Shown: positions 1 through 64,000 of the stretch, piece after piece
Layout of the letters: each line of letters begins with the position of its first letter
Numbering within the stretch: the first letter of the stretch is position 1
Notes under the pieces: model-generated
What the model was told of the DNA's origin: nothing
Databases searched by the model: none
Seen by the model: the letters and a program-made list of their open reading frames with translations, nothing else
From: Corynebacterium sphenisci DSM 44792
GTDB lineage: Bacteria > Actinomycetota > Actinomycetes > Mycobacteriales > Mycobacteriaceae
Reading direction: 5' to 3'
Assembly (NCBI RefSeq): GCF_001941505.1
Contig: NZ_CP009248.1
Coordinates: 310,001 to 374,000, forward strand
Length of the DNA: 64,000 nucleotides
Made by a program: the position numbers and the translations under genes

Positions 1-2138
1 TCATCCGGGAGGGGGAGCCGGACGAGGGCACCATCCGGCGGATGCTGCCCACCCGGCACCGGCACCTCGCCGCGGAAATCCGCCGTCGCCTGGTCGGCGG
101 GCCCGCCGAGCCCGCGGCCGGCGCCGCGGACCCGGCGGGGGGGCCCGAGCCCGATCCCGCCCCGGCCCCCGCGCCGGCGGGGTTCACCGCCCGCCGCCCG
201 GCGGAGCCGCCCGCGGAGGCCGCCGCGGAGCCGCCGGCCGGGGAGGCCGCCCCGGCGCCCGCGGCGGCGGCCCCGGACCCGGCCCGGCCGGTGAACCCGG
301 TGGTCGCCGAATTCGACGAGCTCACCGCCGGCGGCGCCGCCGATGCCGCGGTGATGGACCCGGCCGATGCGCTGCCCGCCACCGGGGAGCACTTCGCCCA
401 GTACCTCGGCGGGGCCGCCGAGCCGATCGGCGAGGTGCGGGTGCGCCGCCGCCCGGTCGCCGGCGGCGCCCGGATCGAGCTGACCTGGGCGGACCCGCCC
501 GGGGTGGCGGAGCCGGTGCGGATCTACCGGGTGATCGCCGCCGACGGGGAGGCCCGGCCGAACCCGGACGAGGGCCCGCTGGCGCTGACCACCGTCGGCC
601 ACGGCTACGTGGAGGCGGAGCGCGAGGGGGTGGCCTTCCGGCACTACCAGGTGTGGCTCAACGCCGGGGCGGACCTGCGCGCCGCCCTCGACGCGCAGCC
701 CCGGCTGGTCGGCGAGGACATCGCGGTGGCCCCGGTGCCCGGGTTCGTCACCCGGGTCTCCCAGGGCGTGGTGGAGGGCACCTGGGCGACGGTGCCCGGC
801 TACGCCGGGATCCGGGTCTACGCCGCCCCCGCCGCCGACCCCGGCCCCCTGGAGGTGCCCGGCAACCTGCTCGCCGAGGGCGTCACCGCCCGCGGTTTCG
901 AGCACCGGGCCCCGGTGCGCGGGGCGGCGATGCGCTACCGGCTGGTGCCCGAGGTGGAGTTCCGGGGCCGCCGGGTGGTCGCCGCCGCCGGCGGCCGGGT
1001 CGCCGAGGTGCACGTGCCCGCGGAGCTCGCCGCCGTGGAGCTGCAGCTGTGCGAGCGCTTCACCGACGCCGGCGGGGACGACCGGATCGCGCTGAGCTGG
1101 TACGCCCCGGCCGCCGGGGTGGTGCGGATCTACCTCGGGGACCGCTCGCCCGCCCCGGACCTGTCCTTCGAGCAGGTGCCGGAGGAGGCCCTGGCCCGGG
1201 ATCCGGCCCTGGCCCCGGCGAACCTGGTGGGCAGCTACGCCCCGGGCCCGGAGGGCGCCCAGCGCGATGAGCGGGTGATGTGGCCCGCCGGCCTCGACGA
1301 GGTGCACCTCACCCCGGTGACCGTGGTCGACGGCCGGGCCGCGGTGGGGGTGACCCGGGTGCTGCAGCGGGTCGCCCCGATCCGGGACGCCGCACTCGCC
1401 GAACGCGGCGCCGGGCAGCTCATCACCTTCGCCTGGCCGGCGGGGGCGGCGATGGTGAAGGTGGAGACCGCGCCCCTGGGCGCCGCGGACGCCGCCGACC
1501 GGGTCTTCCGCGGGGAGCTCGACGAGGCCGGCTACCGCCGGGCCGGCGGGATCCGGCTGCGCCTGGACCCCTTCGGGGCCACGGTGACGCTCACCCCGCG
1601 CAGCATCTACGCCGGGCGGGAGACCGCCGCGGAGCCCACCGTGCTGGCCTACCGGGGGCTGCGCACCTACCGGTGGCGGCTGGAGCCGGACCCGCGGGGG
1701 CTGCTGCTGCGGCTCTGGTGCTCCGGCGCCGAGGACCGCAATCCGCCCCGGTTCCAGCTGGTGCACCACCCCACCCGGCTGCCGCTGTGCCCGGAGGACG
1801 CCGCCGAGGCCGGGGCGGGGGTGCTGCGCACCACCCCGGTGGAGGCCGGCACCGGCCGGGCACTGGCCGAGCCGGGGATCGTGCTCGCCCCGGACGCCCT
1901 CGCCGGCGGCTACGACGCCGCCGCCGCGGGCCCCGCCTGGCTGGTCGCCGCGGGGGAGCTTTCCCGGCTGCGGCCCGGCCAGTGGCTGCGCCCCTTCATC
2001 CTCGACGGCGACACGGGCGGGCCCGCCGCGGCCGGGGCGGACCCGGCGGCGGCGGCCGCGGCCGGGCCGCGCCGGATCCTCGTCGACGACGCCGCGGTGG
2101 ACACGATGCACCTGCCGCCGGAGAACTGGAGGTCCTGA
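1..2138 (+). CDS. Large FnIII-like repeat protein of a GTPase system (5' end outside window)
   Basis: The reading frame is open from the first bases of the window (frame starting at base 3) and reads as protein before the first internal ATG at 42, so the gene begins upstream. After a helical stretch and a long Ala/Pro/Glu-rich linker (about residues 25-100 counted from 42) come several beta-sandwich-like segments with the rhythm of fibronectin type III repeats: IELTWADP, VEGTWATVPG, IALSWYAP, ITFAWPAG, LLLRLWCSG. The stop overlaps the next start (TGATG at 2136-2140), so it is translationally coupled to the GAP1-like gene. No catalytic motif is visible. Function is unknown; a scaffold or target-recognition role in the GTPase system is inference from context. 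Confidence 0.7.
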   Translation, partial: IREGEPDEGTIRRMLPTRHRHLAAEIRRRLVGGPAEPAAGAADPAGGPEPDPAPAPAPAGFTARRPAEPPAEAAAEPPAGEAAPAPAAAAPDPARPVNPVVAEFDELTAGGAADAAVMDPADALPATGEHFAQYLGGAAEPIGEVRVRRRPVAGGARIELTWADPPGVAEPVRIYRVIAADGEARPNPDEGPLALTTVGHGYVEAEREGVAFRHYQVWLNAGADLRAALDAQPRLVGEDIAVAPVPGFVTRVSQGVVEGTWATVPGYAGIRVYAAPAADPGPLEVPGNLLAEGVTARGFEHRAPVRGAAMRYRLVPEVEFRGRRVVAAAGGRVAEVHVPAELAAVELQLCERFTDAGGDDRIALSWYAPAAGVVRIYLGDRSPAPDLSFEQVPEEALARDPALAPANLVGSYAPGPEGAQRDERVMWPAGLDEVHLTPVTVVDGRAAVGVTRVLQRVAPIRDAALAERGAGQLITFAWPAGAAMVKVETAPLGAADAADRVFRGELDEAGYRRAGGIRLRLDPFGATVTLTPRSIYAGRETAAEPTVLAYRGLRTYRWRLEPDPRGLLLRLWCSGAEDRNPPRFQLVHHPTRLPLCPEDAAEAGAGVLRTTPVEAGTGRALAEPGIVLAPDALAGGYDAAAAGPAWLVAAGELSRLRPGQWLRPFILDGDTGGPAAAGADPAAAAAAGPRRILVDDAAVDTMHLPPENWRS

Positions 2139-4516
2139 TGGACGTCGGACTGCTCACCTACGCCTCCTTCGCCGCACCGGGCGAGCCCGGCGCCGGCGGC
2201 GGCTGGCGGGTGGGCCAGCGCGCCGGGGGCCTCGGCGCCGAGGAGGCCCGGCTGCTGTGCGGGCGGATCCCCACCCGGCCGCCCGGCATCCGGCCGGTGC
2301 CCCGCTACCCCTCCGCCGAGGAGGTCGCCGCCCTGGAGCGGCGGATGGCGTGGACCGCGGCGCCCTGGCCCGGCGGGGACCGGGTGTTCTGGTTCTCCTC
2401 GCCCGCCGGGGAGGACGGCACCGGCCGCGCCGGCAACGTGTTCACCCAGGTGCACGTGTTCCGGGAGGGCGACCCCCGCCCCGCCCGGCCCACGGACCTG
2501 CTGTTCAGCCCCTCGCTGCGGCTGCCCTTCGGCGCCGCCGAGGTCAACGCCGCCCGGGCCCCGGAGGGCGCCCCCGAGCCGGGGCCGCTGGCCGACCCGG
2601 CGGCGCTGTGGCCCTGGATCTTCGCCCCCGCGGCGGTGGACCGCCGGGAGGTGCTGCGGGTGCTGCTGGACCTGCTCGCCCACGGGGAGGCGGTGGCGCT
2701 GGCCTGCCCGGAGGAGGAGGCGGCGATGTGGATCGCCGCGGTGCACCTGTGCACCTCGCCGCGGGCGGCCCGGGAGCTGACCTTCTCCACCCTGGAGCGC
2801 GCCGCCGGCCTGGCCGACGCGGTGCGCCACGGGATCCGGCTGACCCGGGTGCCGCCGGGGGACGCCGCGGCCGCCGCGGCGGTGCCCGGGGTGCGCCTGG
2901 TCGACGTCGCCGACCCGCCGCGGCCCGGGGTGCACGGCGGCCGGCCCACGGTGCTCGCCGACGGCGCCGAGGTGCCCGCCTCCGCCTGGTCCGCCCTCGT
3001 CGACGAGCTGTGCGCGGGGCCGGCGGAGGCCGCCGCGCTCAGCCGCGGCCGGCAGGACACCCCCGCCGGGGCGGACCCGGCGTGGTTCCTGGCGCTGGCG
3101 GCGCTGGCCGACCCGGAGCGCGCCGCCGCGGTCGCCGGCCCCCTGGCCGCGCTGCTCGGCGCCGGCCCGCGGCCGGCCGCCGCGGAGGGCCTCATCGCCC
3201 CGGCCGGCCCGGTGCTGCTGGACGCGGCCCTGGCCGGGGCGGACGCGGATCCGGCGGGGCTGCTCGCCCGGCTGGAGCCGCTGGCCGCCGCCGGGGCGCT
3301 GCGCCCCGGCTCCCCGGAGGCGGCGCGCACCGTGGGCGCGCTGCGCGACTCCGGCGCCGCGGCGCTGGCCCTGGCCCCGGGGGCCGGGGGCCCGCCGCCG
3401 CGGCCCGGTCCGCGGCTGCGCCGGCTGCTGCGCGAGGCGGTGGCGGGCACCCCGGAGCTCGCCGAGGCGATCGCCTCCGGCACCGGGCTGCCGGTCGGCC
3501 CGGCCCGCTGGCTGGGCATCCCGGAGCGCACCGCGGAACTGCTGCCCACCCCGCCGGCCGGGGTGGCGCCGGACGCCGCCGATTTCGCGGTGCCCGGCCC
3601 GCAGGGGGCGCTGATCGGCGCCTGGGTGCTCGGCGAACTGCGCGCCGGCACCCCGGTGACCGCCCCGCCCCGGCGGGGCGGCGCGACCGCCCCGGCGGAC
3701 CCCTGGTCCTCGGCGGGGACCGGCCCGGGCGGGGCGAACCCCTTCCTCGCCGGGGCCCCGGAGTTCACCGCCCCGGTGGTCGCCTTCGGGCTGAATTGCC
3801 TGGTGCGCGCCCTGGCGGAGCTCGGCGCCGACGCGACCGGGCCCGCCCTGCCCCGGGTGGCGGCCGCCGCGGCGGCGGAGCTGGACCCGGGGACCCGGGC
3901 GCTGCTGGACCCCCGGATCACCGGGGTGCCCGCCCCGGATGCGGCGCCGCCGGGGGAGCCGGACGGGTGGTTCGGCGACCCCGGGCCCGACCCGGGGGAG
4001 GCGGACCCCGCGGAGCCGGCGCCCGCCCTCGCCGAGCAGCCCGCGATCCCGGACTGGCTGCTGGTGGCCATCCTCGATGCCGCCGGGCCGGGGCTGCCCG
4101 CGGACCCGGAGCTGGTGGATCTCGCCGGCGGCGCCCCGCAATGGCACTGCCTGCTCGGCGAGGTGCTCCGGCTGCCCCGCGACGGCGCCGACCCCCTGGT
4201 CCGGGAGGCCCAGGAGATGGTGCTGGTCTCCGCGGCGCTGCATCTGCTGCGCGGCGGCGACGCCGAGCTGGTGGACACCCTGCCCTGGTGGCGGGTGGAC
4301 TGGATGGGCCGGGAGGAGCTGGCCCGGCTGGCCGGCCGGGGCGGCCGGCTGCTGCTGGAGTACGGCGGCCCGGAGCCGGCCGCGGTTCCCGCGGCCACCG
4401 GGGCGGGCCCGGCCGGGCGGTGCCGGCTGACCCGGCGCACCCTGGCCGCCCATGAGCGGATCGCCCGGCGCCGCGGCGGGGCCGCGGCGCAGCTGAGGAA
4501 CAGGAGCCAAGGATGA
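2138..4516 (+). CDS. GTPase-associated protein 1 (GAP1)-like protein
   Basis: Predicted product is 792 residues. The open frame extends upstream inside the previous gene, but ATG 2138 is chosen because it overlaps the preceding stop and begins MDVGLLTYASF. The N-terminal ~150 residues, with GNVFTQVHVF, and the following segment with AVHLCTSPRAARELTFSTLE resemble the N and middle domains of GAP1 proteins, which are known beside TRAFAC GTPases in actinobacterial conflict-type operons. The C-terminal half is Ala/Pro-rich helical sequence without motifs I recognise. It overlaps the next gene (ATGA at 4513-4516). Family assignment is from pattern memory, not a search; molecular function is unknown. 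Confidence 0.65.
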   Translation: MDVGLLTYASFAAPGEPGAGGGWRVGQRAGGLGAEEARLLCGRIPTRPPGIRPVPRYPSAEEVAALERRMAWTAAPWPGGDRVFWFSSPAGEDGTGRAGNVFTQVHVFREGDPRPARPTDLLFSPSLRLPFGAAEVNAARAPEGAPEPGPLADPAALWPWIFAPAAVDRREVLRVLLDLLAHGEAVALACPEEEAAMWIAAVHLCTSPRAARELTFSTLERAAGLADAVRHGIRLTRVPPGDAAAAAAVPGVRLVDVADPPRPGVHGGRPTVLADGAEVPASAWSALVDELCAGPAEAAALSRGRQDTPAGADPAWFLALAALADPERAAAVAGPLAALLGAGPRPAAAEGLIAPAGPVLLDAALAGADADPAGLLARLEPLAAAGALRPGSPEAARTVGALRDSGAAALALAPGAGGPPPRPGPRLRRLLREAVAGTPELAEAIASGTGLPVGPARWLGIPERTAELLPTPPAGVAPDAADFAVPGPQGALIGAWVLGELRAGTPVTAPPRRGGATAPADPWSSAGTGPGGANPFLAGAPEFTAPVVAFGLNCLVRALAELGADATGPALPRVAAAAAAELDPGTRALLDPRITGVPAPDAAPPGEPDGWFGDPGPDPGEADPAEPAPALAEQPAIPDWLLVAILDAAGPGLPADPELVDLAGGAPQWHCLLGEVLRLPRDGADPLVREAQEMVLVSAALHLLRGGDAELVDTLPWWRVDWMGREELARLAGRGGRLLLEYGGPEPAAVPAATGAGPAGRCRLTRRTLAAHERIARRRGGAAAQLRNRSQG

Positions 4517-5502
4517 CCATGCAGTCCCTCGCCGAGGGCCAGGACGCCACCCTGCCCGCCGGCGCGATGATCCGGGTGCGGGCCCATCCGCTGGGCCGCA
4601 CCGGCGGCGTCGAACTGGAGATCCGGGGCGCGGCCACCGCCAACCGGGTGGATCCGGCGACGGTGGCGGTGATCGACGTCGCCGGGGCCGCGGAGATCCT
4701 GCTGCGCCCGGCCGGCGGCGGGGACTTCGGGCCCGGCTGCGCCGCCCAGGTGGTGCTCGGCCGGGGCCGGCCGGGCAGCGCCGCCGCGGAGGCGGTGGAG
4801 CTGCCCCGGCTCACCCTGGACGGCCGCGGGGAGGTGCTCGCCGGCACCATCACCCGCCGCGGCGGGGAGCTGCGGATCCGCGCCGCGGCGGCCGGCTCCG
4901 GCCGGCTGGAGGGCCCGGCGGCGACGGTGCGCGCCGGGCTGCGCTCGGCGATCGACGCCGGCCGGGCGGATCTCCGCGGGGTGCGCGCGGTGCGGCTGCA
5001 CCTGGACTGCTCCGCCTCCATGTCCGATCCCCGGCTGCCGGCGCTGCTGCCGGCCGCCGCGGCGGTGGTGATCGGCGCCGCCGGGGCCGCCGAGGGGATC
5101 GCCGCGGTGCGCCTGCACGACCCCGCCGGGGTGCGGGAGGTGCCGGTGGACCGCCTCGCCGGGGAGATCGCCGCGGCGGTGGCCGCCGGGGCCGCCCGGG
5201 TCGGCGGGGTCGGCGCCATCGGCCGGGATCCCGGGGAGCTGACCCTGGTGCTCGCCGACGCCGCCCCGGCGCTCGACCCGGAGGGGCCCCCGGCGGTGGC
5301 CCTGGTGCTCGGCGCGGACCCGGCCCGGGTCGCCGCCGCCCCGGGGGCGGCGCCGGCGGTGCTCGCCGTGGACGAGGCGCTGGCCGCGGATCTGGACGCC
5401 GGGCGGGTGGCCGCCGCCGATGCCGCGGTGGCCGCGATCGCCGCGGCGGCGGCCGCGGGCGCGGCCGCCGACGCCGCGCCGGGGGCGGGGGTGGCGCGAT
5501 GA
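4513..5502 (+). CDS. vWA-domain protein, possible TerD-like N-terminal part
   Basis: Predicted product is 329 residues. The first ~110 residues (SLAEGQDATLPAGAMIRVRA and what follows) have a TerD-like beta-rich character. From about residue 150 there is a von Willebrand A fold with a recognisable MIDAS motif, DCSASMSD (DxSxS), expected to bind a divalent metal and mediate protein contacts. The C-terminus is low-complexity Ala. The start ATG overlaps the upstream stop (ATGA), and the stop overlaps the GTPase start at 5499, so the four genes form one tightly packed operon. TerD and vWA domains commonly occur together in tellurium-resistance-like and conflict systems; the TerD assignment here is tentative. 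Confidence 0.6.
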   Translation: MTMQSLAEGQDATLPAGAMIRVRAHPLGRTGGVELEIRGAATANRVDPATVAVIDVAGAAEILLRPAGGGDFGPGCAAQVVLGRGRPGSAAAEAVELPRLTLDGRGEVLAGTITRRGGELRIRAAAAGSGRLEGPAATVRAGLRSAIDAGRADLRGVRAVRLHLDCSASMSDPRLPALLPAAAAVVIGAAGAAEGIAAVRLHDPAGVREVPVDRLAGEIAAAVAAGAARVGGVGAIGRDPGELTLVLADAAPALDPEGPPAVALVLGADPARVAAAPGAAPAVLAVDEALAADLDAGRVAAADAAVAAIAAAAAAGAAADAAPGAGVAR

Positions 5503-6497
5503 CCCCGCCGATCCTGACCCGCTGCCCGTGGACCTTCCGGCCGCTGGCCGACCCGGGGGCCGCCCGCAGCGAGCACGCCGGGCGGGAGCTGCCCGCCGGC
5601 TGGGCCGGCTCCGGCACCCTGTGCGTGGCCATGGCCGGGGCGCGCGCCTCCGGCAAGAGCCTCTACATCGCGGTGCTGGTGAAGCAGCTGGAGCAGCTCG
5701 CCGAGGCCCATGGCCGGGTGCTCGCCCCGGTCGACGACTACACCGAGCGCTGCTACCGGGAGCATTACGAGCGGCCCCTGTTCGAGGAGATGGGCCTGAT
5801 GGCGCCGACCCCGCGGATGGCCGCGGAGGACGCCTACCAGCGGGAGCCGCTGATCTTCAGCCTCGGCACCTGGGAGGTCGACGGGGAGCGCCGGCCCTGG
5901 CACCTGGTGGTGCGCGACGTCGCCGGGGAGGACCTGGAGCAGCTGCCCGCCGACCCGGGGCAGCTGTCCTTCTTCCGCTACGCCGATGAGGTGCTCTTCC
6001 TCTTCGACCCGCTGAAGGTGCCGCAGATCCGCAGCTACCTCTCCGGGCTGGTGCCCGCCCAGGAACCCGGCGGGGACCCGCTGCGGGTGCTGCGCAACCT
6101 GCTCACCGTGCTCGACGGGCACCGGCCCCGGCTGGCGGTGGCGCTGTCCAAGTTCGACACCCTGCAGGCCCTGGAGCGGGTGCCGGACTCCGAATGGGCC
6201 CGGATCATGGGCAACCACGGCGCCGCCTACCGCCGGGACACCGGGCTGGACCACGATGCGGCGGACTCGGTGCTGCTGGACCGGGAGATCCGCTCCATGC
6301 TGCTGCGCCTGGACGCCGCGGACCTGGTGCACACCCTCGATGAGCGCTACGCCCGGGCGGGGGCGCCGTTCCGGCATTTCGCCACCTCGGCGTTGGGCGC
6401 CTCCCCGCAGGGGGCGCACCTGGACCGCCGGGGCATCGCCCCCTACCGCTGCCTGGATCCGATCCGGTGGCTGCTGGGCTCCCGGGGCCTGTTCTGA
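5499..6497 (+). CDS. TRAFAC-class P-loop GTPase of the conflict-type operon
   Basis: Predicted product is 332 residues. A Walker A/G1 motif GARASGKS lies near residue 50, a G3-like DVAGED near residue 140, and a G4-like LSKFD near residue 215 where classical GTPases have NKxD. These identify a P-loop GTPase of the TRAFAC type. The bound nucleotide and partners are not shown by the sequence. ATG 5499 overlaps the preceding stop (ATGA). It is the last + strand gene of the operon and is followed at once by a strong hairpin and a convergent helical-repeat gene. By analogy with predicted NTP-dependent conflict systems it would be the switch component; that role is inference. Confidence 0.75.
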   Translation: MTPPILTRCPWTFRPLADPGAARSEHAGRELPAGWAGSGTLCVAMAGARASGKSLYIAVLVKQLEQLAEAHGRVLAPVDDYTERCYREHYERPLFEEMGLMAPTPRMAAEDAYQREPLIFSLGTWEVDGERRPWHLVVRDVAGEDLEQLPADPGQLSFFRYADEVLFLFDPLKVPQIRSYLSGLVPAQEPGGDPLRVLRNLLTVLDGHRPRLAVALSKFDTLQALERVPDSEWARIMGNHGAAYRRDTGLDHDAADSVLLDREIRSMLLRLDAADLVHTLDERYARAGAPFRHFATSALGASPQGAHLDRRGIAPYRCLDPIRWLLGSRGLF

Positions 6498-6527
6498 TCC
6501 CCGCCGGCGCGCCGGCGCCGGGGGTCA
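6498..6527. terminator. Hairpin between convergent genes
   Basis: A GC-rich inverted repeat (GATCCCCGCCGGCG / CGGCGCCGGGGGTC) fills the 27 bp between the GTPase stop and the stop of the convergent gene. It is suitably placed to act in both directions. Confidence 0.6.
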
Positions 6528-7940
6528 GAGCTCGTCGAGGACCCGGTCGGCCTCGGCGACCAGGGCCGGCTCCTCCTGCTCCCGGAACAGCGCCCGCGCC
6601 CGCCGGGCCAGCGCCGCCGCCGAATCCGGGCCGGTCGCGGCCGGGTCCAGCACCGCCAGCGCCCGGGCCTTCTCCAGCAGCAGCCGGCCGAAGCGCAGCC
6701 GCTCGGCGGGGGAGTCGATGCCCTCCAGGGCGAAGTTCGCCAGCACCCGGTCGAACTGGGCGACCGCCTCCGGCAGCCGGCCCGCCCGGGCCCAGGACCG
6801 GCCCAGGTGCAGCACCGCCTCGGCGTAGAGCTCCAGATCGCGCAGCCGGTAGGCCTCGGTGACCAGATCATCGAAGTCGTCGTGCGCGGCGGCGAGCTCC
6901 CCGGCCGCGGCCTTCTCCGCGGCCAGCCGCAGCCGGGCCCGGACCGACCCGGCCCGGTCGCCCTCGGCGGCGGAGTCCTCGGCGGCGGCGGCGAGCAGCT
7001 GCCGGCGCACCCGCCAGGCGGCCTGCTCCGGGGCCAGCAGCCGGGCCAGCTCCACGGAGAGCCGGGCGCGCAACCGGGCGGGCCGCAGATGCGGCAGCGC
7101 GTTCGCCGCGTCGATCGCGGCCTCCCGGATGTCCAGCCCGGCCCGCATCCGGGCGGCGACCAGGCCCAGGTGCGCATCGCCGAGCTGCACCGGGTCGGGG
7201 CCGCCGCGGCGGCCGTCGGCCTCGATCGCCTGCTCGCAGATCCGCTGCGCCGCGACCGGGTCGCCCTCGCGCAGCAGGCGCTTGGCCAGCGCCAGCCGGC
7301 CCGGCCAGCCCGGAGCGGCGTCCGCGGCGGCCCCCGGGTCGGCCCCCGCCGGGTCCGCGGCATCCGGATCGGGGCCGGCCGGGTCGTCCTCGGGCGGTGC
7401 GGCCGGCGGCGGGTCCGCCTCCTCCGGGGCGGGCCGGTCCGCGGCGGCGGGGGAGGGGGCCCCGGCCCCGGCGGGGTCGAGCGCCCCGGCGCGGCCGGCG
7501 CAGCCGGCGGCGCGCTCGGCCAGCCCGCGGGCGGCGAAGGCGGCCGCGGCGGCGCGCAGATCCGCGGCGGCGCCGGCGGCGTCGCCGGCCTGCTCCCCGA
7601 GATCGGCGGCGATCTCCAGGTTCCGGGCCCGGGCGAGGGGATCATCGGCGAGCAGCGCGGCCACCGCGGCGCGGTGCCGGGCCTCCCGGGCGGGGCCGGG
7701 CTCGCCCAGTCCGGCGCGCTCCACGGCCAGCCCCTCCAGGGCCCGGCGCAGCAGTTCCAGCGCCCCCCGGTCATCGGGCAGCGCCCCGGCGGGCTGCAGC
7801 AGCCCCGCCGCCCGGGCGTAGGCGGCCGCGGCGCGATCCGGCGCGGCCGGGTCGAAACCGGCCGATTCGGCCTCCGCCAGCGCCGCCCGGGCCGCGTCCG
7901 CGGCCGGGTCGGGCTCCGGGATCCGGGTCGTCGCGCTCAC
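6525..7940 (-). CDS. Helical (TPR-like) repeat protein
   Basis: Predicted product is 471 residues, almost entirely alpha-helical and Ala/Arg-rich. It has spaced motifs such as ALEGLAVERAGLGEPG, LAKRLLREGDPVAAQRI and AVLHLGRSWARAGRLPEAV, the pattern of tetratricopeptide-type repeats. An acidic Pro/Ala linker near residues 165-205 divides it in two. It converges on the GTPase operon with only a hairpin between them. It may be a scaffold of that system or an unrelated regulator; no enzymatic motif is visible. Confidence 0.6.
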   Translation of the reverse strand: MSATTRIPEPDPAADAARAALAEAESAGFDPAAPDRAAAAYARAAGLLQPAGALPDDRGALELLRRALEGLAVERAGLGEPGPAREARHRAAVAALLADDPLARARNLEIAADLGEQAGDAAGAAADLRAAAAAFAARGLAERAAGCAGRAGALDPAGAGAPSPAAADRPAPEEADPPPAAPPEDDPAGPDPDAADPAGADPGAAADAAPGWPGRLALAKRLLREGDPVAAQRICEQAIEADGRRGGPDPVQLGDAHLGLVAARMRAGLDIREAAIDAANALPHLRPARLRARLSVELARLLAPEQAAWRVRRQLLAAAAEDSAAEGDRAGSVRARLRLAAEKAAAGELAAAHDDFDDLVTEAYRLRDLELYAEAVLHLGRSWARAGRLPEAVAQFDRVLANFALEGIDSPAERLRFGRLLLEKARALAVLDPAATGPDSAAALARRARALFREQEEPALVAEADRVLDEL

Positions 7941-8299
7941 ACCCGCAGAGTAGCCGATGGGCCGCCCGCCCCCGCGCCGGCCGCGGCGGGCCCCTCGCCG
8001 CGACCTGCGCGTTTGGGGGATCGTCGCAGGCTGCGGTACTCTGCCCTACTAGTCCCAAGTGAGTATGGGAGCAACAGACATCACCCGGTAGGCCAGCGAG
8101 AGCGGCTGACTGGGTTTCGCGCGTTCAGAATGCGCCCGGTCCACCGGGTTCGCGGATGGTTCGGGCGGAGACGGCCACGGGCCCCGGCCCGGCGGCGCCG
8201 CCGGATGTCGCGCAGTCACGAAACGCAGAAGCAGCAAACTTGCGCGCCGCGCGACGGGAGCACCCCGCCGCTGTCGCCAGACCAACAGAAAGACGGTTC
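7941..8299 (+). promoter_or_regulatory. rpsL upstream region with probable promoter
   Basis: This 359-bp gene-free stretch precedes the str operon. A possible -35 TTGGGG at 8013-8018 and -10 TACTCT at 8037-8042 are 18 bp apart and would leave a leader of about 250 nt. No riboswitch or other gene is recognised in the leader. Confidence 0.4.
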
Positions 8300-8671
8300 A
8301 TGCCCACTATCCAGCAGCTGGTCCGCAAGGGCCGCCACGACAAGAAGGCGGCGACCTCCACCGCCGCGCTGAAGGGGTCCCCCCAGCGCCGCGGCGTGTG
8401 CACCCGCGTGTACACCACCACCCCGAAGAAGCCGAACTCGGCGCTGCGGAAGGTCGCCCGCGTGCGGCTGACCTCCGGCATCGAGGTCTCCGCGTACATC
8501 CCGGGTGAGGGCCACAACCTGCAGGAGCACTCCATGGTGCTCGTCCGCGGCGGCCGCGTGAAGGACCTCCCGGGCGTCCGCTACAAGATCGTCCGCGGCT
8601 CCCTGGACACCCAGGGCGTCAAGGACCGCAAGCAGGCCCGCTCCCGCTACGGCGCGAAGAAGGAGAAGTAA
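8300..8671 (+). CDS. rpsL: 30S ribosomal protein S12
   Basis: Predicted product is 123 residues beginning [12 protein letters not shown], the normal actinobacterial length. The [12 protein letters not shown] segment and the [11 protein letters not shown] loop are the conserved decoding-centre segments where streptomycin-resistance substitutions occur in other bacteria. The conserved lysines of TTPKKPNS appear wild type. It is the first gene of the str operon; rpsG begins 3 bp after the stop. The open frame extends upstream, but the family N-terminus fixes ATG 8300. Confidence 0.98.
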
Positions 8672-8674
8672 ACC

Positions 8675-9145
8675 ATGCCTCGTAAGGGTCCCGCCCCGAA
8701 GCGTCCCATCGTCAACGACCCGGTCTACGGCTCCCCGCTGGTGACCCAGCTCATCAACAAGGTGCTGGTGGACGGCAAGAAGTCCACCGCCGAGCGGATC
8801 GTCTACGGCGCCCTGGAGATCACCCGCGAGAAGACCGGCACCGACCCGGTGCTGACCCTCAAGCGGGCCATCGAGAACGTCAAGCCCGCCCTCGAGGTGC
8901 GCTCCCGGCGCGTCGGCGGCGCCACCTACCAGGTGCCCGTCGAGGTCCGCCCGGGCCGCTCCACCACGCTGGCCCTGCGCTGGCTGCTGATGTTCTCCCG
9001 CCAGCGGCGCGAGAACACCATGATCGAGCGGCTCGCCAACGAGATCCTGGACGCCTCCAACGGCCTGGGCGCCTCCGTGAAGCGCCGCGAGGACACGCAC
9101 AAGATGGCCGAGGCCAACCGCGCCTTCGCGCACTACCGCTGGTAG
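8675..9145 (+). CDS. rpsG: 30S ribosomal protein S7
   Basis: Predicted product is 156 residues, starting [11 protein letters not shown] and ending AFAHYRW, the typical length and termini of S7. S7 binds the 3' major domain of 16S rRNA and nucleates the head of the 30S subunit. It follows rpsL by 3 bp and is separated from fusA by about 186 bp without an obvious terminator. Confidence 0.98.
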
Positions 9146-9331
9146 TGCCGCCGGAAGGCGCCGTTGCGGCCCGCCGAGGGTCGAATCGGCGGCGTCCGGC
9201 CGGCCGGCCAGACGCGCTTCACCGCGCCGTCACCGCCCCGCGGTGGCACCATGAGACAAGCAACGCAAAGCAGGTGGTCCCGGCGAGAGCCGGACGGACC
9301 GCCGAACGACCTGAAATGAGTGGGGAAAACA

Positions 9332-11464
9332 GTGGCTGAAGGTGCACTTCCCGTCAAGAAGGACCTGAACAAGGTCCGCAACATCGGCATCATGGCGCAC
9401 ATCGACGCCGGCAAGACCACCACGACCGAGCGGATCCTGTACTACACGGGCATCAACCGCAAGGTCGGCGAGACCCATGACGGTGCCTCGACCACCGACT
9501 GGATGGAGCAGGAGAAGGAGCGCGGCATCACCATCACCTCCGCCGCGGTGACCTGCTTCTGGAACGACAACCAGATCAACATCATCGACACCCCGGGCCA
9601 CGTCGACTTCACCGTCGAGGTGGAGCGTTCGCTGCGCGTGCTCGACGGCGCGGTGGCCGTGTTCGACGGCAAGGAGGGCGTGGAGCCGCAGTCCGAGCAG
9701 GTCTGGCGGCAGGCGCAGAAGTACGACGTGCCGCGCATCTGCTTCGTCAACAAGATGGACAAGCTCGGCGCCGACTTCGAGTACACCGTGGGCACCATCG
9801 TGGACCGCCTGGGCGCCAAGCCGCTGGTCATGCAGCTGCCGATCGGCGCCGAGGACGACTTCGACGGGGTCATCGACCTGCTGCAGATGAAGGCCCTGAT
9901 GTGGCCCGGCAAGACCGAGATCGGCACCGACGCCACCGTGGAGGAGATCCCCGCGGAGCTGGCCGACAAGGCCGCGGAGTACCGCGAGAAGCTCATCGAG
10001 ACCGTCGCGGAGTCCGATGAGGAGCTGATGGACAAGTACTTCGGCGGGGAGGAGCTGACCCTCGACGAGATCAAGGGCGCCATCCGCCGGATGACCATCA
10101 ACTCCGAGATCTACCCGGTGTACTGCGGCACCGCCTACAAGAACAAGGGCGTGCAGCCGCTGCTCGACGCCGTGGTCGACTTCCTGCCGACCCCGCTGGA
10201 CGTCGGCGAGGTGCACGGGCACAAGATGGGCGACGAGTCCGTCGACATGAACCGCAAGCCCTCCAAGGACGAGCCCTTCTCGGCCCTGGCCTTCAAGATC
10301 GCCGCGCACCCGTTCTTCGGCAAGCTGACCTTCGTGCGCGTCTACTCCGGCCGCGTGGAGCCGGGCGCCCAGGTGCTCAACTCCACCAAGGACAAGAAGG
10401 AGCGCGTCGGCAAGCTCTTCCAGATGCACGCGAACAAGGAGAACCCGGTCGACGAGGCCGTCGCCGGCAACATCTACGCGTTCATCGGGCTGAAGGACAC
10501 CACCACCGGCGACACCCTGTGCGCCCAGGACGCCCCGGTGGTGCTGGAGTCGATGACCTTCCCGGATCCGGTGATCTCGGTGGCCATCGAGCCGAAGTCG
10601 AAGGCCGACCAGGAGAAGCTCGGCACCGCCATCCAGCGGCTCGCCGAGGAGGACCCGACCTTCACCGTCCGCCTGGACGAGGAGACCGGCCAGACCGTCA
10701 TCGGCGGCATGGGCGAGCTGCACCTCGACGTGCTGGTGGACCGGATGAAGCGCGAGTTCAAGGTGGAGGCCAACGTGGGCGCCCCGCAGGTCGCCTACCG
10801 CGAGACCATCCGCAAGCCGGTGGAGAAGTTCGAGTACACCCACAAGAAGCAGACCGGCGGCTCCGGCCAGTTCGCGAAGGTGATCATCGCCCTGGAGCCC
10901 TACACCCCGAGCGCCGAGGAGGTCGAGGAGGGCGCCTCGACGACCTACCTCTTCGCCAACGAGGTCACCGGCGGCCGCGTGCCGAAGGAGTACATCCCCT
11001 CCGTCGACGCCGGCATCCAGGACGCCATGCAGTACGGCACCCTCGCCGGCTACCCGCTGGTGAACATCAAGGCCACCCTGCTCGACGGCCAGTACCACGA
11101 GGTCGACTCCTCGGAGATGGCCTTCAAGGTCGCCGGGTCGATGGCCCTGAAGGAGGCCGTGCAGAAGGCCAAGCCGGTGCTGCTGGAGCCGATGATGGCC
11201 GTCGAGGTGATCACCCCCGAGGAGTACATGGGCGAGGTCATCGGCGACATCAACGCCCGCCGCGGCCAGGTCAACTCCATGGAGGACCGCACCGGCGTCA
11301 AGGCCGTCAAGGCCCTGGTGCCGCTGTCGGAGATGTTCGGCTACGTCGGCGACCTGCGCTCCAAGACGCAGGGCCGCGCCAACTACACGATGATCTTCGA
11401 CTCCTACGCGGAGGTCCCCTCCTCCGTGGCGCAGGAGATCATCGCCGAGCGCACCGGCGCCTAG
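9332..11464 (+). CDS. fusA: Elongation factor G
   Basis: Predicted product is 710 residues, a ribosomal translocase GTPase. G1 is AHIDAGKT, the switch II region is DTPGHVD, and G4 is NKMD. Domains II-V follow at normal spacing, ending in [11 protein letters not shown]. The segment [20 protein letters not shown] is close to corynebacterial EF-G. GTG 9332 is preferred: it follows a purine-rich GGGGAAA sequence at the right distance and gives [19 protein letters not shown]. An in-frame GTG at 9320 is the alternative. Confidence 0.97.
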
Positions 11465-11863
11465 CGCGCCGCCGCGCACCCGCCCCCGCCGGTCCCGGCC
11501 GGCGGCGGCGGGGCGCACCCCACCCACCCCGGCCGGTGCGCCGGGGCGGGTGACGGTCCGCTGGGCACCGCCCCGTCCCGCCATGGGACGGTGCCCACGC
11601 CGGCCGTTACCCGGCCGACGGGACGGCGCGAGTCGTCCCCGCAGCCCGTCCACGGGCGCCGGGCGGTTTGTCAAGGACCGGCCCGGCCCCTAGTATGGGG
11701 TAACTGGCACAGTGAAATACCGCTGTCCGCGTACCCACCGCATCCCCGCCCGGCCGCCAGGCCGGGGAAGACCCTATGGTCGCGGGGCGTCAGTCGCGCG
11801 GGCGACCGCAACATTCTGTGGCTACGAAAGTCGTGGCCACCTTAACGTCCAGGAGGACCAACA
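11465..11863 (+). promoter_or_regulatory. fusA-tuf intergenic region with tuf promoter
   Basis: The first part holds imperfect GC-rich inverted repeats (about 11482-11514) that could attenuate fusA transcription. A good sigma-A-type promoter follows: TTGTCA at 11668-11673 and TAGTAT at 11691-11696 with a 17-bp spacer. It would give tuf its own transcript with a leader of about 160 nt ending in AGGAGG at 11851-11856. Separate transcription of tuf is common in corynebacteria. Confidence 0.65.
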
Positions 11864-13054
<1,191 letters not shown>

Positions 13055-13101
13055 GGTCCGTCCCCGCGCGTTGACCGGGCCGCCCGCCGGCCCGCACCGA
13101 G

Positions 13102-13132
13102 ACCACCCGGTCCCCCGCAGGGGCCGGGTGGT
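13102..13132 (+). terminator. tuf terminator
   Basis: The inverted repeat ACCACCCGG...CCGGGTGGT closes over a short loop about 50 bp after the tuf stop. It is a clear hairpin terminator with a weak T-tract (TCCTCG). Confidence 0.75.
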
Positions 13133-13459
13133 CCTCGTATGTCCGGGGTGCGGTGGCGGGGGAGCGGTCCCGCAGGCCCCGGGCCGGCCGGCGGGCCCGG
13201 ACCGCCCGCCCCGGGCGCGGCGCAGGCGGGACCCGACGCACCCACGGGTCCCGCAGGGGCCGTGTGCCCCCGGGGGCCGGGGGAGAGGGGACCCCCGCCG
13301 CCTCCCCGCGCACCCCGTCGGCCCCCTAAGGCGGGGGACGGCCCGCACCGGGGAGGGGGCGCGGGGCGCGCGGCGGGGGCCTGCGCGGGCAGGCCCCGGA
13401 TCGCCGAGGGCCCCGATGCGCGCACGGCGCATCGGGGCCCGCGGGGCCCTGCGACGGGC
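13133..13459. other. Non-coding gap between convergent tuf and Asp23 operon
   Basis: About 330 bp of extremely GC-rich sequence lies between the tuf terminator and the end of the - strand operon. I see no supportable gene; open frames across it are composition artefacts. The right end contains the hairpin listed at 13408-13440. Confidence 0.6.
13408..13440 (-). terminator. Terminator of the Asp23/Gls24 operon
   Basis: A perfect 14-bp inverted repeat (GGGCCCCGATGCGC / GCGCATCGGGGCCC) with a 5-nt loop lies about 20 bp beyond the stop of the last - strand gene. Confidence 0.75.
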
Positions 13460-13972
13460 TCAGCCGTCGGAGTCGACGTGCAGCAGGAAACGCACCGCGA
13501 TATCCGGGTCCACCCCGGCGCGGACGTCCTCCTCCAGCCGGCGGCAGGCCGCGGTCACCGGGGCGGCGTCCGCGGAGCGGCGGATGTCCCCGCGCACGGT
13601 GAGGGTGGGCGTGCCCGCCACGACCTCGGCGCGGGCGGTGGCCCGGCGCACCCCGGGCGCGTCGGCGAGCTGCTCGGCGACCGCGTCGGCGATGACCGCC
13701 GGGCGGTAGGTGAGCGTGCCGGTGGCGTCCGAGGAGGCGTCCACCACGGCGTCCGGCCGATCCCGGCGCAGATTGGCCACGATCAGCCAGAGCGCGATGA
13801 GGATGGCCAGCGCCGCGATGAGCACCAGCACCCAGGTCGCCGGGGTCACCGGCAGCGACTCCGGCAGATCCGGGGCGGCGCCGGTGAGGTAGGCGGCGAC
13901 CCCGCCGCCGAGGAGGGCCAGGCCGAGCACGCCGATGATGACGCGGTCGATGATGTTCGCGGAACGGCTCAT
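13460..13972 (-). CDS. Membrane protein of the Asp23/Gls24 operon (AmaP-like)
   Basis: Predicted product is 170 residues starting MSRSANIIDRVIIGVLG. Two hydrophobic segments (about residues 8-28 and 45-65) are followed by a soluble domain, as in AmaP-type anchors that hold Asp23-family proteins at the membrane. ATG 13972 overlaps the stop of the preceding gene (ATGA). The open frame runs further upstream, but the overlap and the typical N-terminus decide the start. Last gene of the operon. Role inferred from operon and topology. Confidence 0.7.
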   Translation of the reverse strand: MSRSANIIDRVIIGVLGLALLGGGVAAYLTGAAPDLPESLPVTPATWVLVLIAALAILIALWLIVANLRRDRPDAVVDASSDATGTLTYRPAVIADAVAEQLADAPGVRRATARAEVVAGTPTLTVRGDIRRSADAAPVTAACRRLEEDVRAGVDPDIAVRFLLHVDSDG

Positions 13973-14652
13973 CGCTGGGCCTCCTTGCTCCGCTCCAGGC
14001 GGATCGTCGGGCTCGGGGGATCGGCGAGCAGCGCCGCGAGCTCCGCGGCCACCGCCTGCCGGATGGCGTTCTCCGCGGCCGCGGCGTCCGCCCCGGCGTA
14101 GCGCACCTTGACGGTGACCGATTTCGCGGACACCGCCGAGGAGGCCTCCAGCACCCCGGGCGCCCGCCGGGCGCGCATGGTGGTGCGCCGGGCGACGTCC
14201 GCGGGCCGGATCCAGCCGGAGAAGCCGGGCATCGGCAGGTGGGTGACCCGCCGCGGCTTCACCGCGATGATGATGAGCACCAGGCCCACCACCCCGGCGA
14301 TGATCGCCGTGGGCAGCACCAGGTCCTGCCACTCCACCGCGCGGATCCGCTCGATCGCCCAGGCCAGCCATTCGGGGCCGTCGACGTCGCCGGCGCGCAC
14401 CAGCAGATCGTGGATCGCGGCGCCGGCCAGGGCGAGCAGCCCGAGGGCGAGCAGCACCGTGGCGGGCCGGGCCGCGGGCGCGGCCTTCGGGGGCAGCGCC
14501 GAGCCCTCGGCGCGCTCGCCGGCGGGGGCGTCCCCGCCCGCGGGCGCGGGTGCGGCGTCCGCCGCCTGCGCGGGCGGCGCGGAGGTCTCCGCGGGCTCCG
14601 CGAGGGCTCCGGCCGCGGGGTCCCGGACGGGTTCCGGGGTCGATCCGGTCAT
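13969..14652 (-). CDS. DUF6286-like two-TM membrane protein
   Basis: Predicted product is 227 residues. A Pro/Ala-rich cytosolic N-terminus (to about residue 65) is followed by two membrane segments (ATVLLALGLLALAGAAIHDL and VLPTAIIAGVVGLVLIIIAV) and a C-terminal soluble domain ending in LERSKEAQR. This organisation matches DUF6286 proteins of actinobacterial Asp23 operons. It overlaps both neighbours by 4 bp, indicating translational coupling. Function unknown. Confidence 0.7.
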   Translation of the reverse strand: MTGSTPEPVRDPAAGALAEPAETSAPPAQAADAAPAPAGGDAPAGERAEGSALPPKAAPAARPATVLLALGLLALAGAAIHDLLVRAGDVDGPEWLAWAIERIRAVEWQDLVLPTAIIAGVVGLVLIIIAVKPRRVTHLPMPGFSGWIRPADVARRTTMRARRAPGVLEASSAVSAKSVTVKVRYAGADAAAAENAIRQAVAAELAALLADPPSPTIRLERSKEAQR

Positions 14653-15557
14653 GGCCTCTCCTCCTGCGTCGTATCGGCCCGGCGGGCCGCGGGCGGCACC
14701 CGGCCCGGGATCACCCGGGGCGGGACCGGCCGCGGCGGCGGCGGGGCGCTCACCCGGCGCACCCGGGCCGGGGCGACCCGGGGCCGGGCCAGGCGCACCG
14801 GCCGCGGCGCCCGGGGCACCAGGGGCCGGGGCTCCAGGGGCATGGTCGGGGTCACCGGGCGCAGCTCCGGGGGCGCGGCCACCGGCCGCGGGCGCACCGG
14901 CGGCGGGGCGGCCACCGGGCGCATCCGGGGTGCGGCCGGGGCGCGCACCGGCACCACCCGGGGCCGCTCCGGGGCGGTGACCCGGCGCGGCCGCGGCGCG
15001 GCCGGGGTGGCCGGGGTCCACCCGTCCAGGCCGGCCGGGGCGGCGATGCCGCGCACCGCCGGCGGCGGCGGGGCGGCGATGGCCCGCACCGGGGTGGTGC
15101 GGGTCGCCTTCGGCCGGGCCGGGGCGGGCCGGGCCGGCGCGGCCGGGCCGGCGAAGCCGGGGGCGGCGTCGAAGCCGGCCAGCTCGGCGGCGCCGACGCG
15201 GCGCCGGGCCGGATCCGGGTGCGCCTCGGCGACCCGGACGTCCACGCTGTTCGCGGTGACCCCGGCGGCCTCGGCGAACCAGGTGATGATGGTGTCGCGC
15301 ACCCGGGCGGCGACCGCCCCGACCGGGGCGGGCCAGGCCACCGCGATCTCCGCGTCCACGGTGACCACGGTGCCGGAGGCGTCCACGCCGATGTCGACGC
15401 GGGGCAGGCTGCGCCCGGTGAGCTTGCTCAGGCCCCCGCCGGCGTCGCCGAGGGTGCCGGGCACGGCGCCGATCGCGGCCAGCGCGATCCGCTCCAGGGC
15501 CCGGGCGTCCACGGCGGTGCGGCCGGGGCCGGGGGTGTGGGCTTGGACCTCCGCCAC
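14649..15557 (-). CDS. Asp23/Gls24-family protein with long Pro/Arg-rich tail
   Basis: Predicted product is 302 residues. The first ~120 residues (ALERIALAAIGAVPGTLG, VDIGVDASGTVVTVDAEIAV, VRDTIITWFAEAAGVTANSV) follow the Asp23/Gls24 alkaline-shock fold. The remainder is a Pro/Arg/Ala-rich disordered tail of about 150 residues, unusual for the family and highly basic. It is the second Asp23-type protein of the operon and overlaps the next gene by 4 bp. The tail could bind nucleic acid or anionic envelope polymers; that is inference. Confidence 0.7.
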   Translation of the reverse strand: MAEVQAHTPGPGRTAVDARALERIALAAIGAVPGTLGDAGGGLSKLTGRSLPRVDIGVDASGTVVTVDAEIAVAWPAPVGAVAARVRDTIITWFAEAAGVTANSVDVRVAEAHPDPARRRVGAAELAGFDAAPGFAGPAAPARPAPARPKATRTTPVRAIAAPPPPAVRGIAAPAGLDGWTPATPAAPRPRRVTAPERPRVVPVRAPAAPRMRPVAAPPPVRPRPVAAPPELRPVTPTMPLEPRPLVPRAPRPVRLARPRVAPARVRRVSAPPPPRPVPPRVIPGRVPPAARRADTTQEERP

Positions 15558-15560
15558 GGG

Positions 15561-15740
15561 TCAGTCCCGTCCGGCGTCGCGCCAGAGCGCGCGGAAGTCG
15601 ATGACCCCGTCGGCCTGGGCGCCGATCGCGGCGCCGACCGCGGCGAAGACCACGGCCAGGACGAAGCCGCCGAAGCCGCCGATGAGGGAGACCAGCGCCA
15701 GCAGCAGGCCGGCGAGGATGCCGAGTCTCAGGTTGTCCAT
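15561..15740 (-). CDS. Small DUF2273-like membrane protein
   Basis: Predicted product is 59 residues starting MDNLRLGILAGLLLALVSL. It has two closely spaced hydrophobic helices with glycines, then ADGVIDFRALWRDAGRD. Size and position match the small DUF2273 proteins found in Asp23/Gls24 operons, which are thought to be membrane partners of Asp23 proteins. It fits between its neighbours with spacings of 0 and 3 bp. Confidence 0.75.
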   Translation of the reverse strand: MDNLRLGILAGLLLALVSLIGGFGGFVLAVVFAAVGAAIGAQADGVIDFRALWRDAGRD

Positions 15741-16091
15741 TTACTTTCCTCCGTCGTTGTCGGGGCGGCCCTCGCCGCCGGTGACGTCCGCGAGCACGAC
15801 GTCGATGGGCCGGTCGTCGCCGGGGCCGAGCGCGCCGCGGGCGGCGGCGCGCACCTCGTCCAGGCGCGGGCGCAGATCCCCGTCCCCGGGGCCGGCGACC
15901 CGCAGCCGGACGTGCGCGGCCAGCCGGCCGCCGGCCTCGCGCAGCCCGGTGACCCGGCGGCCCGGGAAGAGCAGCGCGACCTCCCCGAAGCGGCCGCCGT
16001 CCAGCCCGGCGACCGGGTCCAGGGCGGTGATCGCCGCGGCGACGGCCTCGGCCTGGTCGGCGGTGAGCGGGGCGGGGCCGGTGCCGGCCAT
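15741..16091 (-). CDS. Conserved small protein of the Asp23 operon
   Basis: Predicted product is 116 residues starting MAGTGPAPLTADQAEAVAAA. It looks like a compact alpha/beta protein (VALLFPGRRVTGLR, LAAHVRLRVAG, PIDVVLADV) with an acidic Gly-rich end. It lies directly between an Asp23 gene and the DUF2273-like gene, where actinobacteria often carry a small degenerate Asp23-like or uncharacterised protein. No motif identified. Confidence 0.65.
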   Translation of the reverse strand: MAGTGPAPLTADQAEAVAAAITALDPVAGLDGGRFGEVALLFPGRRVTGLREAGGRLAAHVRLRVAGPGDGDLRPRLDEVRAAARGALGPGDDRPIDVVLADVTGGEGRPDNDGGK

Positions 16092-16093
16092 GA

Positions 16094-16552
16094 TCAGTTC
16101 ACCCGGGCGGGGCGGTCGTCCTCCTCCTCGGAGGAGTCCCCGTCGTCCAGGTTGATGTCGTGCACGGTGACGTTGACCTCGGTGACCTCCAGACCGGTCA
16201 TCCGCTCGATGGACACGATCACGTTGCGGCGCACCGCGGCGGCCAGCTCGTGGATGGCCACCCCGTACTCGGCGACGAGGGAGATGTCCACGGCGGCCTG
16301 GGTCTCCCCGACCTCGGTGGACACGCCGTGCTGCTGGGCCATGGTGGAGCCGGGGATCCGGTTGCGCACGGCCTCGCTGATGGCGCCGCCGGAGCCCATG
16401 TCGTAGACCCCGGAGACCTCGCGGGCGGCGATCGCGGCGATGGTGGTCACCACGGTGTCCTCGATGATGGTGCGGCCGGGGCCGCCGGCGGCCTGCTCAT
16501 CGCGGGTGGCGATGGCCTTGTTCTCGGCGGCCTGGTCCTTCTTCTCGCTCAT
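16094..16552 (-). CDS. Asp23/Gls24 family envelope stress response protein
   Basis: Predicted product is 152 residues. The core IIEDTVVTTIAAIAAREVSG, VDISLVAEYGVAIHELAAAV and VIVSIERMTGLEVTEVNVTV is a canonical Asp23/Gls24 domain with the conserved V(x)DI beta strand. First gene of the six-gene - strand operon, followed at 2 bp by the next. Members of this family form membrane-associated assemblies linked to cell-envelope stress in Gram-positives; the role in this organism is not known. Confidence 0.85.
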   Translation of the reverse strand: MSEKKDQAAENKAIATRDEQAAGGPGRTIIEDTVVTTIAAIAAREVSGVYDMGSGGAISEAVRNRIPGSTMAQQHGVSTEVGETQAAVDISLVAEYGVAIHELAAAVRRNVIVSIERMTGLEVTEVNVTVHDINLDDGDSSEEEDDRPARVN

Positions 16553-17334
16553 GCGGGATGCTCCTTCGCAGGATAGGTAAACGATGTGTATTCAAGTTCT
16601 ACCCCAAATCTGGCCCGTTCGCCGGGCGGGCCGGGCCCCGGGCCTGGCATGATGGGGCGGCGGGGGTGCCGCGCGGGGTGGAAAGCAGACGGTGGTTCAG
16701 GACCGCTGACGGGGACTGATTCGCTTGCGCACATACGCAATAGGGTCCGGATCGGCGAGCCCGGGCCCGGCGGCGCGCGGCCCCGGCGGGCGGTGCGCCG
16801 GGGCCGCCCCGGCGCGGTGCGGGCCGGGGCCGGGTGCGGATTTGTCCGCGGCGGCGCGGCGTGCTTTAATACACGGGTTGCTTTGACACGGCATCAGCGC
16901 CTCACGACCGTCAGGCCCGAAGGGAACCGGCGACCGGCCGAGCGCGTGCGATGCCGCTGGCGAGGCGAGCATGGACCATCGAGCCGATTTCCCGGATACG
17001 GGGGATGGGCCCGGTCACCGACGCCGCGGGGTGCGCGACACGCCCGGCTGCGGGGACCGGGGGCCATGGCAAGAGAACAGCGGCAGCAGGCGAGGAAGCC
17101 CCCACGCGGGGGAGTCCCTCCCGGCGAGTCACCGGTTCCCGACGCGGATCACCCGCGCCGGCGGCCACGGCGGCGACCAGGCGCTGTACTTGCGCCGGGT
17201 CGCCCGAGGTGGCCCGGACACTCGAGGAAGACAAGCCATCGGCTCTGGCGCTGGGGATCCCGGTCGCCGGCGACCGGGGCCGAGAAGGAACAGGAAACCG
17301 CCCGAGGGGGCGTGTGACCGAGGAGAGGACAAGC
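16553..17334 (+). promoter_or_regulatory. S10 operon promoter and long leader; divergent Asp23 promoter region
   Basis: This 780-bp gap separates the divergent Asp23 and S10 operons. A convincing S10 promoter is TTGTCC at 16842-16847 with TTTAAT (overlapping TAATAC) from 16865, a 17-bp spacer. Transcription would start near 16877, leaving a leader of about 455 nt before the rpsJ start. Open frames in the leader lack convincing starts or protein-like composition. An AT-richer patch at 16570-16600 probably holds the Asp23 operon promoter. The long leader is a plausible site for ribosomal autoregulation (inference). Confidence 0.55.
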
Positions 17335-17640
17335 GTGGCGGGACAGAAGATCCGCATCAGGCTGAAGGCCTACGACCACGAGGCGATCGACGCGTCTGCG
17401 CGCAAGATCGTCGAGACGGTCACCCGCACGGGTGCCCGCGTGGTCGGGCCGGTGCCGTTGCCCACCGAGAAGAACGTGTACTGCGTCATCCGCTCGCCGC
17501 ACAAGTACAAGGACTCGCGCGAGCACTTCGAGATGCGCACCCACAAGCGTCTCATCGACATCCTCGACCCGACGCCGAAGACGGTGGACGCGCTCATGCG
17601 CATCGACCTGCCGGCCAGCGTCGACGTGAACATTCAGTGA
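17335..17640 (+). CDS. rpsJ: 30S ribosomal protein S10
   Basis: Predicted product is 101 residues, standard length for actinobacterial S10 (NusE). GTG 17335 follows GAGGAGAGGA and gives [16 protein letters not shown]. The conserved [10 protein letters not shown] and [15 protein letters not shown] segments are intact. S10 also acts in transcription antitermination as the NusB partner. Opens the S10 operon; an in-frame open extension upstream is leader sequence. Confidence 0.97.
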
Positions 17641-17670
17641 GCCTGGACTACGGCAGCGGAGACTTAGACT

Positions 17671-18327
17671 ATGAGTGAAAACGAGATCAAGGGCATCCTG
17701 GGCACCAAGCTCGGCATGACCCAGGTCTTCGACGAGGACAACCGGGTCGTCCCGGTGACCGTCGTCGAGGCCGGGCCCTGCGTGGTGACCCAGGTGCGCA
17801 CCCAGGAAACCGACGGCTACGACGCCGTCCAGATCGCCTTCGGCGAGATCGACCCGCGCCGGGTGAACAAGCCCGGCGCCGGCCACTTCAAGAAGGCCGG
17901 GGTCACCCCCCGCCGGCACGTGGCCGAGATCCGCACCCCGGACGCCTCCTCCTACGAGGTCGGCCAGACCGTGGGCGTGGACGTCTTCGGCGACATCGAG
18001 TACGTCGACGTCACCGGCACCTCCAAGGGCAAGGGCTTCGCCGGCGCCATGAAGCGGCACGGCTTCGCCGGCCAGGGCGCCTCCCACGGCAACCAGGCCG
18101 CGCACCGCCGGGTCGGCGGCATCGGCGCCTGCGCCACCCCGGCCCGCGTGTTCAAGGGCAAGCGGATGGCCGGCCGGATGGGCAATGACCGGGTCACGAC
18201 CCAGAACCTCAAGATCCAGAAGATCGACGCCGACGCCAACCTGCTGCTCATCAAGGGCGCGGTGCCGGGCGTCCGCGGCGGCCTCCTGGTCGTCAAGACC
18301 GCTGTGAAGGGTGGTGCTCACGCATGA
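17671..18327 (+). CDS. rplC: 50S ribosomal protein L3
   Basis: Predicted product is 218 residues starting [20 protein letters not shown]. The W-finger/tip region ([26 protein letters not shown]) is conserved; this loop approaches the peptidyl-transferase centre. It follows rpsJ by 30 bp and its stop overlaps the rplD start. Confidence 0.98.
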
Positions 18328-18974
18328 CGAACCTGAAGTTGGACGTCCACACCGCCTCCGGTGAGGTCAACGGCTCCGTCGACCTGCCGGCCGAGGTGTT
18401 CGACGTCGAGGTGTCCAAGGCCCTGCTGCACCAGGTCGTCGTCGCCCAGCTGGCCGCGGCCCGCCAGGGCACGCACAAGACCAAGACCCGCGGCGAGGTC
18501 CGCGGCGGCGGCCGCAAGCCGTGGCGCCAGAAGGGCACCGGCCGGGCCCGCCAGGGCTCCATCCGGGCCCCGCACTGGACCGGCGGCGGCGTGGTGCACG
18601 GGCGCATCCCGCGCGACTACTCCCAGCGCACCCCGAAGAAGATGAAGGCCGCCGCGCTGCGCGGGGCCCTGTCCGACCGGGCGCGCCACGACCGCATCCA
18701 CGTCGTCGAGGAGCTCGTCTCCGGGCAGACCCCGTCCACCAAGGCCGCCCGCGGCCTGCTGGGCAAGCTCACCGACCGGCGCAATGTGCTGGTGGTGCTG
18801 CCCCGCGAGGACGTGGCCTCCCGGAAGAGCGCCCGCAACCTGCCGGGCGTGCACATCCTGCCCCAGGACCAGCTCAACACCTACGACGTGCTCAAGGCCG
18901 ATGACGTGGTGTTCGCCGTGCAGGCGCTCACCGACTTCATCGCCCGGACCACCGGTTCGGAGGAGGAGAAGTAA
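18324..18974 (+). CDS. rplD: 50S ribosomal protein L4
   Basis: Predicted product is 216 residues. The central extended loop ([32 protein letters not shown]), which lines the peptide exit tunnel and is the site of macrolide-resistance changes in other species, is intact. ATG overlaps the rplC stop (ATGA); its TAA shares its last base with the rplW start. In some bacteria L4 autoregulates the S10 operon; no such element is identified here. Confidence 0.98.
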
Positions 18975-19279
18975 TGGCCACCATCGCGGATCCCCGGGAC
19001 GTCATCATCGCCCCGGTCGTGTCGGAGAAGTCCTACGGGCTCATGGAGCAGAACGTGTACACGTTCCTGGTCTCCCCCGACGCGAACAAGACCCAGATCA
19101 AGATCGCGGTCCAGGAGATCTTCGGCGTGAAGGTCGCCGGCGTCAACACCGTCAACCGTGAGGGCAAGCTCAAGCGCTCCCGCACCGGCTACGGTCGCCG
19201 CAAGGCCACCAAGCGCGCCTACGTGACTCTCGCGGCCGGCAGCGATCCCATCGACATCTTCGGCGGTTCGACCGCCTAG
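18974..19279 (+). CDS. rplW: 50S ribosomal protein L23
   Basis: Predicted product is 101 residues with the typical segments [32 protein letters not shown] and [11 protein letters not shown]23 sits at the tunnel exit and docks trigger factor and SRP. The start overlaps the rplD stop by one base. Confidence 0.97.
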
Positions 19280-19312
19280 GCGAGTCGACGAGGAAGTTAA
19301 AGGAAGAGCAAC

Positions 19313-20155
<843 letters not shown>

Positions 20156-20169
20156 GGAGGTAACAGAGA

Positions 20170-20448
20170 ATGCCACGCAGCCTGAAGAAGGGCCCGTTCG
20201 TCGATGAGCACCTCCTTGCGAAGGTGGACGCTCAGAACGAGAAGGGCACCAAGCAGGTCATCAAGACCTGGTCCCGCCGCTCCACGATTCTCCCCGACTT
20301 CATCGGCCACACCTTCGCCGTCCATGACGGCCGGAAGCATGTGCCGGTGTTCGTGGACGACTCGATGGTCGGCCACAAGCTGGGCGAATTCGCCCCGACC
20401 AAGACCTTCAAGGGTCATATCAAGGACGACAAGAAGGGACGTCGATAA
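20170..20448 (+). CDS. rpsS: 30S ribosomal protein S19
   Basis: Predicted product is 92 residues starting [16 protein letters not shown], with the conserved [19 protein letters not shown] and [11 protein letters not shown] segments. It is preceded by a near-perfect Shine-Dalgarno TAAGGAGGT that overlaps the rplB stop codon. Confidence 0.98.
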
Positions 20449-20451
20449 GCC

Positions 20452-20814
20452 ATGGGCGACAACGTCACCTCCGCCCGCGCCACGGCGCGCTTCGTCCGGA
20501 CCACCCCGATGAAGGCCCGCCGCGTGCTGGACACCATCCGCGGCGAGTCCGTCGACGCGGCCCTGGCCAAGCTGGAGTACGCCCCGCAGGGCGCCTCCGA
20601 GCAGATCTCCAAGATCGTCGCCTCCGCGGCGGCCAACGCCGAGAACAACGCCGGCCTCGACCCGCGCAGCCTGGTCATCACCCAGTGCTGGGCGGACGAG
20701 GGGCCGACCATGAAGCGGTTCCGGCCCCGCGCGCAGGGCCGCGCCTTCCACGTCCGGAAGCGCACCAGCCACATCACCGTGGTCGTCGAGAGCCAGAAGG
20801 AAGGTGCTCAGTAG
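20452..20814 (+). CDS. rplV: 50S ribosomal protein L22
   Basis: Predicted product is 120 residues. The N-terminal [20 protein letters not shown] and the C-terminal hairpin segment [20 protein letters not shown], which extends into the exit tunnel, are conserved. The stop TAG shares its last base with the rpsC GTG. Confidence 0.97.
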
Positions 20815-21560
20815 TGGGCCAGAAGATCCATCCGCACGGCCTCCGGCTGGGAATCTCCTCCGATTGGCGGTCCCGCTGGTACGCCGACAAGCAGTACGCC
20901 GACTACCTCGCCGAGGACATCAAGATCCGCGATCTGCTGTCCACCGGCCTGGAGCGCGCCGGCATCTCCAACGTGGTCATCGAGCGCACCCGGGACCGGG
21001 TCCGCGTCGACATCCACACCGCCCGGCCGGGCATCGTGATCGGCCGCCGCGGCGCCGAGGCGGACAAGATCCGCGCGAAGCTGGAGAAGCTCACCGGCAA
21101 GCAGGTGCAGCTGAACATCCTCGAGGTCAAGAACATCGACGCCGACGCCAAGCTGGTCGCCCAGTCCATCGCCGAGCAGCTGGCCAACCGCGTCGCCTTC
21201 CGCCGCGCGATGCGCAAGGCCATCCAGTCCGCCATGCGCCAGCCGCAGGTCAAGGGCATCAAGGTGGTCTGCTCCGGTCGCCTCGGCGGCGCCGAGATGG
21301 GCCGCACCGAGCGCTACCACGAGGGTCGCGTGCCGCTGCACACCCTGCGCGCCGAGATCGACTACGGCACCCACGAGGCCCACACCACCTTCGGCCGGAT
21401 CGGCGTGAAGGTGTGGATCTACAAGGGCGACGTGATCGGCGGCAAGCGCGAGTCCGACAAGTACGCGGCCAACGACCGCAACCGGCGCGGCGATCGCCGC
21501 GGCGGCCCGCGTCGCGGCGGCCAGCGCCGCCAGCGCGCGTCCGAGAAGAAGGAGGGCTAG
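20814..21560 (+). CDS. rpsC: 30S ribosomal protein S3
   Basis: Predicted product is 248 residues. GTG 20814 gives [20 protein letters not shown]; longer in-frame extensions overlap rplV and are rejected. The KH-domain GxxG element ([12 protein letters not shown]) and the mRNA-entry basic residues are present. The C-terminus is an Arg/Gly-rich tail ([18 protein letters not shown]), common in actinobacterial S3. Confidence 0.97.
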
Positions 21561-21564
21561 GCGC

Positions 21565-21981
21565 ATGCTCATCCCCAAGCGCGTCAAGTACCGCCGCCAG
21601 CACCGCCCGACCCGTTCGGGCCTGTCCAAGGGCGGCAACCGCGTGACCTTCGGCGACTACGGCCTGCAGGCCCTCGAGCCGGCGTACATCACCAACCGCC
21701 AGATCGAGGCCGCCCGTATCGCCATCAACCGCCACGTCAAGCGCGGCGGCAAGGTCTGGATCCAGATCTTCCCGGATCGTCCGCTGACCCAGAAGCCGCT
21801 CGGCGTGCGCATGGGCTCCGGCAAGGGCCCCGTCGAGAAGTGGGTCGCCAACGTCAAGCCGGGCCGGATCATGTTCGAGATGTCCTACCCGGACGAGAAG
21901 ACGGCCTTCGAGGCGCTCAACCGCGCGGCGGCGAAGCTGCCCTGCAAGACCCGGATTGTCCGGAAGGAGGATCAGTACTGA
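21565..21981 (+). CDS. rplP: 50S ribosomal protein L16
   Basis: Predicted product is 138 residues starting [39 protein letters not shown] is the conserved segment near the A-site tRNA, and includes the arginine hydroxylated in other bacteria. The TGA shares its last base with the rpmC ATG. Confidence 0.98.
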
Positions 21982-22217
21982 TGTCGAACGGTATTCCCGC
22001 CCACGAGCTCCGCTCGCTCGGCGCCGACGACCTGGCCGCCAAGCTCAAGGAGTGCAAGGAGGAGCTGTTCAACCTCCGCTTCCAGATGGCCACCGGCCAG
22101 CTGACCAACAACCGCCGGCTGCGCGTGGTCCGCAAGGACATCGCGCGCATCTACACCGTGATGCGCGAGCGCGAGCTCGGGCTGTCCGCCGCCCCCACCG
22201 ACGGTGATGCCGCATGA
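21981..22217 (+). CDS. rpmC: 50S ribosomal protein L29
   Basis: Predicted product is 78 residues: two helices around [20 protein letters not shown] and [20 protein letters not shown], typical of L29. ATG 21981 overlaps the rplP stop; open sequence upstream in this frame belongs to rplP. Confidence 0.95.
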
Positions 22218-22492
22218 GCGAGGAGAACATGAACAACACCGAGGCCGGGCGCCGCAAGGTCCGCACCGGGTACGTCGTGTCCGACAAGATGCAGAAGACC
22301 ATCGTGGTCGAGCTCGAGGACCGCAAGCAGCACGCCCTCTACGGCAAGATCATGCGCACCAACTCCCGGGTGAAGGCGCATGACGAGAACGAGGAGGCCG
22401 GCGTGGGCGACCGCGTCCGGATCGAGGAGACCCGGCCGCTGTCCAAGGACAAGCACTTCCGCCTCCTGGAGATCGTCGAGAAGGCCAAGTAG
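22214..22492 (+). CDS. rpsQ: 30S ribosomal protein S17
   Basis: Predicted product is 92 residues. The OB-fold core [20 protein letters not shown] and [20 protein letters not shown] is diagnostic. ATG overlaps the rpmC stop (ATGA). It is the last gene of this operon and is followed by a strong terminator, so transcription does not run into rplN as in many bacteria. Confidence 0.97.
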
Positions 22493-22516
22493 CCTCCCCG
22501 GCGCCCCCGCACCGCA

Positions 22517-22557
22517 CGCGCCCCGGCACCCCGCATTCCGCGGGGCGCCGGGGCGCG
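22517..22557 (+). terminator. S10 operon terminator
   Basis: A long inverted repeat (CGCGCCCCGGC-CCCGC / GCGGGGC-GCCGGGGCGCG) lies about 25 bp after the rpsQ stop. Confidence 0.8.
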
Positions 22558-22593
22558 TCCGCGTCCCCGGCGCCCGCCCGGCATACTGGGGCC

Positions 22594-23268
22594 ATGAGCA
22601 CGCAGCGCACCTGGGCCGAGATCCTGGCCGACGACCCCGACCACTCCCGCCGTTACGCCCGCCGCTGGGACGAGTTCGCGCGCAGCGGCCGGGACATCCT
22701 CGGCGAGGCCCGGCTGGTGGACGCGATGGCCCCGCGCGGGGCCCGGATCCTGGACGCCGGCTGCGGCCAGGGCCGGCTCGGCGGGCACCTCGCCGACCTG
22801 GGCCACGAGGTCGTCGGCGTGGACATCGACCCCTACCTGGTGGGCGTGGCCCGCAACCGGCACCCGGGGGCGCGGTGGCTGGTCGGCGATCTCGCCGAGC
22901 TGCCCGCGGTGCTCGCCGAGGCCGGGGTGCCCGGCGGCTTCGATCTGCTGCTGGCCGCCGGCAACGTGCTCACCTTCATCGACGCCGCGGACCGGCACCG
23001 GGTGCTCGCCGGCTTCCGGGAGGTCCTCGGCCCCGGGGGCCGGGCGGTGCTCGGCTTCGGCGCCGGCCGGGGCTGGGGCTTCGCCGAATTCGCCGCGGAC
23101 GCCCGGGCCGCGGGCCTGGTCCTGCGGCAGCGCTTCGCCTCCTGGGATCTGCGGCCCTTCGAGCCGGGCTCCGGGTTCCTCGTCGCCGAGCTCGTCGCCG
23201 CGGAGGCGGATCCCGACGGGGCCGGGGAGGCCGCCGGCGGCGACGCCTTCGCCGAGGGCAGCTGGTGA
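22594..23268 (+). CDS. Class I SAM-dependent methyltransferase
   Basis: Predicted product is 224 residues. Motif I is ILDAGCGQGRLGGHL (about residues 48-62), followed by the acidic VVGVDIDPYLV and a motif IV-like FDLLLAAGNVL, a standard Rossmann methyltransferase layout with family-typical length. The substrate is not evident. It starts soon after the rpsQ terminator and is followed at 7 bp by a NUDIX gene, so the two are probably co-transcribed. Confidence 0.85.
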   Translation: MSTQRTWAEILADDPDHSRRYARRWDEFARSGRDILGEARLVDAMAPRGARILDAGCGQGRLGGHLADLGHEVVGVDIDPYLVGVARNRHPGARWLVGDLAELPAVLAEAGVPGGFDLLLAAGNVLTFIDAADRHRVLAGFREVLGPGGRAVLGFGAGRGWGFAEFAADARAAGLVLRQRFASWDLRPFEPGSGFLVAELVAAEADPDGAGEAAGGDAFAEGSW

Positions 23269-23275
23269 GGCGGCG

Positions 23276-23797
23276 ATGACCCCGGAGTTCATCCTCGAGC
23301 TGCGCCGGCATATCGGGCACGCCCGGCTGTGGCTCATCGGCTGCACCGTGCTGGTGCTGCGCGAGGGCGCCGCCGGCCCGGAGCTGCTCATCGTGCGCCG
23401 CGCGGACACCGGCGCCTGGACCCCGGTGACCGGGATCGTGGATCCCGGGGAGGAGCCGGACCGGGCCGCGGAACGGGAGACCCGGGAGGAGACCGGGCTG
23501 GCGGTGCGCGCCCGGGCGCTGCTCTCGGTGCGCACCGTCGGCCCGGTGACCTACCCCAACGGCGATGAGGCGCTCTACCTCGACCACTGCCTGCTCGCCG
23601 ACCCGGCGGATCCGGAGGCCGAACCGCATCCGGCGGACGGGGAGAACACCGAGGCCCGCTGGTGCCCAGTGGACCGGCTGCCGGCGATGGCGCCGCGTTT
23701 CGGCGAGTTCCTCGACCTCGCCCTGGAGCGGCGGGCCGCCGACGCCGCCGGGCGGACCGGCCCCGGGGTGGTCTTCGGCGGGGACCGGCGCCGCTGA
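23276..23797 (+). CDS. NUDIX hydrolase
   Basis: Predicted product is 173 residues. The NUDIX box is GIVDPGEEPDRAAERETREE followed by TGL (about residues 54-76), with the metal-binding REtrEE glutamates intact. LVLREGAAGPELLIVRR is the typical first strand. The substrate cannot be deduced. Lies 7 bp after the methyltransferase gene. Confidence 0.88.
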   Translation: MTPEFILELRRHIGHARLWLIGCTVLVLREGAAGPELLIVRRADTGAWTPVTGIVDPGEEPDRAAERETREETGLAVRARALLSVRTVGPVTYPNGDEALYLDHCLLADPADPEAEPHPADGENTEARWCPVDRLPAMAPRFGEFLDLALERRAADAAGRTGPGVVFGGDRRR

Positions 23798-23861
23798 GCG
23801 CCGGGCGCCGAAAACAGGGGGTGCCGTGGCGGCGCCGATGCACGCGGTACACCATGGGGGC

Positions 23862-25100
23862 ATGAGCAATTCCGATTTCGGGCGCGGCCCCGCCCGGACC
23901 GCCGCCGAGGGCCTGCGGCCGGGCGATCCCGGCTACCGCCGGGCCCTGGTCGCGGTCCTGTTCGCGGGCCTGGCCAGTTTCCAGGCGCTGTACTGCACCC
24001 AGGCGCTGCTGCCGGTCTTCGTCGACGAGCTGCGCGTGGACCCGGCCACCGCGGCGCTCACCGTCTCCGCGACCACCGGGGCGCTCGCGGTGGCGGTGGT
24101 GCCGGTGTCGGTGCTCTCCGAGCGCTTCGGCCGCCGCCCGGTGCTGCTCGCCGCCGCGGTGAGCGCCACCGCCCTGGGCTTCCTGGTGGCGCTCGCCCCC
24201 GGCGCGCCCGCGGTGATCCTGCTGCGCGGGCTGCAGGGGCTGCTCGTCGCCGGGGTGCCCGCGGTGGCGATGACCTACGTCGCCGAGGAGGTGCACCAGG
24301 AGCATGTGCCCACCGTGATGGGCCTGTACATCTCCGGCACCACCGTCGGCGGGCTCCTCGGCCGGATCATCCCCTCGGTGGTGCTGGAGTTCGCCGGCTG
24401 GCGGGTGGCGCTGGCCGCCTCGGCGGCGGTGGCCTTCGCCTTCGCCCTGGCGACCTGGCGGCTGCTGCCCCGGCAGCGCCGCTTCGCCCCGAAATCGCTC
24501 ACCCTCGCCGGGGAGGGCGCCGCCATCGCCCGGCATCTGCGGGATCCCCGCCTGCTGGGGCTCTACGTGCTCGCCTTCCTCTTCATGGGCGCCTTCGTCA
24601 GCCTCTACAACTACCTCGGCTTCCGGCTCTCCGACCGGTTCGGGCTGTCCCCGGCGCTGGCCGGGTTCGTCTTCCTGCTCTACCTCGCGGGCACCTTCGG
24701 CTCCGCCCGGGCCGGCGGCTGGGCCCGGCGCACCGGGCGGCGCCGGCTGATCGCCGTCTCGGTGGCCGCCGCCTGCGCCGGGCTGGCGCTGACCGCGCTG
24801 CCCCACCTGGGCGCCCTGCTGGCCGGGGTGGCCCTGTTCACCGGGGCCTTCTTCGTGGCCCATTCGCTGTCCTCCTCGGCGGTGGGCCTGGTCGCCCGCG
24901 CCGACCGGGCGGAGGCGTCCTCGATGTACCTGTTCTCCTACTACGCCGGCTCCTCGGTGATCGGCTGGGTGTCCGGGCACGTCTTCGAGGGCGCCGGCTG
25001 GGCGGGCTTCGTGCCCTGGCTGGCGGCGCTCTCCCTGGTCGCCGGGGCCGCCGCGCTCTACGGGCTGCGCGGGATCGCCGAACCCCGCCGGGCCGACTGA
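23862..25100 (+). CDS. MFS transporter (YnfM-like)
   Basis: Predicted product is 412 residues with about 12 hydrophobic segments and the MFS signature between TM2 and TM3 (LSERFGRRPVLL). The N-terminal FAGLASFQALYCTQALLPVF resembles YnfM/arabinose-efflux-like exporters. ATG 23862 (MSNSDFGRG) is preferred; an in-frame ATG at 23838 is possible. Substrate unknown. Last of three genes separating rpsQ from rplN. Confidence 0.85.
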   Translation: MSNSDFGRGPARTAAEGLRPGDPGYRRALVAVLFAGLASFQALYCTQALLPVFVDELRVDPATAALTVSATTGALAVAVVPVSVLSERFGRRPVLLAAAVSATALGFLVALAPGAPAVILLRGLQGLLVAGVPAVAMTYVAEEVHQEHVPTVMGLYISGTTVGGLLGRIIPSVVLEFAGWRVALAASAAVAFAFALATWRLLPRQRRFAPKSLTLAGEGAAIARHLRDPRLLGLYVLAFLFMGAFVSLYNYLGFRLSDRFGLSPALAGFVFLLYLAGTFGSARAGGWARRTGRRRLIAVSVAAACAGLALTALPHLGALLAGVALFTGAFFVAHSLSSSAVGLVARADRAEASSMYLFSYYAGSSVIGWVSGHVFEGAGWAGFVPWLAALSLVAGAAALYGLRGIAEPRRAD

Positions 25101-25101
25101 G

Positions 25102-25120
25102 CCCCCGGGCGCCCCGGGGG
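25102..25120 (+). terminator. Hairpin after the MFS gene
   Basis: The short perfect inverted repeat CCCCCGG / CCGGGGG follows directly on the MFS stop and precedes the rplN promoter. Confidence 0.5.
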
Positions 25121-25125
25121 CGGGT

Positions 25126-25155
25126 TTGGCCCCGCGGGGTGGCGCATGCGATAAT
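25126..25155 (+). promoter_or_regulatory. rplN operon promoter
   Basis: TTGGCC at 25126-25131 and an extended -10 TGCGATAAT ending at 25155, with an 18-bp spacer, lie about 100 bp before the rplN start. This gives the first spc segment its own promoter after the inserted genes. Confidence 0.65.
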
Positions 25156-25256
25156 GCGCGGGTTGCCCGCCGCGGGATGCGGCGGCGACGCAGACCGCGT
25201 GCGCCCGGGACGGAAATCCGGCGCACAGAAGAAGATCCAGGTCAAGGAGAACCGCA

Positions 25257-25625
25257 GTGATTCAGCAGGAATCGCGTCTGCGGGTCGCCGACAACACCGG
25301 CGCCAGGGAGATCCTGTGCGTCCGCGTGCTCGGCGGCTCGACCCGACGCTTCGCCGGCATCGGCGATGTCATCGTGGCCACCGTGAAGGAGGCGACCCCG
25401 GGCGGCAACGTCAAGTCCGGCGAGATCGTCAAGGCCGTCATCGTCCGCGCCAAGAAGGAGACCCGCCGCCCCGACGGGTCCTACATCTCGTTCGACGAGA
25501 ACGCCGCCGTGCTGATCAAGCCGGACGGCGAGCCGCGCGGCACCCGCATCTTCGGGCCGGTCGCCCGTGAGCTGCGCGACAAGAAGTTCATGAAGATCGT
25601 GTCCCTCGCCCCGGAGGTGATTTAG
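25257..25625 (+). CDS. rplN: 50S ribosomal protein L14
   Basis: Predicted product is 122 residues, standard length. GTG 25257 after AAGGAGA gives [40 protein letters not shown] is the conserved C-terminus. It opens the short rplN-rplX-rplE operon, and the next start directly abuts its stop. Confidence 0.98.
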
Positions 25626-25940
25626 GTGAAGATCCGCAAGGGCGATACCGTCCTGGTCATCTCGGGCCCCGACAAGGGCGCCAAGGGCACCGTCATCGAG
25701 GCCTACCCGAGCCGGGACAAGGTCCTCGTCGAGGGCGTCAACCGCATCAAGAAGCACGTCGCCAACTCCGCGGCGGAGCGCGGCGCGTCCTCCGGTGGCA
25801 TCGTCACCCAGGAGGCCCCGATCCACGTCTCGAACGTCATGCTCGTCGACGCCGACGGCACCCCGACCCGCGTCGGGTACCGCTTCGACGACGAGGGCAA
25901 GAAGGTTCGCATCTCCCGCCGCACCGGGAAGGACATCTGA
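25626..25940 (+). CDS. rplX: 50S ribosomal protein L24
   Basis: Predicted product is 104 residues. The KOW motif [20 protein letters not shown] and [10 protein letters not shown] are diagnostic. GTG 25626 immediately follows the rplN stop. An assembly initiator of the large subunit. Confidence 0.97.
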
Positions 25941-25942
25941 TC

Positions 25943-26512
25943 ATGAGCGATAACTACACCCCCCGCCTGAAGGCGCGCTACCGCTCCGAGATCCGGGACA
26001 ACCTGCAGAAGCAGTTCGAGTTCGAGAACATCATGCAGGTCCCGGGGATCACCAAGGTCGTCGTCAACATGGGCGTCGGCGAGGCCGCCCGCGACTCCAA
26101 GCAGATCAACGGCGCGCTCAACGACCTGACCCTGATCACCGGCCAGAAGCCGCAGCTGCGGCGCGCCCGCAAGTCGATCGCCAACTTCAAGCTGCGCGAG
26201 GGCATGCCGATCGGCGCCCGCGTCACGCTGCGCGGCGACCGCATGTGGGAGTTCCTGGATCGGCTGCTCACCGTGGCGCTGCCCCGAATCCGCGACTTCC
26301 GCGGCCTGTCGGATCAGCAGTTCGACGGCCACGGCAACTACACCTTCGGCCTGTCCGAGCAGTCCATGTTCTACGAGATCGACATCGACAAGATGGATCG
26401 GCCCCGCGGCATGGACATCACCGTGGTGACCACCGCCACGAACAACGAGGAGGGCCGCGCGCTGCTGCGCGAGCTCGGCTTCCCCTTCAAGACCGCCCAG
26501 CACAGGGACTAG
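25943..26512 (+). CDS. rplE: 50S ribosomal protein L5
   Basis: Predicted product is 189 residues with the conserved [38 protein letters not shown] and [19 protein letters not shown] segments. L5 binds 5S rRNA and the P-site tRNA elbow. It ends the operon; a terminator follows and rpsH is about 30 kb away. Confidence 0.98.
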
Positions 26513-26536
26513 GCCCCGCCCGGTCCCCGCTGCATC

Positions 26537-26580
26537 CGCCGGCCCCGCCGCCCCCGCCATGGGGGCGCCGGGGCCGGCGG
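26537..26580 (+). terminator. rplE operon terminator
   Basis: Inverted repeat CGCCGGCCCC-CCCCC / GGGGG-GGGGCCGGCG about 25 bp after rplE marks the end of the first spc segment. Confidence 0.75.
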
Positions 26581-26608
26581 CGTCTCCCCGGGCCCATTGC
26601 GGTCGCGG

Positions 26609-26627
26609 TCAGGTGAGCCTAACATCA
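26609..26627. promoter_or_regulatory. DtxR/IdeR-type iron box upstream of lipase
   Basis: TCAGGTGAGCCTAACATCA matches 15 of 19 positions of the DtxR consensus TTAGGTTAGSCTAACCTAA. It ends 49 bp before the lipase start, a position where bound DtxR would block the promoter. Binding is inferred from sequence only. Confidence 0.6.
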
Positions 26628-26676
26628 CCGGCGAACGCGGCCGGCTCGCCCGGGCCGCGCCCGATCGACGGAGGAG

Positions 26677-27489
26677 ATGCGCATGCGGACGTCCCGGATC
26701 CTCGGCCTGGCCCTGCTCGGGGGGTGGTTCTGGTGGACCTCCCGGGATCTCGGGCCGCAGGGCCGCGACCACGGCCCCCAGGAGAAGCTGCCGGTGGTCT
26801 ACGTCGCGGGCTCCTGGGAACCGTCCTGGATGGCCGAGCGCTTCGCGAACGCGCTGCGCCGGGAGGGCTTCGACGTGCACGTCTTCCTGGTGCTGGTGCC
26901 CGGCCGGCCGGAGACCAACCCGTACCGCACGGTGCGCGGCAACTCCGCGCGGCTGCCGGGGTTCGTCGAGGGCGTGCTGGAGCGCACCGGGGCGGAGCGG
27001 GTCGACGTGGTGACCTTCTCCCAGGGCGGGCTGGTCGCCCGGTACTGGCTGAAGCAGTTCGACGGTGCGCGGCACGTGCGGACCATGGTCAACATGGACG
27101 GGATCATCAAGGGCAGCCCCTGGCAGAGCTGGCTGATCAAGCACGGCTGGGGCCCGGAGGGCGACGCCATCCACGAGATGGCCAAGGGCGGCCCGGAGAT
27201 CACCGAGCTGAACACGCCCACCGAGGCGCTGCCCGGGATCCGCTACGTCAACATCACCACCATGTTCGAGATCGACGCCGCGCCGTGGACCATCAACTGG
27301 ATGGACGGCCCCGGCGACTACGAGAACCTCATGGTGCAGCGGCAGTTGCCCGGGGAGCCGATCCTGCACGCCACCATGGACCAGATGCGCGCCATGCAGA
27401 CCGGGGTCGCCTCGGCGCTGCGCGGCGGCCCGGTGGACTTCAAGAGCTCCTTCCCCTGGCGGCGCCGTCGGGTCCGGGGGAACGCCTAG
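26677..27489 (+). CDS. Lipase/esterase (EstA-like alpha/beta hydrolase), membrane-anchored or secreted
   Basis: Predicted product is 270 residues. An N-terminal hydrophobic segment after MRMRTSRILG suggests export or anchoring. LPVVYVAGSW is the first strand with the oxyanion loop, and the nucleophile elbow is VVTFSQGGLVARYWL (TFSQG in place of GxSxG, as in lipase class 2/EstA enzymes where the first Gly varies). MVNMDGIIKGSPWQS is also family-like. ATG 26677 lies 4 bp beyond GGAGGAG; an internal ATG two codons later is possible. The iron box just upstream suggests repression by iron, so a role in siderophore or host-lipid use is possible but unproven. Confidence 0.75.
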   Translation: MRMRTSRILGLALLGGWFWWTSRDLGPQGRDHGPQEKLPVVYVAGSWEPSWMAERFANALRREGFDVHVFLVLVPGRPETNPYRTVRGNSARLPGFVEGVLERTGAERVDVVTFSQGGLVARYWLKQFDGARHVRTMVNMDGIIKGSPWQSWLIKHGWGPEGDAIHEMAKGGPEITELNTPTEALPGIRYVNITTMFEIDAAPWTINWMDGPGDYENLMVQRQLPGEPILHATMDQMRAMQTGVASALRGGPVDFKSSFPWRRRRVRGNA

Positions 27490-27865
27490 CCCCGGCCGCG
27501 CGGCCCCCGGCTCCGGCGGATCCGGCGAGGGGATGCGGTCGGCGCGGCCGCCGGGGCGCCCGCCCCGGCGGCCGCCCGCGGCGTGCCCCGCCGGCCCGGG
27601 TGCCCCCGGCGGCGCGTGCCGGTCGGCCCGGTCGCCGCGGGTCTCCGCGAGGGGGTGCGGCGGGTGCGCCGCGGGCGTCGCTTCCTGGTCAAAGGGGTTA
27701 TCCAACCGTTATAAACCTGCTCCGGAGGGGCCGGTGCAACCGTAACGGGAGGGTCTGGAGTGGCGCCTGGGGTGGTTGTCGTGGGGGTTTGATGGGGGAG
27801 GGCGGCACGCCTTTCCCATGTTTCGACTTGACAACGGTCCGGGGGTGGACGATTCTCGTTTAACT
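27490..27865 (+). promoter_or_regulatory. Intergenic region before the SGNH-hydrolase gene
   Basis: 375 bp. The left half is GC-rich with no supportable gene. The right half is less GC-rich and holds promoter-like elements: TTATAA at 27709-27714, and TTGACA at 27828-27833 with a weak -10 around 27851. No obvious Shine-Dalgarno precedes the ATG, so the mRNA may have little or no leader. Confidence 0.35.
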
Positions 27866-28825
27866 ATGAAGCCGTTTACCACCACGATGCGCACCGCCGC
27901 CGTGGCCGCCGCAACCGTCCTGGGCCTCGGCCTGGGCGCGGGCGCCGCCGCCGCGCAGCCCGCCCTGCCCGAGTTCCCGATGCCCGCCCCCGGCGCCCCG
28001 GCGCCGGCCCCCGCCCCGGGTGCCCCGGCCCCCGGCATGGACATCCCCGGCCTGCCCGGGATCACCGCCCCCGCCGCGGGCGGCGCCAAGGAGATCGTCG
28101 CCTTCGGCGACTCCTTCACCGCCAACGCCGGCAAGGGCGGCCCCCGCGGCCTGGAGGCCGGGCAGACCCCCTGGGTCGCCAACTGCGCCACCGACATGGA
28201 GAACTGGCCCAAGATCGCGGCCAAGGAGCTGGGCAAGTCCATCGGCGACTGGTCCTGCAACGGCACCGGCGGCGCCCCGCTGGTCCAGATGAAGGCCTAC
28301 CTGGAGTCCGCCATCGCCTACGGCGACATCGGCCCGGGCACCCAGGACGTGGTGCTCATGTACGGCGGCATGGACGCCCTGCAGTGGGTGGACGTGGCCG
28401 GCGAGTTCACCGGCCAGCCGGTGCCCAACGAGACCCTGTTCCGCAACCTGGTCAAGGACATCCGGGACCGCGTCGCCCAGGCCGCCCCGGGCGCCCGCGT
28501 CACGCTGCTGTCCTACCCGGAGTACGCCACCGACGACAAGCTCTGCCTGGTCAACGTCGGCGGCACGGTGAACCCGATCCCGGCCCCGGGCGGCACCAAG
28601 GTCCAGGAGGCCTTCCGCGACAACATCAAGCACGCCGCGGAGGCCAACGGCCTGAACTTCATCGACGTCTACGAGGCCACCATCGGCCACGGCTCCTGCA
28701 ACCCGAACCCGAATGACCGCTGGGTCGTCGGCTTCCAGGACCCGGAGATGGGCCCGATGCCGAACCACCCGACCGTCAAGGGCGAGATCGCCATGGGCAA
28801 GATCGTCGCCAACGGCCTGCGCTAA
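27866..28825 (+). CDS. Secreted SGNH/GDSL-type hydrolase, divergent catalytic blocks
   Basis: Predicted product is 319 residues. A clear signal peptide (MKPFTTTMRTAAVAAATVLG, cleavage near AAAQP) is followed by a Pro/Ala/Gly-rich linker of about 45 residues and an SGNH domain. Block I is FGDSFTANAG with the nucleophile Ser. Block III reads GGMDA where GxND is expected, and block V reads PMPNHPTVKG, keeping the His but without Asp three residues before it. It may be an esterase of the corynebacterial envelope or an altered member. ATG 27866 is chosen for its signal peptide. Confidence 0.75.
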   Translation: MKPFTTTMRTAAVAAATVLGLGLGAGAAAAQPALPEFPMPAPGAPAPAPAPGAPAPGMDIPGLPGITAPAAGGAKEIVAFGDSFTANAGKGGPRGLEAGQTPWVANCATDMENWPKIAAKELGKSIGDWSCNGTGGAPLVQMKAYLESAIAYGDIGPGTQDVVLMYGGMDALQWVDVAGEFTGQPVPNETLFRNLVKDIRDRVAQAAPGARVTLLSYPEYATDDKLCLVNVGGTVNPIPAPGGTKVQEAFRDNIKHAAEANGLNFIDVYEATIGHGSCNPNPNDRWVVGFQDPEMGPMPNHPTVKGEIAMGKIVANGLR

Positions 28826-28857
28826 ACGGCTTCCGGCCACCGCCGGCGACACGCGAC

Positions 28858-28892
28858 AACCCCGCACCCACCGCATGGTGGGGGCGGGGTTT
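28858..28892. terminator. Bidirectional terminator hairpin
   Basis: Near-perfect inverted repeat AACCCCGC-CCCACC / GGTGGG-GCGGGGTT flanked by A and T runs, between the SGNH gene and the convergent MFS gene. Confidence 0.85.
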
Positions 28893-28907
28893 CGCCGTGT
28901 CCGGGGC

Positions 28908-30116
28908 TCAGCCGGTGTGCGGCCGGGCGGTGACCGCCGCGGCGAAACCGGCCCCGAGCACCGCCAGGGCGGCGAAGAGCAGGAAGGCCGCCCGCCCGCC
29001 GCCGGTGGCGGCGACGATGAACCCGGTCACCGCCGGGCCGGCGATGGCGCCCAGCCGGCCCACGCCCAGCGACCAGCCGATGCCGGTGGTGCGCGCCGCC
29101 GCGGGGTAGTGCCGGGTCACCCAGCCGTTGATCAGGGTCTGCGTGGCCACCGCCCCGTAGCCGGTGAGCGCGGCCAGGGCGAGCAGCGCCGCCGGGGAGT
29201 CGGCGTAGGCGAAGGCGGCCACCCCCGCCGCGCCGAGCAGGAAGGACGCCGCCACCACCGGCCGGGACCCCCACCGGTCCGCGGCCGCCCCGGCGAGCAG
29301 CCCGCCGAGCACCGCCCCGGCGTTGAAGCTCAGCAGGAAGCCCAGGGAGCGGGTCACCGTGGCCCCGGCGTCGTGCATCAGCGCCGGCAGCCAGGTGTTC
29401 GCCCCGTAGACGAAGAGCAGCGAGCAGAAGCTCATCGCCCAGAACAGCAGCGTCGCCGCCCGGGTGCCCGGGGCGAAGAGCAGCGCCAGCCCGGCCCGGC
29501 CCCGGGCCCCGGCGGCGGGCTCCTCCGCCGACTCCGGCAGCCCGGCCAGGGCCGCCGGCACCACGGTGAGCAGCGGCAGCCCGGCCACCAGGTAGAGCAG
29601 ATGCCAGGACCGATCGGGCAGCACCGCCATCGCGGTGAGGGCGGCGGCCAACCCGCCCACCGGGAATCCGGTCTGCATGGCGACGTAGGCGAGGTTGCGG
29701 CGGGCCGCCGGGGCGTGCTCCACGGTCATCGCCGCGGCCAGCGGCAGCACCGCGCCCAGGCCCACCCCGGCGGCGACCCGCAGCGCGGTGAAGACCATCG
29801 CCGAGGGCGCCGCCGCGCAGGCGACCATCAGCGCGGAGAACCAGGCCACCGCGGCGATGAAGGTGCGCCGCCGGCCCAGCCGGGCGGAGACCGCGCCCAC
29901 CGCCAGCGCCCCGGCGAGCATGCCGGCCAGGGCCGCGGAGCCGACCAGGCCGGCCTGGCCCGGGGTGAGGCCCCACTCCTCGCGCAGGGAGGTCAGGGTG
30001 GCGCCGTAGACCACCACGTCATAGCCGTCGAAGGCCACCGCGGCGGCGCAGATCGCGCCCACCGTCCAGGGCCGGCGCACGGGGTCGCGGGTCTCCCGCG
30101 GGGTCGGGGATGCCAT
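28908..30116 (-). CDS. MFS transporter, AAHS-like family
   Basis: Predicted product is 402 residues with 12 hydrophobic segments. The N-terminal AVAFDGYDVVVYGATL carries the DGYD motif of aromatic-acid:H+ symporters in TM1, and VSARLGRRRTFI is the MFS loop 2-3 motif. It lies 88 bp downstream of the ABC exporter genes on the same strand, in a locus that makes 2,3-dihydroxybenzoate. It could move DHB or the finished siderophore, or an unrelated aromatic acid; context only. Confidence 0.75.
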   Translation of the reverse strand: MASPTPRETRDPVRRPWTVGAICAAAVAFDGYDVVVYGATLTSLREEWGLTPGQAGLVGSAALAGMLAGALAVGAVSARLGRRRTFIAAVAWFSALMVACAAAPSAMVFTALRVAAGVGLGAVLPLAAAMTVEHAPAARRNLAYVAMQTGFPVGGLAAALTAMAVLPDRSWHLLYLVAGLPLLTVVPAALAGLPESAEEPAAGARGRAGLALLFAPGTRAATLLFWAMSFCSLLFVYGANTWLPALMHDAGATVTRSLGFLLSFNAGAVLGGLLAGAAADRWGSRPVVAASFLLGAAGVAAFAYADSPAALLALAALTGYGAVATQTLINGWVTRHYPAAARTTGIGWSLGVGRLGAIAGPAVTGFIVAATGGGRAAFLLFAALAVLGAGFAAAVTARPHTG

Positions 30117-30204
30117 CGGATGCTCCTCGGGGTGTCGGGATCGGGGGATGCGGGCCGGCCGGCTGCGGGTGGGGCGGAGTCGGGGGAGGGGAGGGGCGGG
30201 CGCC

Positions 30205-31005
30205 TCAGCGGCGGGCGCCGATCACCGAGGCCAGGGAGCGGTTCGCCCACCAGCCGAAGATCAGGATCAGCCCGGCGCACCAGGCCACCGCGGTGGCCGT
30301 GGCGGCGCCGTCGACCTCACCGCGGAAGAAGGCGCGCATCGCCTCGATCGCCGGCGACATCGGCTGGTGCTCCACCACCGGGCGCAGCCAGCCCGGGTAG
30401 GCATCCGCGGGGGCGAAGCCGGTGTTGAAGAACAGCGCCAGCAGGAACACCGCGCCGAAGACCATGAGCACCGTCTTCTCGTCGGTGCGCGCGGACAGGG
30501 CGAGCACGAACATGGAGCAGGCCACGCCGAATCCCGCGGCCAGGGTCACCGCGGCGATGAGCGGGACCGGGCCACCGCCGAAGCGCAGGCCCAGGGCCAC
30601 CGCCACCAGCAGCAGCACCACCGTGGAGGCCAGGCCGCGGAGGAACTCGGCGAGCACCCGGGAGCCCAGGTAGGCCCCGCGCGGCAGCGGCAGCGTCCAC
30701 TGCCGGTCCAGCAGCCCGGAGTCCCGGTCCCGGGTGACGAACACCGCGGCGACCAGGGAACCCTGCATCACCGAGACCAGGGCGATGAGCGCCGCGGTGC
30801 CCTCGATGGAGTCCCCGCCGCCCATCCGGGAGACGGTGGCGCCGAGCACGGTGTCGAAGACGAAGAGCAGGAAGGCGGGGAAGACCACGGCCTGCACCGC
30901 CATCGGCGCATTGCGGGACCAGGAGCGCAGCAGCGCCCCGGCCAACGCGGCCACGGCCGGCGCCAGGGCCACCGCCCGCCGATCCTCGGGGAAGCCCGCG
31001 TTCAT
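30205..31005 (-). CDS. ABC-2-type permease (DrrB/DrrC-like), second subunit
   Basis: Predicted product is 266 residues with six hydrophobic segments and the conserved patch FVTRDRDSGLLDRQWTLPLP typical of daunorubicin-type ABC-2 permeases. Its ATG overlaps the stop of the other permease gene (ATGA at 31002-31005). With the ATPase it forms a DrrABC-like exporter. Longer in-frame extensions upstream lie inside the neighbouring gene and are rejected. Confidence 0.8.
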   Translation of the reverse strand: MNAGFPEDRRAVALAPAVAALAGALLRSWSRNAPMAVQAVVFPAFLLFVFDTVLGATVSRMGGGDSIEGTAALIALVSVMQGSLVAAVFVTRDRDSGLLDRQWTLPLPRGAYLGSRVLAEFLRGLASTVVLLLVAVALGLRFGGGPVPLIAAVTLAAGFGVACSMFVLALSARTDEKTVLMVFGAVFLLALFFNTGFAPADAYPGWLRPVVEHQPMSPAIEAMRAFFRGEVDGAATATAVAWCAGLILIFGWWANRSLASVIGARR

Positions 31006-31784
31006 CGCCGGGCCTCCCGTCGGCCGGCCGCCACCAGGGCGGCCACCCCGGCCGCCGCCAGCGCCAGGGTCCACAGGACCGCGGGCAGCGGCTCCACCGG
31101 ATCCCCGGCGCGCCAGCCGCGCATCACGGCCACGTACTGGGAGACCGGCTGATTGCGCACGAAGGGCCGGATCCACTCCGGGAAGCCGGCCTCCGGCACC
31201 ACCCCGGTGGACATCATCACCAGCAGCAGCTGCGGGATCATGAGGAACTGGCCCACGGTGTCGCGGTCCCGGACCACCTGGCCCAGGGCGTCGGTGAGCA
31301 TGGACAGCACCAGGGCGAGCAGCACCGGGGTGAGCAGGAAGGCCGCGGTGGCCCCGGCGCCGCCGGCGAAGCCGAAACCGAAGAGCGTGGCCAGGCCCAG
31401 CCCGGAGGCCACCGACACCGCGGCGCGCAGGCCCATCGCGGACAATCGGCCCACCGCCGGGGCGAGCCGCGGGATGGGCAGCGAGAGCAGCCGGTCCTGC
31501 ACCGCGGCGCCCGCATCGGAGCCCGCGTTCTGGGCCGCCAGGATCGCGGCGAAGATCGCGGACTGCACCAGCACCACCGGCAGCAGGAAGTCCGCGTAGT
31601 CCGGCATCGACTCGTGCAGCGGCAGGTGGAAGCACAGGAAGAACAGCACCGGGGCGAGGGTCGCGCCCACCAGATCGCCCTCCCGGATGCCGCGGCCGGT
31701 GGCGCCGCGGGCCAGCGGCGGCCAGGCGGCCGCCCAGCCCACCGGCCGGCGGGCCACGTCCGCGGGGAACAGGTCCGCGCCCAT
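31002..31784 (-). CDS. ABC-2-type permease (DrrB-like), first subunit
   Basis: Predicted product is 260 residues, six membrane segments, with QDRLLSLPIPRLAPAVGRLS and FVRNQPVSQYVAVMRGW matching ABC-2 permeases of the DrrB type. Start shares one base with the ATPase stop (TGATG). Substrate unknown; siderophore export is an attractive inference from position directly behind the siderophore-interacting protein gene. Confidence 0.8.
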   Translation of the reverse strand: MGADLFPADVARRPVGWAAAWPPLARGATGRGIREGDLVGATLAPVLFFLCFHLPLHESMPDYADFLLPVVLVQSAIFAAILAAQNAGSDAGAAVQDRLLSLPIPRLAPAVGRLSAMGLRAAVSVASGLGLATLFGFGFAGGAGATAAFLLTPVLLALVLSMLTDALGQVVRDRDTVGQFLMIPQLLLVMMSTGVVPEAGFPEWIRPFVRNQPVSQYVAVMRGWRAGDPVEPLPAVLWTLALAAAGVAALVAAGRREARR

Positions 31785-32752
31785 CAGCCCGCCTCCCCCG
31801 CGGCCGCGTCCCCGGCGGGCGCGGCCGGTTCCCCGGTGAGCTGCAGGAAGACCTCGTCCAGGGTGGGCTGGCGCAGCCCGATGTCGTGCACCGCGATCCC
31901 GGAGTCGGCGACCCGGGCGGCGATCCCGGCGAGATCCGCGGTGCCCCGCGGAGCGGGCACCCGCACCCGGCCGCCCTCGGCGAGATGCGCCCCGGGGAGC
32001 AGGTCCAGCAGCGGGGCCGGATCCGCCGCCGCGGCCCGGATCTCCACGATCCGCTCCCCGGTGGCCTCCTTCAGCTGCACCGGGGTGCCCTCGGCGACCA
32101 CCCGGCCGCCGCCGAGCATCACGATCCGGTCCGCGAGCTGATCCGCCTCCTCCAGGTACTGGGTGGTGAGCAGCACGGTCACCCCGGCGCCGCGCAGCGC
32201 CCGCACCGCATCCCACACCGCCGCCCGGCTGCGCGGGTCCAGGCCGGTGGTCGGCTCATCGAGGAAGAGCACCCGGGGCCGGGTGACCAGCGCCGCGGCG
32301 ATGTCCGCGCGGCGGCGCATCCCCCCGGACAGCGACCCGGTGGGCCGGTCCAGGAACCCGCCCAGATCCAGCATCTCCGCCATCTCCGGGGCCCGCGCCC
32401 TCGCCCGGGCCTTGTCCAGTCCGGTGAGCCGGCCGAAGAGCACCAGGTTCTCCCGGACCGTCTGCCGCTCGTCGAGGGCGGCGTACTGCCCGGTCAGCGA
32501 GATCACCTCGCGCACGCCCCCCGGATCCGCCACCGGGTCCCGGCCGGCGATCCGGATCTCCCCGGCGTCCGGGCGCACCAGGGTGGACAGGATGGACACG
32601 ATGGTGGTCTTCCCGGAGCCGTTGGGGCCGAGCAGCCCCAGCACGGTGCCGGAGTCCACCCGGAAGTCCACCCCGTCGAGGGCGCGGACCTCCCCGAAAT
32701 GCTTGACCAGGCCGGCGACGGTGATGTCCGCGCCGGCGGCGCTGCCTGTCAT
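31784..32752 (-). CDS. ABC exporter ATPase (DrrA-like)
   Basis: Predicted product is 322 residues. Walker A GLLGPNGSGKTT, signature LSGGMRRR, Walker B VLFLDEPTTGLD and the C-terminal extension of DrrA-type ATPases (from about residue 220) are all present. First of three overlapping genes of a multidrug-type exporter; it begins 84 bp after the SIP gene stop on the same strand, so the set may be co-transcribed with it. Confidence 0.88.
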   Translation of the reverse strand: MTGSAAGADITVAGLVKHFGEVRALDGVDFRVDSGTVLGLLGPNGSGKTTIVSILSTLVRPDAGEIRIAGRDPVADPGGVREVISLTGQYAALDERQTVRENLVLFGRLTGLDKARARARAPEMAEMLDLGGFLDRPTGSLSGGMRRRADIAAALVTRPRVLFLDEPTTGLDPRSRAAVWDAVRALRGAGVTVLLTTQYLEEADQLADRIVMLGGGRVVAEGTPVQLKEATGERIVEIRAAAADPAPLLDLLPGAHLAEGGRVRVPAPRGTADLAGIAARVADSGIAVHDIGLRQPTLDEVFLQLTGEPAAPAGDAAAGEAG

Positions 32753-32836
32753 GGGGTTCCTTTCGGTGCGGCTGGCCGGGCGGGGCTGGCGCCGGCCGGG
32801 GCATGCCGGGGGGGTGGGGCGCGTGCCTCGGCCGGG

Positions 32837-34684
32837 TCAGGCCGGGCGCAGTTCGGCGAGCATCACCCCCCAGCCCACCGGGCGGGACCCCGCCACGGTC
32901 AGGCCGGCGGCCGCGGCGGCGGCGTCCAGATCCGCGGGGGCGGGGCTGCGGGTGCCCTCCAGGGCGAGCCGGGCCAGGTCCTCGGCGTAGTCGTGGTCCT
33001 CCGCCCGGCCGGTGGGTTCCAGCAGCTTGGTGATCACGGTGACCGGGCAGCCCAGCCCGCCGAGTAGGCCGGCCGCGTCGCCGGTGACGCCGAAGGGATC
33101 GATCACCAGGGCATGCCCCGCGCCGGCCGGCTGCCCCGGGGACCAGGCCACCGCGGTGACCCGCTCCCCGGCGGCCGCGGCCGCCGCGGCATCGCCGTCG
33201 CCGAGCAGCCGCACCTGGGCCGCGGGGGCCAGCCGGGCGATCTCCGAGGCGTAGACTGCCGCCCCCGGGCCGGCCACGGCCACCGTTGCCTCCCCGGCGC
33301 GCACCGGCTCCGGCAGCGTCTCCGGCACCGCCGGGGCCACCCACATCGCCCGCATCATGGCCAGGTCGGAGACGTCCCGGGCCACCTCCGGGTGCGCCTC
33401 GAGATGCTCCGCCCAGGTCCGCCCGGTGGCGCCCACCGGTACCGGGGCGCCGCCGCGCAGCGCCGCCTCCAGGTTCACCAGGCCCATCAGCCGGTCCCAG
33501 CCCGCCCCGGAGAGGGTGCGCACCGCGAAGGAGCCCGGGTCGGTGAGCTCCGCGCCGATCGGGCCCAGCCCCACCGGGGTCGCCGCCGGATCCGCGCCGG
33601 GCGCCTCGCCGAGGGTGATCGCGTCGAGGGAGGCGAGGTAGCGCAGCAGCCGCAGCAGCGGATCCGGGGCCACCCCGCAGGCCCCGGCGACCGCGCCCAG
33701 GGTGGGCTCGTCGAGATCGTCGACGGCGGCGAAGACGCCGAGGGCCACCCCGGCGCGGATCGCGAACCCGGGGGCGACGTCGGCGAGATCGTGCAGCCGC
33801 TGCAGCGCGGAGAAGCTGGAGTCGGCCCACGGCGCGGCGCCGCCCGCCCCGCCGGCCGCGGCCGGGGCGGCGGTCTCCCGCCAGTAGCCGGTGAACTCCA
33901 CGTCCGCCCGGTCCACCCCCCGCTCCTTGACCAGCTTGCGCAGCGGCTTGAGCTTGCCGGCCTCCCCGGCCACCCACACGTAGGGGTCCCCGGCCGGCCA
34001 GTCCAGCGCCCCGGCGGCCGCCGCCAGGGACTCCCCCCGCTCGCGCACGGCCCAGGTCACCTCCGCCGCGCCGGGGGAGTCCAGCTCCTGCACGTGCCCG
34101 GCCTCGGCGACCTCCACCACCGCCCGGCAGGGGTAGCCCGCGGGCAGTTCCGCCAGGGCCCGGCCGATCGCCGGCAGCGCGGTCTCGTCGCCGAGCAGCA
34201 GCAGCCAGTCCCGGTGCACCGGCAGGCTCCGGCAGGCCTTCGGCCCGGCCGCCCACACCGCGTCCCCGGGTTCGGCGGCCAGCGCCCACTCCGCGGCCAG
34301 GCCGCCGGGGTGCACCACGAAGTCCACGGCCAGCTCCCCGTGCGCCCCGGCGCCCGGGTCGAACCAGCGCACCGTGTACACCCGGAACAGCTCGTTGACC
34401 TCCGCGGTCCAGTCCAGGGAGCCGTCGCCCACCGGCGGGGGATAGGGCCGGGCCCCGGTCTCCGGGTCCGGGAAGATCAGGCGCATGTCATCGTCGAAGC
34501 CGTCGCTGACCAGCGCCGGCATCGGCACCCCGTCGATGGTGACCGCGCCCAGCCCGGGCCCGCCGAAGATGATCCGGCGCATCCCCGGGGTGAGATCCTC
34601 CACCCGCAGCACCTCCAGCTCGCGGAGGCTGATCGGGTAAATGTCCGTGGTCCTGCTCGAAACCGCCATCGTCGCCTTTCCCAA
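32837..34684 (-). CDS. Siderophore-interacting flavin reductase fused to an O-methyltransferase-like domain
   Basis: Predicted product is 615 residues. Residues ~15-275 are a siderophore-interacting protein: FAD-binding barrel (ISLRELEVLRVEDLTPGMRR, VYTVRWFDPGAG) and an NAD(P)H part with LLLLGDETALPAIGRALAEL. Such enzymes reduce ferric siderophores in the cytoplasm to release iron. Residues ~285-615 resemble a small-molecule O-methyltransferase: a winged-helix half (LFAVD-like GVFAAVDDLDEPTLGAVA) and a Rossmann half in which the SAM loop reads VAVAGPGAAVYA, probably degenerate. The usual SIP is about 280 residues, so this is a fusion. An internal start (MAVSS, 34669) is possible. Confidence 0.8.
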   Translation of the reverse strand: MGKATMAVSSRTTDIYPISLRELEVLRVEDLTPGMRRIIFGGPGLGAVTIDGVPMPALVSDGFDDDMRLIFPDPETGARPYPPPVGDGSLDWTAEVNELFRVYTVRWFDPGAGAHGELAVDFVVHPGGLAAEWALAAEPGDAVWAAGPKACRSLPVHRDWLLLLGDETALPAIGRALAELPAGYPCRAVVEVAEAGHVQELDSPGAAEVTWAVRERGESLAAAAGALDWPAGDPYVWVAGEAGKLKPLRKLVKERGVDRADVEFTGYWRETAAPAAAGGAGGAAPWADSSFSALQRLHDLADVAPGFAIRAGVALGVFAAVDDLDEPTLGAVAGACGVAPDPLLRLLRYLASLDAITLGEAPGADPAATPVGLGPIGAELTDPGSFAVRTLSGAGWDRLMGLVNLEAALRGGAPVPVGATGRTWAEHLEAHPEVARDVSDLAMMRAMWVAPAVPETLPEPVRAGEATVAVAGPGAAVYASEIARLAPAAQVRLLGDGDAAAAAAAGERVTAVAWSPGQPAGAGHALVIDPFGVTGDAAGLLGGLGCPVTVITKLLEPTGRAEDHDYAEDLARLALEGTRSPAPADLDAAAAAAGLTVAGSRPVGWGVMLAELRPA

Positions 34685-34768
34685 CGCTCACTCATTCAGA
34701 TAAGGCAGAACATAGCGCAGATCGGCTCCGGTCGGGGCCCGTCCGCGACCCTCGCGAGCACCCTGTTG

Positions 34769-34787
34769 TAGGGCAAGCCTCACCTCG
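34769..34787. promoter_or_regulatory. Possible iron box between SIP and lysine hydroxylase genes
   Basis: TAGGGCAAGCCTCACCTCG matches 12 of 19 DtxR consensus positions, with a good right half. It lies in the divergent promoter region between 34684 (-) and 34794 (+). Confidence 0.4.
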
Positions 34788-34793
34788 GATAGG

Positions 34794-36179
34794 GTGACCA
34801 GGGTGACCGATAGCGCCGCCGGGTCCGCCCCGGCCGACCCCGCCACCACCACCGCCGCCGACGGGGATCCCGTCGACCTGCTCGTCATCGGCGCCGGACC
34901 GAAGGCGGTGGCGCTGGCCGCCCGCGCCGCCGCGCTGCGCGCCACGGGCCTGCCCGCGCCCCGGATCCGGATCCTGGAGGCCCGCTCCGTCGGCGCGCAC
35001 TGGGAGCGCCCCGGGGGCTGGACCAACGGCAACCTGCTGCTGGGCACCGCCCCGGAGAAGGACGTCGGCTTCCCCTACGCCACCGCCGGCGCCGGGGCGG
35101 CCTCCGCCGCGGTGGACGGGCACCTGGCGCAGTGGAGCTGGACCCGGTTCCTCATCGCCGCCGGGGACTACGCCGCCTGGGTGGACCGCGGCCGGCCCGC
35201 CCCCACCCACGCCACCTGGGCCCGCTACCTGCGCTGGGTCGCCGACCGGGCCGGGGCGCAGGTGCGCATCGGCCGGGTGATCCGCGCCGGGGTGGCCGAA
35301 TCGGGGGCGGGCTGGGCGGTCACCGCCCGCGGCGCCGACGGGGTGGAGCGGGTGCACCGGGCCCGGGCGCTGCTGCCCACCGGACCCGGCCCGGCGTCCA
35401 CCGTGATCGCGATGGCGCCCCGGGTGTACTCCCAGGCCTCCTTCTGGTCGGTGACCCACATGGAGCCGGTCTTCGGCGGCGCCGAGGTCGCCGTGATCGG
35501 CAGCGGCGAGGGGTCGGCGAACACGGTGGCGCAGCTGCTGCGGGTCGGCGCCGCCGGGGTGACCGTGATCTCCCCGGACCCGGCGATCTTCACCCGCGGG
35601 GAGAACCGCTTCGAGAACCGCCTGTACTCCGAGCCGGAGCGGTGGACCGCGCTGTCCGCGGCGCACCGCCGGGACATCCTGCGCCGCACCGACCGGGGGG
35701 TGTACTCCGCGGCGATGATGACCGCCATCGAATCCGATCTGCGCTTCGACCACGTCACCGGATGGGTGCGCACCGCGGTGCCGGAACCGGACGGGGTGCA
35801 GCTGATGGTCGCCCGGGCCCGCCCCGGCGAGGGCGGCGGACCGGTCGCGGAGGACTCCGTGATCCGGGTGGACTACGTCGTCGACGCCCGCGGCAACCCG
35901 CCGCTGTGGTTCCTGCGCTACTTCACCCCCGCCGCCCGGGAGGCCCTCGCCGACGCCGCCGGCGGAACCTCCCCCGAGGCGGTGGAGCAGGTCATCGACC
36001 GGGATCTCTCCGTCGCCGGGATGCGGCCCCGGCTGTTCCTGCCCGCCCTCGCCGGATTCCGGCAGGGCCCCGGATTCGCCAACCTCAGCTGCCTGGGCGC
36101 CCTGTCCGACCGGGTGCTCACCGGACTGGCCGCCGAGGCCGAGACCGCGCCGGCCCTCGGGGCGGGGGCGCCGGCATGA
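34794..36179 (+). CDS. mbtG: L-lysine N6-hydroxylase, MbtG-like
   Basis: Predicted product is 461 residues, a flavin-dependent N-hydroxylating monooxygenase expected to make N6-hydroxylysine for a hydroxamate. The FAD motif is VIGAGPKAVALAA (residues ~22-34), the NADPH motif VIGSGEGSANTVAQ (~232-245), and IFTRGENRFENRLYSEPE and TAPEKDVGFPYA are typical of MbtG-type enzymes. Start is GTG 34794 or GTG 34803; both give the same domain. It overlaps entA by 4 bp (ATGA), so hydroxamate and catecholate genes are co-transcribed. Ornithine as substrate cannot be excluded. Confidence 0.82.
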   Translation: MTRVTDSAAGSAPADPATTTAADGDPVDLLVIGAGPKAVALAARAAALRATGLPAPRIRILEARSVGAHWERPGGWTNGNLLLGTAPEKDVGFPYATAGAGAASAAVDGHLAQWSWTRFLIAAGDYAAWVDRGRPAPTHATWARYLRWVADRAGAQVRIGRVIRAGVAESGAGWAVTARGADGVERVHRARALLPTGPGPASTVIAMAPRVYSQASFWSVTHMEPVFGGAEVAVIGSGEGSANTVAQLLRVGAAGVTVISPDPAIFTRGENRFENRLYSEPERWTALSAAHRRDILRRTDRGVYSAAMMTAIESDLRFDHVTGWVRTAVPEPDGVQLMVARARPGEGGGPVAEDSVIRVDYVVDARGNPPLWFLRYFTPAAREALADAAGGTSPEAVEQVIDRDLSVAGMRPRLFLPALAGFRQGPGFANLSCLGALSDRVLTGLAAEAETAPALGAGAPA

Positions 36180-36937
36180 GCGCCACCCTGATCACCGGCG
36201 CCGCCTCCGGGATCGGCCGGGCCACCGCCCTGGCCCTGATCGGACGGCACCGGCTGCTGCTGCTGGACCGCGACGCCGCCGCCGTGGCGCGGCTCGCCGA
36301 CGAGGCCCCGATCGCCGCCGCGATCGAGGCCGGGGCCTGCCGCACCGCCGTCGCCGACGTCGCCGAACCCGGTGCCGTGGCCGCCGCCCTGGACGCCGCC
36401 GGGGAGCTCGGCGGGTTCACCGGGGCGGTGCACTGCGCCGGGGTGCTCGCCCTGGGCGGGCTCGCCGAGGCGGACCCGGCGGAGCTGGCCCGCGCCCTGG
36501 CGGTCAACGCCGGCGGGGTCGCGGCCACCCTGGCCGCCCTGCACCCGCACCTGGCCGCCGCCGGCGGCGGCTCGGTGGTGGTGATCGGCTCCAACGCCGG
36601 GAGCACCCCCCGGGTCGGGATGGGCGCCTACAGCGCCTCCAAGGCGGCGGCGCATATGCTCGCCCGGGTCGCCGCCCTGGAATGGGGCGCCGAGGGCATC
36701 CGGGTCAACGTGGTGGCCCCCGGGGCCACCGACACCCCCATGCAGGCCGCCTTCGGCGGCCCGGACGCGGCGGCCGCGGCGGTGGCCGGGGACCCCGCCC
36801 GGTACCGGCTGGGCATCCCGCTGGGCCGGATCGCCGACCCCGGCGACATCGCCGCCGCCGCGGCCTTCCTGCTCTCCGACGCCGCCCGCCAGATCACCGG
36901 CCAGGTGCTGGTCGCCGACGGGGGGTGCACCCCATGA
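36176..36937 (+). CDS. entA: 2,3-dihydro-2,3-dihydroxybenzoate dehydrogenase
   Basis: Predicted product is 253 residues, a short-chain dehydrogenase. NAD motif TGAASGIGRA at the N-terminus, and the catalytic Ser region VVIGSNAGSTPR with YSASKAA (YxxxK). Length and placement directly before entE support EntA/DhbA, which oxidises dihydro-DHB to 2,3-dihydroxybenzoate. Overlaps both neighbours by 4 bp. Confidence 0.85.
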   Translation: MSATLITGAASGIGRATALALIGRHRLLLLDRDAAAVARLADEAPIAAAIEAGACRTAVADVAEPGAVAAALDAAGELGGFTGAVHCAGVLALGGLAEADPAELARALAVNAGGVAATLAALHPHLAAAGGGSVVVIGSNAGSTPRVGMGAYSASKAAAHMLARVAALEWGAEGIRVNVVAPGATDTPMQAAFGGPDAAAAAVAGDPARYRLGIPLGRIADPGDIAAAAAFLLSDAARQITGQVLVADGGCTP

Positions 36938-38622
36938 GCCCGCATCCGCTGCTCGACGGGCCCGCCTACCCGGAGGAGTTCGCGGCCCGCTACCGCGCCG
37001 CCGGGTACTGGACCGGGGACGTCTTCGCCGATTTCGCCGACCGGGGCGCGCACGTGCACGGCGCCGCCCCCGCGGTGTCCGGGGTGGACCACGCCGGGGC
37101 GCCGGTGACCTGGAGCCACGCCGAGCTCGCCGAGGCCGCCGCGGCGACCGGGGCGGGCCTGGCCCGGGCCGGGATCGGCGCCGGGGACGCGGTGATCGTG
37201 CAGCTGCCGAACATCGTGGAGTACGTGGCGGTGGTGCTCGGGCTGTTCCGGATCGGGGCGATCCCGGTGTTCGCGCTGCCCGCGCACCGGCGCAGCGAGC
37301 TCACCCAGTTCCGCCGGATCGCCCGGGCCCGCGGCTACGTCACCGCCGGCCGGGTCGCCGGCTGCGACCACCGGGGCCTCGCCGACGAGCTCATCGCGGA
37401 CGCCCGCGCCGCCGGGGCGGAGGCCCCGGTGACCGTGGTCGTCGACGCCGACGGCGGCGGGCACGCCCGGCTCGCGGACCTGGCGGACCTCGCCGACCCG
37501 GCGGCGCGGGCCGCCGCCGCGGCCGCCGCCGGGCCCCCGGCGCCGGCGGACCCGGAGGACCTGGCGCTCATCCAGCTCTCCGGGGGCACCACCGGCACCC
37601 CGAAGCTCATCCCGCGCACCCACGCCGCCTACCACTACTCGATCCGCGCCTCGGCGGGGATCTGCGGCTGCGGGCCCGGCACCCGGATGCTGGCGGTGCT
37701 GCCCGCGGCGCACAATTTCACGATGAGCTCCCCGGGCATCCTCGGGGTGCTCTGGGCCGGCGGGGAGGTGATCCTGGCCCCCACGACCTCCCCGCGGCGC
37801 TGCCTGGAGCTGGTGGAGCGGCACCGGGTCACCGACGTGGCCCTGGTGCCGCCGCTGGCGATGGCCTGGATCGCCGCCCTGGACGGCTCCGGGGCGGACG
37901 TGTCCAGCCTGCGGGTGATCCAGGTCGGCGGGGCGAAGTTCACCGAATCCGCCGCCCGCCGGCTCACCGCCGCCTTCGGCTGCCGGCTGCAGCAGGTCTT
38001 CGGCATGGCCGAGGGGCTGGTGAACTACACCCGGGACACCGATCCCCCGGAGCTGGCGCTGACCACCCAGGGCCGGCCGATCTCCGCCGCCGACGAGATC
38101 CGGATCCTCGACGAGGACGGCGCCGAGGTCGCCGAGGGGGAGCCGGGGCGGCTGACCACCCGCGGGCCGTACACCATCCGCGGCTACCTCGGCGGGGCGG
38201 ACCCGGGCTCCTTCGACGAGGAGGGCTTCTACGCCAGCGGGGACGTGGTGCGCCGGCTGCCCGGCGGCCACCTGGTGGTCGAGGGCCGGGTGAAGGACCA
38301 GGTCAACCGGGGCGGGGAGAAGTTCGCCGCCGAGGAGGTGGAGAACCACCTGATCGCCCATCCGGGGATCCTCGACGCGGTGGTGGTCGCGGTGCCGGAC
38401 CCGGGCCTGGGCGAGAAGTCCTGCGCGGTGCTGGTCGCCGACCGGGAGCTGGACCCCGCCGAGGTGCGCGCCTTCGTGCGCGCCCGCGGGGTGGCCGCCT
38501 ACAAGGTGCCGGACCGGGTGGTGCAGCGCGAGGCGCTGCCCACCACCGGGGTGGGCAAGATCTCCCGCCGGGAGCTGCGCGAGCGCCTCGCCGCGGAACT
38601 CGGCGGGGCCGGCGCCGGCTGA
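36934..38622 (+). CDS. entE: 2,3-dihydroxybenzoate-AMP ligase
   Basis: Predicted product is 562 residues, family-typical. The adenylation core motif LIQLSGGTTGTPKLIPRTHA and the motif around GMAEGLVNYTR match DHB/salicylate-activating enzymes (EntE/DhbE/MbtA). The A10 lysine is in TGVGKISRREL (Lys 542). It should activate DHB and load it on the aryl carrier protein encoded at 43431-43661. Last gene of the + strand operon; salicylate is a less likely substrate because entA, entB and entC are present. Confidence 0.88.
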   Translation: MSPHPLLDGPAYPEEFAARYRAAGYWTGDVFADFADRGAHVHGAAPAVSGVDHAGAPVTWSHAELAEAAAATGAGLARAGIGAGDAVIVQLPNIVEYVAVVLGLFRIGAIPVFALPAHRRSELTQFRRIARARGYVTAGRVAGCDHRGLADELIADARAAGAEAPVTVVVDADGGGHARLADLADLADPAARAAAAAAAGPPAPADPEDLALIQLSGGTTGTPKLIPRTHAAYHYSIRASAGICGCGPGTRMLAVLPAAHNFTMSSPGILGVLWAGGEVILAPTTSPRRCLELVERHRVTDVALVPPLAMAWIAALDGSGADVSSLRVIQVGGAKFTESAARRLTAAFGCRLQQVFGMAEGLVNYTRDTDPPELALTTQGRPISAADEIRILDEDGAEVAEGEPGRLTTRGPYTIRGYLGGADPGSFDEEGFYASGDVVRRLPGGHLVVEGRVKDQVNRGGEKFAAEEVENHLIAHPGILDAVVVAVPDPGLGEKSCAVLVADRELDPAEVRAFVRARGVAAYKVPDRVVQREALPTTGVGKISRRELRERLAAELGGAGAG

Positions 38623-38632
38623 GCCGGCGGGC

Positions 38633-39478
38633 TCAGCGCGCCGGGGGCGCGGTGGGCACCACCAGCGGCCCGCCGGTCTGCGGATCCTCCACCACCACCG
38701 CGGAGAGCCGGAATACCTCGGCGAGCAGCTCCGCGGTGATCACCTCCTCCGGGGCGCCGACCGCGGCGACCGCGCCCTCGCCGAGCACCACCAGATGATC
38801 CGAGTAGCGGATCGCCAGGTTCAGATCGTGCAGCACCATCGCCACCGTGGTGCCGGTGCGCCCGGGCAGGCCCGCGACCAGGTTGAGGATGTCGATCGCG
38901 TGCGCGATGTCCAGGTAGGTGGTCGGCTCGTCGAGCAGCAGCACCTCCGCGTCCTGGGCCAGGGCCATGGCCAGCCAGGCGCGCTGCCGCTGCCCCCCGG
39001 ACAGCGAGTCCAGCGGCCGGTCCGCGTAACCGGCGACGTTGGTCAGCTCCAGGGCCCGGCCCACCCGGCCGGCGTCGTCGGCGGTCCACTGGCGCAGCCA
39101 GGACTGGTGCGGATGCCGGCCCAGGGCCACCAGATCGCCGACCAGCATCCCCTCCGGGGCGGTGGGCATCTGCGGCAGCACGGCGATATGCCGGGCCAGC
39201 TCCCGCCGCCGGTAGCCGCCGATCGGCCGGCCGGCCACCGCCACCTCCCCGGACATCGGATCCAGCAGCCCGGCCAGGCAGCGCAGCAGGGTGGATTTGC
39301 CGCACCCGTTGGGGCCGATGACCGAGGTCACCGCCCCGGCCGGGATGGTCACGTCCAGGCCGGCGAGCACCGGCGCCCCGCCGTAGCCGGCGTGCAGTCC
39401 GGCGGCGGCCAGCGCCGGGGCGGCCCCGGGGGACCGTTCCGCGGTAGTGCGCTCGGTGCGGGAATCGGTGCCGGTCAT
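38633..39478 (-). CDS. fepC: Ferric siderophore ABC importer ATPase
   Basis: Predicted product is 281 residues. Walker A VIGPNGCGKSTLLRCLAGLL, signature LSGGQRQRAWLAMALAQD and Walker B VLLLDEPTTYLD are all intact and typical of FepC/FecE ATPases. It converges on entE with a 10-bp gap and is translationally coupled to fepG (ATGA). Confidence 0.9.
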   Translation of the reverse strand: MTGTDSRTERTTAERSPGAAPALAAAGLHAGYGGAPVLAGLDVTIPAGAVTSVIGPNGCGKSTLLRCLAGLLDPMSGEVAVAGRPIGGYRRRELARHIAVLPQMPTAPEGMLVGDLVALGRHPHQSWLRQWTADDAGRVGRALELTNVAGYADRPLDSLSGGQRQRAWLAMALAQDAEVLLLDEPTTYLDIAHAIDILNLVAGLPGRTGTTVAMVLHDLNLAIRYSDHLVVLGEGAVAAVGAPEEVITAELLAEVFRLSAVVVEDPQTGGPLVVPTAPPAR

Positions 39479-40551
39479 CCGGGCCTCCTGTTGAGTTTCA
39501 CGAGCAGGGCGATGAGGAACACGCCGCCGAAGGCGGCGGTGACCAGGCCCACCGGCAGCTCCGCGGGCAGCACCACCCGGGAGAACAGGTCCGCGCCGGT
39601 GAGCAGCACCGCCCCGGTGAGCGCGGAGGCGGTCAGCGGCGGGGTGGCCGCCCCGGCCAGGCGCAGCGCCAGCTGCGGGGCGACGAAGGAGACGAAGCCG
39701 ATCGGCCCGGCGGCGGCCACCGCCAGCGCGGCCAGCGCGATCGCCACGCCGAGCAGCGCCCGCCGGGAGCGCAGCAGATCCGCGCCGAGCGCGGCGGCGG
39801 CGTCATCGGTCAGCGGCAGCGGGCGCAGCCGGTGCGAGAGCAGCGGGATCGCCGGGGCGAGCAGCGCCACGATGAGCAGCGCGGGCACGGTGCGCGACCA
39901 GGTGGCCCCGGCCAGGGAGCCGGTGAGCCAGAACTGGGCCTGGGCGGCGTCGCGGATCTCCGCGGAGGTGATCAGCCACTGGATGTAGGCCTGGAACAGG
40001 GCGGTGACGATCACCCCGGTGAGCACCAGCCGGAACGGGTCGCTGCCGCGCCGCCAGGCCAGCAGGTACACCAGCACCGTGGTCGCCGCCGCCCCGGCCA
40101 GCGCCGCCAGCGGCACCCCGAACCCGCCGAGGGTGGCGGCGACCCCGCCGAAGCCGGCGAAGCCGATCACGGTCACCGCGAAGGCCGACGCCCCCGAGGT
40201 GATGCCCAGCACATCCGGGCTGGCCAGCGGGTTGCGGGCGATGGACTGGGTGATCGCCCCGGCCACGCCGAGGGCCATGCCCACGGCCAGCCCGGCCAGG
40301 GCCCGCGGCATCCGCCAGCCGAAGATGATGTGGAACTCCACCGGGGTGGCCCGGACGAAGAGGATGCGCAGCACCTCCCCGGGGCCCAGGGGGTAGTCGC
40401 CCAGGGCCAGGGAGGCGACGAAGAGGGCGAAGGCCGCCGCGGCCAGGGCCAGGCAGGCCAGCAGGTTGCGGGGCCGCCGCGGCACCCGGAAGGGGCCCAC
40501 CGCCACCGGGGCGGACAGCGCCGCGGGGTCGCGGCGGGTCGGGGCGCTCAC
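39475..40551 (-). CDS. fepG: Ferric siderophore ABC importer permease
   Basis: Predicted product is 358 residues, a FecCD-type permease with the usual segments WRMPRALAGLAVGMALGVAG, IARNPLASPDVLGITSGAS and GPIGFVSFVAPQLALRLAG. Coupled by 4-bp overlaps to fepD upstream and fepC downstream. Forms a heterodimeric channel with the fepD product. Confidence 0.87.
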   Translation of the reverse strand: MSAPTRRDPAALSAPVAVGPFRVPRRPRNLLACLALAAAAFALFVASLALGDYPLGPGEVLRILFVRATPVEFHIIFGWRMPRALAGLAVGMALGVAGAITQSIARNPLASPDVLGITSGASAFAVTVIGFAGFGGVAATLGGFGVPLAALAGAAATTVLVYLLAWRRGSDPFRLVLTGVIVTALFQAYIQWLITSAEIRDAAQAQFWLTGSLAGATWSRTVPALLIVALLAPAIPLLSHRLRPLPLTDDAAAALGADLLRSRRALLGVAIALAALAVAAAGPIGFVSFVAPQLALRLAGAATPPLTASALTGAVLLTGADLFSRVVLPAELPVGLVTAAFGGVFLIALLVKLNRRPG

Positions 40552-41639
40552 AGCCGCACCACCTTGTCGCGCTGCAGCAGGTACAGGAAGAACGGCGCGC
40601 CGACCAGGGCGAGCACGATGCCCACCTGCAGCTCCCCGGAGGGCAGCACCAGCCGGCCGACCACGTCCGCGCCCAGGGTCAGGGTCGCCCCGGCCAGGGC
40701 CGCATACGGCAGCAGCCAGCGGTGATCCGGGCCGGTGACGGGCCGCACCAGATGCGGCACCACCAGGCCGACGAAGCCGATCGGGCCGGCCGCGGCGGTC
40801 GCCGCCCCCGCCAGGATCGCGATCAGCCCCATCCCGATCGCCCGGGCCCGGGCCACGTCGATGCCCAGCGCCCCGGCGACGTCATCGCCCAGGTTCAGCG
40901 CGTTGAGGGTGGGCGCGGTGGCGAAGGCCGCGGCGATGCCGACCAGGGCGAAGGGCAGCGCGGCGAAGAACACCGACAGGTCGCGGCCGGTGAGCGAGCC
41001 CACCGTCCAGAAGCGCATCCGGTCCAGGTTCGCCTCGCTGGTGAGCACCAGGGCGGTGGTGCAGGCGGTGAGCACCGCGGTCAGCGCCGCCCCGGCGATG
41101 ATCAGCATCAGCGGGTTGCTCCGGCCGGCGCCCACCGAGGTCAACCCGAACACCAGGGCGGTGGCCGCGATCGCGCCGGCGAAGGCGCTCACCGCGGTGG
41201 TCATCGGGGCGACCACCCCGAAGAAGGCGAAGCCCACCACCACCGCCAGCGCCGCACCGGCGGAGATCCCGATGATGCCGGGATCGGCCAGCGGATTGCG
41301 GGTGTGGCCCTGGATGAGCCCCCCGGCCACGCCCAGGCAGGAGCCGACGACCAGGCCGACCAGGGTGCGCGGGAAGCGCAGCCCGGCGAGCACCCGCACC
41401 GTCGGATCCGCCGGGTCCGCCGCCGCGCCGGTCACCGCCGCCCACACCTCGGGCAGCGCGCGGGCCACCTCCGGCAGCGGGATGTCCCGGGCGCCGAAGG
41501 CCATCGAGGCCGCGGCGACCGCGGCGGTGGCCGCCAGCAGCAGCACCAGCCCGACCAGGCGGCGGCCGCGGGCCGCGCCGGCGGGCGGGGCCCCGGCGGC
41601 GGCCGGCTCGGCCGGGGCGGGGGCGGCGGGGGAGCTCAT
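40548..41639 (-). CDS. fepD: Ferric siderophore ABC importer permease
   Basis: Predicted product is 363 residues, FecCD family. LRFPRTLVGLVVGSCLGVAG, HTRNPLADPGIIGISAGAAL and GPIGFVGLVVPHLVRPVTG are characteristic. Start at 41639 (MSSPAAPAPAEP, with a Pro/Ala-rich cytosolic N-terminus) is chosen; longer in-frame extension overlaps the divergent gene. First gene of the fepDGC operon; no binding protein is included, the likely one being at 51633-52610. Confidence 0.87.
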   Translation of the reverse strand: MSSPAAPAPAEPAAAGAPPAGAARGRRLVGLVLLLAATAAVAAASMAFGARDIPLPEVARALPEVWAAVTGAAADPADPTVRVLAGLRFPRTLVGLVVGSCLGVAGGLIQGHTRNPLADPGIIGISAGAALAVVVGFAFFGVVAPMTTAVSAFAGAIAATALVFGLTSVGAGRSNPLMLIIAGAALTAVLTACTTALVLTSEANLDRMRFWTVGSLTGRDLSVFFAALPFALVGIAAAFATAPTLNALNLGDDVAGALGIDVARARAIGMGLIAILAGAATAAAGPIGFVGLVVPHLVRPVTGPDHRWLLPYAALAGATLTLGADVVGRLVLPSGELQVGIVLALVGAPFFLYLLQRDKVVRL

Positions 41640-41698
41640 CGGGCGGGCGGATCCTTCGGGTGGACGGCGGGGGTCGGGGGTGCGGAATCGGTGGAACC

Positions 41699-41717
41699 GG
41701 GGGCTACGATAGCCAAC
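41699..41717. promoter_or_regulatory. Weak iron-box-like palindrome
   Basis: The inverted repeat GGCTA-CGA-TAGCC sits in the fepD / adenylation-gene divergent region. Aligned to the DtxR box it keeps the inner GG.TA / TA.CC bases but only 11 of 19 positions overall. Overlapping TACGAT could be a -10 element for the + strand gene. Confidence 0.3.
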
Positions 41718-41805
41718 GCACGCATGCTGAGGGAAGCCAAACGCCAGATCCCCGGCGGCGGCGCCGCCCGGCGCCGCCCCGACGACCCCGAGGAGAGCCC
41801 CGCCG

Positions 41806-43419
41806 ATGAGCGCCGCGCCCACCCCCGCCGACCCCGCCGTCCATGGCGGGGTGGCCCATGACGACCGCCGCCGGGGCCCCTCCTACCCGGTGGCGCCCGG
41901 CAACGTCGCCGCGATGTTCCGGTCCGCCGCCGCGGCGCACCCGGACCGGGAGGCGGTGGTCGGCGACGGGGTGCGGCTGACCTACGCCGGCTTCGCCGCG
42001 CGCACCGGGGCGGTGGCCCGCTGGCTGGCCGCCTCCGGGGTGCGCCCCGGCGACCGGGTGGTGGTGCTCGCCCGGCGCTGCCCGGAACTGTGCGAGCTGG
42101 CGGTGGGCCTGATCCTCGCCGGCGGGGTGTACGTGCCGGTGGACGCGGACTACCCGGCCGAGCGGATCCGGTTCATCTGCGCCGACGCGGACCCGGCGGC
42201 GGTGGTGCTGGTCGGCGGGGCCGCCGCCCCGGAGGGGATCGCGGTGCCGGTGCTCGACGCCGCCGACCCGGCGGTGCTCGCCCGCCTCGACGCCGACGCC
42301 GCCGGCCCGGTGGCCGAGGGCGATTTCGGCGCCGACCCGGCCGGGGACGACCCGGTGTACCTCATCTACACCTCCGGCACCACCGGCCGGCCCAAGGGCG
42401 TGGTCAACGGGCACCGGGCGGTGGCCGCCCATCTGCAGACCATGGCCCGGGCGATGGACTCCGGGGAGGTGCGCGCCCTGCAGAAGGCCCCGGTGGGCTT
42501 CGACGTGGGCGTCGGCGAGATCCTCATCCCGCTGGCCACCGGCGGCACCGTGGTGGCGCCCCCGGCGGACTGGCGCACCGATGACCTGGAGACCTTCCTG
42601 CGCATGGTGCTCGAGCACCGGGTGACCGTGCTGTCCCTGGTGCCCAGCCTGCTGCGGGTGATCTTCGACGTGCTCGACGGGCTGGGCATGCCGGCGACCG
42701 TCTTCGCCGGGATCCGGGAGCTGATCCTCGGCGGGGAGGCGGTGCCCGCGGACCTGGTGGCCCGGGCCCGGGAGGAGATCGGCTGCCGGGTGTGGGGGCT
42801 CTACGGGCCCTCCGAGGCGGCGATGGACGTGACCTGGATCGAGTTCGGCGAGGGGGTGGAGCTGCGCGAGGGCGATCACCTCATCGGCTACCCGGAGGAC
42901 AACGTGGTCTGCTACGTGCTCGACGAGGACGATGCGGAGGTGCCCGATGGCGAGCCCGGGCAGTTGCACCTGGCCGGGGAGCAGCTCGCCCTGGGCTACT
43001 TCCGCCGCCCCGAGCTCACCGCGGAGGCCTTCGTGGCCTCCCCGAACCCGGAGTGGGACGGCGGCCGGATGTACCGCACCGGGGACCTGGTGCGCTGGAA
43101 CGACCGCGGCCAGCTGCAGTTCCTCGGCCGGATCGGGGACCAGGTGAAGATCCGCGGGCACCGGGTGGAGCTCGGCGAGGTGGAGGCGGTGCTGCGCGCC
43201 CTGGACGGGGTGCGCGCCGCCGCGGCCGCGGTGCGCGGCGACGCCGCCCGCCGGCTGGTCGGCTACGTGGTGGTCGACGACTCCGCCGGCGAGGACGCCG
43301 CCCTGCTGGCCGCGATGGCCGAGCGGGTGCCCGGGTACATGGTGCCCGCGGAGCTGGTCCGGCTGCCGGAGCTGCCCCTGGGCGCCAACGGCAAACTGGA
43401 CCGGGCCCGGCTGCCCTGA
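41806..43419 (+). CDS. Free-standing NRPS adenylation enzyme
   Basis: Predicted product is 537 residues, one complete A domain and no carrier domain. A3 is YLIYTSGTTGRPKG, A4 GFDVGVGEI with the Asp that binds the amino group of alpha-amino acids, A5 LYGPSEAAMD, A7 YRTGDLVRW, A8 IGDQVKIRGHRVELGEVE, and A10 LGANGKLDRARLP. It should activate an amino acid and load it in trans, most plausibly on the second carrier domain of the large NRPS, whose second module lacks an A domain. The substrate may be acyl-hydroxylysine or a proteinogenic amino acid; not decidable by eye. Confidence 0.85.
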   Translation: MSAAPTPADPAVHGGVAHDDRRRGPSYPVAPGNVAAMFRSAAAAHPDREAVVGDGVRLTYAGFAARTGAVARWLAASGVRPGDRVVVLARRCPELCELAVGLILAGGVYVPVDADYPAERIRFICADADPAAVVLVGGAAAPEGIAVPVLDAADPAVLARLDADAAGPVAEGDFGADPAGDDPVYLIYTSGTTGRPKGVVNGHRAVAAHLQTMARAMDSGEVRALQKAPVGFDVGVGEILIPLATGGTVVAPPADWRTDDLETFLRMVLEHRVTVLSLVPSLLRVIFDVLDGLGMPATVFAGIRELILGGEAVPADLVARAREEIGCRVWGLYGPSEAAMDVTWIEFGEGVELREGDHLIGYPEDNVVCYVLDEDDAEVPDGEPGQLHLAGEQLALGYFRRPELTAEAFVASPNPEWDGGRMYRTGDLVRWNDRGQLQFLGRIGDQVKIRGHRVELGEVEAVLRALDGVRAAAAAVRGDAARRLVGYVVVDDSAGEDAALLAAMAERVPGYMVPAELVRLPELPLGANGKLDRARLP

Positions 43420-43430
43420 CCCGGGCCGGC

Positions 43431-43661
43431 TCAGTGGGCGAGCAGCGCCCGCCAGGCGGCCAGGGTCTGCTCCTCGGCGAGATCGGCGACGTCCACGTCC
43501 GCCCCGGCGTCGCGCAGCATGGTCTCGATCTCCATCAGCTGCACCGAGTCCAGGCCCAGGTCCGGCAGATGCGCGTCCTCGGCCACCTCCCCGGGATCCA
43601 GATCCAGCAGCGCCGCCACCCGGGCGCGCACCTCGTCGATGAGATCGGCCATCGCGATCAT
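43431..43661 (-). CDS. Free-standing aryl carrier protein
   Basis: Predicted product is 76 residues (73 if MADLIDEV at 43652 is the start). The phosphopantetheine site is LGLDSVQLMEIE, the DSV form typical of aryl carrier domains such as that of EntB. EntB in this locus lacks a carrier domain, so this protein is probably the DHB acceptor. Converges on the adenylation gene and is divergent from the NRPS gene, sharing an intergenic region with two tandem iron-box-like sites. Confidence 0.85.
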   Translation of the reverse strand: MIAMADLIDEVRARVAALLDLDPGEVAEDAHLPDLGLDSVQLMEIETMLRDAGADVDVADLAEEQTLAAWRALLAH

Positions 43662-43683
43662 CCTTTCCTCGGCCCGCGGTCGG

Positions 43684-43721
43684 GCAGGGTCGCCTAATGC
43701 CGGGATGGTAGCCTAAGCAGT
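43684..43721. promoter_or_regulatory. Two tandem iron-box-like sites between carrier protein and NRPS genes
   Basis: Two contiguous 19-mers, 43684-43702 (core AGGGTCGCCTAA) and 43703-43721 (core TGGTAGCCTAAGC), each match about 11 of 19 DtxR consensus positions, with the GCCTAA half conserved in both. Tandem 19-bp spacing is known for IdeR sites. They cover the likely promoters of both divergent genes. Confidence 0.4.
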
Positions 43722-43799
43722 CGCCGCCGGCGTCCGCCGGGGGCGCCGGAACCGCGCCGCGCCGGCCGCGGCGCCCCCGAAGGAGAGGGCCCGCACCCG

Positions 43800-46700
43800 A
43801 TGGCGCAGCACCCCGAGCACACCGTCCGCCCCGATGCCGTGGCGCTGCCGCTGACCGCCGCCCAGCAGGCCATCGTGGACGCCTGCGGGCTGGCCGGGCA
43901 CCCCGGCCACTACATCGTCGGCGAGGTCCTGGAGCTCACCGGGGCCGGGATCGACCCGGACCGGGTGGCCGCCGCGGTGGCGGCCACCGCCGCGGAGGCG
44001 GAGGTGCTCCGGCTGCGGCTGCGCGAGCGGGACGGGGCGTGGACCCAGGAGGTCGCCCCGGAGCCGCCCCCGGCCCCGGAGCCGGTGGACCTGCGCGCGG
44101 CCCCGGACCCGCGGGCGCTGGCCGCGGCGGTGGTGGACGCCGAACGCGCCGGGCTCGCCGAGGCCACCGCGGACCTGGCCGGGGTGCCGCTGAGCCGGTA
44201 CCGGCTGCTCCGGCTGGCCGAGGACGAGCTGTGGTGCGTGCAGCTCTACCACCACGTCGCCGTGGACGGCTACTCCGCGCATCTGCTCACCCGCCGGATC
44301 GCCGAGCACCACCGGGCCCTGGTCGCCGGCACCGCCCCGCGGCCGCCCCGGTTCGCGCCGATCGCCGACCTGGTCGCCGCCGACCGGGCCTACGCCGCCG
44401 GCGCCGAGCATGCCGCGGACCGGCGGTTCTGGGTGGGCCGGCTGGCCGCGGCGCCGGTCGCCGCCGGCCGGGAGGACCAGGTCGGCGACGGGGCCGCGGC
44501 GATGACCACGGTGCGCACCCTCGACCCCGCGGCCCGGGGGCGGCTCACCGAGCTCGCCCGGGCGCACCGGGTGGGCTGGACCGACCTGGTGCTCGCCGCC
44601 CATGCGGCGCTGCTGCGCCGGATCACCGGGCAACCGGAGGTGACCATCGCGATGCCGATGCTGGCGCGCACCACCCCGGCGGCGCTGCGCACCCCGCTGA
44701 TGCTGGTGAACATGCTGCCGCTGACGGTGCCGGTGGACCCGGAGGCGCCCCTGGTGGAGCTCGCCGCGGCGATCCGGGCGGAACTGGCCGCGATCCGCCC
44801 GCACAGCCGCTTCCCCGGCTCCGCGCTGGCCCGGGCCGCCGGCCGCCCGGAGGCCGCGGCGCTGCTGCACGGGATGGGCGCCAACGTGAAGGCCTTCGAC
44901 GCCCGCTTCGACTTCGGCGGCCCGGCCGCCCGGCTGCGCAACGTCGCCGGCGGCCCGCCCGAGGATCTGGTGCTGGTGGTCGCCCCGGCCCCGGACGGTT
45001 CCGTGGACCTGGCCTTCGAGCACGATCCCCGCAACACCCCGCCGGAGCTGGCGGCCGGCCGGCTGGACCGGATCCGGGCGATCCTGGACGGCGCCTGCGC
45101 CGACCCGGCGGCCCCGGTGGGCGCCCTCGGCGCCGGGACCGGGGCCCGGTGGCGGGCCGCGGCGCCGGGTAAGCCGGCCGGTTCGCCGGCGCCCTCGGCG
45201 GCGGAGCGGATCGACGCCCTCGCCGGGGGCGACCCGGGGCGCGCCGCCCTGGTCGTCGAGGCCGCCGACGGCTCCGGGGCGGAGCTGCGGATGAGCGCGG
45301 CGGAGCTGCTCGCCGCGGTGCGCGCCCTGGCCCGCCGGGTGCGCGCCGGCGCACCGCGGGGGGCGGTGGTCGCGGTGACCGCCCGGCGCTCCGCGGAGCA
45401 GGTGATCGCCCTGCTGGCCTGCCTGCACGCCGGGCGCACCGCGGTGGTCGCCGACCCGGGCGGGGGCGCGCGCACCGACGCGGTGCTCGCCGCCGCCGAC
45501 CCGGCGCTGGTCCTCGACGACGCCGCCCTGGCCGGGGCGCGGCACCCGGACCCGGCGGCCGCCGGGCCCCGGGACTGGCCGGACCCGGATCCGGAGGAGA
45601 TCGCCTACCTGATGTTCACCTCCGGGTCCACGGGCACCCCGAAGGGGGTGCGGGTGCCGCACCGGGCGCTGGCCGCGCTGCTCGCCGGGCACGCCGCCGG
45701 ACTGCACCCCGAGGTGCTCGCCGCCCTGCCCGCCGGGACGGCGCCCGCGGTGGGGCACACCGCCCCGCTGCACTTCGACGCCGCCATCGACCAGCTCGCC
45801 TGGCTCTTCGCCGGGGCCCGGGTGCACCTGCTGCCCGAGGCGCTGCTGCTCGCCCCCGCCGCCTGCGCCGGCCGGCTCGCCGCCGCCGGGATCGGGATCC
45901 TCGACGCCACCCCCTCGCTGCTCGCCCCGCTGCTGGAGCTGGGCCTGCTGGAGCGCTGCCCGGACCTGGCCGCGATCCTCTGCGGCGGGGAGCCGATGCC
46001 GCAGGACCTGTGGGACCGGCTGGCCGCCGCCGGGGTCGCCGCCTGGAACCTCTACGGGCCCACCGAGGCCACCGTGGACGCGCTCGCCGCCCGGGTCCGC
46101 CCCGGCCCGGTGCACCTGGGCGAGCCGGTGCCCGGGATGACCGCGGCGGCGGTGGACCTCGACGGGGCGGAGGTGCCGCCGGGGGAGTGGGGGGAGCTGG
46201 TGCTCGCCGGGCCGCAGATCGCCGCCGGCTACCTCGGCGCGGACGCCGCCGCCTTCGGCGTCCTGGAGACCGCCGGCGGGGCGGCGGCGCCCGCCTACCG
46301 CACCGGGGACCGGGTGCGCCGGGAGCCGGGCCGCGGCTGGGTCTTCGGCGGCCGCCTGGACGACCAGCTGGAGGTGCGCGGGCACCGGGTGGAGCCCGGC
46401 GAGGTGGAGGCGCTGCTGCGCGGCGCGCCCGGGGTCGCCGACGCCGCCGCGGCCGCGGACGCCGCCGGCGGGGCGACCCGCCTCGTCGCCGCGGTGCGCC
46501 CGGCGGATCCGGCCGATGCCGCGCCCGCGGCGGCGGCCGCGCTGGCCCGCCGGGTGACCGCGGACCTCGCCCGCCACGCCCCGGCCTGGCTGGTGCCCGG
46601 CGGGATCGCGGTGGTGGACCGGCTGCCGGTGACCGCCCAGGGCAAAACGGACCGGCGGGCGGTGGCCGCCCTGGTCGCCGCCGCGGCCGGGGACCCCGCC

Positions 46701-49700
46701 GCCGGGCCGCGGGATGAGGCGGGGCGCTTCCTCGCCGCGGAAATCGGCGCGGTGCTCGGCGTCGACCCGGACCGGGTGCGCCTGGACCTGGACTTCATCT
46801 CCGGCGGCGGGGACTCCATCGCCGCCCTGCGGGTGGCCGCGGCCTGCGCCCGCGCCGGGCGCCGGCTGGACGCCGCGGAGCTGCTGGGTCCCGCCCCCCT
46901 GGCCGAGCTCGCCGCCCGGCTGCCCGGCCCCGGCGCCGCGGCCGGTGCGGACCCGGGCCCCGGCGCCGCCGGGCCCCTGGGCCGGGTGCCGGCCGACCCG
47001 GCGCGCGTCGGCGCCGGCGGATGTTGGACCACCCTGGTGGAGCCGGACCGGCCGGTGCCCGCCCGGGCGCTGGCCGCCGCCGCCGGGGACCTCGTCGCCT
47101 CCTACGGGGCGCTGCGCGCTATCGCCGCCGGCCCCGCCGGGGCGCCCGGGGAGCTGCTGGTGCCGCGCACCCCGGCCGCCGCGGCGGAGCGGATCGGCGC
47201 CGGCTGCGTGGACCAGGCCCCCGCCGGGGCGGGCCCGGGGGAACTGCTCGCCCTCGCCCGGGCCGGGGTGGACCCGGGGCGGGGCCGGATGTGGCGGCTG
47301 GCCCGCGCCGCCGACGGGCGCCGGATCGCGGTGGCCGCGCACCCCGCCGCCCTCGACGCGGAGTCCTTCGCCATGCTGCTGCGCCGGCTGCGCGCCCGGC
47401 TGGTCGCCGGTGCGGCGGTGGATCCGGTGGACGCGCGGCCGACCTGGCGCGGTGCCGCGGTGGCCGCCGCCGGCGCGGCCCCGCGGCGGCCCGATCCGGC
47501 GGCCGGCGGCGACGGCGGGGGCGCCGGGGCGGTGGCGGCGGTCGAGCTGCCCCCGGCGGTGGCCGCCGCCGCGGCCGCCGGCGGCCCCATCGCCGAGGCC
47601 TACCGCTGCGATCCGCGGGCCTGCTGCGCCGCCGCGGCCCGGCTGGCCGGGGCGCACCCGGTGCAGGTGGCGGTGCGCCCGCCGTGGGCGGCCGGGGTGC
47701 TCGGCGCGCTGGCCGCGCCCCGGGTGCTGCCCGCGGCGGAGCCGGCGCCGACCGCCCGGGCCGATGACCCGGACCGGGCCCGGCGGGTGCTGCTGGACAC
47801 CAAGGAGCGGCTGCTCGCCGGCCCCGGGGACGCCGGGCCCGCGGCGGTGACGGTGGAGGTCATCGACGAACCGGTGGCCGAGGCCCCCGGGCCGGCCGGG
47901 ATGGCCCGGATCACGGTGGTGCTGCCGGGGCCCGGCGCGGCCCGGCCCACCGGCCGGGTACTCGTCGCCGGGCTCGACCCGGAGCCGGCCCGCGCCCTGG
48001 CGGAGGCGGTGGCGCGGTCCCTGGGCGTCCTGGCCGCCGCCGCCCGGCTGTGCCCCGGGGCCTCCCCGGCGGATCTGCGCGGGCTGCTCGACCAGGACCG
48101 GATCGACGCCCACGAGGCCCGGCTGGGCCCGCTGGCCGACGCCTTCGGCACCACCCCCATGCAGCGGGCGCTGCTCGCCCGGCGCACCGCCGCCGGCCCC
48201 GGCGGCGGCTACGTGGTCGCCGCCGGGATCGACCTGCACGGGCCCGTGGACCCGGGGCGGCTGCGCGCCGCCTTCGCGGCGCTCATGCGCCGGCACCCGG
48301 TGCTGCGCGCCGGCTTCGACCCGGAGGCCCCCGGCGGGCCGCTGCACCTCATCCCGCGGCGGGCGGCGCCGCCCTGGCGCACCCTGGACCTGCGGGACCT
48401 GCCCGAGGAGGCCGGCCTGGCCGCCGCCGCGGCGGTGCAGCGCGACTACGCCGCCCGGGACATCGACGTCACCGCCCCGCCGCTGCTGGCGGCCACCCTG
48501 GTGCTGCTGCCCGGGGAACGCTCCCGGCTGGTGCTGGGCAACCACCATCTGCTCACCGACGGCTGGTCCACCCCGGTGCTGCTGCGCGATCTGCTGGAGC
48601 TCTACCACGGCCGGGACCCGCAGCCGGCGCGGCCGGCGGACTTCGCCGACCACGTCGCCCGGATCGCCGCCCGGGACGCCGCGGCGGACCGGGCCCGCTG
48701 GTCCCGGCTGCTCGCCGACCTGCCCGGGGGCACCCTGCTCAGCGTCGCCGCCCCGCCGGAGGCGGGGGAGGCGCCCGCGGCGCTGGCGGACCTGGACTGG
48801 CCGGCCGACGCGCCGGACCGGGCGGAGGTGGCCGCCCGGATCGCCGAGGCCGCCCCGGCGGGCACCGCCACGGTGCTGCCGGTGCCGCTGCCGGCGGCCA
48901 CCGCCGCGGCGCTGCCGGAGCGGGCCCGGGAGCTGGGCCTGACCCCGGCGACCCTGGTGCAGGCCGCCTGGGCGGTGGCCCTGGCCGGGGCGCTGGGCCT
49001 GCGCGACGTGGTCTTCGGGGTCACCCTCGCCGGCCGGGACCCGGCGCTGCCCGGGGTGGAGGCCACCGTGGGCATGTTCATCACCACCCTGCCGATGCGG
49101 CTGCGGGTCGACCCCGCGGCGACCCTGGCGGAGCTCGCCGCGGACGCCGCCGGGATGGGCCGGGAGCTGGCCGGGCTGCAGGCCACCGCGCTGCCCGAGG
49201 CGGAGGCCGCCGGCGGGGTGGGCCCGCTGTTCGACTCGGTGGTGGTGCACGACAACCACCCGGTGGCGGACGGGGACCCGGACGCCGACCCGGCCGCCGA
49301 ATCGCCCCGGGTGGGCCGGGTGCTCACCTCCGGCCGGGCGGAGGTGCCCCTCGCGGTGGTCGCCCCGCCCGGCGAGGACGCCGGCCTGGGCGTGGCCCAT
49401 GAGCCGGAGCTGATCTCCCCGCGGGTGGCGGTGGCCCTGGCCGGCCGGCTCGCCCGGGCGCTGACCGCCCTGGTCGCCGATCCGGCCGCCCCGACGGGCC
49501 CGCTGCTCGGCGACCCCGAGGTGGCCACCCCCGGCGCCGCCCCCGAACCCGCCCCGGCCGCCCCGGTCGCGGAGGCCGCCCCGACCGCGGACGCCGCGGC
49601 GGGGGAGCCGGATCGGGGGGCGATCGCGGACACCATCGCCGAGGCGATGGCCGGGCTGCTCGGCCGGCCGGTCGCGGCGGGCGACAACTTCTTCACCATC

Positions 49701-50588
49701 GGCGGCGACTCCCTGGCCGCGATGCGGCTGCTCGGCCGGCTGCGGCCGAGGCTGCCGGAGCTCACCGTGGTGCAGATCGTCGAGGGCGGCTCCCCCCGGG
49801 AGATCGCCGCCCGGCTCGGCGGCGATGGCGCCGGCGCCCGGCTGCTCGCCCCGCTGCGCGGCGGCTTCGGCGCGCCCCTGGTGTGCGTGCACCCCGCCGG
49901 CGGGGTGGCGCTGCCCTTCACCCCGCTGGCCGCGACACTGCCCTGGCCCACCCCGGTGGCCGGGATCTCGCTGCCCGCCCCCCGGCCGGAGGTCCCCGAC
50001 CTGGCGGGCCTGGCCGAGCGCTACGTCGAGGCGCTGCGCCGGGAACTGCCCGAGGGGCCCTACCGGCTGCTCGGCTACTCCTTCGGCGGCCAGGTGGCCC
50101 ACGCCATGGCCGCCCGGCTGCAGGCCGCCGGCGCCGAGGTGGATTTCCTCGGGGTGCTCGACGCCTACCCCTGCGGGCACGGGCCGGGGGTGGGCGAACC
50201 CGATGCGGAGCTGCGCGAGCGGCTGGCCGCCGCGGAGGCCGGCGAACTGCCCGCCGCGGAGATCGCCGCGGTGGCCGGGATCCCGCCCGCGGCGGCGGCC
50301 CGGGCGGCCGCCGCCGGGGTGGACATCGCCGGCAACCTGCTCTACTGCGGGCGGCTGCTGCGCACCGCGACCCCGGTGCGCTACGAGGGGGAGGTCGCCG
50401 TGGTGGCGGCCACCCGGCCCTCCCCGGGCGCCCCGGCCGCGGACGGCTGGGACCCCATCGCCGCCTGGCGGGGGGAGCCCGGGATCACCGCGGTGCACGC
50501 GACCCGGCTGGACCTCGACCACGCCGGACTGGTCGGGGAGGACGGCGCCGCCCAGGTCGCCGCCTTCCTCGCCGGGCTGCGGCCCTAG
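43800..50588 (+). CDS. Siderophore NRPS, C-A-T-(degenerate E/C)-C-T-TE
   Basis: Predicted product is 2262 residues. C1 has HHVAVDG at residues 151-157. A has TSGSTGTPKG around 607-616, an Asp at 660 equivalent to the amino-group-binding residue, and LYGPTE at 751-756. T1 has GGGDSI with Ser 1006. A region at ~1035-1440 looks like an epimerisation or condensation domain, but its core reads HPAALDA (1181-1187), so the second, catalytic His of HHxxxDG is Pro. C2 has HHLLTDG (1582-1588). T2 has GGDSL with Ser 1971. TE has GYSFGG with Ser 2094, Asp 2121 and His 2241. The second module has no A domain and needs one in trans. C1 presumably accepts DHB from the aryl carrier. Confidence 0.9.
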   Translation: MAQHPEHTVRPDAVALPLTAAQQAIVDACGLAGHPGHYIVGEVLELTGAGIDPDRVAAAVAATAAEAEVLRLRLRERDGAWTQEVAPEPPPAPEPVDLRAAPDPRALAAAVVDAERAGLAEATADLAGVPLSRYRLLRLAEDELWCVQLYHHVAVDGYSAHLLTRRIAEHHRALVAGTAPRPPRFAPIADLVAADRAYAAGAEHAADRRFWVGRLAAAPVAAGREDQVGDGAAAMTTVRTLDPAARGRLTELARAHRVGWTDLVLAAHAALLRRITGQPEVTIAMPMLARTTPAALRTPLMLVNMLPLTVPVDPEAPLVELAAAIRAELAAIRPHSRFPGSALARAAGRPEAAALLHGMGANVKAFDARFDFGGPAARLRNVAGGPPEDLVLVVAPAPDGSVDLAFEHDPRNTPPELAAGRLDRIRAILDGACADPAAPVGALGAGTGARWRAAAPGKPAGSPAPSAAERIDALAGGDPGRAALVVEAADGSGAELRMSAAELLAAVRALARRVRAGAPRGAVVAVTARRSAEQVIALLACLHAGRTAVVADPGGGARTDAVLAAADPALVLDDAALAGARHPDPAAAGPRDWPDPDPEEIAYLMFTSGSTGTPKGVRVPHRALAALLAGHAAGLHPEVLAALPAGTAPAVGHTAPLHFDAAIDQLAWLFAGARVHLLPEALLLAPAACAGRLAAAGIGILDATPSLLAPLLELGLLERCPDLAAILCGGEPMPQDLWDRLAAAGVAAWNLYGPTEATVDALAARVRPGPVHLGEPVPGMTAAAVDLDGAEVPPGEWGELVLAGPQIAAGYLGADAAAFGVLETAGGAAAPAYRTGDRVRREPGRGWVFGGRLDDQLEVRGHRVEPGEVEALLRGAPGVADAAAAADAAGGATRLVAAVRPADPADAAPAAAAALARRVTADLARHAPAWLVPGGIAVVDRLPVTAQGKTDRRAVAALVAAAAGDPAAGPRDEAGRFLAAEIGAVLGVDPDRVRLDLDFISGGGDSIAALRVAAACARAGRRLDAAELLGPAPLAELAARLPGPGAAAGADPGPGAAGPLGRVPADPARVGAGGCWTTLVEPDRPVPARALAAAAGDLVASYGALRAIAAGPAGAPGELLVPRTPAAAAERIGAGCVDQAPAGAGPGELLALARAGVDPGRGRMWRLARAADGRRIAVAAHPAALDAESFAMLLRRLRARLVAGAAVDPVDARPTWRGAAVAAAGAAPRRPDPAAGGDGGGAGAVAAVELPPAVAAAAAAGGPIAEAYRCDPRACCAAAARLAGAHPVQVAVRPPWAAGVLGALAAPRVLPAAEPAPTARADDPDRARRVLLDTKERLLAGPGDAGPAAVTVEVIDEPVAEAPGPAGMARITVVLPGPGAARPTGRVLVAGLDPEPARALAEAVARSLGVLAAAARLCPGASPADLRGLLDQDRIDAHEARLGPLADAFGTTPMQRALLARRTAAGPGGGYVVAAGIDLHGPVDPGRLRAAFAALMRRHPVLRAGFDPEAPGGPLHLIPRRAAPPWRTLDLRDLPEEAGLAAAAAVQRDYAARDIDVTAPPLLAATLVLLPGERSRLVLGNHHLLTDGWSTPVLLRDLLELYHGRDPQPARPADFADHVARIAARDAAADRARWSRLLADLPGGTLLSVAAPPEAGEAPAALADLDWPADAPDRAEVAARIAEAAPAGTATVLPVPLPAATAAALPERARELGLTPATLVQAAWAVALAGALGLRDVVFGVTLAGRDPALPGVEATVGMFITTLPMRLRVDPAATLAELAADAAGMGRELAGLQATALPEAEAAGGVGPLFDSVVVHDNHPVADGDPDADPAAESPRVGRVLTSGRAEVPLAVVAPPGEDAGLGVAHEPELISPRVAVALAGRLARALTALVADPAAPTGPLLGDPEVATPGAAPEPAPAAPVAEAAPTADAAAGEPDRGAIADTIAEAMAGLLGRPVAAGDNFFTIGGDSLAAMRLLGRLRPRLPELTVVQIVEGGSPREIAARLGGDGAGARLLAPLRGGFGAPLVCVHPAGGVALPFTPLAATLPWPTPVAGISLPAPRPEVPDLAGLAERYVEALRRELPEGPYRLLGYSFGGQVAHAMAARLQAAGAEVDFLGVLDAYPCGHGPGVGEPDAELRERLAAAEAGELPAAEIAAVAGIPPAAAARAAAAGVDIAGNLLYCGRLLRTATPVRYEGEVAVVAATRPSPGAPAADGWDPIAAWRGEPGITAVHATRLDLDHAGLVGEDGAAQVAAFLAGLRP

Positions 50589-50594
50589 GCCGCG

Positions 50595-50620
50595 CCCGGC
50601 CGCGGCCGGCCGCGGCCGGG
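50595..50620. terminator. Palindrome between convergent genes
   Basis: A perfect 26-bp self-complementary sequence (CCCGGCCGCGGCC and its complement) lies just after the NRPS stop, at the end of the convergent acyltransferase gene. Confidence 0.55.
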
Positions 50621-51334
50621 TCAGCCCCCGAGGGGTGCGGGGGCCTCCCCGGGGGTGGCCTCGAGGAGCAGAGCCGGGCGCACCTCCGGGATCTCCCCCG
50701 GGTCCTTGCGCAGGATCAGCAGGTGGAAGGTGCGCCCGGGCAGCCGGTGCCAGCCGCCGTCGAAGCTGCCCGCGCGCAGGGCCACCTTCCGGGCCGCCCG
50801 GTTGCGCCAGTCCGGGTCGAAGACCACCCGCTCGAACTCGGGCTCCATCTCCATCGCCTGGGTCAGCCCGGTGGCCAGCATCAGCCCCGCCCGGCCATGG
50901 CCGGTGGCGGCCGGATCCCCGAAGCCGATGTGCACCCCGATGTCATGCGGGCGGGCCCGGTAGGTCAGGCCCACCACATCCCGGCCCGGCCGGTACAGCT
51001 CCAGGTAGGCGGCCGGTTCACCGGCGATGGTGAGCAGCACCGGCACCGAGTAGGTGCCCGCGTTCTGCGCCCGGATCCGCCGGGCCCACCAGGATTCCGG
51101 GTTGGCGAACTCCCAGGCCCGCGCCAGATGCGGGCGGTTCATCCACTCCGCGACGGTGGCGATATGCGGGCTGTCGTCCTCGATCCGGGCCAGGTGGTAT
51201 TCCCCGGCCAGCGGGGGCACCGGGGGAGCCCCGGCGGCGCGGAACGCCGCGTCGGCGTCGGTGCGCTCCCGGGGCAGGTCCGGGTTGGCGAACTCCCCGG
51301 GCAGTGCGGCGTACGGTCCGGCGGCCTGCGGCAT
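50621..51334 (-). CDS. Siderophore lysine N-acyltransferase (IucB/MbtK-like GNAT)
   Basis: Predicted product is 237 residues. The segments VAEWMNRPHLARAWEF, PAAYLELYRPGRDVVG, DIGVHIGFGDP and VVFDPDWRNRAARKVALRAG follow the IucB/RhbD/MbtK family, GNAT enzymes that acylate the N6-hydroxyamino group of lysine-derived siderophore building blocks. Together with the MbtG-like hydroxylase it would create a hydroxamate iron ligand. ATG 51334 has a GGAGAAAGG ribosome binding site. Acetyl is the likely donor by analogy with IucB; a longer acyl group is possible. Confidence 0.82.
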   Translation of the reverse strand: MPQAAGPYAALPGEFANPDLPRERTDADAAFRAAGAPPVPPLAGEYHLARIEDDSPHIATVAEWMNRPHLARAWEFANPESWWARRIRAQNAGTYSVPVLLTIAGEPAAYLELYRPGRDVVGLTYRARPHDIGVHIGFGDPAATGHGRAGLMLATGLTQAMEMEPEFERVVFDPDWRNRAARKVALRAGSFDGGWHRLPGRTFHLLILRKDPGEIPEVRPALLLEATPGEAPAPLGG

Positions 51335-51568
51335 GGCGGCCCTTTCTCCCGATGACGTCCGCGCCGGGCGGCGCGGGCGAGTTGAGCCTACCCTGATCGG
51401 GGCGGCCGCCCCCGTCCGGGGCCCGCCCCCGAACCGGACCGGGCCCGGCGGCGCCCTGCGCGCCCGGGGCGGGGCCCCGTCCGGGGGCGGCCGGCCGGCC
51501 CCCGGGCAACGCCGTTCGCCGCCGGGGCCGGGTCATCGCAGGTGGGGTGGGTTCTGCACGGGGATAGA

Positions 51569-51601
51569 TCAGGCGGGCCTATCTTTGCTAGGCTTCCCGC
51601 A
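51569..51601. promoter_or_regulatory. Overlapping iron-box-like sites upstream of the binding-protein gene
   Basis: TCAGGCGGGCCTATCTTTG (51569-51587) and an overlapping site with core TAGGCT (51583-51601) each match about 11 of 19 DtxR consensus positions. They end 31 bp before the lipoprotein start. Weak individually; position supports them. Confidence 0.35.
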
Positions 51602-51632
51602 GCCAGCATGTTTCCACAGGAAGGCTTCGAGA

Positions 51633-52610
51633 ATGACGGGATCCCGTCACATCCGCCGCTTCAGCACGGCCCTGCTCATGATGATCGCGGCGCTGCTCGC
51701 GCTCCCGGCCTGCTCGGTGGTCGACAACGTCACCGGCGGCGGGGGCGAGGAGATCACCGTCACCCACGCCTGGGGCACCGACCAGTACCCGTACAAGCCG
51801 AAGAAGGTCGTCGCCATCGGCACCGGGGTGGACAACCTGCTCGCCCTGGGGATCACCCCGGACGCGGTGGTCACCCGCCCGGACGACGAATCCGCGGAGT
51901 GGAAGAAGGACAAGCTCGCCGACGTGCCCCGGATCGACTCCGCGGACGTCACCGCGGTGCCGGTGGAGGAGATCGCGGATCTGGAGCCGGACATCATCGT
52001 CGGCGACTCCTACCGGGTCTCCCAGCCCATCTACGACATGATGAAGCCGATCGCCCCGGTGCTCGGCGGCATGGGCGTGGACGGGGAGGGCCTGGGCTGG
52101 AAGCCGCAGCTGGTCGCCCTGGGCCGGATCTTCGGCGAGGAGCGCAAGGCCATGGAGATCATCGAGGCCGATACCGCGGCCTTCGAGGAGGTCCAGCGGC
52201 GGCTGCCCGGGTTGGCGGACAAGACCGCCCTGGTGGCCCAGCACCGCGGCGGGCAGTTCTACGCCATCGCCGACCCGGCGAACCCCTCCAACGACTTCTT
52301 CGCGGATCTGGGCATGGGCCTGCCGCGGAAGTTCGCCGAAGGCGAGCTGGAGGCCACCCTCGGCCGGGTGGCGATCTCCCCGGAGAACATCGAGGACCTC
52401 ACCGCCGACCTGCTGGTGCTCTTCGCCGCGGACGGGATGGACGCGGTGCGCAAGGTCCCCGGCTACGACGAGCTGCCGGAGGTCGCCCGCGGCACCGCCG
52501 TGGAGCACAACGAGCCGATTTCCGCGGCGCTGAACGTGCCCTCGCCGCTGAACCGGCGCTGGGCCCTGGAGAAGCTCACCCCCGTCCTGGAGAAGGTGGC
52601 CAACACCTGA
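51633..52610 (+). CDS. Ferric siderophore-binding lipoprotein
   Basis: Predicted product is 325 residues. A lipoprotein signal peptide ends in the lipobox ALPAC (Cys 27). The FepB/FhuD-like fold follows: TVTHAWGTDQYPYKPKKVVA, VDNLLALGITPDAVVT, IADLEPDIIVGDSYRVSQPI and DLLVLFAADGMDAVRKVPGY. It should capture the ferric siderophore at the outer face of the membrane for the FepDGC importer. ATG 51633 follows AGGAAGG; longer in-frame extensions lack a signal sequence. It has its own promoter region with iron-box-like sites. Confidence 0.88.
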   Translation: MTGSRHIRRFSTALLMMIAALLALPACSVVDNVTGGGGEEITVTHAWGTDQYPYKPKKVVAIGTGVDNLLALGITPDAVVTRPDDESAEWKKDKLADVPRIDSADVTAVPVEEIADLEPDIIVGDSYRVSQPIYDMMKPIAPVLGGMGVDGEGLGWKPQLVALGRIFGEERKAMEIIEADTAAFEEVQRRLPGLADKTALVAQHRGGQFYAIADPANPSNDFFADLGMGLPRKFAEGELEATLGRVAISPENIEDLTADLLVLFAADGMDAVRKVPGYDELPEVARGTAVEHNEPISAALNVPSPLNRRWALEKLTPVLEKVANT

Positions 52611-52740
52611 CCGGGCCGCCCGCCGGCATCCGGCGCGGCCACCGCATGACCCAGACCACCGAAAGCCCCCGGGACGCCCCGGGCGCCATGAACCGACCAG
52701 GCCGGCCCGCGGGGCCGGCCGCGCAAGGGAGCAGCACCGA

Positions 52741-53601
52741 ATGACCGACAAGGGCTTTGACGAGGACTACGACCCCGCCTACGGGGGCGACTTCGCCCCG
52801 GCGGAGGAGGACTACCCCGAGGAGGGCACGCGCTCGGGCGAGGGCGTGCACTGGCCGACGGTGCTCGCCGCCGCCGGCGCCTCGCTGCTGGTCGCCGCGC
52901 TGATCACCACCCTCGGGGTGGTGTGGGCGCTGCGCAGCGGCGATTCGGAGGACAAGGACGCCACGATCGCGATGTACGAGCAGCTGCTCGCCGCGGACGC
53001 CAAGCCGGTCTCCTCCGGCTCCGGATCGACCACGGCCGCCGACCACGGCACCCGATCCGGGGAGTCGCGCACCGCGGGCCGCGCCGGCTCCGGGGCCACC
53101 CGCTCCGGGGACGCGGGCCGCGCCGGCTCCGGGGCCACCCTGGACGGGGTCGACGCCGCGGAGGATCCGGATGCGGTGGACGACGGCGGCGACGCCGGCT
53201 ACGTCGACGACGGCGGCTCCGCCGATGACGGAGCGAATCAGGCGCTCGCACCGGACTGGGGGCCGGTGGAGGTCGACGACAACATGCACCTGCTGATGAA
53301 CCAGGGCACCGCCGACGCCACCATCGCCGAATACCTGGAGGCCGGCGCCGGCGGGGTGCCCACGGTCCGCGACATCCAGGCCCGCTTCGAGGCCGCCAAG
53401 CTGTTCTACAGCTGGGAGCTGGACTACGACAGCGTCTACATCGACGGTGACGCGCTCTACGCGGACCTGACCCTGACCCTGTCCGGGATGGGCACCAAGC
53501 CCTTCCCCATCTACTACCTCGACATCGACGCCGGCTGGCGCCTGTCCAACGAGAGCCTCTGCGACCTGGCCGAGCAGGCCCGCGTGGAATGCCGCACCTA
53601 G
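52741..53601 (+). CDS. Single-pass membrane protein with low-complexity linker, unknown function
   Basis: Predicted product is 286 residues. An acidic cytosolic N-terminus (~40 residues) precedes one membrane helix (LAAAGASLLVAALITTLGVV), a Ser/Gly/Thr- then Asp/Gly-rich linker (~85-170) with a tandem 13-residue repeat, and a compact C-terminal domain (VRDIQARFEAAKLFYSWELD, YADLTLTLSG, IYYLDIDAGWRLSN) predicted outside. The topology recalls Mce-associated or lipoprotein-like envelope proteins, but I do not recognise the family. Lies 130 bp after the binding-protein gene and 27 bp before a second membrane protein gene. Confidence 0.7.
   Translation: MTDKGFDEDYDPAYGGDFAPAEEDYPEEGTRSGEGVHWPTVLAAAGASLLVAALITTLGVVWALRSGDSEDKDATIAMYEQLLAADAKPVSSGSGSTTAADHGTRSGESRTAGRAGSGATRSGDAGRAGSGATLDGVDAAEDPDAVDDGGDAGYVDDGGSADDGANQALAPDWGPVEVDDNMHLLMNQGTADATIAEYLEAGAGGVPTVRDIQARFEAAKLFYSWELDYDSVYIDGDALYADLTLTLSGMGTKPFPIYYLDIDAGWRLSNESLCDLAEQARVECRT
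53073..53150 (+). repeat. Tandem 39-bp repeat within the membrane protein gene
   Basis: Two 39-bp units begin with an identical 28-bp core (53073-53100 and 53112-53139) and encode AGRAGSGAT-type 13-residue repeats in the linker. Confidence 0.75.
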
Positions 53602-53628
53602 GCGACCCGTCAACCAAGGGAGAATGAG

Positions 53629-54663
53629 ATGACCGAGCACGAAGCGAGCGAGACCCGCCGGGAGGCCCGCCGCCGCCGGCGCGCGGAGCGCCGCGCCGCA
53701 CGCGAGGAGGCCCGCGGGGCCCGCGGCAGCCGGAAGTCCGGGATCGCCTGGGCCGCGGTGCTGATGTCCGTCGGCGTCGCCGCGGTGGTCTCCGCCATGG
53801 TGGTCACCGTCGGCGCCGTCGGGGTGGCGGCGAAGGGGCCGGGTGAGCCCCGGCCCCGCGCGGTGGCCCTGTGGGAGCAGCGGATGAACGCCACCGAGGC
53901 TTCCGGGGGCGGCGCCGCCCAGGCCGCCCGGGGCCGCGGCGGCAGCCGGGAGGGCGCCCGCGCGGGCTCCTCCTCGCGCACCCGCTCGGGTGGAGGAGCC
54001 CAGCGGAAATCCGCGGCCCCGCGCACGCGCGGCTCCGCGGCCGCGCCGAAGAAGCGGGGTTCGGCGACCCGGCCCGGCGGCACCTCCGGCAGCCGGCGGC
54101 CCGGCTCCCCGGCCCGGCCCCCGGCCGATGGCGCCGGCGGCCCGGACCAGCCCGGCGGAAACGCCGGTCTGCCGGATCTCGCCGCCGCCATCGACCTCAT
54201 CTCCGGGCTGATCGGCTCCATCGGCGGGGGCAAGCCCGGCGGCGACGGCGGCCCCGACGGCGGCCCCGGCGGCATGCCCGCCGTGCCCGGCCTGCCCGGC
54301 AAGCCCGGTGCCGGCGGCGCCCCGGGCGGCGCCCCCGGCGGGGGCGCCCCCGACCCGGAGGGGCTGCTGCCCGGGATGAACGCGCTGCCCGATTTCGAGA
54401 CCATCGCCCGCTGCATCGGCGATCTCGGGGTGCCGATCGCCCCGGGCGGCGGCGAGGGCGGCCCCGGCCTGCCGGGGCTGCCCGCCCCCGGCGAGGGCAA
54501 GGGCCCCGGCGGCCTGCTGCCGGTGTCCCTGGTGCTCGACCAGGACGCCCTGGCCGGCGCCGGGATGCTCCAGGAGCTCATCGCCGATCTCGTCGCCACC
54601 GGCGGCATCACCCAGGGGACCATCGACCGGCTGCACGGCCGCTCCCTGGCCCTCTGCGGCTGA
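53629..54663 (+). CDS. Membrane-anchored Gly/Pro-rich protein, unknown function
   Basis: Predicted product is 344 residues. A very basic cytosolic N-terminus (ETRREARRRRRAERRAARE) precedes one membrane helix (~residues 38-65). The outside part begins with a basic Ser/Arg/Ala linker and continues with collagen-like Gly-Pro-rich stretches (GLPGKPGAGGAPGGAPGG) separated by short hydrophobic helices (LAAAIDLISGLIGSIGG, LPDFETIARCIGDLG). A Shine-Dalgarno GGGAG precedes ATG 53629. Possibly an envelope or surface protein linked to the preceding gene; no enzymatic motif. Confidence 0.7.
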   Translation: MTEHEASETRREARRRRRAERRAAREEARGARGSRKSGIAWAAVLMSVGVAAVVSAMVVTVGAVGVAAKGPGEPRPRAVALWEQRMNATEASGGGAAQAARGRGGSREGARAGSSSRTRSGGGAQRKSAAPRTRGSAAAPKKRGSATRPGGTSGSRRPGSPARPPADGAGGPDQPGGNAGLPDLAAAIDLISGLIGSIGGGKPGGDGGPDGGPGGMPAVPGLPGKPGAGGAPGGAPGGGAPDPEGLLPGMNALPDFETIARCIGDLGVPIAPGGGEGGPGLPGLPAPGEGKGPGGLLPVSLVLDQDALAGAGMLQELIADLVATGGITQGTIDRLHGRSLALCG

Positions 54664-54676
54664 TCCCGCCGGCGCC

Positions 54677-54720
54677 GACGGCGCCCGCCGCACCCGGCAT
54701 CGGGTGCCGCGGGCGCCGTC
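54677..54720. terminator. Bidirectional terminator hairpin
   Basis: Inverted repeat GACGGCGCCCGC-CG-CACCCG / CGGGTG-CC-GCGGGCGCCGTC with a GCAT loop, in the 77-bp gap between convergent genes. Confidence 0.8.
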
Positions 54721-54740
54721 CGCGTGCGCCGGGGGCGGGC

Positions 54741-55829
54741 CTAGCCGGGCAGGCCCAGCGCGGCGCGCACCGGGCCCAGCTTCGCCTCGGTCTCGGCGAC
54801 CTCCTCGGCCGGATCCGAACCGGCCACGATCCCGCCGCCGGCGTGCGCGATGACCTCCCGGCCGCGCAGCCGCGCGGAGCGGATCACCACCCGCCAGCGG
54901 CCGTCGCCGGAGCCGTCCGACCAGCCCACCGCCCCGGTGTAGAAGCCCCGGTCCGGCTCCTCGGCGGCGAGCACCGCGCGCACCGCCTCGGTGGGGTGCC
55001 CGCACACCGCCGGGGTGGGGTGCAGCGCGGCGGCCAGGGCCAGCGCCGGGGTGCGCCGATCCCGCAGGGTGCCGGTGATCCGGGTGCCCAGATGCCAGGT
55101 GTGCGAGGTGCGGGTCAGCGCCGGGGCGGGCACCTCCAGGCGGGTGCACCAGGGCCGCAGCACCCGGGCGATCTCGTCGACCACCCACTGGTGCTCGGCG
55201 ATGTTCTTCGCCGAGGCGAGCAGCCCCCGCGCCGCAGCCTCGTCCGCCACCGGGTCCGGCTGCCGGGGCACGGTGCCGGCCAGGGGATGGGAGACCACCA
55301 GCGCACCGCGTTTGCCGAGCAGCAGCTCCGGGCTGGAGCCGACCAGGTGGGCGGGCTCGGCGGAGTCGTCCAGGCGCAGCAGGTGCCCGTCCCCGGTGGC
55401 GGAGGCGGCGAGGAAACGGTCCAGCAGCGCCACCGGGTCCGCCGGGGCGGCCAGCCGGGCCCGCAGCGTCCGGGAGAGCACGATCTTGTCGAAGCGGCCC
55501 CGGTCGATGTCCGCCAGCGCGGCGCGCACCCGTCCGGCGTGCGCCGCCGGATCCGGGTGCACCTCCTCGGCCACCACCGCCGGCCAGACCCCGGCCCGGG
55601 CCGGGGCCCGGGTGCCGGAGCGGCGGAACCGGGCGGGCCGGAACAGCCGGGGCGGCTCCGCGGCGTGGAAGGGCAGGGCCCCGACCACCATCGCCTCCGG
55701 ATCCGCGGCCAGCGCCGCCAACGCCCCGGGCACCTCGTCGAACCGGCCGGCCACCCCATGGCCGGTGACCACCCCGGCGGCGTCGGCGAGCACGAAGCTC
55801 GGCGCCGAGGCGGGTGCCGCGGCGCTCAT
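54741..55829 (-). CDS. entC: Isochorismate synthase
   Basis: Predicted product is 362 residues of the chorismate-binding family. Motifs FDKIVLSRTL, VGSSPELLLGKRG, SHPLAGTVPR, AKNIAEHQWVVDEIARVLRP, LHPTPAVCGHP and GFYTGAVGW are diagnostic of EntC/DhbC-type enzymes. It converts chorismate to isochorismate, the first step to DHB. The start at 55829 overlaps the entB stop (ATGA), so entB and entC are one operon. Confidence 0.9.
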   Translation of the reverse strand: MSAAAPASAPSFVLADAAGVVTGHGVAGRFDEVPGALAALAADPEAMVVGALPFHAAEPPRLFRPARFRRSGTRAPARAGVWPAVVAEEVHPDPAAHAGRVRAALADIDRGRFDKIVLSRTLRARLAAPADPVALLDRFLAASATGDGHLLRLDDSAEPAHLVGSSPELLLGKRGALVVSHPLAGTVPRQPDPVADEAAARGLLASAKNIAEHQWVVDEIARVLRPWCTRLEVPAPALTRTSHTWHLGTRITGTLRDRRTPALALAAALHPTPAVCGHPTEAVRAVLAAEEPDRGFYTGAVGWSDGSGDGRWRVVIRSARLRGREVIAHAGGGIVAGSDPAEEVAETEAKLGPVRAALGLPG

Positions 55830-56470
55830 CGGGCGGCGCCGGGCGCGGCGAGGGCGGCCAGCGCCTCCGCGGTGTCGAGCACCCGGCCGCAGCGCCGGGC
55901 CACCCAGTCCACGGTGGTCCGGTGCTCCGCGGCGGAGAAGTCCGCGATCGCGTCGCGCACCAGGAAGGCCCGGATGTCGTTCATGAACGCGTCCGCGGCG
56001 GTCATCTGGCAGCCCATGTGCCCGTACACCCCGGTGATGAGCAGCTGATCCCGGCCGGCGAAGCGCAGCGCGGGCAGCAGGTCCGTGCGGGTGAGCGCGG
56101 AGTAGCGCCATTTCACGATCACCTCATGGCCCGGCCCCGGGGCCAGCTCGGCGATGATCGCGGCATCGCGCTCGGTCTGCAGCCCGTCGCCCCAGAACTC
56201 GGCGAGCAGCCCCCGCCGGGCGGGGGCCTGCGCCGGCGGCTGCGCCGAGTAGTACACCGGCGCCCCGGCGGCGTCCGCGGCGTCGACCAGCGCCCGGATA
56301 TTCGGCACCGTCGTGGCCATCGGCTCCGCGGCCCGGTCGTAGGGGTCGATGAAGTAGTTCTGCATATCGTGCACGAGCAGCGCGGCGCGGCCCGGATCCG
56401 GGGTCCAGGGCACCGCGGGCGGCGCTTCGGCCTCGGGGATGGGGTAGGGCGGGATCGGCGGAATCGCCAT
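55826..56470 (-). CDS. entB: Isochorismatase, single domain without aryl carrier
   Basis: Predicted product is 214 residues. Conserved segments AALLVHDMQNYFIDPYD, VYYSAQPPAQ, VIVKWRYSALTRTDL and ITGVYGHMGCQMTAADAFMN identify the isochorismatase half of EntB. EntB and DhbB are about 285-310 residues because they carry a C-terminal aryl carrier domain; here the protein ends at VDWVARRCGRVLDTAEALAA with no DSV carrier motif. The start ATG 56470 follows GAAAGAG; upstream open sequence overlaps the iron box and is rejected. Confidence 0.9.
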   Translation of the reverse strand: MAIPPIPPYPIPEAEAPPAVPWTPDPGRAALLVHDMQNYFIDPYDRAAEPMATTVPNIRALVDAADAAGAPVYYSAQPPAQAPARRGLLAEFWGDGLQTERDAAIIAELAPGPGHEVIVKWRYSALTRTDLLPALRFAGRDQLLITGVYGHMGCQMTAADAFMNDIRAFLVRDAIADFSAAEHRTTVDWVARRCGRVLDTAEALAALAAPGAAR

Positions 56471-56884
56471 GGGCGGGTCTCTTTCCTCAGCGGCCGGGAC
56501 GGCCCCGACCCAGGCAATGCTATTTAGCGCAGGCTCACCTGGCAAGCCCGCCCCCGGCGGGGTGCCGCGGGGCGGCCCCGGCGGGGATTTTGACTGGTGG
56601 GGACGACCTGCTAGCCTCGAACGGTCCGTTCCGCACGGACGATCGGTCACGCATGCCCCGGGCATGGGGCCGGCCGGCGCGCGGGGCGGCCAACCACACG
56701 TCAACTTTGCTGAAGGCCCCCCGCCTCACAGCGTCCCGCTCGTACAGGGTGGCGAGCCGCCGCGGCTACTGAACCGCGGCGGCGCCGAGCAGCCCGCAAA
56801 TCGGGTGGATCACGCCAGCCGCGCCGGTGACGGCGCGCGAGGTGGGCCGGGAACCGCGGCGAGAAAGGAAGACGGTCACACACC
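56471..56884. promoter_or_regulatory. Divergent region: entBC iron-regulated promoter and rpsH promoter
   Basis: The 414-bp gap holds the entB iron box (56524-56542) on the left. A + strand promoter is TTGACT at 56590-56595 with TAGCCT at 56612-56617 (16-bp spacer), giving the second spc segment its own start and a leader of about 260 nt. No gene seen; open frames in the leader lack support. Confidence 0.55.
56524..56542. promoter_or_regulatory. DtxR/IdeR-type iron box upstream of entBC
   Basis: TTAGCGCAGGCTCACCTGG matches 14 of 19 positions of the IdeR-style consensus TTAGGTTAGGCTCACCTAA, with an intact right half. It lies 53 bp upstream of the entB start, where bound repressor would stop DHB synthesis when iron is plentiful. 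Confidence 0.6.
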
Positions 56885-57283
56885 ATGACCATGACTGATC
56901 CCATCGCCGACATGCTGTCGCGCGTGCGCAACGCGAACAACGCGTTCCACGACACCGTGTCGATGCCCTCCTCGAAGCTCAAGGCGAACATCGCCGAGAT
57001 CCTCAAGCAGGAGGGCTACATCGAGGACTACGTCGTCGAGGACGCCAAGGTCGGCAAGACCCTGAGCCTCACCCTCAAGTACGGCCCGTCCCGCGAGCGC
57101 TCCATCGCCGGCGTCCGGCGCGTGTCCAAGCCGGGCCTGCGCGTGTACGCCAAGTCCACCAACCTGCCGAAGGTCCTCGGCGGCCTGGGCGTGGCCATCA
57201 TCTCCACGTCCCAGGGCCTGCTCACCGACCGTCAGGCTCACGAGAAGAAGGTGGGCGGGGAAGTCCTCGCCTACGTCTGGTAA
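56885..57283 (+). CDS. rpsH: 30S ribosomal protein S8
   Basis: Predicted product is 132 residues starting [20 protein letters not shown], the corynebacterial form; the internal ATG at 56891 is an alternative. [20 protein letters not shown] and [17 protein letters not shown] are conserved. First gene of the second spc segment, preceded by its own promoter. Confidence 0.97.
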
Positions 57284-57298
57284 GGGGGACCGAGGAAC

Positions 57299-57835
57299 AT
57301 GTCGCGTATCGGCAAGAATCCCATCGCAATCCCGGACAAGGTCGACGTCGCCGTCGACGGCCGGACCGTCACCGTCAAGGGCCCCAAGGGCGAGCTGGCC
57401 ACCACCATCCCGGCGCCGATCAGCGCCTCCGTGGAGGACGGCCAGATCGTGGTCGCCCGCCCGGACGACGCCCGGAAGAGCCGCGCCCTGCACGGCCTGT
57501 CCCGGTCGCTGATCAACAACCTCGTGGTCGGCGTCACCGAGGGCTACCAGATCAAGATGGAGATCTTCGGCGTGGGCTACCGCGTGCAGAAGAAGGGCAA
57601 TGACCTCGAGTTCGCCCTGGGCTACTCCCACCCCGTCCTGATCGAGGCCCCCGAGGGCATCACCTTCGAGGTCGACGGCACCACCAAGCTGTCCATCTCG
57701 GGCATCGACAAGCAGCAGGTCGGGCAGATCGCCGCCAACATCCGTCGTCTGCGGAAGAACGACCCCTACAAGGGCAAGGGCATCCGCTACGAGGGCGAGC
57801 AGATCCGCCGCAAGGTCGGAAAGACGGGTAAGTAA
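57299..57835 (+). CDS. rplF: 50S ribosomal protein L6
   Basis: Predicted product is 178 residues starting [20 protein letters not shown]. The C-terminal [20 protein letters not shown] is the diagnostic L6 signature. 15 bp after rpsH; stop shares one base with the rplR ATG. Confidence 0.98.
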
Positions 57836-58233
57836 TGAGCAACAACGAATCCAAGCGACTCCCGGTCGGCAAGGACATCTCCACGCGTCGCCGCGTCGCG
57901 CGCACCCGCCGGCATGCCCGGCTGCGCAAGCGCGTGCACGGCACCGCCGAGACCCCGCGTCTGGTGGTGCACCGCTCCTCGCGGCACATCTCCGCGCAGA
58001 TCATCGACGACCAGGCCGGCCGCACCCTGGCGGCGGCCTCCACCGTCGAGCCGGACCTCCGCGGCATCGAGGGCGACAAGAAGGCCCGCGGCGCCAAGGT
58101 GGGCGAGCTGATCGCCGCCCGCGCCAAGGAGGCCGGCATCGAGCAGGTCGTCTTCGACCGTGGCGGCTACCAGTACCACGGCCGCGTCGCCGCACTGGCC
58201 GACGCCGCCCGCGAAGGCGGGCTGAAGTTCTAA
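57835..58233 (+). CDS. rplR: 50S ribosomal protein L18
   Basis: Predicted product is 132 residues. [33 protein letters not shown] and [20 protein letters not shown] are characteristic. L18 binds 5S rRNA. Start overlaps the rplF stop by one base. Confidence 0.98.
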
Positions 58234-58273
58234 TGATGACCCGCAACGAGAAGTCCAACGGAAGGAACGCGTG

Positions 58274-58882
58274 ATGTCGGAACAGCGCGATGGCGGACGT
58301 GGCTCCGCCGGCAACAACAACCGCCGCGGCGGCGGCCGGGACAACCGCCGCCAGCAGGACGAGCGCAACCAGTACCTCGAGCGCGTCGTCACCATCAACC
58401 GCGTGTCCAAGGTCGTGAAGGGCGGGCGCCGCTTCAGCTTCACCGCCCTCGTCATCGTCGGCGACGGCCAGGGCATGGTCGGCGTCGGCTACGGCAAGGC
58501 CAAGGAGGTGCCGGCCGCGATCCAGAAGGGCGCCGAGGAGGCCCGCAAGAACTTCTTCCGGGTGCCCATGATCGCCGGCACCATCACCCACCCGGTGCAG
58601 GGCGAGGCGGCCGCGGGCGTGGTCATGCTGCGCCCCGCCGCCCCCGGTACCGGCGTCATCGCCGGTGGCGCGGTGCGGCCGGTGCTGGAGTGCGCCGGCC
58701 TGCAGGACGTGCTGTCGAAGTCCCTGGGCTCCGACAACGCGATCAACGTCGTCCACGCCACCGTGGACGCGCTCAAGCAGCTGGTGCGCCCCGAGGAGGT
58801 CGCGGCCCGCCGCGGCAAGACCCTCGAGGAGGTCGCGCCGGCCGGTATGCTGCGCGCCCGCGCCGCAGGACAGGGGGCGTAA
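58274..58882 (+). CDS. rpsE: 30S ribosomal protein S5
   Basis: Predicted product is 202 residues. A Gly/Arg/Asn-rich N-terminus precedes the S5 domain [40 protein letters not shown] and [23 protein letters not shown] 58274 is preferred over the in-frame GTG one codon earlier, with AAGGA upstream. Confidence 0.97.
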
Positions 58883-58885
58883 CCC

Positions 58886-59071
58886 ATGGCTCTGAAGATC
58901 ACCCAGGTCCGCGGCACCGCGGGCACCAAGCAGAAGCACAAGGACTCGCTGCGCACCCTCGGCCTCAAGCGCCGGCACCAGACCGTCGTGCGCCCGGACA
59001 CCCCGGACGTGCGCGGCCTGATCCAGGCCGTGCGGCACATGGTCGAGGTCGAAGAGACGGCGGGGGAGTAG
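58886..59071 (+). CDS. rpmD: 50S ribosomal protein L30
   Basis: Predicted product is 61 residues: [40 protein letters not shown], ending in a short acidic tail. Typical L30, 3 bp after rpsE. Confidence 0.97.
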
Positions 59072-59077
59072 GTAACA

Positions 59078-59524
59078 ATGACTGATCCCATCAAGCTGCA
59101 CGATCTCGCCCCGGCCCCGGGTTCCCGCAAGGACAAGACCCGGGTCGGCCGCGGCGAGGCCTCCAAGGGCAAGACCGCCGGCCGCGGCACCAAGGGCACC
59201 AAGGCCCGCAAGCAGGTGCCCGCCTCCTTCGAGGGCGGCCAGATGCCGCTGCACATGCGGCTGCCGAAGCTCAAGGGCTTCAAGAACCCGCGCAAGGTCA
59301 CCTTCCAGGTGGTCAACGTCGCGGATCTGGCCCGCCTCTTCCCGGAGGGCGGCGAGGTCACCATCGCCGACCTGGTCGCCAAGGGCGCGGTGCGCCCGAA
59401 GCAGCCGGTGAAGATCCTCGGCAACGGCGACATCGACGTCGCCGTCAAGGTCACCGCCACCAAGTTCTCGGGCTCCGCGAAGTCCAAGATCGAGGCCGCC
59501 GGCGGCAGCGTCACCGAGGCCTGA
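59078..59524 (+). CDS. rplO: 50S ribosomal protein L15
   Basis: Predicted product is 148 residues with [53 protein letters not shown] and [20 protein letters not shown]. Last gene of this segment; a terminator follows and secY, which normally comes next, is not in the remaining window. Confidence 0.98.
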
Positions 59525-59556
59525 TCGGGCCCCGGCGACGCGCCCCGCGCGACGCA

Positions 59557-59597
59557 GGCGAACCCGCCCACCCCCTCGGGGGTCGGGCGGGTTCGCC
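59557..59597 (+). terminator. rplO operon terminator
   Basis: Inverted repeat GGCGAACCCGCCC-CCCC / GGGG-GGGCGGGTTCGCC shortly after the rplO stop; one of the clearest hairpins in the window. Confidence 0.85.
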
Positions 59598-59658
59598 GAT
59601 CCCGGGCCCCCTTTCCCGCCGCGTGTCTGGGGAAGGGGATTTCCCGTCGGAGTGGCGG

Positions 59659-60141
59659 TTACTCCACCTCGACGGGGATCTCCACGATGTCGCCGAAGCC
59701 CTCGACATGGTCACCGAAGAGCTTGATCACGCAGGCGTCTGACGTGCAGTCAACGGAACGCCCGCTCGTGCTGACCGTGAGAGTCGAGGAGATCGTTCCG
59801 TCCGCGGAGATGCCCTCCGGGGCGCCGTTGTTGCGGAACCACTTCTGGGTGCTGCCGTCCTGGCGTCCCGCGCATTCGGCGCAGGGTTTGCCCGGTGTCA
59901 TCTCCGCACGGCAAAGCCCGAGGTAATAGCCGGATTCCGGGTCGAGTCCGGTGGCGCTGACGTCGATCTCATCGCCTTCTGCAAGACCCTCCGCGCGTTC
60001 GACGGTCAGGGTGATGCCACCTGGTGCAGTAGCGGTGACCGGTTCCTCGGCGCTGCCTCCGGTGGAGCAGGCAGCGACTGTCAGCACGGGCATGAACGCG
60101 AGTGCAGCCCCGGCGAATCGAAGTCGGTGTCTTGCGTGCAT
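59659..60141 (-). CDS. Secreted lipoprotein with neocarzinostatin-like fold
   Basis: Predicted product is 160 residues. A signal peptide with lipobox VAAC (Cys 25) precedes an all-beta domain: GLAEGDEIDVSATGLDPESG, YYLGLCRAEM, ADGTISSTLTV and VDCTSDACVIKLFGDH. The spacing and the VDCTxxxC pair resemble the neocarzinostatin/macromomycin apoprotein family, small-molecule-binding immunoglobulin-like proteins also seen as surface proteins in corynebacteria. Base composition is lower in GC than upstream genes. Divergent from an iron-boxed permease operon, so a role in iron or haem handling is possible (inference). Confidence 0.65.
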   Translation of the reverse strand: MHARHRLRFAGAALAFMPVLTVAACSTGGSAEEPVTATAPGGITLTVERAEGLAEGDEIDVSATGLDPESGYYLGLCRAEMTPGKPCAECAGRQDGSTQKWFRNNGAPEGISADGTISSTLTVSTSGRSVDCTSDACVIKLFGDHVEGFGDIVEIPVEVE

Positions 60142-60162
60142 GGCCGGAGAATAGCATGTATC

Positions 60163-60181
60163 TTAGGCGAGGCTAGCCATC
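60163..60181. promoter_or_regulatory. DtxR/IdeR-type iron box upstream of the second importer
   Basis: TTAGGCGAGGCTAGCCATC matches 13 of 19 consensus positions, with the left TTAGG and central AGGCTA intact. It lies in the divergent region between the lipoprotein and permease genes. Confidence 0.6.
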
Positions 60182-60396
60182 TGTTCGATACTGCCAGAGG
60201 AGACGTGGATGAGGTGGTCTCCGCTCTGGCCGGGGATCGGGGGACGTGCGGCGACCGGGGCGCGCCCAGCACAACCGAACTCGAGGGAGGTGGGTCTGTG
60301 CACGACCTAGTCTTCGGCGAAGCCGGTCAGAAGGCTGCGGATTCTGCGACTATGTCCCTGACCGTCCTTCGGGATGGGCGTTGTGGAGGGTAGGCG

Positions 60397-61419
60397 ATGA
60401 GCGATCTGATACGCGCACACCCGGTTTCGCGACCGATTGGTGCCCCGGATCGCCGCCTTGTCCGGGTGTTGGGGGTTCTGCTGATGCTCCTGGCTACCGC
60501 GGTTCTGCTGAGTCTGATGCTCGGTGCAGCCCCGGTGCCACCTTCGGTCGCCGTGCGTGCCATGGTCAATGGCTCCCCTGGGGAGCCGGGGCAGCTGATC
60601 GTGCGTGAGATGCGCCTGCCGCGGACCGTTATCGCGGTGTTGGCCGGAGTGGCGCTGGCCGCCGCAGGGGTTTGCTTGCAGGCGCTTATTCGCAATCCAC
60701 TCGCCGACCCGGGGTTGCTTGGCGTCAACGCCGGGGCCTCCTGCGCCGTCGCCTGTGCGGCGGCAGCGGGCATCTCGGATCCTCTACACCAGGTGTGGTG
60801 GGCGCTGGCGGGGGCGTTCCTCGTATCCGGCCTGGTGGTCTGGCTGGGATCCTTGTCCCCGGTGCAGTTGTTGCTCGTCGGGGTTGCGATCACCGCGATT
60901 CTCACGGGGATCACCACGGCGATGACGCTCATTGTCCCCCGCGCATTCGATCTGATGCGGGGTTGGGTCGTGGGTGCGTTGGACGGCAGGGGCGTGGAGG
61001 TCATTGGGGTCACCGGAGTTGTGGTTGCGGCGGGACTCGCTCTGGCTTTGGCGAGCACTCGTGCCCTGGCTGCGTTGCAGCTGGGCGAGGATTCAGCCGT
61101 GGCCCTGGGGGTTCGCGTTCGACGTACCCGGCTGCTCGTGGTGGCTTCGGTAGCCCTGCTCGCCGGCGGCGCGACGGCGGCAGCGGGCCCCGTGGCCTTC
61201 CTCGGATTGCTGATGGCGCACCTGGCCAGAACTCTCGTGGGCCCGGATCCGCGCCGGATGATGCCTGCCGCGGTGATCGGGGGGCCGGTACTACTCCTGG
61301 CGGCCGATGTCATAGGACGTCTGATCGTCCAGCCTGCGGAAATGCCCGCCGGGCTCATGGTCGCTTTCCTGGGGGGCCCGTTGCTCGTGATGCTCGCCCT
61401 GCGAAGTGGGGTTCGATGA
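60397..61419 (+). CDS. FecCD-type iron-siderophore permease, first subunit
   Basis: Predicted product is 340 residues. MRLPRTVIAVLAGVALAAAG, IRNPLADPGLLGVNAGAS and GPVAFLGLLMAHLARTLVGP are FecCD hallmarks. Codon use is less GC-biased (GTT, ATT, TTG, CGT codons) than the fepDGC genes, suggesting separate acquisition. Start overlaps no gene; about 215 bp of leader after the iron box. Coupled to the next gene by ATGA. Confidence 0.88.
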   Translation: MSDLIRAHPVSRPIGAPDRRLVRVLGVLLMLLATAVLLSLMLGAAPVPPSVAVRAMVNGSPGEPGQLIVREMRLPRTVIAVLAGVALAAAGVCLQALIRNPLADPGLLGVNAGASCAVACAAAAGISDPLHQVWWALAGAFLVSGLVVWLGSLSPVQLLLVGVAITAILTGITTAMTLIVPRAFDLMRGWVVGALDGRGVEVIGVTGVVVAAGLALALASTRALAALQLGEDSAVALGVRVRRTRLLVVASVALLAGGATAAAGPVAFLGLLMAHLARTLVGPDPRRMMPAAVIGGPVLLLAADVIGRLIVQPAEMPAGLMVAFLGGPLLVMLALRSGVR

Positions 61420-62507
61420 TGACCCGCGGTAGGGCCGGGGTCGGCCCCATTGTGCTGAGGTTCGGTACCTGTAGCGTGCGGATGCGGATTCGGGATATCG
61501 CGGTGTTCTGGGGCCTGGTTCTCGCTCTAATCGTCCTCGCCGGTATGAGCGTGGGTGTGGGGCCAGCCAGTGCCGGCTTGGGGGATTTTTGGCGTGCGAT
61601 GACATCGGGGGAACCGGTAGGCGGCATGGATGCGGTCATGAAATGGCGAATTCCGCGCATCGGCGTCGCGGTGGCCGGTGGCGCCCTGCTGGCGCTCGGT
61701 GGTGCACTGTTCCAGGTGCTCACCCGGAACCCGCTGGGTAGCCCGGACATCATCGGGTTCAATACCGGGGCGTACACCGGCGCTCTGCTGGCAACTCTGC
61801 TTCTACCCCCTACCGCCGGTCGGGAGCTTCGGATCGGCGCCGTCCGGCTGTATCTCGGGGACTACGTACCCGCGGTAGGCGCCTTCGCGGGTGGCCTGGC
61901 GTGCGCCGCCCTGGTCCTTGGACTGGCCCGGGTGCGGTCCGGTGGAATGTCGCATCGTCTGGTGGTGATCGGCATCGCGGTGAGCGCCACGCTCACCGCT
62001 TTGAACGCGTTCATCATTATGAAGACCGACGTGAACTACGCCTCGTCGATGACCTCCTGGAGCTTTGGCACATTGAATGGGATGCGGCCCCCGGACGCGG
62101 TGTTCGTCACGTGCTGCCTCGTCCTCGCCGCGCTCATCTGCCCCTGGGCCGCGCACGTCGGGGCTGCGCTGCGCTGTCACGATGACCTCGCAGTGGCCAT
62201 CGGCAGTCCGGTGACGCGGCATCGGGTGCTCTTCGTCTTCCTCGGCGTGGCCGTGACGGCGGTGGTCACCTCCGTGGTGGGCCCGGTGATGTTCGTCGCC
62301 TTGACCGCACCGCATATCGCCCGGGGCATCACTCGATCACCCGGCCTGGTGCTGGGCTGCACCGCCGCGGTCGGCGCGATGCTGTTGCTCGCCGCGGACA
62401 CCCTCGCCCGTCTGGGTGCGATCGAGCTTCCCGCCGGAGTCGTGACGATGATCCTCGGGGGCGGGTATTTCTTCTGGCTCTTGCTTCGGCTGCAGCATTC
62501 GACGTAA
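61416..62507 (+). CDS. FecCD-type iron-siderophore permease, second subunit
   Basis: Predicted product is 363 residues. KWRIPRIGVAVAGGALLALG, LTRNPLGSPDIIGFNTGAYT, WSFGTLNGMRP and GPVMFVALTAPHIARGITRS are FecCD motifs. ATG 61416 overlaps the upstream stop; a second ATG follows directly at 61419. Pairs with the preceding permease. Neither an ATPase nor a binding protein for this importer lies in the window. Confidence 0.87.
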   Translation: MMTRGRAGVGPIVLRFGTCSVRMRIRDIAVFWGLVLALIVLAGMSVGVGPASAGLGDFWRAMTSGEPVGGMDAVMKWRIPRIGVAVAGGALLALGGALFQVLTRNPLGSPDIIGFNTGAYTGALLATLLLPPTAGRELRIGAVRLYLGDYVPAVGAFAGGLACAALVLGLARVRSGGMSHRLVVIGIAVSATLTALNAFIIMKTDVNYASSMTSWSFGTLNGMRPPDAVFVTCCLVLAALICPWAAHVGAALRCHDDLAVAIGSPVTRHRVLFVFLGVAVTAVVTSVVGPVMFVALTAPHIARGITRSPGLVLGCTAAVGAMLLLAADTLARLGAIELPAGVVTMILGGGYFFWLLLRLQHST

Positions 62508-62548
62508 CCCGACGCCGGCTGAAGCCGGCCCTGTACACCATCGGGAAA

Positions 62549-62567
62549 ATAGGTTAGGGTTGCATAA
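62549..62567. promoter_or_regulatory. DtxR/IdeR-type iron box upstream of the fused ABC transporter
   Basis: ATAGGTTAGGGTTGCATAA matches 14 of 19 consensus positions, with TAGGTTAGG continuous and the TAA end conserved. It ends 47 bp before the transporter ATG. Confidence 0.65.
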
Positions 62568-62614
62568 ATTTCAAACTGTCGAGTGTCGAGACGGAAGGTC
62601 GTGGAGGAAGGTCG

Positions 62615-64000
62615 ATGTTGGAGAAGAATCCCGATGAGAGTACCGGGCAGTCGGCCAGGGCGTCTGCGGCCACGCTCGCCGAGTTGACCCGTCCGGTATC
62701 GGGTTCACTCCGTGCCGCGGCCGCGCTGCAGGCCGTCGCCTCGGTGGCGGCCATCGCGCCACTGGCCCTGATTGGGCTGATCGGGGGCAGCCTGCTCGAA
62801 GGACGCTCGCCAGGAGGGGCTGTGGTCGCGACCGTGGTCGGGGCTCTGATCCTCCGGGTGGTCGCGGAGGCCGCGGCCTTGGCGATATCCCATGACGCGG
62901 ACGCCCGACTGCAGCATCACCTCAGATGGCGGATCGTCGACGCGCTCTCCCGGGTTCCGCTGCGCTGGTTCACCGCGACCCCGTCCGGCACCGTTCGCCG
63001 GGCGGTCAGCGATGACGTCGCTGAACTGCATTTTCTGGTGGCACATGCGAAAGTCGAGCAGGTTGCCGGGGTGGTCACTCCGATAGCCGGATTGGCCTGG
63101 TGCGTCCTCCTCGACTGGAGGTTGGCGATCGTGGCGGCCCTGCCGTTGGTCGCCTACGGTCTGCTGTCCTGGATCGCGATGCGCAATGCCGGCTCGGTCA
63201 TGGAGGAAATCGCCGCTGCGCTTGGTCGGATGAGTGCGGCCATCACCGAATTCGTCCACGGCATCGCCGTGGTGAAGGTGTTCGGTACGCGGAGGACGGC
63301 GCACGAGAAGTTCATCGGGGCGGCCGAGGACTACCAGGACACCTACGGGACCTGGGCGCGGACCCTGACCCGGGGTTCGGCCTTGGCCGGGGTGCTGCTC
63401 TCAGCCCCGGTCATCCTTCTGCTCACCCTGGGGATCGGGTTCTGGTTCATTGGGGCCGGCTGGTGTGGTCCGGTGGAGGTGATCGCGGCTGCGTTGATCG
63501 CCATGGTGATTCCCTCGACCGTCGTCTCCCTGGGGTTCAGCGCGCAATTCAGGCGCCAGGCGGAGGCCGCCGCCGAGCGGATCGCGGGCATCCTGGATAC
63601 CCCGGGACTGCCCGCGGCGACCGAGGAGGTCGAGCTCCCCGATGCGGGTATCGAGCTCGTCGACGTCGATTATGCCTACGGAGACGGTGACTTGGCCGTT
63701 CGGGGGCTTTCGCTCGGGTTCCCCGCAGGAAGCACCACCGCACTGGTGGGGGCTTCCGGGGCCGGGAAATCCACGGTGGCGGGCCTCGTCGCACGGTTCG
63801 ATGATCCGGTGCGGGGGCAGGTCCGGATCGGCGGTGTCGACGTCCGGGAGATCCCGCCGCGTCAGCTATACGACACGGTTTCGTTCGTGCTGCAGGACAC
63901 CGGCTTGGTGGGCATGTCCATCGCGGACAACATCCGGCTTGGCCGACCTGCTGCCGGTGATGACGAGGTCCTGGAGGCGGCCCGTCGCGCCCAGGTCGCG
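62615..64000 (+). CDS. ABC transporter, fused membrane and ATPase domains, IrtA/YbtP-like (3' end outside window)
   Basis: 462 codons are open to the window end. An exporter-fold membrane domain with about six helices (residues ~30-310; EIAAALGRMSAAITEFVHGI is the usual coupling region) is followed by a nucleotide-binding domain with Walker A LVGASGAGKSTVAGLVARFD at about residue 380 and a Q-loop VSFVLQDTGLV; the signature and Walker B lie beyond the window. This architecture with a siderophore context matches YbtP/YbtQ and IrtA/IrtB, exporter-fold ABC proteins that import ferric siderophores. No SIP domain is fused at its N-terminus, unlike IrtA. A second half-transporter is expected next. 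Confidence 0.8.
   Translation, partial: MLEKNPDESTGQSARASAATLAELTRPVSGSLRAAAALQAVASVAAIAPLALIGLIGGSLLEGRSPGGAVVATVVGALILRVVAEAAALAISHDADARLQHHLRWRIVDALSRVPLRWFTATPSGTVRRAVSDDVAELHFLVAHAKVEQVAGVVTPIAGLAWCVLLDWRLAIVAALPLVAYGLLSWIAMRNAGSVMEEIAAALGRMSAAITEFVHGIAVVKVFGTRRTAHEKFIGAAEDYQDTYGTWARTLTRGSALAGVLLSAPVILLLTLGIGFWFIGAGWCGPVEVIAAALIAMVIPSTVVSLGFSAQFRRQAEAAAERIAGILDTPGLPAATEEVELPDAGIELVDVDYAYGDGDLAVRGLSLGFPAGSTTALVGASGAGKSTVAGLVARFDDPVRGQVRIGGVDVREIPPRQLYDTVSFVLQDTGLVGMSIADNIRLGRPAAGDDEVLEAARRAQVA

Follow-up and report, generated by a model that had tools for sequence, protein, structure and literature searches.

The 64,000-nucleotide stretch of Corynebacterium sphenisci DSM 44792 DNA analysed here (the window) probably contains an iron-regulated siderophore locus built around a non-ribosomal peptide synthetase (NRPS). 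Its predicted product is a tetradentate catecholate-hydroxamate, in which 2,3-dihydroxybenzoate (DHB) is followed by a basic residue (ornithine, arginine or lysine) and by N6-acyl-N6-hydroxylysine. The gene set claimed in an earlier note on this DNA (entC, entB, entA, entE, a carrier protein, a hydroxylase, an acyltransferase, an adenylation (A) domain, a 2262-residue NRPS and uptake genes) is present in full and in place, in open frames, with Pfam, NCBIfam and PDB support; the start codons are our choice.

Catechol, hydroxamate and uptake genes

The gene of an L-lysine N6-hydroxylase of the NbtG/MbtG type (34794..36179, + strand; PF13434) is followed by entA, the 2,3-dihydro-DHB dehydrogenase gene (36176..36937, +; SDR, PF13561/PF00106), and entE, the DHB-AMP ligase gene (36934..38622, +; PF00501/PF13193). 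The hydroxylase stop overlaps the entA start, and the entA stop the entE start, by four bases each; the hydroxamate and catechol gene sets are therefore probably co-expressed. In the PDB, the hydroxylase matches the L-lysine monooxygenase 4d7e with an E-value of 4e-106 and the ornithine hydroxylase 3s5w with only 2e-4. This bears out the MbtG-like lysine hydroxylase of the earlier note, and hydroxyornithine is rejected as the source of the hydroxamate, since the similarity is of the lysine type.

The genes for DHB biosynthesis, activation and carriage are completed by entC, a DhbC-like isochorismate synthase gene (54741..55829, −; TIGR00543 above cut-off, PF00425), entB, encoding an isochorismatase only, with no fused carrier domain (55826..56470, −; PF00857, E 1.1e-34), and the gene of a stand-alone aryl carrier protein (ArCP) of 76 residues (43431..43661, −; PF00550). 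The EntE code, TMPAQGVVNK, is one that we take to be DHB-like rather than salicylate-like. A salicylate starter was rejected: salicylate synthase is above cut-off in none of 40 genomes; the control found it above cut-off in one of 14 named genomes. In the window's own genome, no TIGR03494 match passes the cut-off, and the weaker matches are to other chorismate enzymes.

The acyltransferase, a GNAT enzyme (50621..51334, −; PF13523, E 5.7e-32), matches Rv1347c (PDB 1yk3, E 5.9e-33) and MbtK (9nnq, E 1.2e-23), in agreement with the IucB/MbtK-like enzyme proposed previously. In enzymes of the MbtK and IucB types, the acyl group goes to N6 of lysine or hydroxylysine. The identity of the window's enzyme to its counterparts is uneven, at 56–58% for those of genomes G149, G196 and G079 and only 31–40% for the others; the gene may thus be a replacement of another, and its product could take a different acyl donor.

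Uptake genes encode an ATPase of the FecE/FepC type (38633..39478, −; PRK11231 and PRK10253 are its best NCBIfam relatives, below equivalog cut-offs), two FecCD permeases (39475..40551 and 40548..41822, both −; PF01032, E 1.8e-80 and 1.9e-83) and an iron-siderophore binding lipoprotein (Peripla_BP_2; about 51633..52610, +; PF01497, E 6.3e-19). Just outside the range first assigned to the locus, and divergent from the hydroxylase gene, lies a clearly linked gene (32837..34669, −) for a siderophore-interacting reductase (SIP; FAD_binding_9, PF08021/PF04954) fused to a C-terminal domain with an O-methyltransferase fold. This domain spans roughly the last 340 residues, where no Pfam match occurs; the AlphaFold2 model of the C-terminal part (mean pLDDT 84.8) resembles the O-methyltransferases DnrK, TnmH and NcsB1 with TM-scores of about 0.6–0.76. 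In relatives, the two halves recur as a side-by-side pair. An exporter pair, made of an ABC-2 type permease (30205..31635, start uncertain, −; PF01061/PF12698) and a DrrA-like ATPase (31784..32752, −; PF00005), is possibly linked to the cluster as well: relatives of the ATPase with 43–49% identity occur near the clusters of G149, G196, G013, G076 and G122. No tRNA was found in the 64-kb window, and no RNA family passed the threshold in a scan of it.

A DtxR-like iron box (34769..34787) separates the SIP fusion from the hydroxylase gene; its first base opens the range given in the earlier note. It agrees at 14 of 19 positions with the consensus TWAGGTWAGSCTWACCTWA, a score reached by none of 200 shuffles; against the same consensus, four sites reach 14 in the whole window, with 0.3 expected. 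The sites that precede the genes of the binding protein, the stand-alone A domain and EntB have lower scores, of 13. Across 14 clusters, again with this consensus and taking the best site of about 400 bases, the site upstream of the hydroxylase is equalled by no more than 10 of 200 shuffles in 13 clusters (62 of 200 in G182), and those of G030 and G094 are unlike good boxes. The DtxR-like box counts in favour of the iron-regulated locus that we consider probable.

The synthetase and its stand-alone adenylation domain

All Condensation matches of the genome are confined to the 2262-residue NRPS (43800..50588, +; PF00668 twice, PF00501, PF00550 twice, PF00975). Its order is C-A-T-E*-C-T-TE, where E* denotes a decayed epimerisation (E) domain. 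The HHxxxDG motif is kept in both condensation domains, C1 and C2, the GGDS serine in both carrier domains, T1 and T2, and GxSxG in the thioesterase (TE).

The first adenylation domain, A1 (45150..46679, +), has the code DADDLGLVDK and clusters with A domains from the first module of heterobactin-like NRPSs, with a support of 0.999 in a tree that took in 14 of the 120 homologues listed. The NRPSs grouping with it show either the code order basic, Gly type, hydroxyornithine type, or basic, DVWN type, and a basic substrate (ornithine, arginine or lysine) is predicted for A1. We withdrew arginine as a firm assignment: the m/z of 438.197 published for heterobactin B (PMC7824959) fits ornithine, not arginine or lysine, the computed value for DHB-Orn-Gly-cyclo-hydroxyOrn being 438.198; only a basic residue is therefore claimed. 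In the tree, the MbtF (hydroxylysine) type stands nearest to the A1 group, a placement that is unsupported (0.442), so that hydroxylysine is also a possible substrate.

In E* (46935..48143, +), HPAALDAESF replaces HHxxxDG. We regard it as a dead epimerisation domain, after which the middle residue should stay L. Taken alone, it gives no significant match to E-domain profiles (HMM E 0.017), the window-type group reaching an hhalign probability of 73.5 over 66 columns. The assignment is based on the profile of the family and on a fold common to the whole condensation/epimerisation superfamily. C2 resembles the C domain of PvdL located after an E domain, an odd partner for a dead one, which counts against our preferred model.

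The second module, C2-T2-TE (T2 and TE at 49629..50579, +; PF00550/PF00975), has no A domain in cis, and the cluster has a stand-alone one (41806..43419, +; TIGR01733 above cut-off) with the code DVGSIGLMDK; this domain probably loads T2 in trans. In the tree it forms a separate clade, apart from both mycobactin hydroxylysine A domains (labelled MbtE and MbtF by gene order), and the A domains of the window match neither type in code or position. The substrate of the stand-alone domain is deduced only from the genes around it: of the 31 other clusters examined, 25 pair a stand-alone A domain of this type with the hydroxylase, and the code, read in 16 of these 25, agrees throughout except at the last position in G076, where the frame is split. 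A C. kroppenstedtii protein (P0155) is among its relatives. We infer that the hydroxylase product passes to T2 of the same NRPS.

The three A domains of the cluster include neither a Ser/Thr-type code nor a DMEN-type (hydroxyornithine) domain. The genome also gives no MbtH match. MbtH is equally absent from all nine tested (14 genomes scanned) of the 21 other genomes with this architecture, so its absence is the rule in these clusters.

Relation to known siderophore systems

The heterobactin system of Rhodococcus erythropolis and four Nocardia NRPSs (P0003, P0004, P0005 and P0007, called heterobactin-like here from their code order) share with the window a DHB starter, a terminal hydroxamate (predicted in the window) and nearby uptake genes. 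The A domain of their first module, for a basic residue, falls in the clade of A1, and its code, DADDVGLVDK, is almost that of A1. Unlike the window, they carry Gly-type and hydroxyornithine-type modules in cis, and their E domain keeps HHxxxDG; the lysine-type hydroxylase, the GNAT acyltransferase and the trans-acting A domain are features of the window. The analogy with heterobactin drawn in the earlier note is largely right, and the interpretation given there is partly supported: the DHB starter genes, the lysine-type hydroxylase, the MbtK-like acyltransferase and the heterobactin-like first module bear it out.

The code pair DSDD[VI]G[LMI]VDK then DV[WF]N[VM]GA[IV]NK, in NRPSs of a griseobactin type that we take to make a DHB-Arg-Thr product, occurs 21 times among the 120 homologues listed. 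The first-module A domain of these NRPSs is in the same clade as A1, and the two examined (P0036 and P0060) have the C-A-T-E-C order of the window; their second A domain, in contrast, is in cis. Systems of the bacillibactin/enterobactin type have a Ser/Thr A domain for a trilactone-forming TE, a type of code absent from the three A domains of the cluster.

Within the genus, C. variabile DSM 44702 resembles the window in its entA, entB, entC, entE and NRPS genes, described only as catechol in PMC3219685, whose main text does not contain the word hydroxylase. Its cluster 23 is tabulated next to madurastatin in a 2025 review (PMC12096840). For C. kroppenstedtii subsp. demodicis, a 'heterobactin-type' siderophore was predicted in 2026 on the strength of mbtG, DHB genes and an NRPS, with glutamine guessed as a residue (PMC13244258); the section with this prediction mentions neither an acyltransferase nor a metabolite, and it does not describe the domain architecture, compare codes or survey the family. 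The description of the locus as apparently uncharacterised is therefore narrowed, a similar molecule having been proposed, but stands in that full-text literature searches found no isolated or characterised product of a window-type cluster.

Distribution, proposed pathway and alternatives

Other genomes have the cluster too: its architecture occurs in 21 further of the 201 sampled Corynebacterium genomes, which with the window makes 22 of 201, or roughly every ninth species sampled. C1 is 38–50% and A1 37–48% identical in the 21 others, all of which have the acyltransferase gene adjoining the cluster; an EntB homologue is found in all 22. The cluster is located at a ribosomal block in the window, G028, G094, G061 and G119; no such block stands beside those of C. 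oculi and C. mastitidis, so this location is not general. A plasmid search with the hydroxylase returned three records, all of which cover less than 80% of the query.

In the pathway that we favour, EntC, EntB and EntA would convert chorismate to DHB, which EntE would transfer to the free-standing ArCP. C1 would couple it to the basic amino acid selected by A1 and held on T1, and with E* inactive this residue is expected to be L. Lysine would be hydroxylated at N6 by the NbtG-type enzyme and acylated there by the MbtK-type one, presumably in that order; the stand-alone A domain would charge T2 in trans with the resulting N6-acyl-N6-hydroxylysine, C2 would add it to the chain and TE would free the product. 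The ferric complex would enter through the binding protein, the FecCD permeases and FecE, and the SIP reductase would free the iron.

Less probable, but ahead of the other alternatives, is an end made of unacylated N6-hydroxylysine. TE would then cyclise it to a seven-membered N-hydroxy-lactam, with which mycobactin ends, or join units through N6-OH, and the acyltransferase would modify another amine (for example of hydroxylysine or a basic residue at A1) or act later. A stripped-down version in G040, G061, G119 and G159 speaks for it: the hydroxylase, a stand-alone A domain of the same code type and a T-TE protein, 33–36% identical to T2-TE of the window, occur with no C domain, and no acyltransferase of the window family was found above cut-off. 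The shared code favours N6-hydroxylysine over its acylated form as the substrate. A divergent acyltransferase may, however, escape detection, since none was detected for the mycobactin-like cluster that G040 also holds. Heterobactin, by the mass fit, ends in cyclised hydroxyornithine. Against this stand the acyltransferase beside all 21 other clusters with C1, A1 and C2, as if required, and the established activity of its family on N6.

The same four genomes allow a bolder and rather unlikely proposal: the core would be a C-domain-free line of lysine N6-hydroxylase, Corynebacterium-type A domain and T-TE, whose TE links N6-hydroxylysine through N6-OH and carboxyl into an oligomer or a lactam, alone in G119 and G040; in the window, a heterobactin-like DHB-basic module whose E domain is dead would be fused in front of this core, and an acyltransferase would have been added. 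If true, the window cluster is a catechol-capped form of this core, and the NRPS-based assembly of hydroxamates would be of a new kind. G061 and G159 carry a Ser/Thr-type A code, DVWHISLIDK.

A split into two products is improbable; in it, the NRPS would make a DHB-basic residue catecholate, and the hydroxylase, the stand-alone A domain and a carrier would independently make a hydroxylysine compound. The stripped-down set itself agrees with such a split, as do G119 and G040, which gave no match to EntB (E ≤ 1e-3) or EntE (E ≤ 1e-60); the only T-TE of the window, however, is fused to the DHB-dependent NRPS, whose T2 has no A domain, and hydroxylase, entA and entE overlap. A silent locus is slightly less probable still. 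The decayed E domain and the missing MbtH would suit it, but frames and the other catalytic motifs checked are intact, C1 and A1 are conserved across the 21 genomes, the relatives tested lack MbtH too, and another record, possibly from the same species, has an NRPS that is 96% identical over residues 1–1050. A mycobactin/nocobactin-type siderophore, to whose families the hydroxylase and acyltransferase belong, is mostly refuted by the DHB cassette in place of salicylate synthase, by different A codes and order, and by the island genes scanned, in which no PKS or Cy domain was seen.

To our knowledge, few corynebacterial siderophores are structurally known, and this conserved, apparently uncharacterised DHB-basic-hydroxylysine family is a clear target for isolation. 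The A domain that would act in trans has a single conserved code and so provides a new substrate assignment that can be tested. With a decayed E domain flanked by active ones, the NRPS amounts to a natural experiment on the loss of a stereochemical step. Should the stripped-down A/T-TE version prove active, it would make hydroxamates by a new route.

Gene content and setting of the siderophore island

The genome of Corynebacterium sphenisci DSM 44792 is a single contig of 2,594,799 bases with 75% GC. Its siderophore genes occupy an island between the genes of ribosomal proteins L5 (25943-26512) and S8 (56885 on), both identified by eye from translations. Comparisons with Pfam, NCBIfam and PDB confirmed in this island the genes named by the earlier note. 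The hydroxylase (34794..36179, + strand) matches the L-lysine monooxygenase 4d7e in PDB at E 4e-106, against just 2e-4 for the ornithine hydroxylase 3s5w; the PDB matches of the GNAT acyltransferase (50621..51334, - strand) are Rv1347c and MbtK. Overlaps of 4 bases connect the hydroxylase with entA, entA with entE, and likewise entB with entC. Condensation-family matches in the genome lie solely in the 2262-residue NRPS (43800..50588, + strand), arranged as C-A-T-E*-C-T-TE, where E* is a decayed epimerisation domain.

Siderophore genes within the ribosomal-protein block were seen in five clusters, those of the window and of genomes G028, G094, G061 and G119. The insertion point is L5/S8 in the window, and S17 and L14/L24 in the other four. 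This setting was not found for the clusters of C. oculi and C. mastitidis.

Two consecutive genes without a Pfam match (52741-54663) stand between the binding-protein gene and entC, and their N-termini look membrane-spanning; relatives of the first (39-40% identity) adjoin the hydroxylase in G149 and G196. Further along, 59659-62507 holds a gene for a small protein of the neocarzinostatin family (PF00960, E 1.8e-11) and two more FecCD permease genes, with DtxR-like sites nearby at 60163 and 62549. Another DtxR-like site (26609, 15/19) precedes the genes of an alpha/beta hydrolase (26677-27489) and a GDSL lipase (27776-28825), which are possibly iron-regulated.

Substrate prediction for the adenylation domains

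Ten-residue codes were obtained via alignment to the stand-alone A domain (41806..43419, + strand), at what we take to be the GrsA positions. In the window they read DVGSIGLMDK for this domain, DADDLGLVDK for A1 of the NRPS and TMPAQGVVNK for EntE, the DHB-AMP ligase (DHB, 2,3-dihydroxybenzoate). Mycobacterial loci adjoining MbtG carry DV[AG]HPGF[IL]NK and DAQDAGCVEK, presumably of MbtE and MbtF, respectively, going by gene order; nocardial loci carry DAQDAGCVEK or DALHPGHVCK.

NRPS residues 1-1050, used as a query, have 2770 homologues, of which 120 were listed. Among these 120, Nocardia proteins P0003, P0004, P0005 and P0007 have the order DADDVGLVDK - DILQ-GVVWK - DMENIGLINK, of which we take the second as the Gly type and the third as the hydroxyornithine type; judged by its codes, this is the order of heterobactin. 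In the same 120, 21 proteins from various actinomycetes have DSDD[VI]G[LMI]VDK followed by DV[WF]N[VM]GA[IV]NK. In a FastTree tree of A domains that took in 14 of the 120, A1 clusters with the A domains from the first module of P0003, P0005, P0028, P0036 and P0060 (support 0.999). The stand-alone A domains form a separate clade (0.999) that includes neither of the mycobactin types; next to the A1 group, without support (0.442), stands the MbtF type.

An excerpt of PMC7824959 gives m/z 438.197 for heterobactin B. DHB-Orn-Gly-cyclo-hydroxyOrn computes to 438.198, in agreement with this value, and the Arg and Lys forms do not fit; for this reason the predicted substrate of A1 is called a basic residue, without a specific name. 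For the candidate products of the window cluster, calculated [M+H]+ values with Orn, Lys and Arg are 455.214, 469.229 and 497.235 for an N6-acetyl form and 395.193, 409.208 and 437.214 for a cyclised form; masses were also calculated for formyl, succinyl, hydroxybutyryl and octanoyl forms, and a DHB fragment would give m/z 137.02.

The stand-alone A domain has 1305 relatives at E 1e-60, 120 of which were listed. Among the first 52 (P0121-P0172), the code is DV[AG]S[IL]GLMDK in 50, DVGALGLMDK in one and unrelated in one (P0170); P0175, beyond these 52, has the prevailing code too. Where the organism of the first 52 is named, it is Corynebacterium, save for one Mycobacteriaceae MAG (P0126). The domain probably acts in trans.

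Distribution of the cluster and of a smaller gene set

Of 201 Corynebacterium genomes sampled, 33 have a hydroxylase match; G010 was excluded from this set for its weak match (E 5e-4). Surroundings were compared in 31 genomes besides the window, with the C. mastitidis locus L037 added outside the counts. C1, A1, C2, the stand-alone A domain, the hydroxylase and the acyltransferase occur together in 21 of the 31; for G075 and G133, among the 21, the T-TE end lies beyond the fetched stretch. The stand-alone A domain is split in two pieces in G013, G076 and G122, the G079 hydroxylase is in pieces with a stop, and the G039 and G124 clusters are cut by contig edges.

Each of the 22 genomes that have the full NRPS, that of the window among them, encodes an EntB homologue; over all 40 genomes tested the figure is 35. 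EntE is located elsewhere in the genome in the ocular group (G062, G063, G082, G128) and in G182. MbtH was found in one of 14 genomes tested (G040) and is absent from that of the window. The G174 cluster (L118/L119/L171) is mixed: the stand-alone A-domain type is fused inside an NRPS, next to the MbtF-type code DAQDAGCVEK, EntE, EntC and an acyltransferase; EntB was sought there and not found.

Four of the 31 genomes have a smaller set that lacks the NRPS and any C domain and consists of hydroxylase, stand-alone A domain, T-TE protein and SIP fusion: G061 (L163/L164 joined end to end, 17595-23660), G119 (L169, 11629-17666), G159 (L165) and G040 (L177). In G061 and G119 the set lies, with one small ORF, between the S17 and L14 genes, as recognised by eye. 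The four T-TE proteins are 33-36% identical to T2-TE of the window, and their GGHS and GYSSGG motifs are intact. None of the four genomes has an acyltransferase over the Pfam cut-off or a match to the window acyltransferase at E 1e-3; since G040 also carries a mycobactin-like cluster, a divergent acyltransferase was possibly missed there. EntB was not found in G119 and G040, nor was EntE at E 1e-60; in G061 and G159 EntB is present, adjoining a Ser-type C-A-T-TE NRPS. This small set may be a self-sufficient hydroxamate pathway, in which the TE would couple units through the N6-OH to give a hydroxamate.

The window cluster may itself combine pieces from two siderophore lineages. Its acyltransferase shares 56-58% identity with the enzymes of G149, G196 and G079 and 31-40% with the others, and the adjoining exporter ATPase is 48-49% identical to the ATPases of G149 and G196; these two genomes look mycobactin-like judging by their codes, with no salicylate synthase found over the cut-off. 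Against a mosaic origin we count that ATPases of 43-45% identity also lie near full clusters (G013, G076, G122).

Altered domains and relation to heterobactin

Across a single genus, the epimerisation domain (46935-48143) and its relatives exhibit a graded decay, in which the motif ranges from HHxxxDA to absent; the decaying domain sits between active T and C domains. The siderophore reductase of the SIP fusion (32837..34669, - strand), which adjoins many of these clusters, ends in a domain of DnrK-like O-methyltransferase fold (32837-33859). Its glycine motif, GPGAxVYA, and GAAAxxYA in the small sets, looks altered from what we take to be the usual SAM motif, so the fused domain may lack methylation activity.

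In the excerpts retrieved by a full-text literature search, DHB and NRPS genes of C. variabile are termed catechol siderophore genes (PMC3219685), a predicted NRPS siderophore is described as conserved in skin corynebacteria (PMC10210951), a heterobactin-type siderophore is proposed for C. kroppenstedtii subsp. demodicis (PMC13244258) and corynebactin is described for C. diphtheriae (PMC3326035); among siderophore clusters of Rhodococcus and Corynebacterium, fewer than 20% are reported to exceed 80% similarity to MIBiG entries (PMC13293324). No isolated DHB-hydroxylysine product was found in these excerpts.

The earlier proposal, by analogy with heterobactin, of a siderophore with a lysine-derived hydroxamate holds in outline. 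The window cluster differs from that of heterobactin in its predicted lysine-derived hydroxamate, its probably trans-acting A domain and its dead epimerisation domain. Read from its genes, the cluster is a heterobactin variant that many corynebacteria have in common.
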